From the NCBI GenBank assembly GCA_903892565.1, contig CAITIX010000016.1:1-51958 (forward strand): 51,958 nt of DNA, given 5' to 3'. Origin of the DNA: an uncultured Acidobacteriia bacterium. GTDB taxonomy: Bacteria; Acidobacteriota; Terriglobia; Bryobacterales; Bryobacteraceae. Below are positions 1-51,958 of this stretch, one piece after another. Position 1 is the first letter of the stretch. Every line of letters begins with the position of its first letter. The notes beneath the pieces are model-generated. The model was not told the DNA's origin. It worked only from the letters and a program-made list of their open reading frames with translations, and did no database searches. The position numbers were made by a program, and so were the translations under genes.

Positions 1-131
1 AAACGCGCCCCGCAAGGCGGGTCGCAGGCCTACGCTCCAGCCACCCCCGTAAATCCTTCAAACCAAGCCCTCTCCCGCCCGTGAACTGGTAGACTTTCTC
101 TCCGCCCCAGTGGTCTAGTTTTACTCCGCCC
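1..131. other. left-edge sequence without a resolved gene
   Basis: No convincing gene is seen here. The frame of the following CHAT gene is closed by TAG about 40 bases before its first possible start, and the other two forward frames also close before or at the TTG. Either this is a true upstream region, or the N-terminus of the CHAT protein (its export signal and first TPR helices) lies in another frame because of a frameshift. The sequence alone does not decide. Confidence 0.4.
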
Positions 132-2114
132 TTGACAGAACGCGACAAAGCGACTCGTCTTTTGAATGAGGCGCTGGCGGCCATCGACCGACAAACCGCG
201 GCTGCCGATCGCGCGCGTCTTTCCTCGGAGCGAGCCGAGATCGAACTGGAACGCGCCGAATTGCTGGCGCTGCAAAACCGGCGTGACGACGCGCTGGCAA
301 TCTTGAATGCAGCGCTGCAAGACGAAGGCCGCGACAAAGCCGATATCTATTTGCGCATCGCTCGCGTGGATCGCGATGCGAACCCGGATCGCGCAGCGTC
401 CAGTTACGACCTCGCCATGGCCGATCTCGGAGCGCACCGGCAGAACTTGCGCCTCACCGCAATTCGCGTAGAAGCGGCGCGTGTAGCCGCGCTTCACGGC
501 CAGGCCCCGCGCGCACTGATGCTGCTCGATCAAGCATCCAAGAACATCGACGCGGAGGGTTTTGCGGAAACAGACTGGAAACTTTCCTATATCCGAGGGA
601 TGGCCTGGCAGGCGCAAGGGCAACCGAGGCAGGCCGTAGAATCCTACCTCGCAGCGACGGCGAAAATCGACCGGCTCCGCAGCACTTTGGCGCAACAAGA
701 CCGGGAGGCCTTTACGGACTCCGAATGGATGGGCGATCTCTACGCTAGGCTCGTGGCCGTGCTTTCCGCACAAGGCCGCCCGCAAGACGCCTGGCAGGCT
801 ACGGAGCGCGCCAAGGCACGTTCGTTCCTCGATTCGCTGCAAGGCAGACGCTTCAAAGACGAGATCGCACCGGAGTTCCAAGCCGAGCTAGCCGACCTGC
901 AAAAACAAATGCTCGACCTACGCGTGAGAACGGCCCCAGAGAACAGCCTAGCGCGCCGGGATACGGATCCATCGCCAGCCGTACATGCGAAGCAATTGGA
1001 AGCGTTGGAATTAAAATTCGCCCTCGCTCGTGATCGCGCGGGGCTTTCCCATTCTCGTGCGAGCCAGGCGATCGCGCCGCAGCCAGTGGCGCTCTCCGAA
1101 CTCCAATCCAGACTCAAGGCCACCGACAGAACCGGCCTGATCGTTGAGTTCGCCACGCTTGCTGATGGCTTGACGGCATTCCTGATTGGTCCATCGCTCT
1201 TCCAGCAAGTCACCTGGAAGACAGACATGGCTGCGCTAACGAACGACGTCCGTCAGTTGCGGGGCCTACTGGCCGATCGCGATTCCGGCGACGACCTGAA
1301 ACCAGTCGTTGCGCGTGTGGCCGAAGCCGTGTGGAAGCCGCTCGCCGCTAAGATTCCCGCCGGTACGCAACGCATCCTGATCGCGCCGGCGTCCTTCCTG
1401 AACTATATTCCGTTCCAGATCTTCCCTGCCCCCGGCGGCAAGCAGCTGATCGATCAATTCGTCATCTCCTACGTGCCAAGCGCCTCGACATTCGCTCTGC
1501 TAGGACAGCCTGGACCTCTGGGGACCAATACGTTTCTAGGCGCGCTCGGTTCCCTTTCTGTGGACGGGATGCCGCCACTCGAGGCGACGCTGAGCGAGGT
1601 GGATAAAATCCATCGCCTGATCCCCAAAGCTTCGGTAGCTAAAGAGGGCGAACTCACGCACAACGCCGTGCTTGCGGCGTTACAAGAACGCGATTTGGTA
1701 CACATTGCCACGCACGGAGTTTACGAACCGCAGGCGCCGCTCTTTAGCGCGCTGCTCACCAGCCCGGCGAAGAATCAGGCCTCGCGGCTGTCGCTTTACG
1801 AATTGACAGACGTGCAAATCAAAGCCAAGCTGGTGGTCCTGAGCGCCTGCGATTCCGGAATCGGCAAGCTTTCTCAGGGCGACGAAATTGCGGGCCTTAC
1901 GCGAACTTTCCTGAGCGCCGGCGCGAGAACCGTGATCTCCAGTTTATGGACCGTCGATGATGCGTCCACCGCGCTATTGATGGAAGAATTCTACAGGCAA
2001 CTCGAAAGAGGAGTCTCGCCAGCGGCAGCCCTCAGATCCGGAGCCCTGGCCGTTCGCAAGCAATACCCGAATCCCATGTTCTGGGCGCCGTTTGTTTTGA
2101 CCGGACTTCCTTAA
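132..2114 (+). CDS. TPR-CHAT domain caspase-like protease
   Basis: Predicted cysteine peptidase of the caspase-like CHAT family (clan CD). The first ~250 residues are Ala-rich helical hairpins of TPR type, a coiled region follows, and the CHAT domain fills roughly residues 360-660. The catalytic dyad is visible: His528 in the H-I-A-T-H-G motif and Cys573 in L-S-A-C-D-S-G, followed by the usual SLW-VDD and FWAPFVLTG blocks. The only start in frame after the upstream TAG is a TTG, no signal peptide is present and the protein starts inside a helical repeat, so the N-terminus is probably incomplete. It converges with the CHASE2 gene with a 9-base gap. CHAT proteins act as regulated proteases; the substrate here is unknown. 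Confidence 0.85.
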   Translation: MTERDKATRLLNEALAAIDRQTAAADRARLSSERAEIELERAELLALQNRRDDALAILNAALQDEGRDKADIYLRIARVDRDANPDRAASSYDLAMADLGAHRQNLRLTAIRVEAARVAALHGQAPRALMLLDQASKNIDAEGFAETDWKLSYIRGMAWQAQGQPRQAVESYLAATAKIDRLRSTLAQQDREAFTDSEWMGDLYARLVAVLSAQGRPQDAWQATERAKARSFLDSLQGRRFKDEIAPEFQAELADLQKQMLDLRVRTAPENSLARRDTDPSPAVHAKQLEALELKFALARDRAGLSHSRASQAIAPQPVALSELQSRLKATDRTGLIVEFATLADGLTAFLIGPSLFQQVTWKTDMAALTNDVRQLRGLLADRDSGDDLKPVVARVAEAVWKPLAAKIPAGTQRILIAPASFLNYIPFQIFPAPGGKQLIDQFVISYVPSASTFALLGQPGPLGTNTFLGALGSLSVDGMPPLEATLSEVDKIHRLIPKASVAKEGELTHNAVLAALQERDLVHIATHGVYEPQAPLFSALLTSPAKNQASRLSLYELTDVQIKAKLVVLSACDSGIGKLSQGDEIAGLTRTFLSAGARTVISSLWTVDDASTALLMEEFYRQLERGVSPAAALRSGALAVRKQYPNPMFWAPFVLTGLP

Positions 2115-2135
2115 TCTTCTTGCTTAGTCTTCTTG
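2110..2135. repeat. 13-bp tandem duplication over convergent stop codons
   Basis: Two adjacent 13-mers, CTTAATCTTCTTG and CTTAGTCTTCTTG, differ at one base. The first carries the CHAT stop (TAA) and the second carries the CHASE2 stop on the other strand. Confidence 0.8.
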
Positions 2136-3323
2136 GCGTTCCGGAACCGGGAGACCGTGAGCCATCAGTCGAGCCTTCATCTCGCGATTCTCTTTCGTGA
2201 GCGCTCGGTAATCCATGATGTGTTCGTAGGTCTGATGCGCCAGCAAACTGACCAGATACGGCATAAAGCTCAGGAACGTCGCCCCCGTGTAAAACCAAAT
2301 CCAGTTTCCAAAGAACGCATCGATTGGCCCGGTGACAAGCGTAATCGCCAGCCTCCAGCCCTTCGGGAGAAAATAGCCTACCAGGAGAATCACGTAACTC
2401 TGAATGGCCGACCAGTTGCCCAACACGCCCCCTCGCTCGGTGCGAAGTTCGTGACCGGGAAGTAGGGATTGCGCGGTTTGAGCCAGGATCACAACACCAT
2501 CCAAATAGCCCACCGGCGTGGGGTAGGCATCGCGGGCGGCGCGATAACTGCCGCCAAACAAGACCATCTTGTCCTTTAACGGGTGGGCGCCGGAGCCCCG
2601 CAACTGCAGCAACGCTCCCGCGGATAAACGATTGAAGGCGCGCGCGTCTCCCGCGTAGTTGATCAGCTTGCGGGGCACATCGCCGGGCTTTTTTCTATCC
2701 TTGAATGGCTGCTCCACAATGCAAGGATGGTTCTGAAAGGCAGCGGCCAAATTCACAGGAACGGTGGGATAGAGCCTGTCGGAACCGACGGCCGACGACG
2801 AATACTCGCGGATGACGCTGTCGTCGTCCGGCACGTAGGACGGCACGCCATAGCAATCCGACGTGGCCGCCCTGGTGGGCATGCCCCCCAGTTGAGTCTG
2901 CCCGCCAGCGGAGATCAGTTCGCGCGCCCAAACGATGGTCGTTCCCTCGTGGGAGGGCACTTCGATATCTTTCCAACCGGAGGTATCGAAATCCACACCC
3001 AAAACCTTCGGATGGTGTTCGAGAATCGCGGAAAGGATCTCGCTCATCTTTGCGGGCGCAAGAGGACTGATGCCGCCGAAGATCTGGCTGTAATCGTCGT
3101 CCGTTACCGTAACCAGAAAAATATCTTTAGACACGTCGAGCGGCTTCCCGTGAAACAAGGCGTCGAGATTTGCTTTTTCCAGATGCTGCACTACCGAGGT
3201 GGACTCAAGCGCTTTGTCGAGGTGCCCAAATCCGTAAATGAAGCAAACTCCCGTAAGAATATGGCGGATATACTTGCGCCACGAGAAAGGATGCGTCACT
3301 TTGATGGCCCTTGTATTGTGCAA
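2124..3323 (-). CDS. CHASE2 domain membrane sensor without output domain
   Basis: Extracytoplasmic sensor protein of 399 residues. A membrane segment near residues 20-35 is followed by a CHASE2-type periplasmic domain (about 45-300, including the V-L-G-V-D-F-D motif and the K-D-K-M-V-L-F-G-G block). Two or three membrane helices then follow (about 310-370) and a short charged, coiled tail. No kinase, cyclase or protease domain is attached, so output must go through a partner. The start appears to be TTG four bases after the stop of the FecR-like gene; no strong ribosome binding site is visible. In established families CHASE2 is an input domain fused to kinases, cyclases or CHAT-type modules. 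The neighbouring CHAT gene is therefore the natural candidate partner (inference). Confidence 0.8.
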   Translation of the reverse strand: MHNTRAIKVTHPFSWRKYIRHILTGVCFIYGFGHLDKALESTSVVQHLEKANLDALFHGKPLDVSKDIFLVTVTDDDYSQIFGGISPLAPAKMSEILSAILEHHPKVLGVDFDTSGWKDIEVPSHEGTTIVWARELISAGGQTQLGGMPTRAATSDCYGVPSYVPDDDSVIREYSSSAVGSDRLYPTVPVNLAAAFQNHPCIVEQPFKDRKKPGDVPRKLINYAGDARAFNRLSAGALLQLRGSGAHPLKDKMVLFGGSYRAARDAYPTPVGYLDGVVILAQTAQSLLPGHELRTERGGVLGNWSAIQSYVILLVGYFLPKGWRLAITLVTGPIDAFFGNWIWFYTGATFLSFMPYLVSLLAHQTYEHIMDYRALTKENREMKARLMAHGLPVPERQED

Positions 3324-3327
3324 TTAG

Positions 3328-4107
3328 TCACTGGGAACGCTGCGCCAAATCCAAGATCAGGGCGTTTAAAAAATTACGAACAGCCGCGGGATCGGTTTCC
3401 GCAGGCCACGCCGCAATGAGCCGTCGGGCGTCTTCCAACTCACCCTGCAATTTTGCGGCAGTCGGCAACATTGCCACCACTACCGACGCGGCGCCCATCC
3501 TTATTCCTTCGCTCGAATCCACCGTCAACTCATAAGCACCGGGCGACACTCCTGAAACCATGGCGCTCACCGCGTTGGGGGGATCCCACGTGAGGTCTCC
3601 GTTGTACGTCGCACCGTTCTTTTGCAACTGACGGAGCCGGATCTTATAATTCCCCGCGTCCAGGCGAACCAGTGCAGCAGCGAACTGCACTTGGCCGTCC
3701 TTCAGAGGAAGTACGGCTTGTTGAAACTGTGCCGCGGACGCTCCCCGGCTCATGGCGTAAACGGGCAGCGTCTCTTTTTGGGAGAAAAACGTTTTGCCGA
3801 CCGCCATCAAGCGCGAGCGCAGGGAGGGATCAGCGGAATCGCGAAATCCTTCGATCGACGCGACGCAATTAGCAGGACACTCGAAGCTCTTCACTGTGCC
3901 GTCCAGAATGCCGACGGTCAAACGAGCTTTGCCCGTGGCACGTGCCGTTCCATGCTCCAGAACAGGTTCGCCCACCTGAACCTTCGGGTTTCCGTTCGAA
4001 GCCCACTTCCACTCGCCTTGCGACGCCAGCACAAAGCCAACCTGTTTTCCTTGACCGAAAAGCAGGCCAACCCAGAACGGCAAGAGTATCAGGGCTCCAA
4101 CTCTCAT
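3328..4107 (-). CDS. secreted FecR-like protein
   Basis: A 259-residue protein with a short N-terminal hydrophobic signal (about residues 4-18). Residues ~25-85 resemble a FecR-type domain: a G-x-W, a V-G-E-P-V turn, then L-T-V-G-I-L-D-G-T before a C-P-A-N-C pair. The remainder is beta-rich (about 140-220) and ends in a helical tail. FecR domains sit in the periplasm and transmit envelope signals. The gene precedes the CHASE2 gene by four bases, so the two are almost certainly co-transcribed. The FecR assignment rests on pattern only; it could be an unrelated secreted beta-protein. The base stretch between it and the phosphatase gene upstream is 67 bp. Confidence 0.6.
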   Translation of the reverse strand: MRVGALILLPFWVGLLFGQGKQVGFVLASQGEWKWASNGNPKVQVGEPVLEHGTARATGKARLTVGILDGTVKSFECPANCVASIEGFRDSADPSLRSRLMAVGKTFFSQKETLPVYAMSRGASAAQFQQAVLPLKDGQVQFAAALVRLDAGNYKIRLRQLQKNGATYNGDLTWDPPNAVSAMVSGVSPGAYELTVDSSEGIRMGAASVVVAMLPTAAKLQGELEDARRLIAAWPAETDPAAVRNFLNALILDLAQRSQ

Positions 4108-4174
4108 GGCTTCGAATTAGTGTAACACCGGGCGGAGGCGCGGCCTTTCATAAATCGCGCGAACAAATACCAAG

Positions 4175-5749
4175 TTACTTGATGATCTGCGCCAGCACCC
4201 GCCCAAACGATCCGCTGGGCCGCTCGATGCCGAGCAATTGCGAAAGCGTCGGCGCGATATCGTTGACAGCGATCGGCACCGCATAGCTCCCCTGCTTGAT
4301 CGCCTCGCCCATGAAGATCACTGGTACGTGATTGTCGTAGTCGTAGGGCGTACCGTGCGACGTGCCAGCAGCATCGAACAGATAGTAGGGCTCCGGAAGG
4401 ATAAACACGTCTTGCGAGCGCGATGCGTAGAAGCTGACGTCGATCGCGGCGCCGATGTTATCACGCTGAATGCGTCCCGCGGCCAGATCCGAACGGGTAT
4501 AGGCGCGCGCGATGTGTGGCTGCTGCAGCGCGGCCTCCGCAACCACTCTCTCGAAATCCGCAGGATCGAGCTTCTTGCTGCGAATCAGCTCCAAATTCAA
4601 ATAGGGCGCATACGCAACCCCAGGCAGACGCCATTTTCCGGGACCAAAGCGCTTCACGAGCGCATCGTCAATCGCGCGAGCCAGATCAGGCTCCGAAAGC
4701 CGTCCACCGGGCATCTTACGCGCTTCGTTGACTTCAGGCACGGGTGCGACTCCATGATCAGCCGTGAGGACAACCAGCGTATTCTGCATGCCAACGGATT
4801 TGTCGATCGCGTCGAATAATTTTCCAAGCAAGCGATCGGTACGAATCGAGATGTCGCGCACCGCGGGATCATCCGGCCCGACGGCGTGGCCCACATAATC
4901 GTTCGAGGAAAAGCTGACGGCGAGAACATCGGTGGCAGCGTGCTGGCCCAACTTCTCTCCAGCCAACGCGGCTTCAGCGAACTGCTCGATCATCTCGTTA
5001 CCCCAGGGGGTTGCCTCCACGCTTCCGCAGAAGCGAACGTCGGCACCATTCGTCATCGTGCAGAAGGGAGTCGCCTTGTCGTCCTTGGCATCGAACGGCA
5101 GCCACTGCGCGCCGATCGTCCGCTGGTAATACTTCTGGTCGTTCACCGCTTTCGCCCAATCCGGCAGATCTTTCCGGAAATAGGTACTCGTGACCCAGTG
5201 ATTGGAATCGTTGTCGTACCAATAGGCGGCGTCTGCCATGTGGCCTGAAGGCAGAATCGCGCTCCGATCCTTGATCGATACGCCGATGACGTGGGAATCC
5301 GGGAAGCGCATTTTGAGTTCGTCTGCCACGCTGCTCGTTAGCAATCTGCGCGGAGAAGAACCGGGTTGCCCGGCGATGCCGCCGACCAGCTTCGTCTGCG
5401 GATCGGACACGCTGGTGACCTGCTTCCCGGTCGCCCGATCAAACCATTCATTGGCAATAATGCCGCTCACAGACGGCGTCGCGCCGCTCAGGAACGTGGA
5501 GTGCCCCACCGCCGTCACGGTGACCGCGTGGATGTAGTGCGCATCCGTGAACACGGCGCCTTGATCCAGCAGGCGCCGCAGGCCCGAGTTGTAATCGTCG
5601 CGGAAACGCAGCAAGTAGTCGTAACGGAACTGATCGATCACGACCGCCACTACGAGTTTCGGCGGCTTCGGCGCGTCGGCGGCGCTTAGGAAAATCGAAA
5701 AGCTCGCCAACACGAATAGACTGAGACAAATTCGGGCAACACGCTTCAT
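4175..5749 (-). CDS. secreted alkaline phosphatase / type I phosphodiesterase family (PafA-like)
   Basis: Exported metal-dependent phosphate ester hydrolase of the alkaline phosphatase superfamily. The ATG at 5749 gives a clean signal peptide ending in S-A-A-D-A; a TTG five codons upstream is possible but less attractive. Family landmarks: V-V-I-D-Q-F-R-Y-D at the start of the mature domain (first metal Asp), T-A-V-G-H-S-T-F (Thr likely the nucleophile, as in PafA), an A-D-H-G motif in the middle and S-H-G-T-P near the C-terminus as further metal ligands. About 524 residues, normal for PafA-like enzymes. A -10-like GATAAT sits six bases before the ATG with no Shine-Dalgarno. It probably scavenges phosphate from organic esters in the periplasm. 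Confidence 0.88.
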   Translation of the reverse strand: MKRVARICLSLFVLASFSIFLSAADAPKPPKLVVAVVIDQFRYDYLLRFRDDYNSGLRRLLDQGAVFTDAHYIHAVTVTAVGHSTFLSGATPSVSGIIANEWFDRATGKQVTSVSDPQTKLVGGIAGQPGSSPRRLLTSSVADELKMRFPDSHVIGVSIKDRSAILPSGHMADAAYWYDNDSNHWVTSTYFRKDLPDWAKAVNDQKYYQRTIGAQWLPFDAKDDKATPFCTMTNGADVRFCGSVEATPWGNEMIEQFAEAALAGEKLGQHAATDVLAVSFSSNDYVGHAVGPDDPAVRDISIRTDRLLGKLFDAIDKSVGMQNTLVVLTADHGVAPVPEVNEARKMPGGRLSEPDLARAIDDALVKRFGPGKWRLPGVAYAPYLNLELIRSKKLDPADFERVVAEAALQQPHIARAYTRSDLAAGRIQRDNIGAAIDVSFYASRSQDVFILPEPYYLFDAAGTSHGTPYDYDNHVPVIFMGEAIKQGSYAVPIAVNDIAPTLSQLLGIERPSGSFGRVLAQIIK

Positions 5750-5755
5750 GTTGAG

Positions 5756-5784
5756 ATTATCCAACGAACCGGGCTCGCGGTGAA
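5756..5784 (-). promoter_or_regulatory. sigma-70-type promoter of the phosphatase gene, leaderless
   Basis: On the minus strand TTCACC (5784-5779), a 17-base spacer and GATAAT (5761-5756) lie so that transcription would start at or within a base or two of the ATG at 5749. No Shine-Dalgarno sequence is present. Confidence 0.5.
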
Positions 5785-5959
5785 TGGCGATCCGGTTACA
5801 GGCGGCCCGCGGGCACCTCGGCCTGGCCGAAATCCACCAGCGCGGTGGAGCTCAGCCAGCGTCGTTCCGGATCGCTCATGCGTTTTGAGAAAGATACAAA
5901 CGGCATTTCGTTTGCAAGCATGCCTGGTGCAAATAGATACGAACCGCACAGGAGGCATT

Positions 5960-6370
5960 ATGAAATTCAAACTGATGTTGGCAACGTTGTTTCTGGCGAC
6001 CAGCGCCTTCGGCGCGGGATTCGTCCGCATCGGCGTAGGCGTTGGTCCAGGCATAGGCCCGGGCTTTGGCTACCGCGGCGGCTTTTACGGCGGAGTAGCC
6101 GTGGCGGCCCCCGGCGTTGGTCCTTATTATGCCCGGCCGTATTATGCGGCACCTGTGGTGCCTTATTACCCTCCTACCTACTACGCGCCGTCCGTGCTGG
6201 CCTTTGGTTATGTAGGAACTGCCTACGTGAGGGCTCCGAACCCGGCTTATGGCTATGGACCCGGATACGGATGGGTTCGACCCGGATATCGCTACGCTCC
6301 CGGATTCGTGGGACCGCGCTATTACGGAGGCCGCGTGTACGGCGGCGGAAGAGTCGTCGGCAGACGATAG
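5960..6370 (+). CDS. small Gly/Tyr/Pro-rich secreted protein
   Basis: A 136-residue protein. A strong AGGAGG (5950-5955) four bases before ATG fixes the start. A signal peptide (M-K-F-K-L-M-L-A-T-L-F-L-A-T-S-A-F-G-A) is followed by a low-complexity mature part rich in Gly, Tyr, Pro, Val and Arg, with G-x-G-Y-G, P-Y-Y-A-R-P-Y-Y and Y-G-P-G-Y-G patterns and a basic G-R-R end. Such proteins are common, poorly characterised envelope or matrix proteins; no function can be assigned. It is divergent from the phosphatase gene. The upstream 195 bp contains a CAAACG/CGTTTG inverted repeat (about 5897-5913) that could be an operator. Confidence 0.75.
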   Translation: MKFKLMLATLFLATSAFGAGFVRIGVGVGPGIGPGFGYRGGFYGGVAVAAPGVGPYYARPYYAAPVVPYYPPTYYAPSVLAFGYVGTAYVRAPNPAYGYGPGYGWVRPGYRYAPGFVGPRYYGGRVYGGGRVVGRR

Positions 6371-6446
6371 ACATGCGAGCGATTCGAAAGTCGGAACGGA
6401 AGGCGGTGCGTAGCAGTTATACTCATCCCAAGGCCAGACCCAATCC

Positions 6447-7943
6447 GTGACTCCGTCTCCGAACGCATCGCCCGAAACCTCGAATCCTGAACCGCAACTG
6501 AAACGCAGCCTGGGGCTGTTCGATTCCACAATGCTCGTCGCGGGGTCGATGATCGGCTCCGGCATTTTCATCGTCTCTTCGGAGATGGCGCGCAACGTCG
6601 GCAGTCCCGGGTGGTTGCTGCTTTCGTGGGTGATCACGGGAGTTCTGACGCTCACTGCGGCGCTCTCCTACGGCGAACTTGCGGCGATGATGCCGCAAGC
6701 GGGCGGCCAGTACGTTTACCTGCGCGAGGCGTTTTCTCCCCTCTGGGGATTCCTCTACGGCTGGACGCTGTTCATGGTGATCCAGACCGGCACCATTGCC
6801 GCCGTAGGCGTTGCGTTCGCCCGCTATCTCGGCATCCTGCGGCCTACCATTTCCGAAAGCAACTACATTATTCCTCCGCTGCATATCTCCACTGGCTACG
6901 CGATTTCGTTGTCTACCGCGCAGCTGGTCGCGATCCTTGTGATCGCGCTGCTCAGCTGGGCGAACTCGCGCGGGCTGCATTACGGCAAGCGCGTGCAGAA
7001 TCTGTTCACCGTGGCCAAGCTCGGATCGCTCTTCGGATTAATCGCACTGGGCTTATTCGTCGGATGGAATCGCACAGCGGCCAGCGGCAACTTCGGAGAC
7101 CTGTGGACACCCCGCGGATTTACTCCCTCGGCGCCCGGCCTCACGCCGGAGACGATGTTCGGGCTCTTGGTCGCGCTCTGCGTCGCGCAAACCGGATCGC
7201 TCTTTTCCGCCGACGCCTGGAACAACATCACGTTCACGGCGGGCGAAGTGCGCGAGCCTCGCAGGAATGTTCCGCTCTCGCTGGCCTTCGGCACGGGCAT
7301 CGTCATCGGACTTTATTTATTGGCAAATATCGCCTACCTCGCCGTGCTGCCGTTCGACAAGATCCAGACGGCCCCGCTCGATCGCGTGGCGAGCGCCATG
7401 GTGGGCGCCGTGATTCCCTCGGCCGGCGCGCAAATCATGGCGATTGGCATCATGATCTCGACGTTCGGCTGCATCAACGGCATGGTACTGGCCGGCGCGC
7501 GCGCTTTTTATGCCATGGCCAAGGATGGCGTATTTTTCCGCGGAGCGATGTCCATCAATGCGGGAGGAGTTCCCGGCAAGGCGCTCTTCATGCAGGCCGC
7601 CTGGACGATTTTCCTGGTACTGCCACGCACCTATGACGTCACAGCGAAGAAATACGGGAACCTATACGGCAATCTATTGGACTACGTGATTTCCGCCGCG
7701 CTGATCTTCTACATCCTGACGATCGCCGGCGTGTTCGTGCTGCGCAAGAAGCGTCCCGATGCCGAGCGTCCGTATCGCGCATTTGGATATCCGGTGGTTC
7801 CGATTCTGTACATCGTGGGCGCGGCGATCATCCTCGCGTTGTTGTTCGCCTACCGTCCGGCGACGACCGTCCCGGGGCTGGTCATTGTACTCATCGGTGT
7901 GCCGGTGTTTGCGCTGTTCCGACGCTACGGGGCGTCCCAATAA
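6447..7943 (+). CDS. APC-family amino acid permease
   Basis: Inner-membrane amino acid transporter, 498 residues, GTG start. About twelve hydrophobic helices are visible. The first carries the APC-superfamily signature G-S-M-I-G-S-G-I-F, and the second helix region ends in S-Y-G-E-L-A-A-M-M-P, followed by G-G-Q-Y-V-Y-L-R-E-A-F, typical of the LAT/basic amino acid antiporter branch. Substrate is unknown. A TATACT (6418-6423) 23 bases before the GTG may be its -10 element. The stop codon lies inside the first copy of a 13-bp tandem repeat, and the gene converges with the next secreted-protein gene. Confidence 0.9.
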   Translation: MTPSPNASPETSNPEPQLKRSLGLFDSTMLVAGSMIGSGIFIVSSEMARNVGSPGWLLLSWVITGVLTLTAALSYGELAAMMPQAGGQYVYLREAFSPLWGFLYGWTLFMVIQTGTIAAVGVAFARYLGILRPTISESNYIIPPLHISTGYAISLSTAQLVAILVIALLSWANSRGLHYGKRVQNLFTVAKLGSLFGLIALGLFVGWNRTAASGNFGDLWTPRGFTPSAPGLTPETMFGLLVALCVAQTGSLFSADAWNNITFTAGEVREPRRNVPLSLAFGTGIVIGLYLLANIAYLAVLPFDKIQTAPLDRVASAMVGAVIPSAGAQIMAIGIMISTFGCINGMVLAGARAFYAMAKDGVFFRGAMSINAGGVPGKALFMQAAWTIFLVLPRTYDVTAKKYGNLYGNLLDYVISAALIFYILTIAGVFVLRKKRPDAERPYRAFGYPVVPILYIVGAAIILALLFAYRPATTVPGLVIVLIGVPVFALFRRYGASQ

Positions 7944-7990
7944 ACTACCGCAATAAACTACCGCAATAAACTGCCGCGATAACTTATCGC
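7939..7990. repeat. 13-bp tandem repeat with hairpin at convergent gene ends
   Basis: Three adjacent copies of AATAAACTACCGC (the third with one change) and a degenerate fourth. The permease stop codon is in copy one. The fourth unit forms a palindrome CGCGATAA-C-TTATCGCG (7975-7991) that covers the stop of the gene on the other strand. The hairpin may act as a weak bidirectional terminator, but there is no T-tract. Confidence 0.8.
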
Positions 7991-8754
7991 GACGTGCAGG
8001 CCGTTGGATTCCAACCCGCCGCATCCGCCTGCTTCTTGAAGGTCACGGCGGTTTCATACTTGGCCGTCAAATACATGGGATCTTCGAACGTGATGGAATC
8101 CACCAGGTATTCGCCCGCACCGTCTTTGATCACGTCAAAGTATTCGGTCAGCACGCCGTTCGCGCTGTACGGCACGCCGTTCTTTTGCAGATAGCCCGGC
8201 TTGATCTTCGTCGTGACCACTTTCAACGCGCCGCTGGGAACGTCGCGCGAAAACAGACCGTTGCCAAACGCGACTTGATCCCAGGAAGCTTGCGATGCTC
8301 CCTGCCAATCGCCGCCCGCGACGGGAGCGCCGAAACTAAACGTGCGCGTCTGCTTGCCGGCATCAGTCTCGAGCTTCAACGTGCGGTCATCGGCCCAGGT
8401 GATGTGCAGGCGTCCCGGAGCCTTCATGATATTCGGCGCGCCGTAGCTGCGGCACTGTTCGCCCGCGGCCTCGTCCTTCGCGGGATCCCACGTATCGGCC
8501 AACGTTTTCGCCGCCGCGTTGATGGGAAGGCCTTGATAGTCGCCCTTGGGAGGCACGGTCATACGCCAGCGCCAATCCGTGGTGACGACGGCGGCCCAGT
8601 ATCCTGTGAGATCGATCGGCGCCTGTTCTTTCGGAGTCTTCGGCGGACCCGCAGGTCCGCGCCCTTGCCCGAAAGCAGTTACTGCGGCCAACAACGAGAA
8701 CAAGAGTGGCAAGAAAGTAGTTGTAGGCTTACGGCGCACCGAGGTCGCTCCCAT
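7984..8754 (-). CDS. secreted protein of unknown function (acidobacterial family)
   Basis: A 256-residue exported protein. The ATG at 8754 gives a normal signal peptide (basic R-R-K start, hydrophobic F-L-P-L-L-F-S-L-L, cleavage after A-F-G-Q); a TTG eight codons earlier is possible. The mature part begins with a Gly/Pro-rich linker and then L-T-G-Y-W-A-A-V-V-T, D-W-R-W-R-M and P-P-K-G-D-Y, a pattern I recognise from many secreted acidobacterial proteins of unknown role. The rest is predicted beta-rich, lipocalin-like in size. No catalytic motif is evident. Its neighbours are a permease and a metallo-hydrolase; the DUF-type proteins at 16.2-17.5 kb have a similar L-S-G-V-W start. Confidence 0.7.
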   Translation of the reverse strand: MGATSVRRKPTTTFLPLLFSLLAAVTAFGQGRGPAGPPKTPKEQAPIDLTGYWAAVVTTDWRWRMTVPPKGDYQGLPINAAAKTLADTWDPAKDEAAGEQCRSYGAPNIMKAPGRLHITWADDRTLKLETDAGKQTRTFSFGAPVAGGDWQGASQASWDQVAFGNGLFSRDVPSGALKVVTTKIKPGYLQKNGVPYSANGVLTEYFDVIKDGAGEYLVDSITFEDPMYLTAKYETAVTFKKQADAAGWNPTACTSR

Positions 8755-8797
8755 CCGCAGCTTCAGACATCCATCCAAAGCTCCGACCTAGGATACT

Positions 8798-8831
8798 GCA
8801 ATAGGTACGGGCTCGCAATAGATACGGCCTC
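8798..8831. repeat. 17-bp tandem duplication
   Basis: Two adjacent units, GCAATAGGTACGGGCTC and GCAATAGATACGGCCTC, two mismatches, in the divergent intergenic region between the secreted-protein gene and the metallo-hydrolase gene. Confidence 0.75.
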
Positions 8832-8854
8832 GCGATGCGAGCGGCATTCCTATG

Positions 8855-8878
8855 GCGTTTACTTCCGCGTTTACTTCA
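8855..8878. repeat. 12-bp tandem duplication carrying the -35 element
   Basis: GCGTTTACTTCC is followed directly by GCGTTTACTTCA. The second copy contains the TTTACT hexamer proposed as the -35 element of the metallo-hydrolase promoter. Confidence 0.7.
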
Positions 8879-8898
8879 ATGACTTGCCGCTGTACTAT
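8870..8898 (+). promoter_or_regulatory. sigma-70-type promoter of the MBL-fold gene
   Basis: TTTACT (8870-8875), 17-base spacer, TACTAT (8893-8898). The ATG at 8909 is ten bases after the -10 element, so the leader would be absent or only a few bases long; no Shine-Dalgarno is visible. Confidence 0.45.
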
Positions 8899-8908
8899 CT
8901 ATAGACGT

Positions 8909-10750
8909 ATGAATTCCAGGCCGTCTCTCACCTTCATGATTGCCGCCACGATAGCGGCGTTCGCGCCGGCGGCATTCGCGCAGAATTTTCCGCCGGAATC
9001 GCCTGGAGCCGATCTTTCGGGATTGTATACGCCTTCACGCATGCTCGATCCCGGCCTCGGCACCGCCGCCGGAATGCTGGTGGATTACGGCGGCATCCCC
9101 ATGAACGAAGCGAGCCGCATGTACGCGCTCACGTGGGACGCCTCGCGCATTACCGTAAAGCAGCAGCAGTGCGCCGGCTACGTGCCACCTTATATGTTCA
9201 TCGCGCCCGGCAACTACCGGATCTTCGAAGAGCGCGATCCCTTGAACCAGCAGCTCACGTCAGTCAGCGTCTACGGCCAGATTGCCGAAGGACGCCACGA
9301 GATCTTTCTCGATGGCCGTCCTCATCCCCCGGCCTGGGCTCCGCACACGTTTGTTGGATTCACCACCGGCCATTACGAAGGACAAATTCTCGCCGCCGAG
9401 ACGACTCACATTAAACGCGGCTGGATTCGCGCCCCCGGCGTCGCACAGAGCGACGAAGCCACCGTGCACGAATATTTCATCCGCCACGGCGACCGCATCA
9501 CGATTTTCTCCGTAACCACAGATCCGGTCTATCTGACCGAACCTTTCGCCAAAGTGCAGGTATTGACGCGTTATGGCAAGGATCCGAACGGCTGGCTCTA
9601 TGCTTGCGACGACAGCGAAGAAATCCAGGGCAAAGCGGCGGATCGCGTCCCCGCGCTGCAGTTCGGCGAGAATCCCTTCTTGAAGGAATACGCCGACAAA
9701 CGCCAAGTGCCATTGCTTGGTGCGCTCGGAGGACCAGAAACCTCGCGCCCGGAATTTGCGGCGAAACTGAAGACCGCGACCGAAGCCGAGGCGCTGGCGA
9801 AGATTCGTCCGTCGAACAGTCCACAGTTGGCGAGCCAGGCCAAGCCCGTGGATCCCACCGATGGCGAAATCCACGTGTGGCCCATTCAAGGAAGCGTCTC
9901 GCTGCTCATCGGCGATGGCGGCAACATGGTGGTGCAAACCGGCCCACAAGGTCCGTTCCTGGTCGATACCGGCGGAGGCAAGCGGACCGACAAGATCATC
10001 GCCGCCATTGCGAAGATGTCGCCGCGACGCATTCAATTCGTGGTCAACACCAGCGTTCATCCCGAGCACACCGGCGGCAACGTCGCGATTCACGCCGCGG
10101 GTCAGGACCCCAGCCTCTTCGGATCGTTCTTCTCCAACGGACGTCCCGACGCAGGCGTTTTCGCCACGCTGATTGCGCATCAGAACGTGCAGGATCGCAT
10201 GATATCCGAAGCCAAGATTCCTCCCGATGGCTGGCCCATCGATACCATCGTGCAGGATCGACGCCGCAAGTTCCACAACGGCGAAGGCATCGAAATCTTC
10301 TGGATGCCCAACGCCGTCACCGATGGCGACGTGATCGTGCACTTCCGTAAGTCCGACGTGATCGCCACGGGCGATATCTTCGACGATACGCGCTATCCCA
10401 TGATCGATATCGCCAAGGGCGGCAGCCTGCAGGGCGAAATCAACGCGCTGAACTTTATTCTGGACCGAACGCTCTACGAGCACGACGAAGACTTCGGCAC
10501 GCAGATCGTCCCCGGCCACGGCCACATTTGCAACGAATTCGAGGTCGCCGAATATCGCGACATGCTGGTCATCATTCGCGATCGCGTCCAGAAGATGATC
10601 GATAAAGGCGCCACGCTCGCGCAGGTGAAGGCCGCGCGGCCCACCATCGATTACGATCCGCGCTTCGGTGCGACTTCCGGCGAATGGACCACGGACAAGT
10701 TCATTGAGACCGTTTACGCCAACCTGAAGAATCCGCCGACGAAGAAATAA
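8909..10750 (+). CDS. secreted metallo-beta-lactamase-fold hydrolase with extra N-terminal domain
   Basis: A 613-residue exported protein. The chosen ATG gives a standard signal peptide ending A-A-F-A-Q; an upstream in-frame ATG at 8852 would put 19 residues of repeat-derived sequence before it. Residues ~25-290 form a secreted acidobacterial domain of unknown role, rich in beta strands. Residues ~315-590 are a metallo-beta-lactamase fold with H384-P-E-H387-T-G-G-N, a later A-T-G-D-I-F-D-D and V-P-G-H-G-H. The usual Asp after the second His is replaced by Thr, so one zinc site may be altered. Related enzymes hydrolyse thioesters, lactones or alkylsulfates; substrate unknown. Confidence 0.85.
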   Translation: MNSRPSLTFMIAATIAAFAPAAFAQNFPPESPGADLSGLYTPSRMLDPGLGTAAGMLVDYGGIPMNEASRMYALTWDASRITVKQQQCAGYVPPYMFIAPGNYRIFEERDPLNQQLTSVSVYGQIAEGRHEIFLDGRPHPPAWAPHTFVGFTTGHYEGQILAAETTHIKRGWIRAPGVAQSDEATVHEYFIRHGDRITIFSVTTDPVYLTEPFAKVQVLTRYGKDPNGWLYACDDSEEIQGKAADRVPALQFGENPFLKEYADKRQVPLLGALGGPETSRPEFAAKLKTATEAEALAKIRPSNSPQLASQAKPVDPTDGEIHVWPIQGSVSLLIGDGGNMVVQTGPQGPFLVDTGGGKRTDKIIAAIAKMSPRRIQFVVNTSVHPEHTGGNVAIHAAGQDPSLFGSFFSNGRPDAGVFATLIAHQNVQDRMISEAKIPPDGWPIDTIVQDRRRKFHNGEGIEIFWMPNAVTDGDVIVHFRKSDVIATGDIFDDTRYPMIDIAKGGSLQGEINALNFILDRTLYEHDEDFGTQIVPGHGHICNEFEVAEYRDMLVIIRDRVQKMIDKGATLAQVKAARPTIDYDPRFGATSGEWTTDKFIETVYANLKNPPTKK

Positions 10751-10793
10751 GCTCGGCGGAGCACCATCCCCAAGATCCAAGTTCCCTAAAGCA

Positions 10794-10822
10794 TTGACTC
10801 CGGCGCTCCGGAGTGATAGCAT
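10794..10822 (+). promoter_or_regulatory. strong sigma-70-type promoter with palindromic operator in its spacer
   Basis: TTGACT (10794-10799), exactly 17 bases, TAGCAT (10817-10822). The spacer and adjoining bases hold a perfect inverted repeat ACTCCGG-CGCT-CCGGAGT (10797-10814), positioned where a repressor would block RNA polymerase. The downstream receptor gene starts at 10907 behind an AAGGGG ribosome binding site. Confidence 0.65.
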
Positions 10823-10906
10823 CTTTCAGCTGTTCCTCAGATTTCCGCCCGCTGGGCAGGAACTTGGGGGAAGCTGGGGTCAAGTATTCAAAAGGGGACA
10901 AACTGC

Positions 10907-13900
10907 ATGAGGACAAAATTGTGGATGCTTCCGCGCGGAATGGCGAGTGGGCTTAGCCGCGTCGGAGGATTTCTATTGCTATTCACGTTGGCTTTCGCCA
11001 CGTTATTCGCTCAAACCAACACGGGCCGCATTTCCGGCAGCGTGTTCGATAAATCGCAAGCCGTGATTGGCAACGCGACGGTGACCATCACGGACGCCGA
11101 ACGCGGCACGACCCGCACGCTCACAACCAACGCGGCGGGCGACTACACAGCGCCGAACCTGCTTCCCGGTGTCTACGTCATTCGGGCCGCAGCGCCCGGT
11201 TTCAAGAATGTGGAACGTAAGGGCATCGAGCTCGAAGTCGCTAAGGAACTTCGTTTCGATTTCACGTTGGAGCCCGGCGATACGCAATCGACCATCACCG
11301 TTTCCGAAGAAGCGCCGCTCATCGATAGCAGCAGCGCGGTGTTGGGTGGAACGCTCAGCAATCAGACCATCAACGATCTTCCGCTGAACGGCCGCAATTT
11401 CATGGGCCTTCTGCAACTGCGCCCCGGCGTCATGGCGATGCCCGGCGGCGGCAAATGGAGCCAGAGCTCCAACGGTCTGCGTCCCGAATACAACGTTTAC
11501 ATCTTGAATGGCATCGATGCCATCGAAGGATTTTCCGCGCAGAGCGCGCTGAACGCCGCCGGCATCTCCGGTGACACGGCTTCGCTGCTGCCCGTCGATT
11601 CCATCCAGGAGTTCAACGTCCAGCAGAATCCCAAGGCCGAATACGGCTGGAAGCCTGGAGTCGTGGCGAACATCGGTTTGAAGTCGGGCACCAACACGCT
11701 GCACGGAACCGCTTACGCGTTCGGACGCGACGGAGCCTGGGACGCACGCAATCCTTTCATCGGACCCGGCGTTCCCAAACAGGAAACCGCTCTCGAGCAA
11801 TTCGGCGCCACAGCTGGCGGCGCGATCAAGAAAGACAAGCTGTTCTACTTCCTGGCCTACGAAGGACAGACGCAAACCATCGGCGCTCCGGCGACCGTTT
11901 CCCTTCCCACGACAGTGGCGGGCCTCGGAACCTCGACAAGCTTGATCGATGCCTGCCAGGCGCTTCCCTCTGGCAGCCGCAGCGCACTGAGCCTGGCGAT
12001 GGCCGGCATGGACACCAATTGCAACGTCGTGAAGCCCGCGAACAACGTGTTCCAAAGCGGGACCTCCGCGCAGTTCGTTCCTGTGATCCCGATGGACGTG
12101 CAGTCCAACAATGGACTGGCGAAAATCGATTACGTCAAGAACGAAAAGCACAACATCAACGGCGAATTGTTCATGAACGCCTTTAGTGGTCTGGCCACGC
12201 AGAACCAGGTGCACGATTACTGGCGCACCGCGACGGAAAATCAGGCGCGACTGGGCGGAATTCACTACACCTGGCTGCCGACGGCCACCATCGTCAATGA
12301 AGCGAAGCTCGGCATCAACCGCGTGCGCCAGGTCAGCGGCGCAAACGATTGCGGCGCTACCGGCGACCATCCCGACTATAGCTACTTGAACGTTGGCGCG
12401 CAGTCCTGCGGCTTTCCGAACATCACGATTCAGGGTTTCACGGCCCTGGGTTGCTGCTCCAGCTTCCCCAAGGTTCAGGGACCGGATTGGACAACGGAAT
12501 TCCTCGACGGCCTCTCCTGGACCAAAGGAAATCACGCCTTCAAGTTCGGCGGCGAGCTTCGCCGGATGAGCTTCAATGGCGGCACCTATAACCGCGGCAA
12601 GGGCTCGTTCACCTTTAATAAAGGCACCGGAACCACCACGTCTCTCATGGCCTTCCTTTCCGGCCAGATCACACAAGCCATCAACTTCGTCGGCAATCCG
12701 CTGATCAACATCCACGATTGGGGTTACGCTGGCTACGCCCAGGACGACTGGAGAATCAGCAAACGCGTCACGCTCAATCTCGGCGTGCGCTACGAATACG
12801 TGACGCCGATCAGCGAAGAGAACAATCAGCTTGCGAATTTCGATCCCACCCTCGGCATGGTCCAGGTGGGCAAGCAGATCAACCAACCGTACAGCGGCGA
12901 TAAGAATAATTTCGCGCCGCGCATCGGCTTCGCATGGGACATCTTCGGCAATGGCAAGACCGTGTTGCGAGGCGGTGGAGCCCTCATTTACGTGCTGCAG
13001 GGCTTCAACGTTCTGACGTCGCAGCAGGGAACCTTCAATCCCACCACCGGACTGAACACCACTCCCACGGGCGCGCTTTTGAATGGCGTCGCGGGTCCCG
13101 GGAATATCAACACCGGCTCGGTCACCTACACCTCGCCTTCGCAGATCAACTGGGCGATTGGCGGGCCGATCTTCTCCGGCGGTCAGATCACGTGCACCAC
13201 GGCCGTTCCTTGCCCGATGCTTGCCGTGGATCCGAATCTCCGCACGCCCTACGTGTTCTCCTGGAATCTGGGCATTCAACGCCAGCTCACCAACAGCCTG
13301 GCGCTTGACGTGGGCTACATCGGCAACCACGGAACCAAGCTCGCTCAGTTGATCGATATCAACGCGCCCACGCTTGGTTCGGGATATGCGGCCGGCGCGA
13401 CGGCAGCTACGGCGGCTCTGGAAAATCAGAACCGTCCGTACTTCAGCAAGTTCCCCTATATTTCGGCCATCAACCAACTGCAGAACATCGATCACAGCAA
13501 TTACGATGGCTTGCAGACCACTCTGACCCAGCGATTGTCGCACGGTTTGAATTTCACGGTTGGCTATACCTACTCCCATTCCTTCGACATGAGCCCTGGT
13601 GACTGGCGCGGCGCCAACGTTCCAAGCTACAGCCCAAATCCGAACCTGGATTACGCCAGCAGCAACTACGACATCCGTCATCGCTTCACCAGCACCATCA
13701 CTTACGCGCTGCCTGAAAAGAAGGGCTATGCGCAGATGCTCGAAGGCTGGCAGCTAAACACGATCGTCAACATTTCCACCTCGATGCCTTGGTCGCTCAT
13801 CGATAATTCGAGCGATCTCAGCGGCACCGGCGAGCGCACGGACCGCTGGAACTTCTACGGCAGCCCGTCCGATTTCAGCAATCGCGGACCTGTCGCCGTT

Positions 13901-14341
13901 CCTTATTTTGCGGGAACGTCGAACCCCACTTGCCTCGCACAGGCGCAAGCGCAAAATTCCGTTTCGTCGCTCACCAAGTATGGATGCTATGTGTCCGGTA
14001 GCTCCATGCTGCTGCCTCCGGCGTTCGGCTCGCTCGGAACCATGGGACAGAACATCTTCCGCGCGAACGGTCTCCACTTGGTGGATTTCTCGATCACCAA
14101 GAAGATCCGGATCACCGAGCGCGTCAGCGGTCAGTTCCGTGCGGAGTTCTTCAACGTGCTGAACCAAACGCAGTACGCCAACCCCGCCTACAACAGCGCG
14201 GGCCGCGCGAACCCCACCAACGGCTCAAGCGGCACGCCGTTCGGCAATTCTCCGGCAACACCCGACGTGCAGATTGCGAATCCGCAGATCGGCACGGGCG
14301 CGGCGCGATCCATGCAATTGGGTTTGAAGATTCAGTTCTAA
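10907..14341 (+). CDS. TonB-dependent-receptor-like outer membrane protein with carboxypeptidase-regulatory domain
   Basis: A 1144-residue outer-membrane protein of the large acidobacterial Oar/TonB-receptor-like group. A signal peptide ends near residue 36 (F-A-Q-T). Residues ~40-120 are a carboxypeptidase-regulatory/SusC-like Ig-type domain (G-R-I-S-G-S-V-F-D, then G-V-Y-V-I-R-A-A-A-P-G-F). A plug region follows with the L-P-L-N-G-R-N-F motif, and the rest is a beta-barrel ending in the outer-membrane C-terminal K-I-Q-F. No obvious TonB box is seen. It likely imports oligomers or glycans. It has its own promoter with an operator-like palindrome and a strong terminator, so it is a single-gene unit. 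The open antisense frame over this gene is a composition artefact. Confidence 0.9.
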   Translation: MRTKLWMLPRGMASGLSRVGGFLLLFTLAFATLFAQTNTGRISGSVFDKSQAVIGNATVTITDAERGTTRTLTTNAAGDYTAPNLLPGVYVIRAAAPGFKNVERKGIELEVAKELRFDFTLEPGDTQSTITVSEEAPLIDSSSAVLGGTLSNQTINDLPLNGRNFMGLLQLRPGVMAMPGGGKWSQSSNGLRPEYNVYILNGIDAIEGFSAQSALNAAGISGDTASLLPVDSIQEFNVQQNPKAEYGWKPGVVANIGLKSGTNTLHGTAYAFGRDGAWDARNPFIGPGVPKQETALEQFGATAGGAIKKDKLFYFLAYEGQTQTIGAPATVSLPTTVAGLGTSTSLIDACQALPSGSRSALSLAMAGMDTNCNVVKPANNVFQSGTSAQFVPVIPMDVQSNNGLAKIDYVKNEKHNINGELFMNAFSGLATQNQVHDYWRTATENQARLGGIHYTWLPTATIVNEAKLGINRVRQVSGANDCGATGDHPDYSYLNVGAQSCGFPNITIQGFTALGCCSSFPKVQGPDWTTEFLDGLSWTKGNHAFKFGGELRRMSFNGGTYNRGKGSFTFNKGTGTTTSLMAFLSGQITQAINFVGNPLINIHDWGYAGYAQDDWRISKRVTLNLGVRYEYVTPISEENNQLANFDPTLGMVQVGKQINQPYSGDKNNFAPRIGFAWDIFGNGKTVLRGGGALIYVLQGFNVLTSQQGTFNPTTGLNTTPTGALLNGVAGPGNINTGSVTYTSPSQINWAIGGPIFSGGQITCTTAVPCPMLAVDPNLRTPYVFSWNLGIQRQLTNSLALDVGYIGNHGTKLAQLIDINAPTLGSGYAAGATAATAALENQNRPYFSKFPYISAINQLQNIDHSNYDGLQTTLTQRLSHGLNFTVGYTYSHSFDMSPGDWRGANVPSYSPNPNLDYASSNYDIRHRFTSTITYALPEKKGYAQMLEGWQLNTIVNISTSMPWSLIDNSSDLSGTGERTDRWNFYGSPSDFSNRGPVAVPYFAGTSNPTCLAQAQAQNSVSSLTKYGCYVSGSSMLLPPAFGSLGTMGQNIFRANGLHLVDFSITKKIRITERVSGQFRAEFFNVLNQTQYANPAYNSAGRANPTNGSSGTPFGNSPATPDVQIANPQIGTGAARSMQLGLKIQF

Positions 14342-14361
14342 AATCCCAAGACTGTATTTCC

Positions 14362-14393
14362 AAAAGGGAGTCGCTTCGGCGGCTCCCTTTTTT
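14362..14393 (+). terminator. rho-independent terminator with UUCG tetraloop
   Basis: AAAAGGGAGTCGC, loop TTCG, GCGGCTCCCTTTT and a T-run. The 13-bp stem (one T-G wobble) closes with C(UUCG)G, a very stable tetraloop. It lies 21 bases after the receptor stop codon. Confidence 0.9.
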
Positions 14394-14430
14394 ATTTGTC
14401 CATGCGTCATACTAATCTGGAGGCAATTCC

Positions 14431-16215
14431 ATGGTGAAGCGAACTCTTCTTGCGGGCATCTCTCTGACGTTTCTGGCGGCTCCGTTGGCAATGGCGCAGA
14501 TGCCGAAGTCGGGCAAATTGTTCGATCAGAATTGCGTCACCTGCCACGCGAATATCCCCGGCAGCGCAGGCCCGGAAGCCGGAGCATTGCGGCGGCTCTC
14601 GCCCGAAGCGATCGTCGCGAAGCTCGCAAACCACGGAGCGGTGAGCGCCATGGCCGATGCCGACAAGATCGCCATCGCCGAATATCTTTCCGCACGCAGC
14701 TACACGCCCGATGGATTGGGCCAAGCCGCGAAGATGCCAAACGTATGCAAGGCCAATACGCCCATCACGAGCATCACCAATATGCCCGCGTGGAACGGCT
14801 GGGGTGCGGACGCAACCAACGCGCGCTATCAATTGGCGAAGTCCGCGGGAATTCCCGCAGGGCGTGCGTCGAGCTTGAAACTCAAATGGGCGTTTGGCTT
14901 TCCGGCAGGCTCCTCGATGTACGGCCAGCCGGCGGTCGCCGCAGGTCGCGTCTTCATCGGCCTGAACAGCGGTTACGTGTATTCCATTGACGCGGCCACG
15001 GGATGCGTGTACTGGTCATTCCAGGCACGTTCGGGCGTGCGCAATGCCATTAGCATCGGCGAAGTAAAGGGCCACCCGGGTGCGCGCTTTGCGTTGTACT
15101 TTGGCGATATTCGCGCGAATGTTTACGCGGTCGACGCGTCCACGGGAAAATTATTGTGGGAAAATCACGTGGACGATAACGCCGTTGCGGGCATCACTGG
15201 AGCTCCCGCGTTGTACGAAGGCCGCCTGTACGTGCCGGTTTCGTCCCGCGAAGAGGCCAACGGACCGAACGCGCTGTATCCCTGTTGCACGTTCCGCGGC
15301 AGCGTTGTCGCGCTCGATGCCAACACCGGAAAACAGATTTGGAAATCCTACGTGATTCAGGAAGAGCCCAAGCCGACGACCAAGAATTCCATCGGGACAC
15401 AATTGTACGGACCGGCGGGCGGAGCGGTTTGGAACACGCCCACCATCGACGCGAAGAACAAAGCTCTCTATATCGGCACGGGGAACAATTACAACGAGCC
15501 GCGCGCCGAAGGCACGGACGCCGTCATGGCCATGGATCTCGCCACCGGCAAACATCTGTGGAGCGTCCAGGATACGCCGAACGACGCGTGGATGTCCTGC
15601 GGGGCTCCTTGGGGGATCGAAAATTGTCCGAAGAACATGGGGCCGGATTACGATTTCGGCGCGTCGCCCATTTTGCGCACGCTGCCCAACGGCAAGCGTC
15701 TGTTGATCGCCGGACAAAAGAGCGGCATGATTTGGGCGCATGATCCCGATCAAAAGGGCGTGGTGGTGTGGAAGACGCAGATCCCCGAAAAACTCGCGCT
15801 GGGCGAAATCACCTTCGGCGGCGCGGCCGACGATCAGTACGCCTACTTCGGGGTCAGCAGTGTAGGCGTCGCCGCGGTACGTTTGTCGACCGGCGAACGC
15901 GTGTGGACCACTCCGATCAAAGCCGCAGGGCCTCGCCTCGGCATCGGCGCCGCGATGAGCGTCATCCCCGGCACTGTTTTTGGAGGCGGCTACGACGGTA
16001 TCCTACGCGCGATCTCAACCAAAGACGGCGAGCTTGTCTGGCAGTACAACATGATGCAGGAGTTCAAGACCGTCAATGGCGTCGCGGCGAAAGGCGGATC
16101 CATGGGATCGGCCGGACCTATTGTTGCAGGAGGAATGCTGTTCGTGCCGTCCGGCTACACGTTCGGCGAACGCGGCACTCCGGGCAACGCGCTGCTGGCG
16201 TTTTCGCCCGAGTAA
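14431..16215 (+). CDS. cytochrome-c/PQQ quinoprotein, polyvinyl-alcohol-dehydrogenase-like
   Basis: Periplasmic quinohemoprotein dehydrogenase, 594 residues, GGAGG ribosome binding site. A signal peptide ends at A-M-A-Q. A single heme-c motif C35-V-T-C38-H39 follows, then an eight-bladed beta-propeller of PQQ type with repeated G-x-V-x-A-x-D-A-x-T-G-x-x-x-W strands. The C-G-A-P-W-G-I-E-N-C and G-P-D-Y-D-F-G-A-S-P blocks match what I remember of polyvinyl-alcohol dehydrogenases. Predicted reaction: oxidation of secondary alcohols with electrons passing PQQ to heme to the respiratory chain. Exact substrate is unknown. It lies just after the TonB-type receptor, which could import a polymer or supply PQQ (inference). 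Confidence 0.82.
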   Translation: MVKRTLLAGISLTFLAAPLAMAQMPKSGKLFDQNCVTCHANIPGSAGPEAGALRRLSPEAIVAKLANHGAVSAMADADKIAIAEYLSARSYTPDGLGQAAKMPNVCKANTPITSITNMPAWNGWGADATNARYQLAKSAGIPAGRASSLKLKWAFGFPAGSSMYGQPAVAAGRVFIGLNSGYVYSIDAATGCVYWSFQARSGVRNAISIGEVKGHPGARFALYFGDIRANVYAVDASTGKLLWENHVDDNAVAGITGAPALYEGRLYVPVSSREEANGPNALYPCCTFRGSVVALDANTGKQIWKSYVIQEEPKPTTKNSIGTQLYGPAGGAVWNTPTIDAKNKALYIGTGNNYNEPRAEGTDAVMAMDLATGKHLWSVQDTPNDAWMSCGAPWGIENCPKNMGPDYDFGASPILRTLPNGKRLLIAGQKSGMIWAHDPDQKGVVVWKTQIPEKLALGEITFGGAADDQYAYFGVSSVGVAAVRLSTGERVWTTPIKAAGPRLGIGAAMSVIPGTVFGGGYDGILRAISTKDGELVWQYNMMQEFKTVNGVAAKGGSMGSAGPIVAGGMLFVPSGYTFGERGTPGNALLAFSPE

Positions 16216-16227
16216 ATCACGAGTCGC

Positions 16228-17055
16228 CTATTTCTTTTTTTCGGGCATCTTCAGGTGCCCTTCCATCACTTCTTTGTTGTTCTCGTTGCAGTTGTATTCC
16301 AACAACTCCCAATCGGGACGCAGCGTGAACGTACGCACGTTTTTCCAGGGCTTGGTGTAAGCGCCCGGATCGTCAATCGTCATTTCATACGAGATGTGCC
16401 CCAGGTCCGTGCGCGTGATGCGCTCGATCACGTGGAGCTTGTCCGTATGCGGATGCCCTTGCGTATCGATGCGCGTTTGATCGTTGAAGCCGACGGTATC
16501 GACCACTAACGTATCGCCTTCCCACTTGCCGATAGAGTGGCCAAACCAGGAGGGCTCCAGATCCTTCGGGTGCTGACGGCCGTCCGTATAGATGATGTGG
16601 AAGGTGTTGTTCATTTCATACAGCATCGCGATGCGACCGGGACGCTGCTCGATCTCGATCGGCATCGGCGAATTGATTGAACGCGTGTAGCCCAACGGCA
16701 GGCAGAACGCCGTGTAGTCGAATTCCTCCACCGCATTGGCCTTGCCCCACGGCGTGAACAATTGCGGAATATCCGGCTCGCCCTTTTGATCTGGCGCGTT
16801 CTTCGTCATGTCCTGCACGAAAGGATGCTGCCACACGCCGCTCAGATCGGGCTTGCCGTCAGCCATACGCGGCACGTCGCCCTTGGTTATGGGAGGTCTC
16901 GACGCGATGCAGCCGAATCCTTCCGGCGGACGTTCGCAAGTGGCCGGGGGCTGCTTTGCCGGAGCCTGAGTCTGCGCGAATGCAGGAACCGCGGCAAGCG
17001 CCAGCCCGAACACGCCAGTCATAACAAATTTATTCGACATGACTTGAATAGACAT
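16228..17055 (-). CDS. secreted protein of unknown function, last gene of the atoE operon
   Basis: A 275-residue exported protein. The ATG at 17055 is preceded by GGAGA and followed by a signal peptide ending A-F-A-Q-T; a longer reading would run back through the upstream gene and is rejected. The mature start has C-E-R-P-P-E-G-F-G-C and then D-G-K-P-D-L-S-G-V-W, and the end carries D-P-G-A-Y-T-K-P-W and a Lys-rich tail. This family is frequent in Acidobacteriota beside DUF6152 genes, as here (22-base gap). It has no recognised catalytic motif. It converges with the quinoprotein gene 12 bases away. Confidence 0.75.
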   Translation of the reverse strand: MSIQVMSNKFVMTGVFGLALAAVPAFAQTQAPAKQPPATCERPPEGFGCIASRPPITKGDVPRMADGKPDLSGVWQHPFVQDMTKNAPDQKGEPDIPQLFTPWGKANAVEEFDYTAFCLPLGYTRSINSPMPIEIEQRPGRIAMLYEMNNTFHIIYTDGRQHPKDLEPSWFGHSIGKWEGDTLVVDTVGFNDQTRIDTQGHPHTDKLHVIERITRTDLGHISYEMTIDDPGAYTKPWKNVRTFTLRPDWELLEYNCNENNKEVMEGHLKMPEKKK

Positions 17056-17077
17056 CGATTCTCCGTGTCCTGCTTCT

Positions 17078-17491
17078 TTAATTGTCGTCGGCGTTGGAGC
17101 CGGAGAAGACCTTGCGCCCATCGGGTAATATGACGTCCGTGGTAGAGAACGTATCGGTGCCATCTTTCGCGCGGAAGCCCGAAATACTGACGGTATCGCC
17201 AACCTTCAGCGAATCTTTTCTCCAGCCGTTGCGCACCAAAATATTCGGAGGTCCCGTTTCACACGCGTAATTCTTCACGTGCCCGGCGGCATCCTTCACG
17301 TCCACGTAAAACCACGCGTGCGGATTGGACCACTCCACTTTCGTCACAACTCCCGTAAATTTCGCAGGCGCGTTGCGATCAAACACTGCCGAGAAAGAAT
17401 GATGCGCAGCCACGGGAAGAGCCGCCGCCAGCAGGATTGCTCCGACCATTGCGAAAGACATCGTTTTGAGTTTCATGATTTTAATCTGCAT
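17078..17491 (-). CDS. DUF6152 family exported protein
   Basis: A 137-residue protein. The start at 17491 is chosen for a GGGAG ribosome binding site nine bases before it; longer readings overlap the amidohydrolase gene. A signal peptide ends at V-A-A, followed by the family mark H-H-S-F-S-A-V-F-D, then F-T-G-V-V-T-K-V-E-W-x-N-P-H-A-W-F-Y-V-D-V-K. It is predicted to be a small OB/beta-barrel-like periplasmic protein. Function is unknown. It is co-directional with the Tat amidohydrolase (64-base gap) and the secreted DUF protein downstream. Confidence 0.8.
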   Translation of the reverse strand: MQIKIMKLKTMSFAMVGAILLAAALPVAAHHSFSAVFDRNAPAKFTGVVTKVEWSNPHAWFYVDVKDAAGHVKNYACETGPPNILVRNGWRKDSLKVGDTVSISGFRAKDGTDTFSTTDVILPDGRKVFSGSNADDN

Positions 17492-17555
17492 GACGGCGAG
17501 CTCCCTCACATCTGTAATATGGTCCCTGTTTTTGCAGACCATCGCAAGCGTCCGC

Positions 17556-18647
17556 CTACTTCGCGATATGCAAAATCCGAGCGGCGTTGCCGCCCAGAAT
17601 TCGATCTTTCTCGGCGGTCGAAATCCCTTTGAGTCGTTCGACAGCATCCACCGGTTTTTCGTAGCCCATGTCGAACGGATAGTCGTCGCCGATCACCATG
17701 CGATCCACGCCCACTTCGCGAATCAGATGCAGCAGCGCCACATCGTCGTGCACAATCGTGTCGTAGTAGAAGCGCTCCAGATACGCGCTCGCTGGCTTCT
17801 TCATGTGCTTCAGTTCCGGACGCACCCGCACGCCCTGATCCATTCGGCCTATCACCCACGGCAGCGTGCCTCCCGAATGCGGCAGGCACACATCGAGCTT
17901 GGGGAACATATCCAGCACACCGCCGAAAATCAAATACGCCGCGGCGATACCGTTGTCATAGGGATTTCCGAGCAGATTGCGCAGATAAAAACGTCCCAGC
18001 CGATCGGCACCAATGGTATTCACCGGATGCAGAAAGACACACCAACCCAGGCGTTCACAAACAGCAAAGATGGGCTGAAATCCCGCAAAGTCCAATTCCT
18101 TCTCAGCAGGATACGTCGACACGCAGATGCCGCGAATGCCGGGGAGCTTCGAGCACCGTTCCATTTCCTGCACCGCGAGCGCAGGCGCCTGCATGGGTAA
18201 CGTCGCCAGCCCCAGGAAGCGAGTCGGATGCGCTTTGTGCGCGGCCGAGCAGGCGTCGTTGTAGGATTGCGCGAGCTTTAACCCAAGATCCGGCGGCGCC
18301 CAATCCACCATCGGATTGGTCAAGGACATCGCCTGCACGTCCACGCCCTGTTGATCCATTTTTTGCAGACGCTGATTGAGATCGAAATACTCGGGCTGCA
18401 TGGTGACCGTGAGCTTGGGGCTCTCCAAACGCCACGCAGGCCCCTCACGCCGCATCTTGATGTTGTACGGACCGCCTTCGGTTTCCACCAACTTCATCCA
18501 CTCTTCGGGAAACCAATGCGCGTGCGGATTTACCACGGGTCCGCCATCGCGACGCCGCGATTTGGCAACCGCTTGTCCACCCAGCAGCAGGCCACCAGCG
18601 GTGGCCAGGGCCGAGCGCTTCAGGAACGTTCTTCGACTCGCTTGCAT
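17556..18647 (-). CDS. Tat-exported amidohydrolase (ACMSD-like)
   Basis: Metal-dependent TIM-barrel amidohydrolase/decarboxylase, 363 residues. It begins with a twin-arginine signal (S-R-R-T-F-L-K-R). Metal and catalytic residues fit the ACMSD/2-hydroxy-acid decarboxylase branch: H42-A-H44, His207 (F-L-H-P), His257 (L-P-H-S-G-G) and Asp321/Asp322 (G-D-D-Y-P-F). Family members decarboxylate aromatic or muconate-type acids without oxygen. Export by the Tat pathway as a folded metalloenzyme is noteworthy for this branch. Two bases separate it from the carboxymuconolactone-decarboxylase-like gene upstream, so the pair is translationally tight. Confidence 0.85.
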   Translation of the reverse strand: MQASRRTFLKRSALATAGGLLLGGQAVAKSRRRDGGPVVNPHAHWFPEEWMKLVETEGGPYNIKMRREGPAWRLESPKLTVTMQPEYFDLNQRLQKMDQQGVDVQAMSLTNPMVDWAPPDLGLKLAQSYNDACSAAHKAHPTRFLGLATLPMQAPALAVQEMERCSKLPGIRGICVSTYPAEKELDFAGFQPIFAVCERLGWCVFLHPVNTIGADRLGRFYLRNLLGNPYDNGIAAAYLIFGGVLDMFPKLDVCLPHSGGTLPWVIGRMDQGVRVRPELKHMKKPASAYLERFYYDTIVHDDVALLHLIREVGVDRMVIGDDYPFDMGYEKPVDAVERLKGISTAEKDRILGGNAARILHIAK

Positions 18648-18649
18648 GA

Positions 18650-19267
18650 CTATTGGCGCGGGAAAACAGGCAAACGCGGAGCGCCGTCCTCACCCGGCGT
18701 CTGTGCGACATTCATGATCATCGCAAGTGTAGTGTAGTAGCCCATCAGGCCCGTTAAATCGACGACGCCCGGCTCGCCGAACTTGGCTTTCACACGATCA
18801 AACGTCGGCTGGCTCACGGTCTTGTTGTTGAGCAGCTCCTGCGCGAAGTTATAGAGCATGTCTTCTTCGTCCGTCATGTTCGGAGGACGGCGGCCATCGG
18901 CAATCGCGGCGATCTTTTCGCGCTGAATGCCTTCCTTTTCCGCGATGGGCGCGTGTTGCCCCCATTCAAACTGCTGACTCCAACTGCGCGCTGTCAGAAG
19001 AATCACGAACTCCGTATTGCGACGCCCAATCGCCGCCTTGTAGCGCAGATACTCACCGACCTTTTGCACGCGATCTTCCAACTCCGGGCTGCGCAGCAGC
19101 ACGACAAACGGCCCCACAAAACTCCCTCGAGGGCCGGCCACGATATCAGCGACCACCTTCTTCTGCACGTCCGTCATCTTGTCCGCGGGCATTTGCGGCA
19201 TACGATCTTGCGCGTAAGCCGTGGCGACAGCAAGCGCACCCATTGCAATAAGAATTCGCATCTTCAT
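18650..19267 (-). CDS. exported carboxymuconolactone decarboxylase family protein
   Basis: A 205-residue protein with a signal peptide (M-K-M-R-I-L-I-A-M-G to Y-A-Q) and a carboxymuconolactone-decarboxylase/AhpD-like helical fold: E-L-E-D-R-V-Q-K-V-G-E-Y-L-R, E-F-V-I-L-L-T-A-R, E-W-G-Q-H and a late helix with M-G-Y-Y-T-T-L-A-M. The AhpD C-x-x-C is absent, so a peroxidase role is unlikely. GGAGA stands before the ATG. It sits between the AtoE transporter and the amidohydrolase, which suggests consecutive steps on one organic acid (inference). Confidence 0.85.
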   Translation of the reverse strand: MKMRILIAMGALAVATAYAQDRMPQMPADKMTDVQKKVVADIVAGPRGSFVGPFVVLLRSPELEDRVQKVGEYLRYKAAIGRRNTEFVILLTARSWSQQFEWGQHAPIAEKEGIQREKIAAIADGRRPPNMTDEEDMLYNFAQELLNNKTVSQPTFDRVKAKFGEPGVVDLTGLMGYYTTLAMIMNVAQTPGEDGAPRLPVFPRQ

Positions 19268-19294
19268 AATAAGAAAATCTCCGTTCCTGAAAAT

Positions 19295-20716
19295 CTATTT
19301 TACCGGCGGCTCAAAGCCCAGCGTCCGGGCAAAGAACCAGCACAAGAAAAACACCACTGGCGCTTGGATCACCAGTTGCAGAATGCCATAGCCCACCAGA
19401 TCGCGTGCGCGGATCTTTAAAAGACCGAGCAGCGGCAGCATCCAAAAAGGATTGATCAAATTCGGCAGCGCCTCCGCGGCATTGTATATCTGCACGACCC
19501 AGCCGAGGTGAACTTGATTCGCGATGGCCGCCTGCATCACATATGGCGCTTCCACAATCCATTTGCTTCCGCCGGAAGGGATAAACACGCCGAGCCCGGC
19601 CGAATAGAACGCCACCAGCAAAGGATAAGTATCGTGCGTGCTGAGGCGCGCAAACAGGTGCGCGAGCTTCTCGCTCAACCCCGTGCCGACGATCATCCCG
19701 AAGATCATCGCGTAAAAAGGAAATTGCAGCAGCACACCACCGGTCGCAGGAATGCAATCGGCCACAGCGCGCAGAAAACGCTTGGGACGCCAGTGCAGCA
19801 GCATCCCGAGCGTGATGAACATCAAGTTATACGTGTTGAGATCGAGTGCAGCCAGTGCGCCTTGCGGCGAAGTCCGCAGCGCTTGCACGATATAAAACCC
19901 AAGCACGCTAACGACGAGGATCGTCAGCAGAGGGCTATACTCCAGCCATTCGCCCGGCCGCGTGCGGCGTTCCAGCTCTTGTGGAGGATCGCTCAGATCC
20001 ACTCCGAAATCTTCCGCCGTGCGCGCATTTTCCGGGGTCGGCGCAGCAAAGAAACAAATCGCTACAGAGATCGTGATCAGGATCGCGGCCGTGGCCAGAC
20101 TCTGCCACAGGAATAGTGTTTGCGTCAAAGGAATGACGCCGCTGATGGCGAACAGCGCCGGAGGCATGGTGGCTTTCGTGGCCATCAACATCGCCGCGGA
20201 GGAAGAAAGCCCTAAGGCCCACGCCACTCCGATGCCGAGGTACGCGGCCAATCCCGCAGCGCGATAGTCCATGCCTTTGACGCGGCGCGCCAGCTCACGC
20301 ACCAGCAGTCCGCTGAAGATCAGGCTCATCCCCCAGGAAATCATCGACACCAGCAGCGCAAACAACGCCACAATGGCGATTGCCGCGCGGGGCGATTGCG
20401 GCAACGTCGATATTTTCTTGATGGACCGCCGCATGATGGGCGCGGATGCAACGACGTATCCGCCCACGATCACCATCACCATTTGCATCGTGAACGGGAC
20501 CAGCGTCCAGAAATTCTTGCCCGCCTGAATCGCCAGCGTTGACGCGTCTTCGCCCGCCGCCATCCCGATCAGGAACACGGTCACGACGCCGAGCAGCGCA
20601 AACACGAGTGGATCCGGGAACCAGCGCTCGCTCCAATTTGCCAGTGCGATTCCGACGCGTGCAAGACCCGTCTCTGTTGTAGTGCCGTGATCCACGGCGG
20701 CTTTTGGTTGCCCCAT
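19295..20716 (-). CDS. AtoE-type short-chain fatty acid transporter
   Basis: Inner-membrane carrier of 473 residues and about eleven to twelve helices. It matches the AtoE family: W-S-E-R-W-F-P-D-P-L-V-F-A at the N-terminus, S-W-G-M-S-L-I-F-S-G in the middle and F-I-P-S-G-G-S-K-W near residue 390. The family imports acetoacetate and short-chain acids. It is the first gene of a five-gene minus-strand operon and is divergent from scoAB, which encode the matching CoA-transferase. That makes import and activation of a beta-keto acid the most likely role of the locus. Confidence 0.9.
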   Translation of the reverse strand: MGQPKAAVDHGTTTETGLARVGIALANWSERWFPDPLVFALLGVVTVFLIGMAAGEDASTLAIQAGKNFWTLVPFTMQMVMVIVGGYVVASAPIMRRSIKKISTLPQSPRAAIAIVALFALLVSMISWGMSLIFSGLLVRELARRVKGMDYRAAGLAAYLGIGVAWALGLSSSAAMLMATKATMPPALFAISGVIPLTQTLFLWQSLATAAILITISVAICFFAAPTPENARTAEDFGVDLSDPPQELERRTRPGEWLEYSPLLTILVVSVLGFYIVQALRTSPQGALAALDLNTYNLMFITLGMLLHWRPKRFLRAVADCIPATGGVLLQFPFYAMIFGMIVGTGLSEKLAHLFARLSTHDTYPLLVAFYSAGLGVFIPSGGSKWIVEAPYVMQAAIANQVHLGWVVQIYNAAEALPNLINPFWMLPLLGLLKIRARDLVGYGILQLVIQAPVVFFLCWFFARTLGFEPPVK

Positions 20717-20745
20717 TTTCTTGCTCGATGCTTTGCCCGGTTTTG

Positions 20746-20777
20746 AGCGCCAGTTCTAAGTAGCGCCAGTTCTAAGT
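20746..20777. repeat. perfect 16-bp tandem duplication in the atoE/scoA divergent region
   Basis: AGCGCCAGTTCTAAGT occurs twice without a mismatch or gap, and a decayed third copy may follow (about 20784-20802). A TATGAT (20778-20783) abuts the second copy. The 98-base region must hold both divergent promoters. Confidence 0.85.
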
Positions 20778-20814
20778 TATGATAAGCGATTCTAGGTAGT
20801 GCCAGGAGTAACCA

Positions 20815-21537
20815 TTGAACAAGGTATTCAAAAGTGTGACCGAGGCCGTCTCCGACATCCGCGAAGGCCAAAAAGTCATGATCGGAGGCTTCGGCCTCTG
20901 CGGGATTCCCGAGAATTTGATTCGCGCGCTGGTCGCAAGCGGCGTCAAAGGATTGCACACCATCAGCAACAACATGGGCATTGATGGCGCGGGCATGGGA
21001 TTGATGCTGGAAGCCGGAATGATCGCTTCGCACGTGGGCAGCTACGTCGGCGAAAACAAACTGCTTGAGACGCTGGTGATTCAGGGCAAGCTGGATTTGA
21101 AGTTGATGCCGCAAGGCACGCTCGCCGAATGTATTCGCGCAGGCGGCGCGGGGATCCCCGCGTTCTTCACTCCGGCGGGCGTCGGAACCATTGTCGCCGA
21201 AGGAAAAGAAACGCGCGAGTTCGACGGCAAGAAGTACATTATGGAGCGCGCGCTTACCGCGGACTTCGCGCTCGTGAAAGCCTGGAAGGGCGACCGCCAA
21301 GGGAACCTGGTGTACCGCAAAACCGCGCGCAATTTTAATCCAATGATGGCTACCGCTGCGAAAGTCACAATCGCCGAAGTCGAGCATCTTGTGGAACCCG
21401 GCGAGATTGATCCGGACAATGTGATGACGCCCGGGATCTTTGTGCATCGCGTTGTCGTTGGCGAATCGTTTTCCAGGCAGATTGAGCGGCGCACCGTGCG
21501 TCCGGCCGCCGGAGCAGCGGAGACGGGAACAAAATAA
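20815..21537 (+). CDS. scoA: 3-oxoacid CoA-transferase subunit A
   Basis: Alpha subunit of succinyl-CoA:3-oxoacid (or 3-oxoadipate) CoA-transferase, 240 residues. The TTG start is supported by AGGAG (20804-20808) six bases upstream. The N-terminus [12 protein letters not shown] and [13 protein letters not shown], and the later [13 protein letters not shown] motif, are diagnostic. It forms a heterodimer or tetramer with subunit B, whose ATG overlaps this stop by one base. It transfers CoA from succinyl-CoA to acetoacetate or a related keto acid. The substrate cannot be told from sequence; the neighbouring atoE favours acetoacetate. Confidence 0.93.
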
Positions 21538-22199
21538 TGACTGAACACGAAAAGCGTTTGCGCATTGCGAAGCGGGCAGCGCAGGAGCTGCGCGATGGAT
21601 TTTACGTCAACCTCGGCATCGGCATCCCGACGCTGGTGGCCGATCACGTTCCTCCAGGCATGGAAGTGGTGCTGCAGTCCGAAAATGGAATGCTCGGCGT
21701 GGGGCCATATCCGGTGGAAGGCACCGAAGACTCCGACCTGATCAACGCCGGCAAAGAGACGGTGACCGAAATTCCGGGCACGGCATTTTGCTCCAGCGCC
21801 GAATCGTTCGCCATCATTCGCGGGGGTCACATCAATCTCAGTATTCTGGGCGCGATGGAAGTCGACGAAAAAGGCGACCTCGCTAATTGGATGGTTCCCG
21901 GAAAAGTCGTGAAAGGCATGGGCGGTGCGATGGATCTTGTCGCAGGCGCGCGCCGTGTGATCGTCGCCATGGAACACACCACGCGCAAGGGCGAAGCGAA
22001 GATCCTGCCAAAGTGCACTTTGCCACTGACAGGCTGCGGTGTTGTGAATACGATCATGACGGATATGGCCGTGATCGATATCACGCCCGAAGGCTTGGTG
22101 CTGCGCGAGATCGCACCGGATACCACGGTCGAGGAAGTGCGCAAGGCGACGGCCGCGAAATTGATCGTGCAAGAACCGGTCAAGGCGATGGCGGTTTGA
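21537..22199 (+). CDS. scoB: 3-oxoacid CoA-transferase subunit B
   Basis: Beta subunit of the CoA-transferase, 220 residues. The catalytic glutamate that forms the acyl-CoA intermediate is Glu49 in L-Q-S-E-N-G-M-L-G. The N-terminal [10 protein letters not shown] block and the later G-G-A-M-D-L-V motif complete the family pattern. The start codon overlaps the stop of subunit A (TAATGA), a standard coupling for these pairs. An Ldh-family dehydrogenase gene follows seven bases later. Confidence 0.94.
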
Positions 22200-22206
22200 T
22201 CGCACT

Positions 22207-23253
22207 GTGGTGAACTTGATCTCCATTCCCGAACTGCGCCGCTTCATCGCGAGTGTCCTTGCGGCGGTGGAATTTCCCGCGGACGATGCCGAAACAGTCG
22301 CACGGCTCATGGCCGAGGCCGATGCGCGCGGTGCCGATGGCCACGGCGTGTTTCGTCTTCCGCAATATGTGAAGCGCATTCAGAGCGGCGGGATCAATTT
22401 GCATCCCAACATTCACGTGATTCGCGAACAGGCTGCATCGGCCGTCGTGGATGGCGATAACGCGATGGGGCATCTGGTGATGAGCCGCGCGGCGGACATC
22501 GCCATCGAAAAAGCGCGTACGGCGGGTGTTGCATGGGTGGGCGCGCGCAATAGTAATCATGCGGGCCCGGCGATGCTGTATGCGCGAACGCCACTGGCTG
22601 CCGACATGATCGGCATTTACATTGCGGTGGGCAGCGCGAATCATTTGCCGCCATGGGGCGGAACGGAAATGCTGCTCAGTACGAATCCGATCGCGATTGC
22701 GGTGCCAGGGGCGAAGCACGAATCCATCGTGCTCGACATGGCGACGACCAACGCGGCGTACGGCAAGGTCAAGATCAAAGCACAGCGCGGCGAACAGATG
22801 CCCGAAGGCTGGATGATGGATCGCCAAGGCAAGCCACTGACGGATCCCAAACGCGCGAACGAAGGATTTCTACTTCCCATTGGCGGACCCAAGGGCTATG
22901 GCTTGTCACTGATGTTCGGGTTGCTCGCGGGCACGTTGAATGGCGCGGCATTTGGAAAAGACGTGGTGGACTTTAACGCCGATTCGAAATCGCACACGAA
23001 CACGGGGCATGCGATTGTGGCGGTGAATATCGCCGCGTTCGCGGACGTGGCCACGTTCAAGCAATCCGTCGATGAAATTTGGGAGCAGATGAAATCGTCA
23101 CCGAAGTTGCCGGGCGTGGATGAAATCCGTCTACCCGGCGAGCGTTCCGCGAAGGTTTTCGAAGACCGCATGGCCGAAGGCGTGCCGCTGAGCGACGAAC
23201 TGCGGCGGGCGCTCGACGATTTGGCAGATCGAGTGGGCGTAGCTCAGCTGTAA
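22207..23253 (+). CDS. Ldh-family malate/(S)-lactate-type dehydrogenase
   Basis: NAD(P)-dependent 2-hydroxyacid dehydrogenase of the LDH2/MDG2 family (unrelated to classical Ldh/Mdh), 348 residues, GTG start seven bases after scoB. The family motif D-G-H46-G-V-F-R, with the active-site His, is near the N-terminus, and N-S-N-H-A-G-P-A plus G-G-P-K-G-Y-G-L-S-L-M-F follow. Members oxidise malate, lactate, ureidoglycolate or sulfolactate. Position behind the CoA-transferase suggests it supplies or uses the same keto acid. Confidence 0.88.
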   Translation: MVNLISIPELRRFIASVLAAVEFPADDAETVARLMAEADARGADGHGVFRLPQYVKRIQSGGINLHPNIHVIREQAASAVVDGDNAMGHLVMSRAADIAIEKARTAGVAWVGARNSNHAGPAMLYARTPLAADMIGIYIAVGSANHLPPWGGTEMLLSTNPIAIAVPGAKHESIVLDMATTNAAYGKVKIKAQRGEQMPEGWMMDRQGKPLTDPKRANEGFLLPIGGPKGYGLSLMFGLLAGTLNGAAFGKDVVDFNADSKSHTNTGHAIVAVNIAAFADVATFKQSVDEIWEQMKSSPKLPGVDEIRLPGERSAKVFEDRMAEGVPLSDELRRALDDLADRVGVAQL

Positions 23254-23259
23254 ACGAAA

Positions 23260-24600
23260 TCAGGGACGTCGCTTCACACGCACTGCGGCATCCGTGCCTT
23301 CGAGAAGTTTCAAGACAAGTGTCCCGCCGTTGTCGGTCTCCCATTCACTCAACTCTTCATCGTCGATTTCGACGTCATACGTGGAGTGCGGCGCAAGGCC
23401 GAGCACGAAGGTCTCCGGCGAATTCACTTGAAATTTCGCGGCGTCCTTATTGGTCACGCTCATGAATGTGCTGTCGCCTACTTGCACCGGATCGATGGCG
23501 GCGCCCACGCGGAGAACGACGATCCGACCATCGCGAAAAAGCTGTAAGCGGCCGTCGAAATATCCGATCCAAGTGGCGTCGTCATCCCAACTGGTGCGCG
23601 CGAACAAGCGGCCGCTGACGGGATCGTGGATCACCAAAGGCGCCTGTGAGTAGCTCAATCCCGGCTGGTAAGGATTCGCCCACAAGAATTCGTACGGCGC
23701 ACCAAGTGCCCCGCGCATCATGAACCGGTCTTGCATCAGCCAGCCTTGCACATATTGATTCCCGGCTTCGTTGGAATCGAAGGCGACCATGGAAAGTTCC
23801 GCCGCACGAGAGAACGTCGCCTCAGTTACATCCGGATCTCCATCGCGCACAAAAGCCGGAATGTGAAATTCGTTCTCCGGTGCCGGGAAGGAGGCAGGAT
23901 AATGGCTGGCCATGTGATCGAGCGGCAACTCGCGAAAGTAGCGGCGCGCGTCTTCTCGCAAATCGATCTTCAGGTTGTCACGAATCGCGTGCAACATCTC
24001 AAACAGCGCGTATATGTCGGTGCGAGGAATCGAGGCTTGGCCGGATTCCAGCCCCTTCGCAAGGACATGCCAACGGGCCACAATCGGCTTCAGGATCGCT
24101 TCGCCGTGATCGGGAAAACGATCAGCAATCGCGATGGCCGCCATCACTCGAGTGCTGTCCCGCGCGATATCGGAGCCGCCCGAGGCCGGCGCGGCCAGGA
24201 TCCGACCGATCTTGGTCCCCAGTTGTTCCACTTGGGCGGGCGTCATCACCGGCGCGCACCAATCGAACACGAGCGAGAGCTGGCGCAGGTCCTGATTGGC
24301 GGGCACTAGGGCCCATTCCACGGCCCTCCGCCCGGCACCCGAGTCTCCGGCAACTTGATAGAAAAAAGCGCCGGTAAATCCGGGTTCGGGCATCTTCGCG
24401 CCACCGCTCGTGAGAAGCTCGAACTGCTCCCATCTCAGCGACTTACGCTCCTTTTCGCGCTTCAGGAGGCGGATCCTGGCGGGCGTCAGGAACAGACGGG
24501 GCGTGTCGGTGTACACACGAAGATCGTCATCCTGTGCTTCGACTACAGTCGGCACCAGAGCCAAAGCGGCTAACAGTAAGGACAGGATGGAGATACGCAC
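23260..24600 (-). CDS. secreted protein, heparinase-II/III-like N-terminal region
   Basis: A 446-residue exported protein with a clear signal peptide (M-R-I-S-I-L-S-L-L-L-A-A to V-E-A-Q). The mature start T-P-R-L-F-L-T-P-A-R-I-R-L-L-K resembles the opening of polysaccharide-lyase/heparinase-type proteins. An alpha-helical middle (about 60-240) and a beta-rich C-terminal part (about 270-440) would fit that alpha/alpha-toroid plus beta-sandwich plan. I cannot point to the catalytic residues, so enzymatic activity is uncertain. It converges with the Ldh-family gene six bases apart. Confidence 0.6.
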   Translation of the reverse strand: MRISILSLLLAALALVPTVVEAQDDDLRVYTDTPRLFLTPARIRLLKREKERKSLRWEQFELLTSGGAKMPEPGFTGAFFYQVAGDSGAGRRAVEWALVPANQDLRQLSLVFDWCAPVMTPAQVEQLGTKIGRILAAPASGGSDIARDSTRVMAAIAIADRFPDHGEAILKPIVARWHVLAKGLESGQASIPRTDIYALFEMLHAIRDNLKIDLREDARRYFRELPLDHMASHYPASFPAPENEFHIPAFVRDGDPDVTEATFSRAAELSMVAFDSNEAGNQYVQGWLMQDRFMMRGALGAPYEFLWANPYQPGLSYSQAPLVIHDPVSGRLFARTSWDDDATWIGYFDGRLQLFRDGRIVVLRVGAAIDPVQVGDSTFMSVTNKDAAKFQVNSPETFVLGLAPHSTYDVEIDDEELSEWETDNGGTLVLKLLEGTDAAVRVKRRP

Positions 24601-25106
24601 CTAGGGCATATTGTGTCACATGGACACACCCAGTGCGTCCAGTGGAGTCAGGTACTGCGTCAAATCTTTGGTCAAGTGTTGCAACAAAAGGGGATGCAGT
24701 ATGGTCACAGTCGTGCTACCATACAAAGTGAATTGATGAAGTAACCTTTGAAACCTGCCCTCTGTTGGAATGGGCATGAACGATCGAAGCGGGTTGGCTA
24801 GTTCTAGCGCGTGCTTGCGGGAGCCGGTCAAAAGTTTTGCAACCGCTCCTTCAGTCGTTTGTGCAAGTTGCAACAGAGGGGTTTTTTCTTTAGAACACCT
24901 CTCTCCTCGTTTGTTTTTTCTGTAGTTTTCTTCATGTAACACCCCAGCATCTAAACCCCGCAAAATTTTCCGCATTTCTTCCCTTGTAGTATGCGGTCCA
25001 GTACCGGAACTTTTCGAAGGCATTACTACCGTTATACGGGGGCATGGGCTATTGGTCCTAAGGCCGGTTGTTAGCGCATAGTAGACACGTTCCGCAAAGA
25101 ACGCCT
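24601..25106. other. G+C-poor segment of probable foreign origin
   Basis: This half-kilobase has long T and G runs and a clearly lower G+C content than both flanks. It holds the 135-codon frame, two copies of a GTTGCAACA-type motif and an inverted repeat CGTTC-CGCAAA-GAACG at 25088-25103 near its right edge. No transposase, att duplication or tRNA border is seen. Confidence 0.5.
24616..25023 (-). CDS. hypothetical protein of atypical composition
   Basis: An open frame of 135 codons with A/T-rich third positions, unlike every neighbour. It encodes a basic protein with an N-terminal Lys/Arg-rich part (residues ~16-45) and helical Leu-rich segments (about 50-70 and 105-130). The paired L-L-Q-L-A-Q and L-L-L-Q-H-L stretches come from a repeated DNA motif GTTGCAACA-A/G-A-A/G-GGG seen at about 24676 and 24866. 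An open frame of this length in such sequence is unlikely by chance. No Shine-Dalgarno is present, but TATAAC lies seven bases before the ATG on the minus strand. I do not recognise it. It is probably horizontally acquired, or a relic. Confidence 0.45.
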   Translation of the reverse strand: MPSKSSGTGPHTTREEMRKILRGLDAGVLHEENYRKNKRGERCSKEKTPLLQLAQTTEGAVAKLLTGSRKHALELANPLRSFMPIPTEGRFQRLLHQFTLYGSTTVTILHPLLLQHLTKDLTQYLTPLDALGVSM

Positions 25107-25223
25107 ATGTCTGACGTCTACCTCGTGATGCGCTATACCCGCCACTGGATCCACTACGGCATCCTGGCTCACACGGCCATTTGCACGGTGATCGCTGCCG
25201 TGGAGGGCGTCATGGGGCGCTAA
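25107..25223 (+). CDS. possible 38-residue peptide upstream of pnuC
   Basis: ATG to TAA, 38 codons, beginning M-S-D-V-Y-L-V-M-R-Y and containing a mildly hydrophobic stretch (I-L-A-H-T-A-I-C-T-V-I-A-A-V). It is in the same frame as pnuC, whose GTG follows 39 bases after this stop. The hairpin CGTTC/GAACG ends four bases before the ATG. It may be a leader peptide, a membrane microprotein or chance. Confidence 0.25.
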   Translation: MSDVYLVMRYTRHWIHYGILAHTAICTVIAAVEGVMGR

Positions 25224-25262
25224 GTTCCGACCAGTACAGCGAGCGATTCGCTATTCTGGGCA

Positions 25263-25850
25263 GTGTCCCTCACGGAAGTCCTCGGGTTTCTCACTGGCGT
25301 CGTCAACGTCTGGCTGCTGGCGCGCCAGGTGTTATGGAACTGGCCGGTGGGGATCGCCAACAACCTGCTCTATCTTGTCGTGTTCGTGCGCTCCGGACTT
25401 TACGGCGACGCGGGATTGCAACTCATCTACGCCGCAATGGGAGCCTATGGCTGGTGGACGTGGTCGCATCCAGCACCGGGACGTGGAGCACTGACGGTGA
25501 CGCGCACGACGCGCGAGACGTGGATGTGGCTGGTGCCAGGGACTGCAATTGCTGCGGTCGCGCTGTCTTTCTTCTTGCGACGCTTCACGGATTCCACGGT
25601 GCCTGGCTGGGATGCGCTGACCACCGCGCTCTCGCTCGCGGCAACCTACGGGCAAACCAAGAAGCTGCTGGAATCATGGTGGATCTGGATTTTAGTGGAC
25701 GTGATCTACATCCCGCTGTACGTATATAAAGGACTGTGGCTGACGTCGGCGTTGTACGCGATCTTTATGATCCTGTGCGTGGTGGGGCTAAGAGCGTGGC
25801 AAAAGGCGCTGAAGGATACTGCCTCATCGCGCAGCGACACCGTCGGATAG
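25263..25850 (+). CDS. pnuC: PnuC-type nicotinamide riboside/mononucleotide transporter
   Basis: Inner-membrane vitamin transporter of 195 residues with about seven helices. It shows the PnuC signature W-N-W-P-V-G-I-A-N-N-L-L-Y near residue 25, then G-L-Y-G-D-A-G-L-Q and a central Y-G-Q-T-K-K-L-L-E-S-W-W-I-W-I-L-V-D-V-I-Y-I-P-L-Y. The GTG start is the first after an in-frame TAA; the ribosome binding site is weak. It takes up nicotinamide riboside (or a related pyridine nucleoside) for NAD synthesis. Acidobacterial pnuC genes can carry an NAD+ riboswitch, but I could not identify one here. Confidence 0.9.
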   Translation: MSLTEVLGFLTGVVNVWLLARQVLWNWPVGIANNLLYLVVFVRSGLYGDAGLQLIYAAMGAYGWWTWSHPAPGRGALTVTRTTRETWMWLVPGTAIAAVALSFFLRRFTDSTVPGWDALTTALSLAATYGQTKKLLESWWIWILVDVIYIPLYVYKGLWLTSALYAIFMILCVVGLRAWQKALKDTASSRSDTVG

Positions 25851-25862
25851 CGACGATATAAT
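25834..25862 (+). promoter_or_regulatory. sigma-70-type promoter, leaderless
   Basis: GCGACA (25834-25839), 17 bases, perfect TATAAT (25857-25862). The GTG start at 25869 begins six bases later, where transcription would be expected to begin. Confidence 0.6.
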
Positions 25863-25868
25863 TCGACT

Positions 25869-26666
25869 GTGAAAATGATCCTCGGATCACGGTGCTTGCC
25901 ATTTGCGTTGGCCGTCCTCGTGTCGACATCTGCTCTCGTCGCGAAGACGCCCAACCTCGTCGAACTCGAATCCAACCGCGACGCTCGTTCTGCGCCGATC
26001 GTGATTGTTGGCGTCATCGCGAAGGACGAAAGAGTTGGGCCTCTCGTGCCGTCTCAAAAAGATCCTAGACAGAAACGGCAAATCCGAAGGATTCGGGTTC
26101 GCGTCGAGAATGTCCTCAAGGGCAGCCTCGACCAAAAAGTAATAACCGCATACTACCTCGGCGTTTACCTCGGTCACCATGGAATCTACAACGGTTCGAG
26201 ACCACTCGGGTTTTGGCGGCCACCGTCGCGGCGAATTTTATTTATCCGTCCTGACGGCGATGTTCTGCGGATCGCGTGCGATGTGTTCGATTGCACCAGA
26301 CCTGTTGCAAGCGGTTCTCACCTCGGGTACGTCGCGGATCCAAGCAAGCCTATCGACTATGCACTCGTCGATATCCAACTCACGCGCGGCCAAGGTGAAA
26401 TCAACGACCTGAAGTTCGGTGGCAATATTGCGGCGTCTCTCCCCGGCACGTCACTCGACGGCTACGTGATCGAGAAGCTTCAACGTCTCGCATCCACAGA
26501 GTCGATCCTAGTAAAGGCTCCCGCGTGCGAAATGCTCTGGATTTACGCGCAAGAGCCGCGCTACGGACCCCGGCATATTACCGACGAGGCCGCCGGGAAT
26601 GAGGCGCTGAAGTCCGCTCAATGCACATGCAAAGTCAGTCCGGACGGCAACGTCGCTTGCAAGTAG
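25869..26666 (+). CDS. exported hypothetical protein
   Basis: A 265-residue protein with a signal-like N-terminus (P-F-A-L-A-V-L-V-S-T-S-A-L-V-A-K). Residues ~40-110 look beta-rich (A-P-I-V-I-V-G-V-I-A, R-R-I-R-V-R-V-E-N-V-L-K-G), a pattern seen in secreted proteins that carry a domain linked to cost-of-secretion or NTF-like folds; I do not recognise the family. The second half is mixed and ends with C-T-C-K and A-C-K cysteines. It may start at GTG 25869 (leaderless) or ATG 25875. It ends two bases before the VWA gene on the opposite strand. Confidence 0.6.
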   Translation: MKMILGSRCLPFALAVLVSTSALVAKTPNLVELESNRDARSAPIVIVGVIAKDERVGPLVPSQKDPRQKRQIRRIRVRVENVLKGSLDQKVITAYYLGVYLGHHGIYNGSRPLGFWRPPSRRILFIRPDGDVLRIACDVFDCTRPVASGSHLGYVADPSKPIDYALVDIQLTRGQGEINDLKFGGNIAASLPGTSLDGYVIEKLQRLASTESILVKAPACEMLWIYAQEPRYGPRHITDEAAGNEALKSAQCTCKVSPDGNVACK

Positions 26667-26667
26667 C

Positions 26668-27888
26668 CTAGTGAATCGTCCGCGTCTTGCGATTCATGTA
26701 ATCCACCAAGAGATACTGGCCCAGCGTGTACGGCGTCGTGAAGTATGCCTTGCCTCGGCAGAGCTCGGTGACCTTTTGGATGAACTGGATGAGTCCGTAA
26801 TCGCTCGCCAGCATGAACGTGTTGATCATGATGCCCTGGCGCTTGCAACGGCTCACTTCTTCGAGCGTACGGCTGATCACCAGTGGATCGAGCCCGAAGG
26901 CGTTCTTGTACACGCGGCCATCGTCAAGCGTTAAGGCGCTCGGCTTGCCGTCCGTGATCATCACGATCTGCTTCATGTCCTTCTTCTCTTGCGCCAGCAG
27001 ACGCTGGGCGAGAATCAGGCCGTCGCGCGTGTTCGTGTAATAGGGACCCACCTGCACACGCGCTAACTCTTCGATGCGGAGCTCTTCGGCTGTGTCATGG
27101 AACAAGACGCAGCGCAGCGAATCGCCGGGATATTGCGTGCGGATTAAATGCGCGAGCGCGAGCGCGACTTTCTTCGCGGGAGTGAAGCGATCCTCGCCAT
27201 AGAGAATCATGCTGTGCGAGCAATCGAGCATCACGACCGTCGCGCAGGAGCTTTGATATTCGCTCTGATGCACGTACAGGTCGCTGTATTCGAGATTGAG
27301 CGGCAGCTTCAGTCCCTCGCGTTGCAATGCGGAGAACAGCGTCTGCCCGATGTCGAGATTCAGCACGTCGCCAAATTCGTAAGGCTTGGCCGCACCGCTG
27401 GCTTCGACGCCCGTCGCCATATCGCGCGTATCATGCGCGCCGAAGCTCGAATGCCCGAGCGATCCCAGAAGATCCTTCAGCGTTTTGAAGCCCAGAAAAT
27501 CGACGCTTTTATCGGTGATCTTGACTTGGGCCTTGCCTTCGCCATCACCGCCGCGCCCCGCTTGTCCAGGTTCGGTGGTGATGTAGCCTTCGTCAACCAG
27601 CTTCTGGACCATTTGGTTCAAGAGCTGATCCAACTGCTCCGGCGACATATTTTCGAGCGCCTGCTGAATTTGCTCTGCGCGTTCTGGATCGAAATTTTCG
27701 CCGCGTTCGAGCGCGTCTTCAATGGCGCGCTTCAGAGCTTCGAGCGAGTGTTCGTTCATCTCGCCGAACTGCATGTACGGATCGTTGAAACCGCTTTCGA
27801 GGAAAAAGTCCGCCAGCGCCTGCAAAAGATCTTCGGCGGAAAGGCCGAGGTCCTCATCGGTATAGCGCGAATAGCGGACGCTTTTCAT
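26668..27888 (-). CDS. VWA-domain protein paired with AAA+ ATPase
   Basis: A 406-residue soluble protein. The N-terminal ~110 residues are acidic and helical, and a Gly-rich linker follows. The C-terminal VWA domain carries a MIDAS motif D222-C-S224-H-S226 and [11 protein letters not shown] proteins of this kind (CoxE/ChlD-like) bind a MoxR- or ChlI-type ATPase to remodel or insert metal into client proteins. The ATPase gene lies 12 bases upstream on the same strand, so the pair is an operon. Client unknown. Confidence 0.87.
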
Positions 27889-27900
27889 AGGCTTGTTTCT

Positions 27901-29373
27901 TTACTGAAATTGCCGGCGGGCTTTGGCGCGCGCGTCATCCGGCGGATCGCGGCGGCGTTCGCCTGCCACGTAGACGGATTCCTCATTGCGGCTGATGCGC
28001 TTGTGCGCATACAAGCCTTCCAAAATAAATTCAGCCGCGGCAGCGCGAATGGCGTCGGGTTCACTGACGCCGAGTCCCAGGAGCTTGGTCTTTTCCATCA
28101 GGCCCTGAATGCCGTTCAATTCCTTCACCATCGCCGCAGAAGGCTGCGTTTCATCGAGCTTCAAGGATCCGCCGAGCTCAAACCACTGCACGACGCTCGA
28201 AAGATTCTCGCCATCGAAATACGACGTGAACACACGGCCCACGGCCATGCGGATCAACTCGCGCGCGATGGCGTCACCACCCTTGAGTTCGCCTTCGTAT
28301 TCCAGCTCGAGCTTGCCGGTGATAGACGGCAGCGCGGCGTAAACGTCGAGAACACGAGGCACCGCGACCTTTTCGCCCGCGACCAAGGCCCTGCGTTCGG
28401 CGTTCGAGGAAACGTTTTCCAGCACGGAAATCGGCAAGCGCTGACTGACGCCAGAGCGTTTATCGACGCGCTTGTCATCGCGAGCGGCAAACGCAACCTG
28501 TTCGATCACTTCGCGAATGTAGCGAGGGATGCGCAGCTCGGTGGATGATTTGCGATCGGTCCACGCCTCCTGCGCGGTAATCTCGATGCCGTGATCGAGC
28601 GTCACCGGATAGTGCGTGCGGATTTCGCTGCCGATGCGATCTTTGAGCGGCGTGATGATTTTGCCGCGAGCGGTGTAATCCTCGGGATTGGCGGTGAAGA
28701 CCATCATTACGTCGAGAGGCAGACGCACGGGATAGCCCTTAATCTGGACATCGCCCTCTTGCATGATGTTGAACAAGCCGACCTGAATTTTTCCTGCAAG
28801 GTCCGGCAATTCGTTGATGGCGAAGATACCGCGATTGGCGCGCGGGAGCAATCCGTAGTGCACGGTGAGTTCGCTCGAAATGGTCTCGCCGGTGCGCGCG
28901 GCCTTGATGGGATCGATATCGCCGATCATATCGGCAATCGTCACGTCGGGCGTGGCAAGCTTCTCCACATAACGCTCGTCGCGCGAAAGCCAGTCGATGG
29001 GCGTGTCGTCGCCCAACTTGGCGATCTTGTCGCGGCACGGCTTGCAGATGGGCGCGCGTGGATCGTCGTGAATTTCGCAACCGGCGATATACGGCACGTT
29101 CTCGTCGAGCAACGTGGTCAGCATGCGAATCAGTCGCGTTTTCGCTTGTCCGCGCAATCCGAGAAGAATGAAGTTGTGCTTGGAGAGCACCGCGTTGACC
29201 ACTTGCGGCGCAACAGTATCTTCATAACCGACGATGCCGGGGAATAGCGGCTTCTTCTTTTCGAGCTTGCGGATCAGGTTCTCGCGCAGTTCGTCTTTCA
29301 CGCTGCGCTGCGCATATTTCGAGGACGCCTTCAAAGCGCCGAGTGTTTGGGGAAGGCCGGAAGGAGGATTCAT
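27901..29373 (-). CDS. MoxR/ChlI-like AAA+ ATPase
   Basis: AAA+ ATPase of 490 residues. Walker A is G72-L-R-G-Q-A-K-T79. Between Walker A and Walker B is an insertion with C99, H102, C110 and C113 (C-x-x-H, x7, C-x-x-C), a probable zinc knuckle found in this subfamily. Walker B region G-I-F-A-I-N-E-L and sensor I F-T-A-N-P-E-D follow, then a helical C-terminal lid. It resembles magnesium-chelatase subunit I but there is no chlorophyll context; its partner is the VWA protein encoded next. Confidence 0.88.
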   Translation of the reverse strand: MNPPSGLPQTLGALKASSKYAQRSVKDELRENLIRKLEKKKPLFPGIVGYEDTVAPQVVNAVLSKHNFILLGLRGQAKTRLIRMLTTLLDENVPYIAGCEIHDDPRAPICKPCRDKIAKLGDDTPIDWLSRDERYVEKLATPDVTIADMIGDIDPIKAARTGETISSELTVHYGLLPRANRGIFAINELPDLAGKIQVGLFNIMQEGDVQIKGYPVRLPLDVMMVFTANPEDYTARGKIITPLKDRIGSEIRTHYPVTLDHGIEITAQEAWTDRKSSTELRIPRYIREVIEQVAFAARDDKRVDKRSGVSQRLPISVLENVSSNAERRALVAGEKVAVPRVLDVYAALPSITGKLELEYEGELKGGDAIARELIRMAVGRVFTSYFDGENLSSVVQWFELGGSLKLDETQPSAAMVKELNGIQGLMEKTKLLGLGVSEPDAIRAAAAEFILEGLYAHKRISRNEESVYVAGERRRDPPDDARAKARRQFQ

Positions 29374-29458
29374 GAGGCCGTGGTCCTACCCGGATTGTAG
29401 CAGGACGTAGAGCAGATGATACGCGCGAAGACAAACCTATTTAAAAATGTGCGGACGG

Positions 29459-30124
29459 TCAGGGCCTCGGCACAGGCAGGCCGTATTTCCAGGGCATTTC
29501 CGCGAGAAACTCTTCCCACGTGGTGAACGGTTCGGCAATGAGTCCCGCGGCGCGCGCGCCTTCGATGTTGTCGTGGCGATCGTCCAAGAAGAGCGCTTCC
29601 GCAGGATCGCGCTGAATGCCGGCGATGGCGTGCTGGTAGATGGCGGTTCCCGGCTTCACGAGCCCCAGTTCGTAGGAGAACGTGATCGCGTCAAAATGTT
29701 CCAGAAACCCAGGCAGCGTTTTGAGGCGCTGGCCGAGGGGGCGCGGCAAGTTTGAAAGAATCCCGGTGCGATAACCCGCCACGCGCAGATCCTGCGCCCA
29801 GTGGAGCACGCGATGATCGAAACGGCTCCAGAACTGAATTTCGCGCTCGATCAATCCGTCTATGGTTTCGTCGGTGAAGGCCAGGCCGAGACGCTGGCTG
29901 ATGCCTCTCCAATAGGCGCGCGCATTGGCTCCGGCATCGTAGGCGATGCGATCTTCCCAGAAGGCGGCTTCGAACGCGTCGCGCGGGGCTCCACAGAAGG
30001 CCGCAGCTTCCTGCCACTGGGCTTCGTTTGGAAACGGACAGATGACGCCGCCGAAGTCGAAGATGACGGCGGAAATCTTTTTCGATTGAGGGCTTGACGA
30101 ATGGGACGTCAGAGGAGCCGACAT
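29459..30124 (-). CDS. HAD-superfamily hydrolase (subfamily IA, YihX-like)
   Basis: Cytosolic phosphatase of 221 residues. Motif I is I-F-D23-F-G-G with the nucleophile Asp23 and the second Asp replaced by Gly, as in YihX-like sugar phosphatases. Motif II is L-S-N-L, motif III Lys lies in L-V-K-P, motif IV is F-L-D-D-R-H-D-N-I. A helical cap occupies roughly residues 35-95. The GT2 gene starts nine bases downstream. It is probably a sugar-phosphate phosphatase, specificity unknown. Confidence 0.87.
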   Translation of the reverse strand: MSAPLTSHSSSPQSKKISAVIFDFGGVICPFPNEAQWQEAAAFCGAPRDAFEAAFWEDRIAYDAGANARAYWRGISQRLGLAFTDETIDGLIEREIQFWSRFDHRVLHWAQDLRVAGYRTGILSNLPRPLGQRLKTLPGFLEHFDAITFSYELGLVKPGTAIYQHAIAGIQRDPAEALFLDDRHDNIEGARAAGLIAEPFTTWEEFLAEMPWKYGLPVPRP

Positions 30125-30133
30125 GAACCGTTA

Positions 30134-31117
30134 CTAGGCGCGCGCGCTGCCGCCGGCTGCCTGTGCTTCACGGCGTGTGCGGATTTCACGCACGGCGTAG
30201 ATGCGGCGTCCCTGGCTTTCGTAATAGGTGCGAGTGAGCACTTCGCCGAGTAGTCCCGTACAGAAGAGCATCACACCAGTGAGGAGTGCGATGGCGCCGA
30301 GCATCATCAAAGGGCCGTGCAGTTGGATGATATCGCCGCCGATGAAAATCTTTTCACCCGCGAGCCAGGCCAGCAAACCACCGCCGATGCCCGCGCTGAT
30401 CAATCCCCACTTGCCGAAGAAGTGCATGGGGCGCGTGAAATATTTCAGCAGGAACCAGATGGTGAAGATATCGAACATCACGCGGAACGTCCGGCTAAGT
30501 CCGTAATGCGACTCACCCATGGGACGCTCGATGTTCTTGATCGGCACTTCGGCAATGCGCGCGCCATAGAGGCTGGCGAGTGCCGGAATAAATCGGTGCA
30601 ACTCGCCGTAGAGATTGACGTCCTTGAGGATCTCCGCGCGATAAGCCTTGAACGTGGTTCCGAAGTCACGCAGCTCCACGCCGGAGACTTTCGCCATCAG
30701 CCAGTTCGCAATGCGCGAAGGGATCTTGCGCGTCACCGCGTTATCCACGCGATTCTTGCGCCAGCCGCTGGCGATGTCGTAGCCTTCTTCAATTTTTTCG
30801 AGCAGCGCGGGGATATCCTCGGGCGCGTGTTGCAAATCGCCATCCAGCGAAATGATCACGGAGCCTTGCGCTTCGTCGAACCCCGCGGCGAGGGCGGCAG
30901 TCTGTCCGAAATTGCGGCGCAAGCGGATGACTTTCAAGCGTCCATCGGTTTCCACAAGATTCGCGAGCAGATCGAAACTGCGATCCACCGAGGCGTCGTC
31001 GACAAAAATGATTTCGTAAGGCTTGCGGACCTTCTCCATGACGACCGTCAAGCGGTCGTAGAGCGGCAGAATGGACGGCTCTTCGTTATGAATGGGGACG
31101 ACGATGGAGATCTGCAC
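30134..31117 (-). CDS. GT2-family membrane glycosyltransferase (GtrB/DPM1-like)
   Basis: A 327-residue GTG-initiated protein. GT-A domain (1-230): I-V-V-P-I-H-N-E-E, F-V-D-D-A-S, and the metal-binding D-G-D-L-Q-H. Two C-terminal membrane helices (about 235-310) fit the polyprenyl-phosphate glycosyltransferase layout (GtrB, DPM1, ArnC). Predicted reaction: transfer of a sugar from a nucleotide donor to undecaprenyl phosphate at the inner membrane. The HAD gene follows in the same operon. Confidence 0.9.
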   Translation of the reverse strand: MQISIVVPIHNEEPSILPLYDRLTVVMEKVRKPYEIIFVDDASVDRSFDLLANLVETDGRLKVIRLRRNFGQTAALAAGFDEAQGSVIISLDGDLQHAPEDIPALLEKIEEGYDIASGWRKNRVDNAVTRKIPSRIANWLMAKVSGVELRDFGTTFKAYRAEILKDVNLYGELHRFIPALASLYGARIAEVPIKNIERPMGESHYGLSRTFRVMFDIFTIWFLLKYFTRPMHFFGKWGLISAGIGGGLLAWLAGEKIFIGGDIIQLHGPLMMLGAIALLTGVMLFCTGLLGEVLTRTYYESQGRRIYAVREIRTRREAQAAGGSARA

Positions 31118-31160
31118 TCTTTATAGGATAGCAGCGGCGCCCATGCCAGCGCGGCGGCCT

Positions 31161-31199
31161 GGACCCATGTGCTGGAACCATGTACCGGAACCAGGGCCG
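31161..31199. repeat. degenerate 13-bp tandem repeat, three units
   Basis: GGACCCATGTGCT, GGAACCATGTACC and GGAACCAGGGCCG stand side by side in the 86-base gap between the GT2 start and the luciferase-like stop codon. The array ends four bases before that stop. Confidence 0.6.
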
Positions 31200-31203
31200 G
31201 GAC

Positions 31204-32241
31204 TTAGCGCCAACCGAGAGCAGGCGCGACAGTAGTCAGAATCGCTTCCAGCACATGAGCGTTGTAAGCAACACCGAGCTGGTTGGGAACAGTCAGCAAC
31301 AGCGTGTCCGCAGCCGCGATCGCCTCGTCCTTCTTCAGCTGCTCGATCAACACATCCGGTTCCGCCGCATAACCGCGGCCGAAAATCGCCCGTGTTTTCT
31401 CGTGAAGATAGCCAATTTGGTCCTCTTCCTTCCCGCCTCGTCCGAAGTAAGCACGATCCTGATCGTCGACCAGGGCAAAGATGCTGCGGCTGACGGAAAC
31501 GCGCGGAGTGCGCGTGTGGCCGGCCTCCTTCCAGGCTTCGCGAAAGGCGCGAATTTGTGCAGCTTGTTGGATGTGGAGTGGCTCGCCGGTCTCGTCGAAC
31601 TTGAGGGTTGAGGTTTGCAAATTCATCCCGAGTTTGGCGGCCCAAACAGCTGTGGCATTCGAAGCTGCTCCCCACCAAATGCGATCGCGCAATCCTTCGG
31701 CGTACGGCTCCAATCGCAACAGCCCTGGAGGATTCGGAAACATGGGACGCGGGTTCGGCTTGGCGAAACCCTTCCCGCGCAGCAGTTCCAGAAATTCTTC
31801 GCCGTGCCGCCGGCCCATGGCGGCGTCGTCCTCGCCTTCCGCGGGGCGGTGGCCAAAGTAACGCCACCCGTCGATGACCTGCTCGGGCGAACCGCGGCTG
31901 ATTCCCAGCTGCAGGCGTCCACCGGCGATGAGATCCGCCGCGCCTGCATCCTCCGCCATGTAGTGAGGATTCTCATACCGCATGTCAATCACCGCGGTGC
32001 CGATTTCGATGTTCTTCGTCTTCGCGCCGATCGCGGCGAGCAGCGGGAACGGGGACGCGAGTTGCCGCGCGAAGTGGTGAACGCGATAGTACGCTCCGTC
32101 GATTCCCAGGCGCTCGGCCTCTACTGCGAGATCAATGGACTGCAATAGCGCGTCCTCCGCCGATTGCGTCGCCGATTGCGGCGAAGGCGTCCAATGGCCG
32201 AAGGAGAGAAAGCCAATATTCTTTCTGCCGATCTTGTTCAT
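31204..32241 (-). CDS. LLM-class flavin-dependent oxidoreductase
   Basis: Bacterial luciferase-like monooxygenase, 345 residues, TIM-barrel. Features: G-F-L-S-F-G-H-W-T-P near the N-terminus, V-H-H-F-A in the flavin site region, I-E-I-G-T-A-V-I and G-R-L-Q-L-G-I-S-R-G. It oxidises an unknown substrate with FMNH2 or F420. Near the N-terminus a 12-bp in-frame DNA duplication gives the peptide repeat Q-S-A-T-Q-S-A-E. No strong ribosome binding site precedes ATG. Confidence 0.9.
   Translation of the reverse strand: MNKIGRKNIGFLSFGHWTPSPQSATQSAEDALLQSIDLAVEAERLGIDGAYYRVHHFARQLASPFPLLAAIGAKTKNIEIGTAVIDMRYENPHYMAEDAGAADLIAGGRLQLGISRGSPEQVIDGWRYFGHRPAEGEDDAAMGRRHGEEFLELLRGKGFAKPNPRPMFPNPPGLLRLEPYAEGLRDRIWWGAASNATAVWAAKLGMNLQTSTLKFDETGEPLHIQQAAQIRAFREAWKEAGHTRTPRVSVSRSIFALVDDQDRAYFGRGGKEEDQIGYLHEKTRAIFGRGYAAEPDVLIEQLKKDEAIAAADTLLLTVPNQLGVAYNAHVLEAILTTVAPALGWR
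32159..32182. repeat. in-frame 12-bp tandem duplication inside the LLM gene
   Basis: GCCGATTGCGTC is followed by GCCGATTGCGGC. On the coding strand this duplicates four residues (Q-S-A-x) at about residues 22-29 of the oxidoreductase. Confidence 0.65.
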
Positions 32242-32361
32242 GCAAGTTCAGTTTACAGTGAGATCCTTGTGCTCATCGAGCGGGGGAAAGAGAAGAGTGC
32301 CAAGTGCGGGCTTCGTGTTGCCGCCCATGGTCGTTCCCTTGGCGCGATGGTTGAAGCCGCG

Positions 32362-32913
32362 CTAGGCTTGGGGCGGCAGCGCAGGTAGGCCGTCTATGCT
32401 TTGGCGATTTTTCGCGGCGCGATAGGCCTTCAACTCTTCGGGAGTCTTCGTCGCTGCCCAGCGGTCGAGTGTGTCTCTCTGGCTCTGGAATTGATACAGA
32501 GGCACGGAGAAACCGCACGAATCCGAGACCCGATCCACTCGAATGTGCACGAAAGCGCGGGTGCCCGGATTTGTCGGGAACATCTGCGCGAATTCAGTGT
32601 AGAGGGAATCTTCGTCTGTGATCAGAGTCGCGTGGCCATGCAAGCGCACGATTTTGGGAGGCCCCTCAAAAGCGCAAAACATGACGACGATTCGGCCATT
32701 CTCCCGAACATGCGCGGCGGTTTCGGCACCACTGCCCGTGAAATCTTGATACACCGCCTCAAGCGGTCCCAAAACGCGAAACGAATCGCCCCCTTTAGGC
32801 GACAGATCGATGTGTCCGTCCAACGCGGCAGGTCCAGTCGCGACAAAAAAGATCCGTTGATTGCTGATCCATGCCGATATTTCAGGTGTGATGACGTCGT
32901 GCCGCTTGCTCAT
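32362..32913 (-). CDS. pyridoxamine 5'-phosphate oxidase-family protein
   Basis: A 183-residue split-barrel flavin-binding protein. I-S-N-Q-R-I-F-F-V-A-T-G opens the barrel, H-I-D-L-S-P-K-G and R-I-V-V-M-F-C-A-F-E-G-P-P-K-I-V-R-L are the usual strands, and V-D-R-V-S-D-S-C-G is the dimer region found in this branch. It probably binds FMN or F420 and reduces or oxidises an unknown small molecule. The 120 bases between it and the LLM gene contain no further gene that I can support. Confidence 0.88.
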   Translation of the reverse strand: MSKRHDVITPEISAWISNQRIFFVATGPAALDGHIDLSPKGGDSFRVLGPLEAVYQDFTGSGAETAAHVRENGRIVVMFCAFEGPPKIVRLHGHATLITDEDSLYTEFAQMFPTNPGTRAFVHIRVDRVSDSCGFSVPLYQFQSQRDTLDRWAATKTPEELKAYRAAKNRQSIDGLPALPPQA

Positions 32914-33017
32914 CCTAACAATTCAGGTTAGCAGCGAACGGACGGTACATTGCGGCCTGAGCTAGCTCGGTTCAATCAGCAATGCTTCGGCGCGCGAACT
33001 GACGCCCAGCTCCACGC

Positions 33018-33023
33018 TATAAT
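33018..33023 (+). promoter_or_regulatory. perfect TATAAT ten bases before mdh
   Basis: The hexamer ends nine bases before the ATG and no Shine-Dalgarno lies between them, so mdh may be transcribed leaderless. No good -35 is visible at 16-18 bases. Confidence 0.4.
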
Positions 33024-33029
33024 AAGTAA

Positions 33030-33968
<939 letters not shown>

Positions 33969-33977
33969 TCAATGGAC

Positions 33978-34030
33978 TGGGGGATGTGGGCCATGCGTAA
34001 TCCATGGTATTCTTGGGCTCACACCCCCCA
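33978..34030 (+). terminator. long stem-loop downstream of mdh
   Basis: A 15-bp stem with one mismatch and one G-U pair: TGGGGGATGTGGGCC (33978-33992) pairs with GGCTCACACCCCCCA (34016-34030), with a 23-base loop. It lies nine bases after the mdh stop. No T-run follows, so it may stabilise the mRNA 3' end or act with Rho rather than as a classical terminator. Confidence 0.55.
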
Positions 34031-34117
34031 AGGTTCCTTGAGCGTCGCTGTGGAAAGTTATTGAGCTGCTAGATCATTTGCAGTATTTTTTGACGTGGTG
34101 AAGGAGGATTTTCTCAG

Positions 34118-34624
34118 ATGAAAAGTATTTTTCTCGGACTTGCCTTTATACTGGCGCTTGTTGTTTCGGTGCCAGCATCCGCTCAGACATTTCCAGTGAC
34201 GGTAATTTGTTCGAGTTCGGGCCAAACTTGCACACCACTTTACAGCACGCCCGTTACGGTTGTCGGCGGACCAATAACGCTCAGCTTCACGGCTAGCGCG
34301 GCAGGGTGCTCGAATGCGCAGTTTATCTTCTCTGTGGACGGCACGCAGGTGTTTACCTCTGCATTCTTGTAGCCTGGTACGTCCACGTCATTCACAACCA
34401 GCTCCTTAACCGCCGGCGGACACACGATCGCGATCCAGGCAATTGGGCAGGTGGGTGGTTGCAACAGTGGTCTTCTTGGATCATGGGGCGGCACTTTGGT
34501 CGTCAGTGGCGCAGTCAGCTCCACTCCGGTACCGAGTTCCTGGATCTTGTTGAGCCTCGGACTGGCTTCGCTTGGGATTTACCAACAGCGTGAACGGATC
34601 GCAGCCTCGATTCGCGGCTTCTAG
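34118..34624 (+). pseudogene. exported Ig-like protein with PEP-CTERM-like anchor, interrupted by an in-frame TAG
   Basis: Strong AAGGAGG (34101-34107) ten bases before ATG, signal peptide ending V-S-V-P-A-S-A-Q, then a Thr/Ser-rich beta domain. Translation stops at TAG (34370-34372, codon 85) after F-T-S-A-F-L. The same frame then stays open to a second TAG at 34622-34624 and continues the domain (P-G-T-S-T-S-F-T-T-S-S-L-T). It ends with a sorting-signal-like tail: P-V-P-S-S-W, hydrophobic I-L-L-S-L-G-L-A-S-L-G-I, then basic Q-Q-R-E-R. The two halves clearly form one 168-residue gene. A recent nonsense mutation (for example CAG or GAG to TAG), a sequencing error, or amber read-through could explain it. 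Confidence 0.8.
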
Positions 34625-34687
34625 CGCAAAAAAGAGCAACGGACCAGTGCTCAGCGTGGGCGCTACGTTGCAAGGGAACTGACAGAT

Positions 34688-34771
34688 ATGACCGCGCTGC
34701 GCTGGGTGGTCGGAATACTCGCACTTGCGAGTTTGGTCGTCATTTTAGCGAAGCGTGGAAACAAAAAATGA
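34688..34771 (+). CDS. possible 27-residue single-pass membrane peptide
   Basis: ATG-TGA, 27 codons: a short head (M-T-A-L-R-W), one hydrophobic helix (V-V-G-I-L-A-L-A-S-L-V-V-I-L-A) and a basic tail (K-R-G-N-K-K). An AGGGA about 13 bases upstream could serve as ribosome binding site. It sits between the interrupted anchor gene and a strong terminator, so it would be on the same transcript. Function unknown; it resembles small membrane or anchor peptides. Confidence 0.45.
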   Translation: MTALRWVVGILALASLVVILAKRGNKK

Positions 34772-34778
34772 GTAATCG

Positions 34779-34809
34779 AGCAGGCGAGGTTCATACGCGC
34801 CTGCTTTTT
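34779..34809 (+). terminator. rho-independent terminator
   Basis: AGCAGGCG, nine- to eleven-base loop, CGCCTGCT and five T residues. It ends the transcript of the interrupted PEP-CTERM-like gene and the 27-residue peptide, eight bases after the latter's stop. Confidence 0.85.
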
Positions 34810-34849
34810 CATTACACCGCACCTTGAAAAGTTCGCTATGATGTGCCAC

Positions 34850-35542
34850 ATGGCACAAACCGTCGAATTCCCTAGCAATGGACATAACGCATCCGGCTAT
34901 CTCGTAACGCCGCCTTCGGGCTCTGGCCCCGGACTCCTCGTGATTCAAGAATGGTGGGGCCTGGATTCAGGCATCAAAGAAATGACGGATCGCCTCGGCG
35001 CCGCAGGATTCGTGGCGCTCGCGCCGGATCTCTATCATGGGGAGCTGGCCGCGCACGATGAAATGGATAAAGCCGCGCACCTGATGAACAGCATGCCGCC
35101 GGATCGCGCGGGCCGCGACATGAGCGGAGCCATCGACTTCCTGAGCAATCACCCGTCCGTGAAAGGCAAAGGCATTGGCGTCGTGGGCTTCTGCATGGGC
35201 GGGATGCTCTCGTTCATCATCGGCGCCAATCGTCCGGACAAGATCAAGGCGCTGGTGCCGTTTTACGGATTCCCGCAAGGCGACTTCGAACCCGATTGGT
35301 CGAAGCTCACCGCGACCGTCAGCGGCCACATGGCGGAGACCGACAGCTTCTTCCCTCCGGACAAGGCGAAAGCGCTCGAAGCGAAATTGCGCGCCATGGG
35401 TAAGGACGTCACGCTGACGGTGCATCCCGGAACAGGGCACGCCTTCATGGCTCCGCACAACGCGCTGGGGACTTTGAACAAAGAGGTCGCCGCGAAGGTG
35501 TGGCCAGAGGTTCTGGCATTCCTGCACAAGCAGCTGGACTAG
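34850..35542 (+). CDS. dienelactone hydrolase family protein
   Basis: Cytosolic alpha/beta-hydrolase of 230 residues. Catalytic triad Cys115 (G-F-C-M-G-G), Asp165 (A-E-T-D-S-F-F) and His197 (G-T-G-H-A-F), with Glu34 (Q-E-W-W-G) as in dienelactone hydrolase. It opens dienelactones or related esters in chlorocatechol-type ring cleavage. The ATG at 34850 is preferred; another ATG four codons earlier lies within a TATGAT that may be the -10 element. It converges with hicB four bases away. Confidence 0.9.
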   Translation: MAQTVEFPSNGHNASGYLVTPPSGSGPGLLVIQEWWGLDSGIKEMTDRLGAAGFVALAPDLYHGELAAHDEMDKAAHLMNSMPPDRAGRDMSGAIDFLSNHPSVKGKGIGVVGFCMGGMLSFIIGANRPDKIKALVPFYGFPQGDFEPDWSKLTATVSGHMAETDSFFPPDKAKALEAKLRAMGKDVTLTVHPGTGHAFMAPHNALGTLNKEVAAKVWPEVLAFLHKQLD

Positions 35543-35545
35543 CGC

Positions 35546-35755
35546 CTACGCGAAGAGCAGGCGTCCCTTGGGCTCCGGAATCGGACGCCCGAGTTCGCGC
35601 GCAGTTTCGATCCATTCCGCGATTACCGTTTCGACGTTAGCGAGGGCTTCCTGACGTGAGGCCCCGTCCGCCGCGCAACCAGCAAGCTCCGGCACCTCGG
35701 CGATGAAGGCGTCGTCGTCGCTGCTCCAGTATAGGATGATTTCGTACTTTGTCAT
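35546..35755 (-). CDS. hicB: HicB-family antitoxin, short form
   Basis: A 69-residue protein with the HicB partial-RNase-H-like fold: Y-E-I-I-L-Y-W-S-S-D-D-D-A-F-I-A-E-V-P-E-L-A-G-C-A-A-D-G. It ends right after this domain and lacks the C-terminal DNA-binding (HTH or RHH) part of full-length HicB, so autorepression by DNA binding is unlikely. It binds and blocks the HicA ribonuclease. Its ATG overlaps the hicA stop by four bases. Confidence 0.88.
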   Translation of the reverse strand: MTKYEIILYWSSDDDAFIAEVPELAGCAADGASRQEALANVETVIAEWIETARELGRPIPEPKGRLLFA

Positions 35756-36003
35756 GCGTTCCCTTCCGCTAACTTATATTGAACCAGAATTTTGCGAACT
35801 TGCTTCACTTGGTATGGTTTCGCGAAGGAGTTTTTGGGCTGAAGATTAAGGATCTCGGCAACGCCATCGCGGGTGAAGACGTGATGGCTACCTCTGACGC
35901 GCTCGTCAAAACCAAGTCGGAGAAGAAGTGCGCGCAGATCCGCGAATCGAATATTTGCGTCCGCAGAGCCGCGTAACACCTGGATGAGAATAGAGTCAGC
36001 CAC
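35752..36003 (-). CDS. hicA: HicA-family mRNA interferase toxin
   Basis: An 83-residue double-stranded-RNA-binding-like toxin. The core is L-R-A-L-L-L-R-L-G-F, then R-G-S-H40-H-V-F with the catalytic His, and a C-terminal Y-Q-V-K-Q-V-R-K-I-L. About 18 residues precede the usual HicA start, perhaps because the GTG used is upstream of the original one. The GTG is three bases downstream of the stop of the sigma-54 response regulator, so the toxin gene is probably read from that operon's promoter. Confidence 0.88.
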   Translation of the reverse strand: MADSILIQVLRGSADANIRFADLRALLLRLGFDERVRGSHHVFTRDGVAEILNLQPKNSFAKPYQVKQVRKILVQYKLAEGNA

Positions 36004-36006
36004 GCT

Positions 36007-37350
36007 CTACTCAATTCCCATCTGCGTCAGCCGATAACGAAGAGCGTTGCGCGTGAGCCCCAGCAATCGGGCGGCGTGGCTCTTGTTGTTATTGGCTCGC
36101 TTCAACGCTTCTTTGATCAAAGACTGCTCGTATTGATCGAGCGTCATGCCTTCGGGCAAAAATCCGTCGGCCGATGTTGCGGCAGGGCGCGCGCGGCCGA
36201 TCGACATATCGATGCGGATTTCGTCGGCTTCCACGCGCGGGCCCTTGGCGAGAAGAATGCTCCGCTCGATGACGTTCTCCAACTCGCGAACGTTGCCGGG
36301 CCAATGATAAGCGACTAAGCGCGCCATCGCCCCTTCGCTGATTTCACCGTTGAATTTCTTGGCGAAGTGATCCACCAGATACGGAATGTCTTCCTTGCGC
36401 TCGCGCAGTGGAGGGATATTCATCGGAACCACGTTCAGTCGATAGTACAGATCCTCGCGAAAAGTCCCATTTTCCAAGGCTGCGCGCAAATCCACGTTCG
36501 TTGCTGCAACGACGCGAACATCCGTGTGCTGCGTTTTGTTACTGCCCAAGCGCTCAAACTCTTTGTCCTGCAGAACGCGCAACAGCTTCACCTGAATGGC
36601 ACCAGGGACGTCGCCAATTTCGTCGAGGAAAACCGTCCCGCCGTCGGCTTGTTCGAACTTGCCGGGCTTCGAAAAGTTCGCGCCCGTGAAAGCACCCTTC
36701 TCGTATCCGAACAGCTCGCTCTCCATCAGATTTTCGGGGATCGCCGTACAGTTGATCTTGACGTATTGATGATTCTTGCGCGGCGAATGCATGTGGATCG
36801 CGCGGCCGATCATATCCTTACCGACGCCGCTTTCGCCCGCGAGCAATACCGTCGCGCGCGTGGGCGCCACGCGCATCACCGTAGCGAAAATCTCCTGCAT
36901 CGCGGGGCTGTGCCCGATGATGTTATCGAGCTGATACTTTTCGCCGAGAGCCTCCCGCAAATCGCGATTTTCATCGCGCAACTGACGAACTTCGAGGGCT
37001 TTATCGACCACGACGCTCAGATGATCGAGCGAAAACGGCTTCGGGAGAAAATCGACCGCTCCGCGTTTCATGGCCTCGACGGCATTTTCCACCGTACCGA
37101 ATGCCGACATCACAATGACAGGCGTTTGCGCATTCTGCTGCTTGATTTTCTCGAGCAGTTGAATGCCGTCCATGCCAGGCAGCTTCATATCCGTCAGTAC
37201 GAGATCCACTTGATCCGCGAGTTTCCAGCCGTCTTCGGCGGTGCCCGCGGCCTTGACGTCATAGCCCGCCGCAGCCAAATGCAAGCCGACGACGCGCCGG
37301 AGCTTTTCTTCGTCCTCGACCACCAGAATGGTTTTCTTAGGCATGTCCAT
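36007..37350 (-). CDS. sigma-54-dependent response regulator (NtrC family)
   Basis: Enhancer-binding activator of 447 residues. Receiver domain 1-120 with phospho-acceptor Asp54 (V-L-T-D-M-K). AAA+ domain about 140-370 with Walker A G-E-S-G-V-G-K-D, the sigma-54-contacting G-A-F-T-G-A loop, Walker B F-L-D-E-I and the R-finger region L-R-E-R. Fis-type HTH 400-447 ([14 protein letters not shown]). It activates RpoN promoters when phosphorylated by the kinase encoded just upstream. Target genes cannot be named from this window. Confidence 0.95.
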
Positions 37351-37378
37351 CTACTAATTTAGCGCTACTAATTTAACG
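37351..37378. repeat. 14-bp tandem duplication between kinase and regulator genes
   Basis: CTACTAATTTAGCG is followed by CTACTAATTTAACG. The second copy holds the last codons and stop of the kinase gene; the first copies the same stop region and abuts the start of the regulator gene (37350). Confidence 0.85.
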
Positions 37379-38606
37379 GCAATTGCACACGAAACACGCT
37401 ACCCTCGCCCGGTGTGCTCTCGACGTGGATCTTCCCGCCGTGCTCGTCGACGATCTTGGCGACAATCGCCAGGCCAAAGCCCACCCCGTCGGACTTCGTC
37501 GTAAAAAACGGATTGAAAATATTTTCCAGATTCTTCGGCTCGATGCCGGAACCCCGATCAATCACCGCAATCTCGACTTTGCCATCGTCGGTCAACTGCG
37601 TCTTTACCGTGACCACGCTACCCGCGGGACTCGCCTGTGCGGCGTTCGTGATCAGATTGACCATCACCCGCTCCATCAGCTCGCTGTCGAATATTACGGG
37701 CGGAACATCCGGCGAATAATTCTTGAAGACCGTTACGTTCGTCCGGCCGGAGCTTGCCTGATCGCGTTCAAAACGCGTCACGGCGCTATCGATCATCGCG
37801 GAAAGATCGCCCCGGTCTAGCTTCATGTGCTGCGGACGCGCGAAATCCAAAAAACGCGTGATCAGCGAGTTCGTGCGATCCACTTCTTCCGCAATGAATC
37901 CGGCCATCTCGCGCGCGACAGCGTTTTCTTTTTCCACGCTGCGCGAAAGCATCTCCGCGGATGTTTTCATCGTTCCCATCGGATTGCGGAGCTCATGCGC
38001 CAGCCCCGCCGTGAGTTGCCCCAGCGCAGCGAGCCTCTCCGCGCGACGCACCTGCGCTTCGGCTTCTTTCAGATCGTGATTCGCGCGCGCGAGCTCTTCG
38101 GCCACGGCCTGCGCCTTCTGCGCTTCTTTCTGATTCGCCTGGGCGAGCTCATGCGTCAAATATCCGACAACCGGCAAGAAGACTGACCGCAGGACCAATT
38201 CCAGAATCTGATCCGCGGGAATGTATTGGTCCTCGTTGAGAAAGACGAGAAAGGAGAGATATACGGCGCACGCAGCCAGCGACACGATCGCGGTGCCGGG
38301 GAGCCCGAACGCCGTTGCGCCGGAAATCACAGGCATCAACAGGATCAAGTAAAAGCTACTGGTGACGCCGCCGCTATAGCCGATCAGTCCATAGCAAAGC
38401 GCGAGTTTGAGGACGACCGAAGCCAGCGGACCAATGCGGGGTTCCAAAACTTGCACCACGCCCAATGCCGCCAGCAAAGCGATGACAATGCCGCTGCGTT
38501 CCGGACTGAACGCCGCGAGCGCGGAGAACAGCAACAGCCAGACGAAATCTTGCGGGCGGACGAAACGGCGCCAGGAGGTCGGCACAGTCTGTATTCTAGC
38601 TCGCAA
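37368..38606 (-). CDS. sensor histidine kinase
   Basis: Membrane kinase of 412 residues, TTG start. About five to six helices fill residues 20-160, with only short loops, so it senses in or near the membrane. A coiled coil (165-200) leads to HisKA with the phosphorylated His in G-L-A-H-E-L-R-N-P and to a HATPase_c domain (N-L-I-T-N-A-A-Q-A, D-R-G-S-G-I, G-F-G-L-A-I-V). It is the cognate kinase of the NtrC-type regulator, 17 bases downstream. Confidence 0.93.
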   Translation of the reverse strand: MRARIQTVPTSWRRFVRPQDFVWLLLFSALAAFSPERSGIVIALLAALGVVQVLEPRIGPLASVVLKLALCYGLIGYSGGVTSSFYLILLMPVISGATAFGLPGTAIVSLAACAVYLSFLVFLNEDQYIPADQILELVLRSVFLPVVGYLTHELAQANQKEAQKAQAVAEELARANHDLKEAEAQVRRAERLAALGQLTAGLAHELRNPMGTMKTSAEMLSRSVEKENAVAREMAGFIAEEVDRTNSLITRFLDFARPQHMKLDRGDLSAMIDSAVTRFERDQASSGRTNVTVFKNYSPDVPPVIFDSELMERVMVNLITNAAQASPAGSVVTVKTQLTDDGKVEIAVIDRGSGIEPKNLENIFNPFFTTKSDGVGFGLAIVAKIVDEHGGKIHVESTPGEGSVFRVQLPLN

Positions 38607-38649
38607 CTCCAGATCGCTTTAACGGACGTTTATAATTTGAGTTCGGACT

Positions 38650-38811
38650 ATGTGCGCCTGTCTCATTTTTCTGATCGTCGTCATTCTCGCCGCGCTGACC
38701 TACGCCGTGCTGCATGCCCTGTGGACGCTGGCCGGCGGAATCATACTGCTCGCGATCGTCATCGCGATTTTCGGAAAGAAGGCCTCTGCCGCGCGCAAGA
38801 GCGGACATTAG
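38650..38811 (+). CDS. 53-residue two-helix membrane protein
   Basis: ATG-TAG, 53 codons. Two hydrophobic segments (L-I-F-L-I-V-V-I-L-A-A-L-T-Y-A-V-L and G-I-I-L-L-A-I-V-I-A-I-F) are separated by a short loop, and the C-terminus is basic (G-K-K-A-S-A-A-R-K-S-G-H). A perfect TATAAT (38631-38636) precedes the ATG by 13 bases. It is divergent from the kinase gene and lies 24 bases before the N-acetyltransferase gene. Function unknown; codon use fits the host. Confidence 0.6.
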   Translation: MCACLIFLIVVILAALTYAVLHALWTLAGGIILLAIVIAIFGKKASAARKSGH

Positions 38812-38835
38812 CGATCAGCTGCCGAAACAAAAGCC

Positions 38836-39720
38836 ATGATGGACGCGGACCAGAACACTCTCGATGTCGCACTTCGCGACGCGATTCTAGAGCGCTTGGG
38901 CTTTTCCGCTGCGCCGCTCGCGGATCTGGACGGCTTGCGCGCCGTCTATCGAGCCTGGTGCGAGCGCGTGCCCTTCGAGAACGTCGGCAAAGTGATCGCC
39001 TTGCGCAGCGGTGCAGATACGCCGCTCCCCGGACGATTCGCACGCCGCTTTCTTCAGGCTTGGCTCGCGCACGGTTCCGGCGGAACCTGCTGGTCCACCG
39101 CGAATGCGCTCCATGAGCTCCTGGTGTCGCTCGGATTTCGCTCACGACGCGCTACTGCGCACATGCGCGATGCTGGCATGACAAATCATGGCACTGTCAT
39201 CGTCACGATGGATGAACGCGAGTGGCTGCTTGACTCCTCCCTGCTCACGCATATCCCGTTGCCCTTAACTTCCGAGACGTTCCTCGGCAAGGATCCCGTT
39301 TTCTCTGCGGAAATCGAGTGCGTCAACGGAGCGCACGTTCTGTGGACATACTCGCCTCCGGCAGCCTCGCACTTCCCGTGCCGCATTTTTCCGGAGGAGG
39401 CTGTGCATGAGGAATATTTACAGCGCTACGAAGTTTCCCGCGAGCGGAGTCCCTTTAATGGCCGTTTGTATGCGGGCACGACTCGTGGCCGGGAAGTGCT
39501 ACTGCTTGTCGGTAATGTGCGTTGGACCAGATCGGACGAAGGCGTCACGAGCCGCGCGCTCACGCGCAATGAATTACTCGAATCTTTGCGGCGCGAATTC
39601 CGCATCTCGGGAGACTTCCTCGATCGCTGGGTTGCCGTCGGCGGACTAGAGAGCGCGTTCGAAGATGCTTCGGGGCCTCCGCCGCCGCTCGAAACGCGCA
39701 AGCCGCCGTCGCAGCGGTAG
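38836..39720 (+). CDS. nat: arylamine N-acetyltransferase
   Basis: Acetyl-CoA-dependent acetyltransferase of 294 residues. The opening R-V-P-F-E-N-V motif and the catalytic triad Cys85 (G-G-T-C-W-S-T-A-N), His118 (N-H-G-T) and Asp133 (L-L-D-S-S) match the NAT family; the usual Glu after the Cys-x position is Ser here, and the triad surroundings (H-G-T-V, D-S-S-L) deviate from the usual H-V-x-L and D-V-G-F, so substrate range may differ. It acetylates arylamines or hydrazines, or takes part in synthesis of a secondary metabolite. Confidence 0.87.
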   Translation: MMDADQNTLDVALRDAILERLGFSAAPLADLDGLRAVYRAWCERVPFENVGKVIALRSGADTPLPGRFARRFLQAWLAHGSGGTCWSTANALHELLVSLGFRSRRATAHMRDAGMTNHGTVIVTMDEREWLLDSSLLTHIPLPLTSETFLGKDPVFSAEIECVNGAHVLWTYSPPAASHFPCRIFPEEAVHEEYLQRYEVSRERSPFNGRLYAGTTRGREVLLLVGNVRWTRSDEGVTSRALTRNELLESLRREFRISGDFLDRWVAVGGLESAFEDASGPPPPLETRKPPSQR

Positions 39721-39798
39721 CGCTGCAAGCCCTCGCTGAACCCGGAACGTAGCATGCCGGAATTGTTTGTCGCTACATTTGCGATAATCTGAAGATTC

Positions 39799-40632
39799 AT
39801 GCCTCTTCTTGAAGTGATTATTCTGGGCCTGGTCCAGGGACTCACCGAATTTCTGCCCATTTCGAGCACCGCGCACTTGGCGCTAGTGCCCTGGCTGTTT
39901 GGATGGCAGGATCCCGGCCTCGGCTTCGACATTGCGCTCCACGTCGGCACGCTCGCCGCGATTCTCATCTACTTCTTTCGCGATTGGCTGCAGATTCTGC
40001 TCCAGGGATTCGGCATACCATTCGACGGCGACCCAGCGCTGCGCCGCAACAAAATGCTGCTGTGGCTGGTGGCCCTCGCGACACTGCCGGTCGGCTGGTT
40101 CGGCTATCTCTTCAAGAAACAAGCGGAATCTGTGTGGCGCACGCCCACCGTCATCGCGACGATGATGATTGGCGTTGGAATCATTTTATGGATTTGCGAC
40201 CGCATCGGGCGCCGCCAAAAGGATCTCGGGCACGTGACCGCAGTCGATGCATTTCTCATTGGCCTGGCACAAGCTCTTTCCATCGTCCCCGGAACGTCGC
40301 GCAGCGGCATCACGATTTCCGCCGGGCTATGGCGCAACCTGGACCGCCCCACGGCCGCCCGCTTCTCCTTCCTGCTCTCGACGCCCGCCATCGCGGCCGC
40401 CGCAGCCAAGGATTTCTACGATATCTATAAGCACGAAGGCGGCCTGCCTCCGGAAATGCATATGCCGTTTATCGTTGGAATTTTGGTGAGCGGCGTGTCC
40501 GGCCTGGTGGTGATCCACTTCTTTATGGAGTTCCTGCGCCACCGCTCCATGACTGTGTTCGTCGCGTACCGCATCGTTTTTGGCATAATAATAATTGCTC
40601 TGGCTCATTTCTTCCGGTACACCGGAGGATGA
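39799..40632 (+). CDS. uppP: undecaprenyl-diphosphatase
   Basis: Inner-membrane phosphatase (BacA/UppP type, 277 residues, about eight helices) that recycles undecaprenyl pyrophosphate for cell-wall synthesis. The two active-site blocks are complete: Q-G-L-T-E17-F-L-P-I-S-S-T-A-H26 and P164-G-T-S-R168-S-G. A GATAAT ends ten bases before the ATG. The ftsK start overlaps its stop by four bases. Confidence 0.95.
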   Translation: MPLLEVIILGLVQGLTEFLPISSTAHLALVPWLFGWQDPGLGFDIALHVGTLAAILIYFFRDWLQILLQGFGIPFDGDPALRRNKMLLWLVALATLPVGWFGYLFKKQAESVWRTPTVIATMMIGVGIILWICDRIGRRQKDLGHVTAVDAFLIGLAQALSIVPGTSRSGITISAGLWRNLDRPTAARFSFLLSTPAIAAAAAKDFYDIYKHEGGLPPEMHMPFIVGILVSGVSGLVVIHFFMEFLRHRSMTVFVAYRIVFGIIIIALAHFFRYTGG

Positions 40633-43163
40633 GATATTTAGGACCAACCTCAAACGCGCGGCTTAATGAAGCCTGCGCCGTAGTGTTTCTATTCGTAGGG
40701 CTATTTCTGCTCGTCAGCCTCGCCTCCTACCAACCCATTGATTCTTCGCTGAATACGGCCTCTTTTGCGACGAAACCAGCCAATCTCACGGGCCATGTGG
40801 GTGCCTACATCTCCGATTTCCTCCTGCAGATTTTGGGACTCGGGGCGTATGCGATTCCCGCCTTAATCCTGCTACTGGGCTGGAAATGGATCCAGTCGTC
40901 CGAGATCCGCGCGCCCTTCGTGCGGACGCTGGGCGCGGTAATGATCCTCGCCTCCACATGCTCCATGCTCGGATTCGCATCGCAATGGCGGCCCATCGCG
41001 GGCATGATTCCCGCCGGTGGACTCGCGGGCCTGCTGATGGCCGATGCGCTCATCGCCTCCATGAACCTGACCGGAGCCTTGATGCTCGCGCTCACGTGTT
41101 GGATTCTCGGACTCTATTTAGTTTCGAAATTTGAAATGGCGATTCTACAAGCGTGGATCAATCGCATCATCGCGGTACCCGTCGCGTTCTACCGGAAACT
41201 TTCGGATCGCCTGCAAGGTTGGCGCGAACGCCGCGCCCAGGAAGCCAAAGCCCGCGAAGAGCGACGTGCGCTCAAAAGAGCCATGCAAGCTCGTGAGGCG
41301 GAAGCCAACGCCGCTGTGCTCGCCGAAGGTGGCAAACAAGTTATCCAGGAACCGAATTCTGCAGTCGCCGAGGCACGCCCTTCCATTTGGCAGAAGGCAC
41401 TCGGAGGAAAAGCCAAAGCTGCGGCGGCATCTGCTGCGTCGCCCGCTGCGTTTTCAGCAACATCGGCTTTTGACGCGCCTCCCTTCGAGCCAACCAACGC
41501 GGCTGCGTCCGTGGAAGAAATTCCGATCGAAGACATCCCGATTCGCGTGCTGGAATACGCAACACCCGAGCCCGCATCCGATCCTCTCTCGGCGTTGCTG
41601 GTGCCCCCAGCGGAAGCAACGGCAGCGGACAACGCGCGTGCGGCTCGTGCGGGTCGCAACGCTGTTGGCCGCAAGTCCGGAAGCGGCTTCCGCCTGCCCC
41701 CGACGGATCTTCTGACGCAAGCCGAAGAGCGCACGGAATTCGATACCGAAGAACTCCGCGAGACCGCTGCCAAAATTAAATCTAAGTTTGAGGAGTTCAA
41801 TGTCCGCGGCTCGGTGACGCAAATCAACCCGGGCCCGGTGGTCACGACATTCGAATTCAAGCCCGAGGCCGGCGTAAAGGTTTCGCGTATCACAACCTTG
41901 CGTGAGGATCTGTGTCTCGGCCTTCAGGCCGAATCGATCCTGATCGAACGCATCCCCGGCAAACCGACGGTAGGCATCGAGGTTCCGAATTCCCGCCGGG
42001 AAGTAATCAGCCTGCGCCAAATTCTGGAATCGGAGGAGTTCACCGGCTCCGCTTCCCCTTTGACCGTTGCGCTCGGCAAGGACATCAACGGCCGCATCAA
42101 AGTTGCCGCGCTCGATAGCATGCCTCACCTTTTGATCGCGGGCTCTACCGGCGCGGGCAAAAGCGTCATGCTCAACTCGCTGATCATGTCGATCCTGTAC
42201 AAAGCCACGCCGCAACAGGTTCGCTTGATCATGGTGGATCCGAAACGCCTGGAGTTCGGCCTGTACGAAGGCATCCCGCATCTTCTGACGCCCGTGATCA
42301 CGGATCCGAAGAAGGCCACCAACGCGCTCCGCAACGCCGTCCTCGAAATGGAGCGGCGCTTGAAATTGCTGGCATCGCAAGGCGTCCGCAATATCGATCA
42401 GTTCAACAAGAAGGTTCGCCTGCTGCAATCCCAGCCGCGCAGCTTGTTTGAAGAGGACGATCCGAACGAAGAGCCGCTGGAGCAGATCCCCTACGTACTC
42501 ATCCTGATCGACGAGCTCGCCGATCTCATGATGCTGGAACGCGCGAACGTGGAAGAATCCGTGACGCGCCTTGCGCAGATGGCCCGCGCCGTCGGCATGC
42601 ATTTGGTACTTGCCACCCAGCGTCCCAGCGTCGACGTGATCACCGGCCTGATCAAAGCCAACTTCCCTTCGCGCATCAGCTTCCGTGTTGCCACGCGCGT
42701 GGATTCCCGAACCGTGCTCGACGTCATGGGCGCCGAACACCTGCTGGGCAAGGGCGACATGCTGTTCCTGCCGCCCGGCTCCTCACGCTTGGTGCGCGTC
42801 CATGGCTCTTACGTCAGCGAATCCGAAACGAACTCCGTCGTGGCGTTCTGGAAACAACAGGCCGAGCCGGAATACGATCAAAGCTTCCTCATCGCGCCGC
42901 CTTCGGACGAAGACATGGAAGCCGAAGAGTTCGACGGCCCCGAAGATCCCGTCTATCAGGACGCCGTGCGAGTGGTCTGCGAAATGGGCAAGGCCTCGAC
43001 GTCTACGCTGCAGCGCCGCTTGCGCCTTGGCTACGGACGCGCCGCACGCATTCTCGATATGATGCAGCGCGACGGCATCATCGGACCACCCGATGGAAGC
43101 CGCCCGCGCGAAGTCCTGAAGCACCCGGACTGGCTGCACGAAGTCGAAAATCAACTAGGCTAG
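40629..43163 (+). CDS. ftsK: DNA translocase FtsK/SpoIIIE
   Basis: Septal DNA pump of 844 residues. Four to five N-terminal membrane helices (about 15-180), a fairly short Ala/Glu-rich linker (195-360), then the motor: Walker A G505-S-T-G-A-G-K-S512, Walker B L-I-L-I-D-E-L-A-D and the C-terminal gamma winged helix (780-835) that reads KOPS-like sequences. It moves chromosome DNA at division and activates XerCD-dif recombination. Translational coupling with uppP is through ATGA. Confidence 0.95.
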   Translation: MRYLGPTSNARLNEACAVVFLFVGLFLLVSLASYQPIDSSLNTASFATKPANLTGHVGAYISDFLLQILGLGAYAIPALILLLGWKWIQSSEIRAPFVRTLGAVMILASTCSMLGFASQWRPIAGMIPAGGLAGLLMADALIASMNLTGALMLALTCWILGLYLVSKFEMAILQAWINRIIAVPVAFYRKLSDRLQGWRERRAQEAKAREERRALKRAMQAREAEANAAVLAEGGKQVIQEPNSAVAEARPSIWQKALGGKAKAAAASAASPAAFSATSAFDAPPFEPTNAAASVEEIPIEDIPIRVLEYATPEPASDPLSALLVPPAEATAADNARAARAGRNAVGRKSGSGFRLPPTDLLTQAEERTEFDTEELRETAAKIKSKFEEFNVRGSVTQINPGPVVTTFEFKPEAGVKVSRITTLREDLCLGLQAESILIERIPGKPTVGIEVPNSRREVISLRQILESEEFTGSASPLTVALGKDINGRIKVAALDSMPHLLIAGSTGAGKSVMLNSLIMSILYKATPQQVRLIMVDPKRLEFGLYEGIPHLLTPVITDPKKATNALRNAVLEMERRLKLLASQGVRNIDQFNKKVRLLQSQPRSLFEEDDPNEEPLEQIPYVLILIDELADLMMLERANVEESVTRLAQMARAVGMHLVLATQRPSVDVITGLIKANFPSRISFRVATRVDSRTVLDVMGAEHLLGKGDMLFLPPGSSRLVRVHGSYVSESETNSVVAFWKQQAEPEYDQSFLIAPPSDEDMEAEEFDGPEDPVYQDAVRVVCEMGKASTSTLQRRLRLGYGRAARILDMMQRDGIIGPPDGSRPREVLKHPDWLHEVENQLG

Positions 43164-43211
43164 TTTTGTGAAAGCGAAACGAGTGAAGTTGAATCGACTA
43201 AAATAAAAGAG

Positions 43212-43799
43212 ATGCGGTTACGAAATTTCGTCCTACTCCTGTGCCTCGGCACGCTTGCCCAGGCGGCTTCCCAAGTGCCGTTCCCGCTGGACGACGTGCC
43301 GATCCACGCAGCGGGCGACGGCCCCAGCCTCGGTCCCGGCAATATTCCGATTCCGGCAAAGCCAAGCACTGCGATCATCGACCTAAAGAAATATCGCGGG
43401 AAGGCCGTGATCGTGGCGATGATCTCGACAAGCTGTGGCCACTGCGTCAACGCCGTCCAGTACTTGATTGAGATCCAGAAAGAATACGGCCCCCAAGGCT
43501 TGCAGGTCGTGGGTGTCGCGGGCGATAAAAACTCGGACCTAAATTTGCCGCTCTGGTTACAGCGCTTTCGCCCCAATTTTCCTTTCGGATATTTGGATCA
43601 GGCCCCGTTTTTGAAACTCGCCGGCCTGCCTCCCGATGGTCGCCCCTTTGCGCCGGTGATGCTCTTCATCGACCCGCGCGGCGTGGTTCGCGACCGCAAG
43701 TTTGGGAACGATAAGGACATGAAGACCAGCGTGGAAGGCTCCATCTTGCAAGGCACTCGCATCTTGATGACCCTTTCCACGCCGCTCATGAGCAAGTAG
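43212..43799 (+). CDS. exported thioredoxin-fold protein with CGHC
   Basis: A 195-residue TlpA/AhpC-like thioredoxin-fold protein with a signal peptide (L-R-N-F-V-L-L-L-C-L-G-T-L-A-Q-A-A). The redox motif is C75-G-H-C78, the sequence typical of protein disulfide isomerase rather than reducing thioredoxin (CGPC). That suggests a disulfide oxidase or isomerase in the periplasm (inference). The cis-Pro region is F-A-P-V-M-L-F-I-D. It ends nine bases from the convergent radical SAM gene. Confidence 0.82.
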   Translation: MRLRNFVLLLCLGTLAQAASQVPFPLDDVPIHAAGDGPSLGPGNIPIPAKPSTAIIDLKKYRGKAVIVAMISTSCGHCVNAVQYLIEIQKEYGPQGLQVVGVAGDKNSDLNLPLWLQRFRPNFPFGYLDQAPFLKLAGLPPDGRPFAPVMLFIDPRGVVRDRKFGNDKDMKTSVEGSILQGTRILMTLSTPLMSK

Positions 43800-43807
43800 A
43801 CGCGCCA

Positions 43808-44656
43808 CTATCGCGCCAATCGCGCAAATCCCAAGGGACCCGTCTCAAAGCATACGCCGCTTGCTTCCGCGGTCTCGCGAATTCTCTCCCCAACGGCAGC
43901 CTGATATACCGGGTCATGCCATTTCTCAAAGCCCCGTGTTTCGCTGATGTACACGGCGGCTTCACGGGTTGTCGCTCCGCGTGGTTTGGCGACCCGCGTA
44001 TGCAACGGATCGCCAATCAAATCTCTCGCGCTGGCCTCGATGGCGAGGCGAGCCAATTCCTCTGGATCGCACGGCAACAGTGGCGCGAGCGTTACGTACG
44101 CCTCGATCCCCGCCTCTCGCAGCGCCCGAACGACGTTGAGCCGTTCTGCGATGGGCGCACAAAGCGGCTCATAAAGTTTCCGCACTTCGTCCCGATTCGT
44201 GGTGATGGAGAAACTCACGCGCACCCGCGTTTTACCGGCCAATCGCGTAATGAGTTCCAGATCCCGCAGCACCAGCGGGCCTCTCGTCTGCAGGGTAAAG
44301 ACCAACGGGGGCGTTTCGCAGAGCGCCTCGAGAATCCCCGGCATGATCCGGGCTTCGGCCTCCGCCGGTTGATAGGGGTCCACCAACGGCGAGCAATAAA
44401 TTCTTTGCGAAGCGCGCAATTCGCGGCGCAATAATTCCGCGGCGTTAGACTTGACGGTCGTGAACTGCCCCCAACGCCGCCAATCTTCGGGCTGCAATCC
44501 ACCCTGGACGCGCATCGTCGGGACGTAGCAGTACGTGCATCCAAACGTGCAATTGCGCGCCGGTGTGAGCGAGTGCGTGAACCCAGCCTCTGCGATAAAG
44601 CCGGAGGTCTTCGAAAGAATGCTCCGCGCTACAGCCTGCCGGATTCTCTGGTCCAC
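43808..44656 (-). CDS. SPL-family radical SAM protein
   Basis: A 282-residue radical S-adenosylmethionine enzyme. The [4Fe-4S] ligands are C36-T-F-G-C40-T-Y-C43-Y, and I-Y-C-S-P-L-V-D-P-Y-Q and V-R-V-S-F-S-I-T-T-N-R-D follow, as in the Rv2578c/spore-photoproduct-lyase-like group. The function of this group is not established; DNA repair is possible. GTG start, 49 bases from the thrS stop. Confidence 0.88.
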   Translation of the reverse strand: MDQRIRQAVARSILSKTSGFIAEAGFTHSLTPARNCTFGCTYCYVPTMRVQGGLQPEDWRRWGQFTTVKSNAAELLRRELRASQRIYCSPLVDPYQPAEAEARIMPGILEALCETPPLVFTLQTRGPLVLRDLELITRLAGKTRVRVSFSITTNRDEVRKLYEPLCAPIAERLNVVRALREAGIEAYVTLAPLLPCDPEELARLAIEASARDLIGDPLHTRVAKPRGATTREAAVYISETRGFEKWHDPVYQAAVGERIRETAEASGVCFETGPLGFARLAR

Positions 44657-44665
44657 GAGTCTATT

Positions 44666-44695
44666 GGAGCAGGTTAGGCTGGAGCAAGTTTCGCC
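44666..44695. repeat. degenerate 15-bp tandem duplication between thrS and the radical SAM gene
   Basis: GGAGCAGGTTAGGCT is followed by GGAGCAAGTTTCGCC; 9 of the first 10 bases agree and the rest has decayed. The units lie between the thrS stop and the GTG of the radical SAM gene. Confidence 0.45.
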
Positions 44696-44705
44696 CGCCC
44701 CCGGG

Positions 44706-46640
44706 CTATTCCACCGTGTTCTTCGTATCGACCAACTTCGTCACTTCCGCGATGAACTCTTCGAGCGGCTTTGCGCCCATGTCCGCGTGCTTGCGATGGC
44801 GAACGGATACCGCGCCGGCTTCCGCCTCGCGATCGCCCACCACCAGCATGTACGGAACCTTCTGCATCTGCGCATCGCGGATCTTCAGGTTTACTTTTTC
44901 CTTGCGATCATCCAAATGCGAGCGGAACCCGGCCGCTTCCAGGCGCGCCTGCACCTTCTGCGCGTACTCCTGTTGACGATCCGTAATCGGCATCACCACC
45001 ATCTGCACGGGAGCCAGCCACAACGGGAATGCTCCACCGTAATGCTCGATCAGGATTCCGAAGAACCGCTCAATGCTGCCGTACAACGCACGGTGCACCA
45101 TCAGAGGCTGATGCCGCTTACCGTCCTCGGCCACGAATTCGAGACCGAACTTCTTCGGCAACGTGAAGTCGAACTGCACCGTAGAGAGCTGCCACTTGCG
45201 GCCCAACGCGTCGACCAACTTCATGTCGATCTTTGGCCCATAGAACGCCGCTTCATCGGCCATCACCGGAGCCTTCAATCCAAGTCGCTCCACGGCGCGT
45301 TTCAACGCATTCTCCGCGAGCTCCCACAAATCCGCAGTCCCGTCATATTTACCGCTCTTGCCACCGTCCCACGTCGAAAGCTCAGCTTCATAGGTCTCGA
45401 AGCCGAACGTCTTCAGGACGTCAATCGCAAACTCCAGGCAGTTCACCACTTCGTTTTCGATCTGATCCGGAGTACAGAAAATGTGCGCGTCATCCTGCGT
45501 AAATCCGCGGACGCGCAATAGCCCGTGCATCACGCCGGATTTCTCGTAACGATACACCGTGCCCAGCTCGCCAAGGCGCACCGGCAGTTCACGATAGCTA
45601 CGCAGCTTGTCGCGATAGATCAAAATGTGCCCCGGGCAATTCATGGGCTTCAGCCGGTATTCGGCGTCGTCCAATTCCATGCCCGCGAACATATTTTCTT
45701 TGTAGTGGCTCAAGTGGCCGGAGGTCTTCCACAGATCCGCGCGCATCACGTGCGGCGTGTAGACCAGATCATAGCCGCGCTTCAGATACTGATCGCGCAT
45801 CCAGTCTTCGATGATGACGCGAATGCGCCCGCCTTTGGGATGGAAGAAAATCAGTCCCGGACCAGCCAGCTCTTGAATGCTGAAAAGATCGAGCTCTTGC
45901 CCCAGCTTGCGATGGTCGCGCTTCTTCGCCTCTTCCAGGCGCGCCAAATATTCGTCCTGGTCTTTCTTGCTGAACCATGCAGTACCGTAAATGCGCTGCA
46001 GCTGCGCGTTCTTCTCGTCGCCCTTCCAATAGGCCCCCGCGACCGAGAGCAACTTGAACGCTTTGATCTTCTTCGTCGAAGACACGTGCGGCCCGCGGCA
46101 GAAATCGATAAAGTGCGGTCCCAGCGTGTACTCGGAGAACACTTCGCCCGCGCGCTCCGTGATCAGCTCGCACTTCATCGGCTGATCGGAATACAGCTTC
46201 AGGCCTTCTTCCTTCTCGGTGTACTTGCGCTCATAGGGCAGATCGCGCGCCTGGATCTCCCACATCTTCTGCTCGATCTTTTCCAGATCTTCGGGCGAGA
46301 ACGCCGACGGCCGCAGGAAGTCGTAGTAAAAGCCGTTTTCAATTGGAGGCCCGATGCCAAGCTTCGTCTCGGGGAACAACTCCAGCACCGCCGCGGCCAG
46401 CAAGTGCGCCGTGGAGTGCCGATACACTTCCAGCGCCTCGGGATTCTTCGTCGTCATTAGCTGCAGCGTCGCGTTGCCGTCGAACGGCCGCGTCAAATCC
46501 CAAAACGCTCCATCCACTTTGGCGACGATGGCGTCATCGGCGAGCCTAGTGCTGATCGACTTCGCAACATCGATCGGCGCCGCGCCCTGCGGCATGGTTT
46601 TAACACTTCCGTCCGGAAGGGTGACCTGAATTTCACTCAT
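44706..46640 (-). CDS. thrS: threonine--tRNA ligase
   Basis: Class II aminoacyl-tRNA synthetase of 644 residues, full length. TGS domain 1-62, the editing domain with H-S-T-A-H-L (H-x-x-x-H) near residue 80, catalytic core from about 245 with the zinc Cys335 in M-N-C-P-G-H, and the anticodon-binding domain from about 540. It charges tRNA-Thr. It is divergent from the ECF sigma gene, 120 bases apart, and its translation start carries an unusual hairpin. Confidence 0.97.
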   Translation of the reverse strand: MSEIQVTLPDGSVKTMPQGAAPIDVAKSISTRLADDAIVAKVDGAFWDLTRPFDGNATLQLMTTKNPEALEVYRHSTAHLLAAAVLELFPETKLGIGPPIENGFYYDFLRPSAFSPEDLEKIEQKMWEIQARDLPYERKYTEKEEGLKLYSDQPMKCELITERAGEVFSEYTLGPHFIDFCRGPHVSSTKKIKAFKLLSVAGAYWKGDEKNAQLQRIYGTAWFSKKDQDEYLARLEEAKKRDHRKLGQELDLFSIQELAGPGLIFFHPKGGRIRVIIEDWMRDQYLKRGYDLVYTPHVMRADLWKTSGHLSHYKENMFAGMELDDAEYRLKPMNCPGHILIYRDKLRSYRELPVRLGELGTVYRYEKSGVMHGLLRVRGFTQDDAHIFCTPDQIENEVVNCLEFAIDVLKTFGFETYEAELSTWDGGKSGKYDGTADLWELAENALKRAVERLGLKAPVMADEAAFYGPKIDMKLVDALGRKWQLSTVQFDFTLPKKFGLEFVAEDGKRHQPLMVHRALYGSIERFFGILIEHYGGAFPLWLAPVQMVVMPITDRQQEYAQKVQARLEAAGFRSHLDDRKEKVNLKIRDAQMQKVPYMLVVGDREAEAGAVSVRHRKHADMGAKPLEEFIAEVTKLVDTKNTVE

Positions 46641-46670
46641 GGGTAACTCTCAGGTTACCAAACTGCCTCC
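46641..46670 (-). promoter_or_regulatory. thrS ribosome binding site split from its ATG by a perfect hairpin
   Basis: On the minus strand GGAGG (46670-46666), six bases, GGTAAC-CTGAGA-GTTACC (46659-46642), one base, ATG (46640). The linear spacing of 25 bases is too long, but folding the 18-base hairpin leaves seven bases, the optimum. It could be a regulatory site or a simple structural bridge. Confidence 0.6.
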
Positions 46671-46760
46671 GCTTCGGACGTTCGGCAACGCGCCAAACCA
46701 ATTTCACATTTTGCCTGCATCCCGCGCGCCGCCGCCACATCATATATATTTGGTACTAGC

Positions 46761-47396
46761 GTGACGCCCACCTCCCATTCCGCAGTTGCCTCCGATCCGA
46801 ACGACGAAGGCACGCTTGTCGCGCAGGCGCAGGCCGGCGACGGAACTGCGTTCGCCGAACTCGTCCAACGTTATCAGCGCAAAATTTATCGTTTAGCGAA
46901 GCACATCACGCAGAACGATGAGGATGCCGAGGACGTGCTGCAGGACTCCTTCATGAAAGCCTACGAGCATCTGAAGGGCTTCCATGGCCAATCCAAGTTC
47001 TACACCTGGATCGTCCGCATCGCGGTCAACGAATCCCTGATGAAGCTGCGCAAACGTAAGGGCGACCGCTTTGTTTCCCTCGACGAGCCCATCGACACAG
47101 GCGAAGAAGAGGTGAAGCGCGAAATCGCCGTCTGGGAAGGCAACCCCGAGCAACAGTATTCCCAGGAGGAATTGCAAGGAATTCTCAACGAGGCGGTGGA
47201 GACTTTGAAGCCGGATTTCCGCACCGTTTTCACGTTGCGCGACATCGAAGAATTGAGCACGGAAGAAACAGCGGAAGCCTTGGGAATTTCCATTCCCGCC
47301 GTGAAGAGTCGGCTTTTGCGTGCCCGCTTGGAGTTGCGGGAAAAATTGACCCGCAAGTTTAAGCGGAAAGGGGACAACGCTTTTGGTTACGTGTAA
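46761..47396 (+). CDS. ECF (RpoE-like) RNA polymerase sigma factor
   Basis: A 211-residue sigma factor with region 2 (F-A-E-L-V-Q-R-Y-Q-R-K-I-Y-R-L-A, D-A-E-D-V-L-Q-D-S-F) and region 4 (E-E-L-S-T-E-E-T-A-E-A-L-G-I-S-I-P-A-V-K-S-R). GTG start; a TATATT lies ten bases upstream. Its last codons overlap the anti-sigma gene by 14 bases, the common arrangement of partner-controlled ECF factors. The inducing stress is unknown. Confidence 0.93.
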   Translation: MTPTSHSAVASDPNDEGTLVAQAQAGDGTAFAELVQRYQRKIYRLAKHITQNDEDAEDVLQDSFMKAYEHLKGFHGQSKFYTWIVRIAVNESLMKLRKRKGDRFVSLDEPIDTGEEEVKREIAVWEGNPEQQYSQEELQGILNEAVETLKPDFRTVFTLRDIEELSTEETAEALGISIPAVKSRLLRARLELREKLTRKFKRKGDNAFGYV

Positions 47397-47628
47397 ACAA
47401 TTCCTGAAGGAACTGAACGACTATCTGGATCCGAACACCGACCCGGTGATGAAGACCCACTTGGAATCGCATGTTTCCGAGTGCATGAATTGCTTCGTGA
47501 TTGTCGACACCACGCGCAAGACTCTGCAAGTCTACAAGGGAATGGAGCCTCAGGAGATTCCGGAGGATGTCAAAGCCCGGCTATGGAAAGCGCTCGAACG
47601 AAAGATGGTTGCCGAAGGCACCTCTTAG
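47383..47628 (+). CDS. zinc-finger anti-sigma factor (ZAS/RsrA-like)
   Basis: An 81-residue cytosolic protein with the ZAS motif H30-V-S-E-C34-M-N-C37 and an upstream Cys4 as the fourth zinc ligand. It would bind the adjacent ECF factor and release it on thiol oxidation or another signal. There is no membrane segment. Its stop overlaps the stop of the MFS gene on the other strand by four bases (TTAG). Confidence 0.88.
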   Translation: MVTCKQFLKELNDYLDPNTDPVMKTHLESHVSECMNCFVIVDTTRKTLQVYKGMEPQEIPEDVKARLWKALERKMVAEGTS

Positions 47629-49001
47629 TGCGCGGCCATTTGCTGACGCAGTACCGACGGTTCCGGCTCCGGTAACTTCATGAAGAAGCGCAGCGAGAAC
47701 GTCACCAGCGCGGAAATAAACGCAGGGACTGCCGCTGCATAGAATAGTTCCCGATTCGTCCAGTGCAAACCCATCAACTGGCCGCCCACGAACGGTCCCA
47801 CAATCGCCCCGATTCGTCCAATCCCCAGTCCCCAGCCGATACCCGTCGAGCGCAAGAACGTCGGATAGTACATCGCCGCTAAAGAATTCACTCCCGGTTG
47901 TCCTCCCACCACGCACCAGCCTGCCAGGAAGATGACGGTGAAGAGCATGACCAGCGACAATCCCGGCTGCCCGATCGCCGCGATACTCAAGCTGGCGCAG
48001 AAGAACGAAACGGTTAACGTCGGAACAAAGCCGAAGCGATTAATGAACCACCCTGTGACGAACGGCCCGACCGTTCCTCCCAACTGCACCATCGTTCCTG
48101 CCAGCACCGCCGTGCGCGTGGGATAGCCCGCGTCCCGCACCACGGTGGGAATCCAACTGGAGAGGAAATACAGATTCAGAAGGTTCATGAAGTTGACGGT
48201 CCAGAACAACACCGTTGTCATTCCCCGCCCTTCTTTGAACAAATAGGCAGCAGGAACGCCCGAGCGTTTTTGCTCCGGCACCGTGAATTCCGCGGATGCA
48301 GGCGGCGGCGCTGCCGGATTCATCCGCGTCAGCCATTTGCGAATCGTTTCTTTGCTCTTGCCCTGCAAGACGAGATATTGCAGGGACTCCGGCAAAAATT
48401 TGAACATCAGCGCCGCGATCACCAGCGGAATGACGCCGCCGAAATAGAACACGGCTTGCCATCCGAACGCCGGAATCAGCCAAGCCGCTACAAATCCTCC
48501 GAGCGCCGCGCCCGCCGTGAATCCCGTGGAGATGATCATCATAATCACTACGCGACTTTTCTTCGGACTGTACTCGCCCACCAGCGCCATCGCATTCGGC
48601 ATCATGCCGCCCAGGCCCAGCCCCGCGATGAAACGAATCGCCAGCATTTGGTTCAGCGTGTGCGCCTGCGTCGTCAGCAACGTGAGCACAGAGAAGTAGA
48701 GCGACCCAGCAATCAGCAACGGCCGCCTGCCGAAACGATCCGCCAGCATACTGCAGCCCAGCGATCCGAACAGAACACCCACCAGCGCGGCGCTGAACAC
48801 CGGACCTAACGCTGAATTCGCCACGCCCCATTCGCGGATCAGCACGGGCGCTACGTACCCCATCGCCTGCACATCGAAGCCGTCCATGATGAGGCACAGC
48901 CCGCAAAGGGCCATCAGGCCCCAGTGAAACGAAGTGAGTTCGCTGTTGTCTACGATCTGCGAAACGTCGATTTTGTTTGGCGTATTGGCTGATGCTTGCA
49001 T
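47625..49001 (-). CDS. MFS transporter, aromatic acid:H+ symporter type
   Basis: A 458-residue carrier with twelve helices. Features of the AAHS branch: M-D-G-F-D-V-Q-A-M-G-Y-V-A-P in helix 1 (the D-G-x-D motif), A-D-R-F-G-R-R-P in the 2-3 loop, a large central loop (about 220-260) and G-R-I-G-A-I-V-G-P in the C-half. It likely imports an aromatic carboxylate. The start has a GGGG ribosome binding site. It stands behind a gamma-resorcylate-decarboxylase-like gene on the same strand. Confidence 0.9.
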   Translation of the reverse strand: MQASANTPNKIDVSQIVDNSELTSFHWGLMALCGLCLIMDGFDVQAMGYVAPVLIREWGVANSALGPVFSAALVGVLFGSLGCSMLADRFGRRPLLIAGSLYFSVLTLLTTQAHTLNQMLAIRFIAGLGLGGMMPNAMALVGEYSPKKSRVVIMMIISTGFTAGAALGGFVAAWLIPAFGWQAVFYFGGVIPLVIAALMFKFLPESLQYLVLQGKSKETIRKWLTRMNPAAPPPASAEFTVPEQKRSGVPAAYLFKEGRGMTTVLFWTVNFMNLLNLYFLSSWIPTVVRDAGYPTRTAVLAGTMVQLGGTVGPFVTGWFINRFGFVPTLTVSFFCASLSIAAIGQPGLSLVMLFTVIFLAGWCVVGGQPGVNSLAAMYYPTFLRSTGIGWGLGIGRIGAIVGPFVGGQLMGLHWTNRELFYAAAVPAFISALVTFSLRFFMKLPEPEPSVLRQQMAAH

Positions 49002-49118
49002 TTCAATCCCCGGAAAAGACAGACTCCATCATACTTTATCTAGCTTGATCAGAGTCGCGTTTTACTCTCAGAGCAGACCGCTATCCCCAACAAACCTGGA
49101 CTGGCTGCTTTAGACGAA

Positions 49119-50096
49119 CTAGGCGAGATCGAGCCCGAACAGCTTTCCGGCGTTCGTCCTTCCGATCTTCAGGCGATCCGCCTCGGCGATGCTGGCCGTG
49201 TCGAACCACTCGCAGCCCTCTTGCACATCCTCGAACGGCCAATCGACGCTGAACAAAATTCGGTCCGTGCTCACTTCTCCCATGGCATCAAGCAGCGTTT
49301 GCGTTCGAAAATTGCCGCTCGTGGTCAGGTAAATGTTATTGCGCAGATACTCGCCCAGCGGCCGCTTGGCCGGGATCCCTCGCGGCGTTTTGCTGAGCCT
49401 GTGATCCACGCGCCAGATGTCGTAAGGGATGCGCTCACCCAAATGCCCCAGAATCAGCGTCAGCTTCGGATACCGGTCAAAAATCCCGGAAGCCATCAGC
49501 CGCAACGCGTGGATCGACGTTTCCACCGCGAACGACCATGCGGATCCCAGAAACCACGGATGGCCTTCGTAGTGTTGCGATCGGCTCGCCAGCGGCTCTC
49601 TCGGATGCAAGTAAAAAGGCACCCCGAGGCGCTCCACCGTTGCCCAGAACGCTTCATATTCAGGCAGGTCGAAATACACCGCCGAATCCTCGACGTCGCG
49701 TTGCGTAAACCCGTTCACCAGCGCGCCTTTGAATCCAAGCTCGCGCACGCAGCGCTCTAATTCACGAGCCGCCGCTTCTGGATCTTGCATCGGCAACGCC
49801 GCGAAGCCTTGAAAGCGCTTGGGATTTTTCGCCACTTGCTCCGCCAGATAATCGTTCGCTTTGCGCGCGAGCACAATCGCCTTGCGCGTATCGGGCACCG
49901 CTTGAATCGCCACGGCGTTGAGCGATAGGATCATCATCTCGATGCCGTACTTGTCCATTTCGCCAAGTCTGGTCTCGTGGATATCCACCAGCCGATGCCG
50001 CATCGTGGGCCAAACATCCGGCGTGAAATATCGCTCGGAATCGTCGATGGTATCCGGCAGCGCGAAGTGCTCTTCGAGTGCGATCTTGCCCGTCAT
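49119..50096 (-). CDS. gamma-resorcylate decarboxylase-like amidohydrolase
   Basis: Metal-dependent, non-oxidative aryl-acid decarboxylase, 325 residues. With the ATG at 50096 the N-terminus G-K-I-A-L-E-E-H-F lines up with gamma-resorcylate decarboxylase, and key residues keep its numbering: Glu8, His10, His164 (Y-L-H-P) and His218 (L-G-H-L-G-E), with Asp285 (V-D-W-P-F) two residues off. It probably converts a hydroxybenzoate such as 2,6-dihydroxybenzoate to the phenol, or the reverse. An ATG twelve codons upstream lies in a tandem repeat and is rejected. Confidence 0.88.
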   Translation of the reverse strand: MTGKIALEEHFALPDTIDDSERYFTPDVWPTMRHRLVDIHETRLGEMDKYGIEMMILSLNAVAIQAVPDTRKAIVLARKANDYLAEQVAKNPKRFQGFAALPMQDPEAAARELERCVRELGFKGALVNGFTQRDVEDSAVYFDLPEYEAFWATVERLGVPFYLHPREPLASRSQHYEGHPWFLGSAWSFAVETSIHALRLMASGIFDRYPKLTLILGHLGERIPYDIWRVDHRLSKTPRGIPAKRPLGEYLRNNIYLTTSGNFRTQTLLDAMGEVSTDRILFSVDWPFEDVQEGCEWFDTASIAEADRLKIGRTNAGKLFGLDLA

Positions 50097-50150
50097 TGTC
50101 TGATAAACCCCATCATTGCCTGATAGACCCATTCATTCGTTATAAACCCC
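50092..50150. repeat. triplicated ~20-bp unit, each with an ATG, at a gene junction
   Basis: Three units of 20, 19 and 20 bases. On the minus strand they read G-G-G-G/T-T/C-T-A-T plus a CA-rich part and an ATG. The first unit encodes the end of the NTF2-like gene (G-V-Y-N-E-stop), the last provides the start codon of the decarboxylase gene, and the middle unit also has an ATG. Confidence 0.8.
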
Positions 50151-50753
50151 TTCGATCGACTTCCCCGCCAGCCAGTCGCGCCCGTACCCGTAGAGCGCTT
50201 GCACCTCAGGACCTTTCAGCCCCGGCATATTGGTCTTTAATTGGAAGCCAATGCACGTTTGCAGATACGCCAAGTGGCGATATCCCACCGGGAACTGCGC
50301 GAGCAGCTTCGCATCCAGCTCCAGCTTCGCCGCCGGATCCACCGGATCCATGCGATCCTTTTCGTAAATCAAACGGCGCAGGACGAAGCCCCAGCGTCCA
50401 TTGCGCTTTTCGAGGAAATCGTAAAAACGGCCCGTGCAAACCACGTCGCAGGATACGCCGTGAACCTCGGCCCGCTGCGTGATCGTCATCTTGGTTTGCG
50501 AAATCGCACGACTGCCTGAAAGATCCATGGTCTGTCCGCCCAAAAAATGAAGGATGCTGACGCCATTCTCGAAGCCCTTGGAACTCGCCGCGATGAACTC
50601 ATCCGCCGAGCCCTGGAACCACGTGGCATACATCTTGCCATCGTCGTGCCACACCGTGCGGAAGCGCTCCCACTCGCCGGCATCACGCCACAATACCCAA
50701 TTTTCAATGAGCTCGCGGATGGCGAGGCGGTCCAGAAGTGCGGAATCTTTCAT
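50133..50753 (-). CDS. NTF2/SnoaL-like protein
   Basis: A 206-residue cytosolic protein with an N-terminal NTF2-like cone fold: a helical start (L-L-D-R-L-A-I-R-E-L-I-E-N-W-V-L-W-R-D-A-G-E-W-E-R), then W-H-D-D-G-K-M-Y and a beta-sheet with H-F-L-G-G and G-R-F-Y-D-F-L-E-K-R-N-G-R-W. Such proteins are often small-molecule isomerases, dehydratases or ring-hydroxylating-dioxygenase beta-like subunits. Its gene lies between the regulator and the decarboxylase. Role unknown. Confidence 0.82.
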   Translation of the reverse strand: MKDSALLDRLAIRELIENWVLWRDAGEWERFRTVWHDDGKMYATWFQGSADEFIAASSKGFENGVSILHFLGGQTMDLSGSRAISQTKMTITQRAEVHGVSCDVVCTGRFYDFLEKRNGRWGFVLRRLIYEKDRMDPVDPAAKLELDAKLLAQFPVGYRHLAYLQTCIGFQLKTNMPGLKGPEVQALYGYGRDWLAGKSIEGVYNE

Positions 50754-50839
50754 GGTTGTCCCAATAGCAATGCGGCAGGTTCGTCACAAAGCCGAACGGC
50801 CGCAGCCACTGGAATTCTACTGGTTAGCTGGTGCTTCGC

Positions 50840-50875
50840 GCAACCCGCGCGGCAACCCGCGCAGCAACTCGTGCT
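50840..50875. repeat. 12-bp tandem repeat, three units, behind the GntR stop
   Basis: GCAACCCGCGCG, GCAACCCGCGCA and GCAACTCGTGCT in direct succession, starting four bases beyond the GntR stop codon (50879) and lying before the NTF2-like gene. Confidence 0.8.
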
Positions 50876-50878
50876 TGG

Positions 50879-51628
50879 CTACGAGGCCTGCGATCCGGCG
50901 GAAACCGGAGCCGTTGGCAGCACCACCGGCATCGTCCGGGAGTAGGTTTGCGTCTGCTTTTCGGCCAGCGCGAAATAGGGAGCCAACCGCTCCATGGCCC
51001 ACTCTTTGCTGACCATCAGATGTTCGCGCATGGCCGCTGCAGCCGCGTCCACACCTCCCGAACACAGCGTCTCTACCAACGCCGTGTGTTTATTGGACAA
51101 TCGATTACCCGTAAATGCCCGGCCCGAACAAAGCCACGTGGAGGATAGCGCGCACGTCTTCTCAATGGTATCGCTCAGGATCCGGCAGTCCGTCAGTTCG
51201 GCAATGCGGCGATGCAGCTTCTCGTGCACGCTCAAGTGCACAAAACGATCGGTTTCCGCCTGACTTGCGAGTGCGTCCACGCGCTGGGCCAGCTTCAACA
51301 CTTCCACGCAAGCATCCGGCGTCGCCCGTTCCGCAAACAAGCGCGCAGCCTGCACTTCCAGCCCTTCACGAACCACGTAGTGCCCTTCCACGTCCGCCTT
51401 TGAAGGAATCCGAACGCGCGTGCCGGCCCGAGGACGGCTCTCCAGCAGCCCCTCGAATTCCAAGCGAAGAAAGGCTTCCGACACAGGCAGGAAGCTCATA
51501 CCCAAATCGGCGGCGATCTTGCGGCGTGAAATCACCTGGCCGATGGCGATGTCTCCGCGCATGATCCGTTCCCGGATATAGATGTACGCCTCGGCGGCCA
51601 AGCTCGATTCCGGCAAAAGAGGTTTCAT
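50879..51628 (-). CDS. GntR-family transcriptional regulator, FCD subfamily
   Basis: A 249-residue repressor or activator. The winged helix-turn-helix (residues 12-75) begins Y-I-Y-I-R-E-R-I-M-R-G-D-I and includes G-M-S-F-L-P-V-S-E-A-F-L-R-L. The all-helical FCD ligand domain (95-225) carries metal- or ligand-binding His. FCD regulators bind organic acids. GGAG precedes the ATG. It probably controls the adjacent aromatic-acid genes. Confidence 0.9.
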   Translation of the reverse strand: MKPLLPESSLAAEAYIYIRERIMRGDIAIGQVISRRKIAADLGMSFLPVSEAFLRLEFEGLLESRPRAGTRVRIPSKADVEGHYVVREGLEVQAARLFAERATPDACVEVLKLAQRVDALASQAETDRFVHLSVHEKLHRRIAELTDCRILSDTIEKTCALSSTWLCSGRAFTGNRLSNKHTALVETLCSGGVDAAAAAMREHLMVSKEWAMERLAPYFALAEKQTQTYSRTMPVVLPTAPVSAGSQAS

Positions 51629-51710
51629 GGAAACTTACTCCAAATTCTGAGTGTGCAGATGCAGCGAACTGGAGTCATTCTCTCAGGCGAAAGTAAAGAA
51701 AGTGTTAGGT

Positions 51711-51729
51711 TTTACGGTTATTTCGTAAA
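51711..51729. promoter_or_regulatory. inverted repeat upstream of the GntR gene
   Basis: TTTACG, seven bases, CGTAAA. It lies in the 192-base region between the GntR and FAH-family genes and is a candidate operator, but no direct evidence links it to the regulator. Confidence 0.35.
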
Positions 51730-51820
51730 GGAGGGAAATACGACTGACTTATATGATCGGCGAGTTCCCTCGGCACCCGAACGCCACAACTTTATTAAGT
51801 TTTCGTGAGGAAGGCTCTTC

Positions 51821-51958
51821 CTACGCCACCACACCCGAATCTTCAAACCCCGGAGCAGCGCCCACACCCACCGTCATCTCCCCCACGCCTTGCACATAAG
51901 ACAACAGCGTATCGCCCGGCTCAATCGGACCCACGCCCTCCGGCGTCCCTGTGATAAT
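51821..51958 (-). CDS. fumarylacetoacetate hydrolase-family protein, C-terminal part
   Basis: Cut by the right edge; 45 codons remain. I-I-T-G-T-P-E-G-V-G-P-I-E-P-G-D-T is the family's C-terminal block, followed by V-G-E-M-T-V-G-V-G. Members hydrolyse or decarboxylate acylpyruvate-type products of aromatic ring cleavage. Being on the same strand before the GntR, NTF2-like, decarboxylase and MFS genes, it fits an aromatic degradation locus. Confidence 0.85.
   Translation of the reverse strand: MITGTPEGVGPIEPGDTLLSYVQGVGEMTVGVGAAPGFEDSGVVA

What the first reader, a model, noticed from the sequence alone, without database searches (positions are those of the whole stretch)
2110..50875. Short tandem duplications recur at gene boundaries across the window
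At nine or more places, adjacent units of 12-20 bp in two or three copies sit at or within tens of bases of a start or stop codon: 2110-2135, 7939-7990, 8798-8831, 8855-8878, 20746-20777, 31161-31199, 37351-37378, 44666-44695, 50092-50150 and 50840-50875. Only one clear example (32159-32182) is inside a gene, and it is in frame. Unit sequences are unrelated, so this is not a repeat family but a repeated process: local duplication by slippage or repair that survives where coding is not harmed, in varying stages of decay. The density looks much higher than expected for bacterial intergenic DNA.
Basis: seen in the sequence. Interest (0 to 1): 0.72.

Follow-up and report, generated by a model that had tools for sequence, protein, structure and literature searches.

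The report
Lineage-specific 12-20 bp tandem duplications
One soil-type acidobacterium has peppered the DNA between its genes with side-by-side copies of 12-20 letters, far more than its relatives or chance, which points to a size-limited duplication error that non-coding DNA tolerates.

Summary
The window has 9 tandem duplications in 4.6-5 kb of intergenic DNA (8 if one start codon is moved) against 0.05 in shuffles. The rest of a 16% sample of its genome, G000, has 45 in 78 kb; thirteen same-genus genomes have 3 in 83 kb (18-fold with the window, p 4e-13). In G000 genes 43 of 43 have periods divisible by three, which speaks against an assembly artefact and for selection against frameshifts. 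The excess over congeners lies at 12-18 bp, with a few longer arrays; 8-11 bp is at congener level. Copies are head to tail, mostly with little extra matching at the ends, belong to no repeat family and range from identical to strongly decayed. They lie nearer to gene ends than random placement gives but hardly ever overlap a start codon. Sister G022 has a firm, different array at one of four compared junctions and a weak one at another. I conclude: a real, lineage-specific, size-limited, largely homology-independent duplication process filtered by selection. The enzymology is inferred: filled-in staggered breaks would fit the junctions, but no Ku or LigD was found in G000 (20 and 21 of 22 congeners match), and most sampled congeners that have Ku show few or no duplications.

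The parts
2106..2135 (.). 13-bp unit, 2.3 copies, over the stop codon of the + gene 132-2114 and the facing stop of the - gene 2124-3323; the two copies carry TAA and TAG
   Evidence: TRF; sequence; scan
7938..7990 (.). 13-bp unit, 3.5 copies plus a decayed fourth, starting in the last codons of the transporter gene 6447-7943 and filling the spacer to the facing stop at 7984; no array after the orthologous transporter in G022 and G011, where the next gene differs
   Evidence: TRF
8798..8833 (.). 17-bp unit, 2.1 copies, divergent spacer
   Evidence: TRF
8855..8877 (.). 12-bp unit, 1.9 copies, upstream of the called start 8936; in frame if translation starts at 8852
   Evidence: TRF; ORF list
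20746..20777 (.). 16-bp unit, two identical copies, no extra match at either end, divergent spacer
   Evidence: TRF
31159..31197 (.). 13-bp unit, 2.7 copies by TRF (about 3 by reading), between the stop of 31204-32241 (-) and the start of 30134-31117 (-)
   Evidence: TRF
32158..32181 (-). 12-bp unit, 2 copies, in frame near the N-terminus of gene 31204-32241 (-)
   Evidence: TRF; ORF list
37351..37378 (.). 14-bp unit, 2 copies (13 of 14), over the stop of the histidine-kinase-like gene 37368-38606 (-) and up to the ATG of the response-regulator-like gene 36007-37350 (-); spacer to the conserved ATG 23 nt, 9 nt without one copy; median in 54 related loci 6, five of them longer than 23
   Evidence: (gene names from reading the translations)
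44666..44695 (.). 15-bp pair, 11 of 15 identical, between 44706-46640 (-) and 43808-44656 (-); marginal
   Evidence: chance level
50089..50153 (.). 19-20-bp unit, 3.3 copies, over the stop of 50133-50753 (-) and start of 49119-50132 (-); the copies carry ATG codons; the G022 ortholog has a different 19-bp unit in 4 copies
   Evidence: TRF; TRF of G022
50840..50868 (.). 12-bp unit, 2.4 copies (a decayed third to 50875 by reading), before the stop of 50879-51628 (-); none at the corresponding places in G022 and G011, whose upstream genes differ
   Evidence: TRF
19686..19709 (-). 12-bp unit, 2 copies, inside gene 19295-20716, period a multiple of 3
   Evidence: TRF
50304..50341 (-). 18-bp unit, 2.1 copies (80%), inside gene 50133-50753, period a multiple of 3
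   Evidence: TRF

Best explanation
The arrays are the standing product of a mutational process that copies a random stretch of about 12-20 bp head to tail. It has been much more productive in the lineage of this genome (G000, perhaps with its sister G022) than in most sampled members of its genus. SHOWN: the excess over shuffles and congeners, its start at 12 bp, the small extra matching at most junctions, the frame filter in genes, the rarity of overlap with start codons, decay to strongly diverged copies. INFERRED: each event starts with a staggered break or paired nicks on opposite strands 12-20 nt apart (for example overlapping repair patches); the single-stranded ends are filled in and joined end to end, which writes the overhang twice without needing matching sequence. 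Extra copies arise later by slippage between the two. Events in genes are mostly lost to selection unless a multiple of three; events over stop codons can be kept because the first copy still ends the gene. Perfect copies probably often collapse again, so survivors look old. My confidence is about 0.9 for a real lineage-specific process filtered by selection, about 0.35 for the staggered-end step.
For: Rate: 54 intergenic/boundary events in 83.1 kb against 3 in 82.7 kb of 13 congeners, ratio 18, p 4e-13; without the window 45 in 78.4 kb, ratio 16. Shuffles give 0.05 (window) and 0.1 (rest of the first sample). Size, without any gene caller, at most one mismatch: 8-11 bp 333 in 728 kb of G000 against 285 in 600 kb of congeners (ratio 0.96); 12-18 bp 73 against 16 (3.8); 13-18 bp 40 against 4 (8.2). 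Junctions: of 48 intergenic events of 12-21 bp, 28 were taken as two-copy (self-match excess of at most 4 bp); 23 of the 28 have 2 or fewer extra matching bases, and the bases at the breakpoints show no obvious preference. Tandem: of exact repeats of 12 bp or more, 19 adjacent and 13 with gaps of 2-19 bp in G000; congeners 4 adjacent and 9 with gaps of 4-110. Frame: 43 of 43 coding events are multiples of 3, 20 of 46 intergenic. Decay. Sister: G022 has a different 19-bp unit in 4 copies at the junction orthologous to 50089 and groups with G000 in a response-regulator tree (85/92).
Against: For the staggered-end step: no Ku and no LigD polymerase domain found in G000, while 20 and 21 of 22 congeners match (LigD over the cut-off in 20); most sampled congeners with Ku show few or no duplications, so it is neither clearly necessary nor sufficient. 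Ku and LigD lie close together in most congeners, so one assembly gap could hide both. The lower size edge rests on modest numbers (exact 10-11 bp: 3 in G000, 4 in congeners; exact 12-18 bp: 25 and 4), and both groups have a small excess over shuffles at 9-11 bp. The upper edge is not clean: G000 has four arrays of 31-42 bp against none in congeners, two of them touching contig ends or near. Five of the 28 two-copy events have 3-4 bp of extra match, the other 20 of 48 events were not judged, and 16 of 26 exact intergenic runs exceed their unit by 3 bp or more, by position nearly all in arrays of more than two copies. In congeners only 7 of 11 coding events are multiples of three, so the frame filter is clean only in G000; the four others (10-13 bp) are at my score threshold. 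The sample is 16% of the genome with a home-made gene caller; the window is denser than the rest (p 0.003), as expected of a window picked by eye. G022 rests on about 1 kb of intergenic DNA: one firm array, two weak ones that TRF does not list, none at two other compared places. Sixteen further events in 58 kb of 28 family-level loci plus one of G005 show the trait is not unique to this lineage.
Confidence: 0.6

Rival explanations
1. Ordinary replication slippage or flap religation (recalled: the class seen in flap-nuclease mutants) at short pre-existing repeats, raised by a repair defect of the lineage.
For: Known source of short tandem duplications (recalled); third and fourth copies (7938, 50089) need slippage at least as a second step; 5 of 28 two-copy events show 3-4 bp of extra match.
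Against: No G000-specific excess at 8-11 bp, where slippage should be commoner; 4-6 bp at shuffle level; junction matches mostly 0-2 bp. Of the families tested G000 has full-length polA, mutS1 and recJ.
Confidence: 0.3
2. Reduced loss rather than increased gain: all lineages make such duplications, but collapse of perfect 12-20 bp tandem copies is inefficient in this one.
For: Congeners have a small excess of the same sizes over shuffles, as have several family-level loci; equal density at 8-11 bp; more decayed than perfect copies.
Against: Of the five families looked at (Ku, LigD, polA, mutS1, recJ) none was found missing in both G000 and G022 (polA was not searched in G022); even birth would leave many 8-11 bp duplications everywhere, and few are seen.
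Confidence: 0.2
3. Assembly artefact: contig ends overlapping by less than the k-mer were joined without merging.
For: G000 is a 454-contig assembly; unmerged overlaps would give short tandem copies.
Against: 43 of 43 coding events keep frame; most copies differ by one or more bases; several arrays have 3 or more copies; another assembly, G022, has an array of the same kind.
Confidence: 0.03
4. The units are functional (operators, translation signals) kept in tandem by selection.
For: Concentration near gene ends; the 50089 junction carries arrays in both G000 and G022.
Against: Units are unrelated to each other and differ between G000 and G022 at the same junction; they decay; the same sizes occur in frame inside genes.
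Confidence: 0.05

Closest known systems
Small tandem duplications formed by fill-in at staggered breaks and end joining (mouse and human cells, PMC8355091, passages seen; rice, Vaughn and Bennetzen 2014, seen only as a title in its reference list)
   Same: Head-to-tail copies of a short stretch, mainly by end joining that uses little microhomology
   Different: Those depend strongly on Ku and were made at overhangs of 43-50 nt; here 12-20 bp in a bacterium whose assembly shows no Ku or LigD
Slippage-born microsatellites and minisatellites of bacteria (recalled)
   Same: Tandem, some arrays of 3 or more copies
   Different: No lineage-specific excess below 12 bp, many with two copies only, little junction homology
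High indel share of spontaneous mutation in Acidobacterium capsulatum (PMC8717266, passages seen)
   Same: Same phylum; indels over 26% of mutations, over-represented in non-coding DNA
   Different: That paper reports 31 indels of 1-50 bp; the word duplication does not occur in its main text
REP/MITE-type intergenic repeat families (recalled)
   Same: Intergenic, short
   Different: Units here are unrelated and not dispersed

Membership tests
Slippage at pre-existing short repeats | Several bp of matching sequence at the ends of the duplicated unit | tested here: not met
   23 of 28 events taken as two-copy have 2 or fewer extra matching bases. 10 of 26 exact intergenic runs have 0-2; of the 16 with 3 or more, all but one lie by position in arrays of more than two copies
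Slippage at pre-existing short repeats | Frequency falls with unit length | tested here: not met
   G000/congener ratio 0.96 at 8-11 bp, 3.8 at 12-18, 8.2 at 13-18; counts modest
Staggered-end fill-in and NHEJ | Head-to-tail copy without required homology | tested here: met
Staggered-end fill-in and NHEJ | Ku and LigD present | tested here: not met
   No match in G000 (completeness 95.6%, so a gap is possible); G022 has both
Dispersed repeat family (REP, MITE) | Unit recurs elsewhere in the genome | tested here: not met
   43 of 46 events do not exceed the 95th percentile of random intergenic DNA, within the sampled 16-17% of the genome
Minisatellite/VNTR | Copy number varies among strains | not testable with these tools
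Local duplication surviving where coding is unharmed (reader) | Coding events keep frame, intergenic events need not | tested here: met
   G000: 43 of 43 against 20 of 46 multiples of three; in congeners 7 of 11 coding events

The most novel reading that the evidence does not exclude
A homology-independent duplication activity with a size gate of about 12-20 bp operates in the G000 lineage, probably in its sister G022, and again in some other Bryobacteraceae, and feeds the growth of intergenic DNA. The size gate would reflect the footprint of a specific break or repair intermediate, such as an excision patch of about 12-13 nt (size recalled), so these genomes would record the activity of one repair pathway in bacteria known from assembled sequence.
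Probability: 0.27. Interest if true: 0.75.

Novelty: new variant of a known kind. Interest (0 to 1): 0.55.

Why it matters
Tandem duplication is a known class of short insertion. A bacterial lineage with more than ten times the density of its congeners, a narrow size class and a clean frame filter gives a natural comparison for finding which repair step makes or removes such duplications, and a measurable route by which spacers, stop codon contexts and in-frame peptide repeats are born. It also warns that intergenic tandem pairs in such genomes are not by themselves signs of regulation.

Tried and rejected
Chance: rejected by shuffles. Assembly artefact: made unlikely by reading frame and decay. 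Repeat family: rejected. A sequence-specific nuclease: no obvious base preference at 28 breakpoints. Loss of polA, mutS1 or recJ in G000: all present. Loss of Ku/LigD as the cause: not found in G000 but present in G022, which has at least one array; Ku was not found in G003 either, which shows 0 events in 4.0 kb where about 2.6 would be expected at G000's rate. Boundaries of every kind: start codons are hardly ever overlapped. Junction comparison at 7938 and 50840: neighbouring genes differ in G022 and G011, no arrays there. The paper searches listed no paper whose title or abstract start I recognised as describing this in bacteria; only passages of PMC8355091 and PMC8717266 were read, so absence from print is not claimed. 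Dropped before counts: units that are themselves repeats of 1-6 bp, stretches of N, and events within 25 bp of contig ends; one search counts periods 10-40, periods 12-21. My scan misses weak pairs such as 37351. Loci of other phyla (44 loci, 659 kb) gave 20 events called intergenic, but the gene model was that of G000 and their intergenic share is unreliable; without gene calls they have 24 events of 12-18 bp and the 36 Bryobacteraceae loci 20 in 667 kb.
Full report
WHAT WAS CHECKED. The window is contig C16 of a 4.63 Mb, 454-contig assembly, G000, 58.5% G+C. Named contigs of its nearest relatives bear titles such as Candidatus Sulfopaludibacter, Bryobacterales and Bryobacteraceae, so it belongs with the Bryobacteraceae (Acidobacteriota); this is inferred from record titles. 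The 37351 pair is real (13 of 14) though TRF and my scan missed it.

MORE THAN CHANCE. Scanning for periods 10-40, 9 events are intergenic or span a gene end in the window and none is coding; 20 shuffles that keep dinucleotides between genes and proteins within genes give a mean of 0.05. One of the nine, 32158, lies in a gene if the longer start is used. In the rest of the first sample there are 27 such events against 0.1, and 17 coding events against 8.6 in shuffles that keep the proteins.

LINEAGE-SPECIFIC. With N-stretches removed (723,659 bases sampled, 55,416 of them N), G000 outside the window has 45 events in 78.4 kb of intergenic DNA (0.57 per kb, 95% 0.42-0.77) and the window 9 in 4.6 kb. 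Thirteen same-genus genomes together have 3 in 82.7 kb, two of them in G005. G030 (same family) and G040 (same order) have none in 26.8 and 33.7 kb, and G060 (same class) 2 in 25.1 kb. The G000/genus ratio is 18 (p 4e-13). Twenty-eight family-level loci plus one of G005 hold 16 events in 58 kb, in 7 of 29 loci where 11.6 would be expected if evenly spread (p 0.0016), so other lineages appear to have the trait and most do not show it.

SIZE CLASS. Without using any gene call and allowing one mismatch, G000 and congeners are alike at 8-11 bp (ratio 0.96) and differ at 12-18 bp (73 against 16 events; ratio 3.8) and 13-18 bp (40 against 4; ratio 8.2; ratios). Against shuffles, intergenic DNA of both G000 and congeners has a small excess at 9-11 bp, and G000 alone a large one from 12 bp on, fading by 18-20 bp. 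At 21-30 bp G000 and congeners are nearly alike, but G000 has four arrays of 31-42 bp and congeners none. G000 also has an excess at 7 bp (13 against 5.2), at least partly from a heptamer array. The lower edge is supported but rests on small counts.

JUNCTIONS. Of 48 intergenic events of 12-21 bp, 28 were classed as two-copy (excess self-match of at most 4 bp); 23 of these have 2 or fewer extra matching bases, 5 have 3-4, and the bases around the breakpoints show no obvious preference. The other 20 were not judged this way. Exact repeats of 12 bp or more are adjacent or nearly so in G000 (19 adjacent, 13 with gaps of 2-19 bp), while congeners have 4 adjacent and 9 with gaps of 4-110 bp. Units are not dispersed repeats: 3 of 46 exceed the random 95th percentile, two of them with a GACTCCT-type heptamer array.

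SELECTION. In G000 coding DNA 43 of 43 events have periods divisible by three, against 20 of 46 between genes. In congeners it is 7 of 11; the four exceptions have periods 10-13 and scores of 11-13, near the threshold of 11. Gene ends: for 41 wholly intergenic events, 23 lie within 50 bp of a gene end against 15.3 (sd 3.3) in random placement, 8 within 20 bp of a stop (3.9) and 10 within 20 bp of a start (5.1). For 50 events at least 30% intergenic, 17 lie within 20 bp of a stop (9.6, sd 2.4), 10 overlap a stop (6.0, sd 2.4), 11 lie within 20 bp of a start (11.8) and none overlaps a start (6.8, sd 2.6); of all 52 one does, by position the 50089 array. Starts come from my gene caller and are uncertain. 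Duplicating a stop leaves the protein intact; duplicating a start region disturbs initiation.

DECAY. For units of 14-16 bp the numbers with 0, 1, 2, 3 and 4 mismatches are 3, 8, 15, 23 and 40, expected 0, 0, 0.1, 3.2 and 21.6; congeners have 1, 0, 3, 3 and 30, expected 0, 0, 0.1, 3.5 and 17.6. Under steady production roughly equal numbers per class would be expected; the shortage of perfect copies suggests that perfect copies collapse, or that production has slowed.

ORTHOLOGOUS JUNCTIONS. At the kinase-regulator junction (37351) the G000 spacer is 23 nt, 9 without one copy; the median of 54 other loci (some repeat a genome) is 6, and five of them exceed 23. The sister G022 has one of the long spacers (52 nt) with a weak, decayed 18-bp pair of another sequence (not listed by TRF). 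At 50089 G022 has four copies of a different 19-bp unit, 91% matches. At 7938 and 50840 G022 and G011 have no array, with changed neighbours. G022 groups with G000 in a tree of the regulator (85/92), where the G000 branch is long.

MECHANISM. polA, mutS1 and recJ are present in G000. Ku was not found in G000 and is found in 20 of 22 congeners; ligD_pol not found, and found in 21 of 22, over the cut-off in 20. G022 has both. The junctions fit filling-in and end-to-end joining of staggered breaks, known to make small tandem duplications in mammalian cells in a largely Ku-dependent way (PMC8355091, passages). The missing Ku and LigD are the main objection; a loss after most duplications arose would agree with the shortage of young copies, but that is speculation. 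Acidobacterium capsulatum, in the same phylum, has an unusually high share of indels (over 26% of mutations) with an excess in non-coding DNA (PMC8717266, passages).

VERDICT. A real, lineage-specific mutational signature; a new variant of a known kind of mutation; enzymology open.

Noticed in passing
G000 whole assembly: No Ku and no LigD polymerase domain found, while 20 and 21 of 22 congeners match.
   Followed up: partly
G000 whole assembly: A MutS-like protein (hits near positions 530-766 of the mutS1 model, frames mostly about 600 aa) is listed by my reading for 22 of 22 congeners but not for G000; G022, G010 and the incomplete G002 in turn show no full mutS1 match.
   Followed up: no
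L058:1-34, L215:1-137: GACTCCT-type heptamer arrays at contig ends of G000; an excess of 7-bp periods in G000 intergenic DNA (13 against 5.2).
   Followed up: no
window 36007-37350: The G000 branch in the regulator tree is among the longest in the genus (0.18, as is G007), perhaps faster evolution.
   Followed up: no
window 8852-8935: The 12-bp duplication at 8855 lies next to ATG codons in a possible N-terminal extension of the 8936 gene; start uncertain.
   Followed up: no
L128, L131, L141, L144: Other Bryobacteraceae loci with 2-3 intergenic duplications of 12-18 bp in about 21 kb each.
   Followed up: partly
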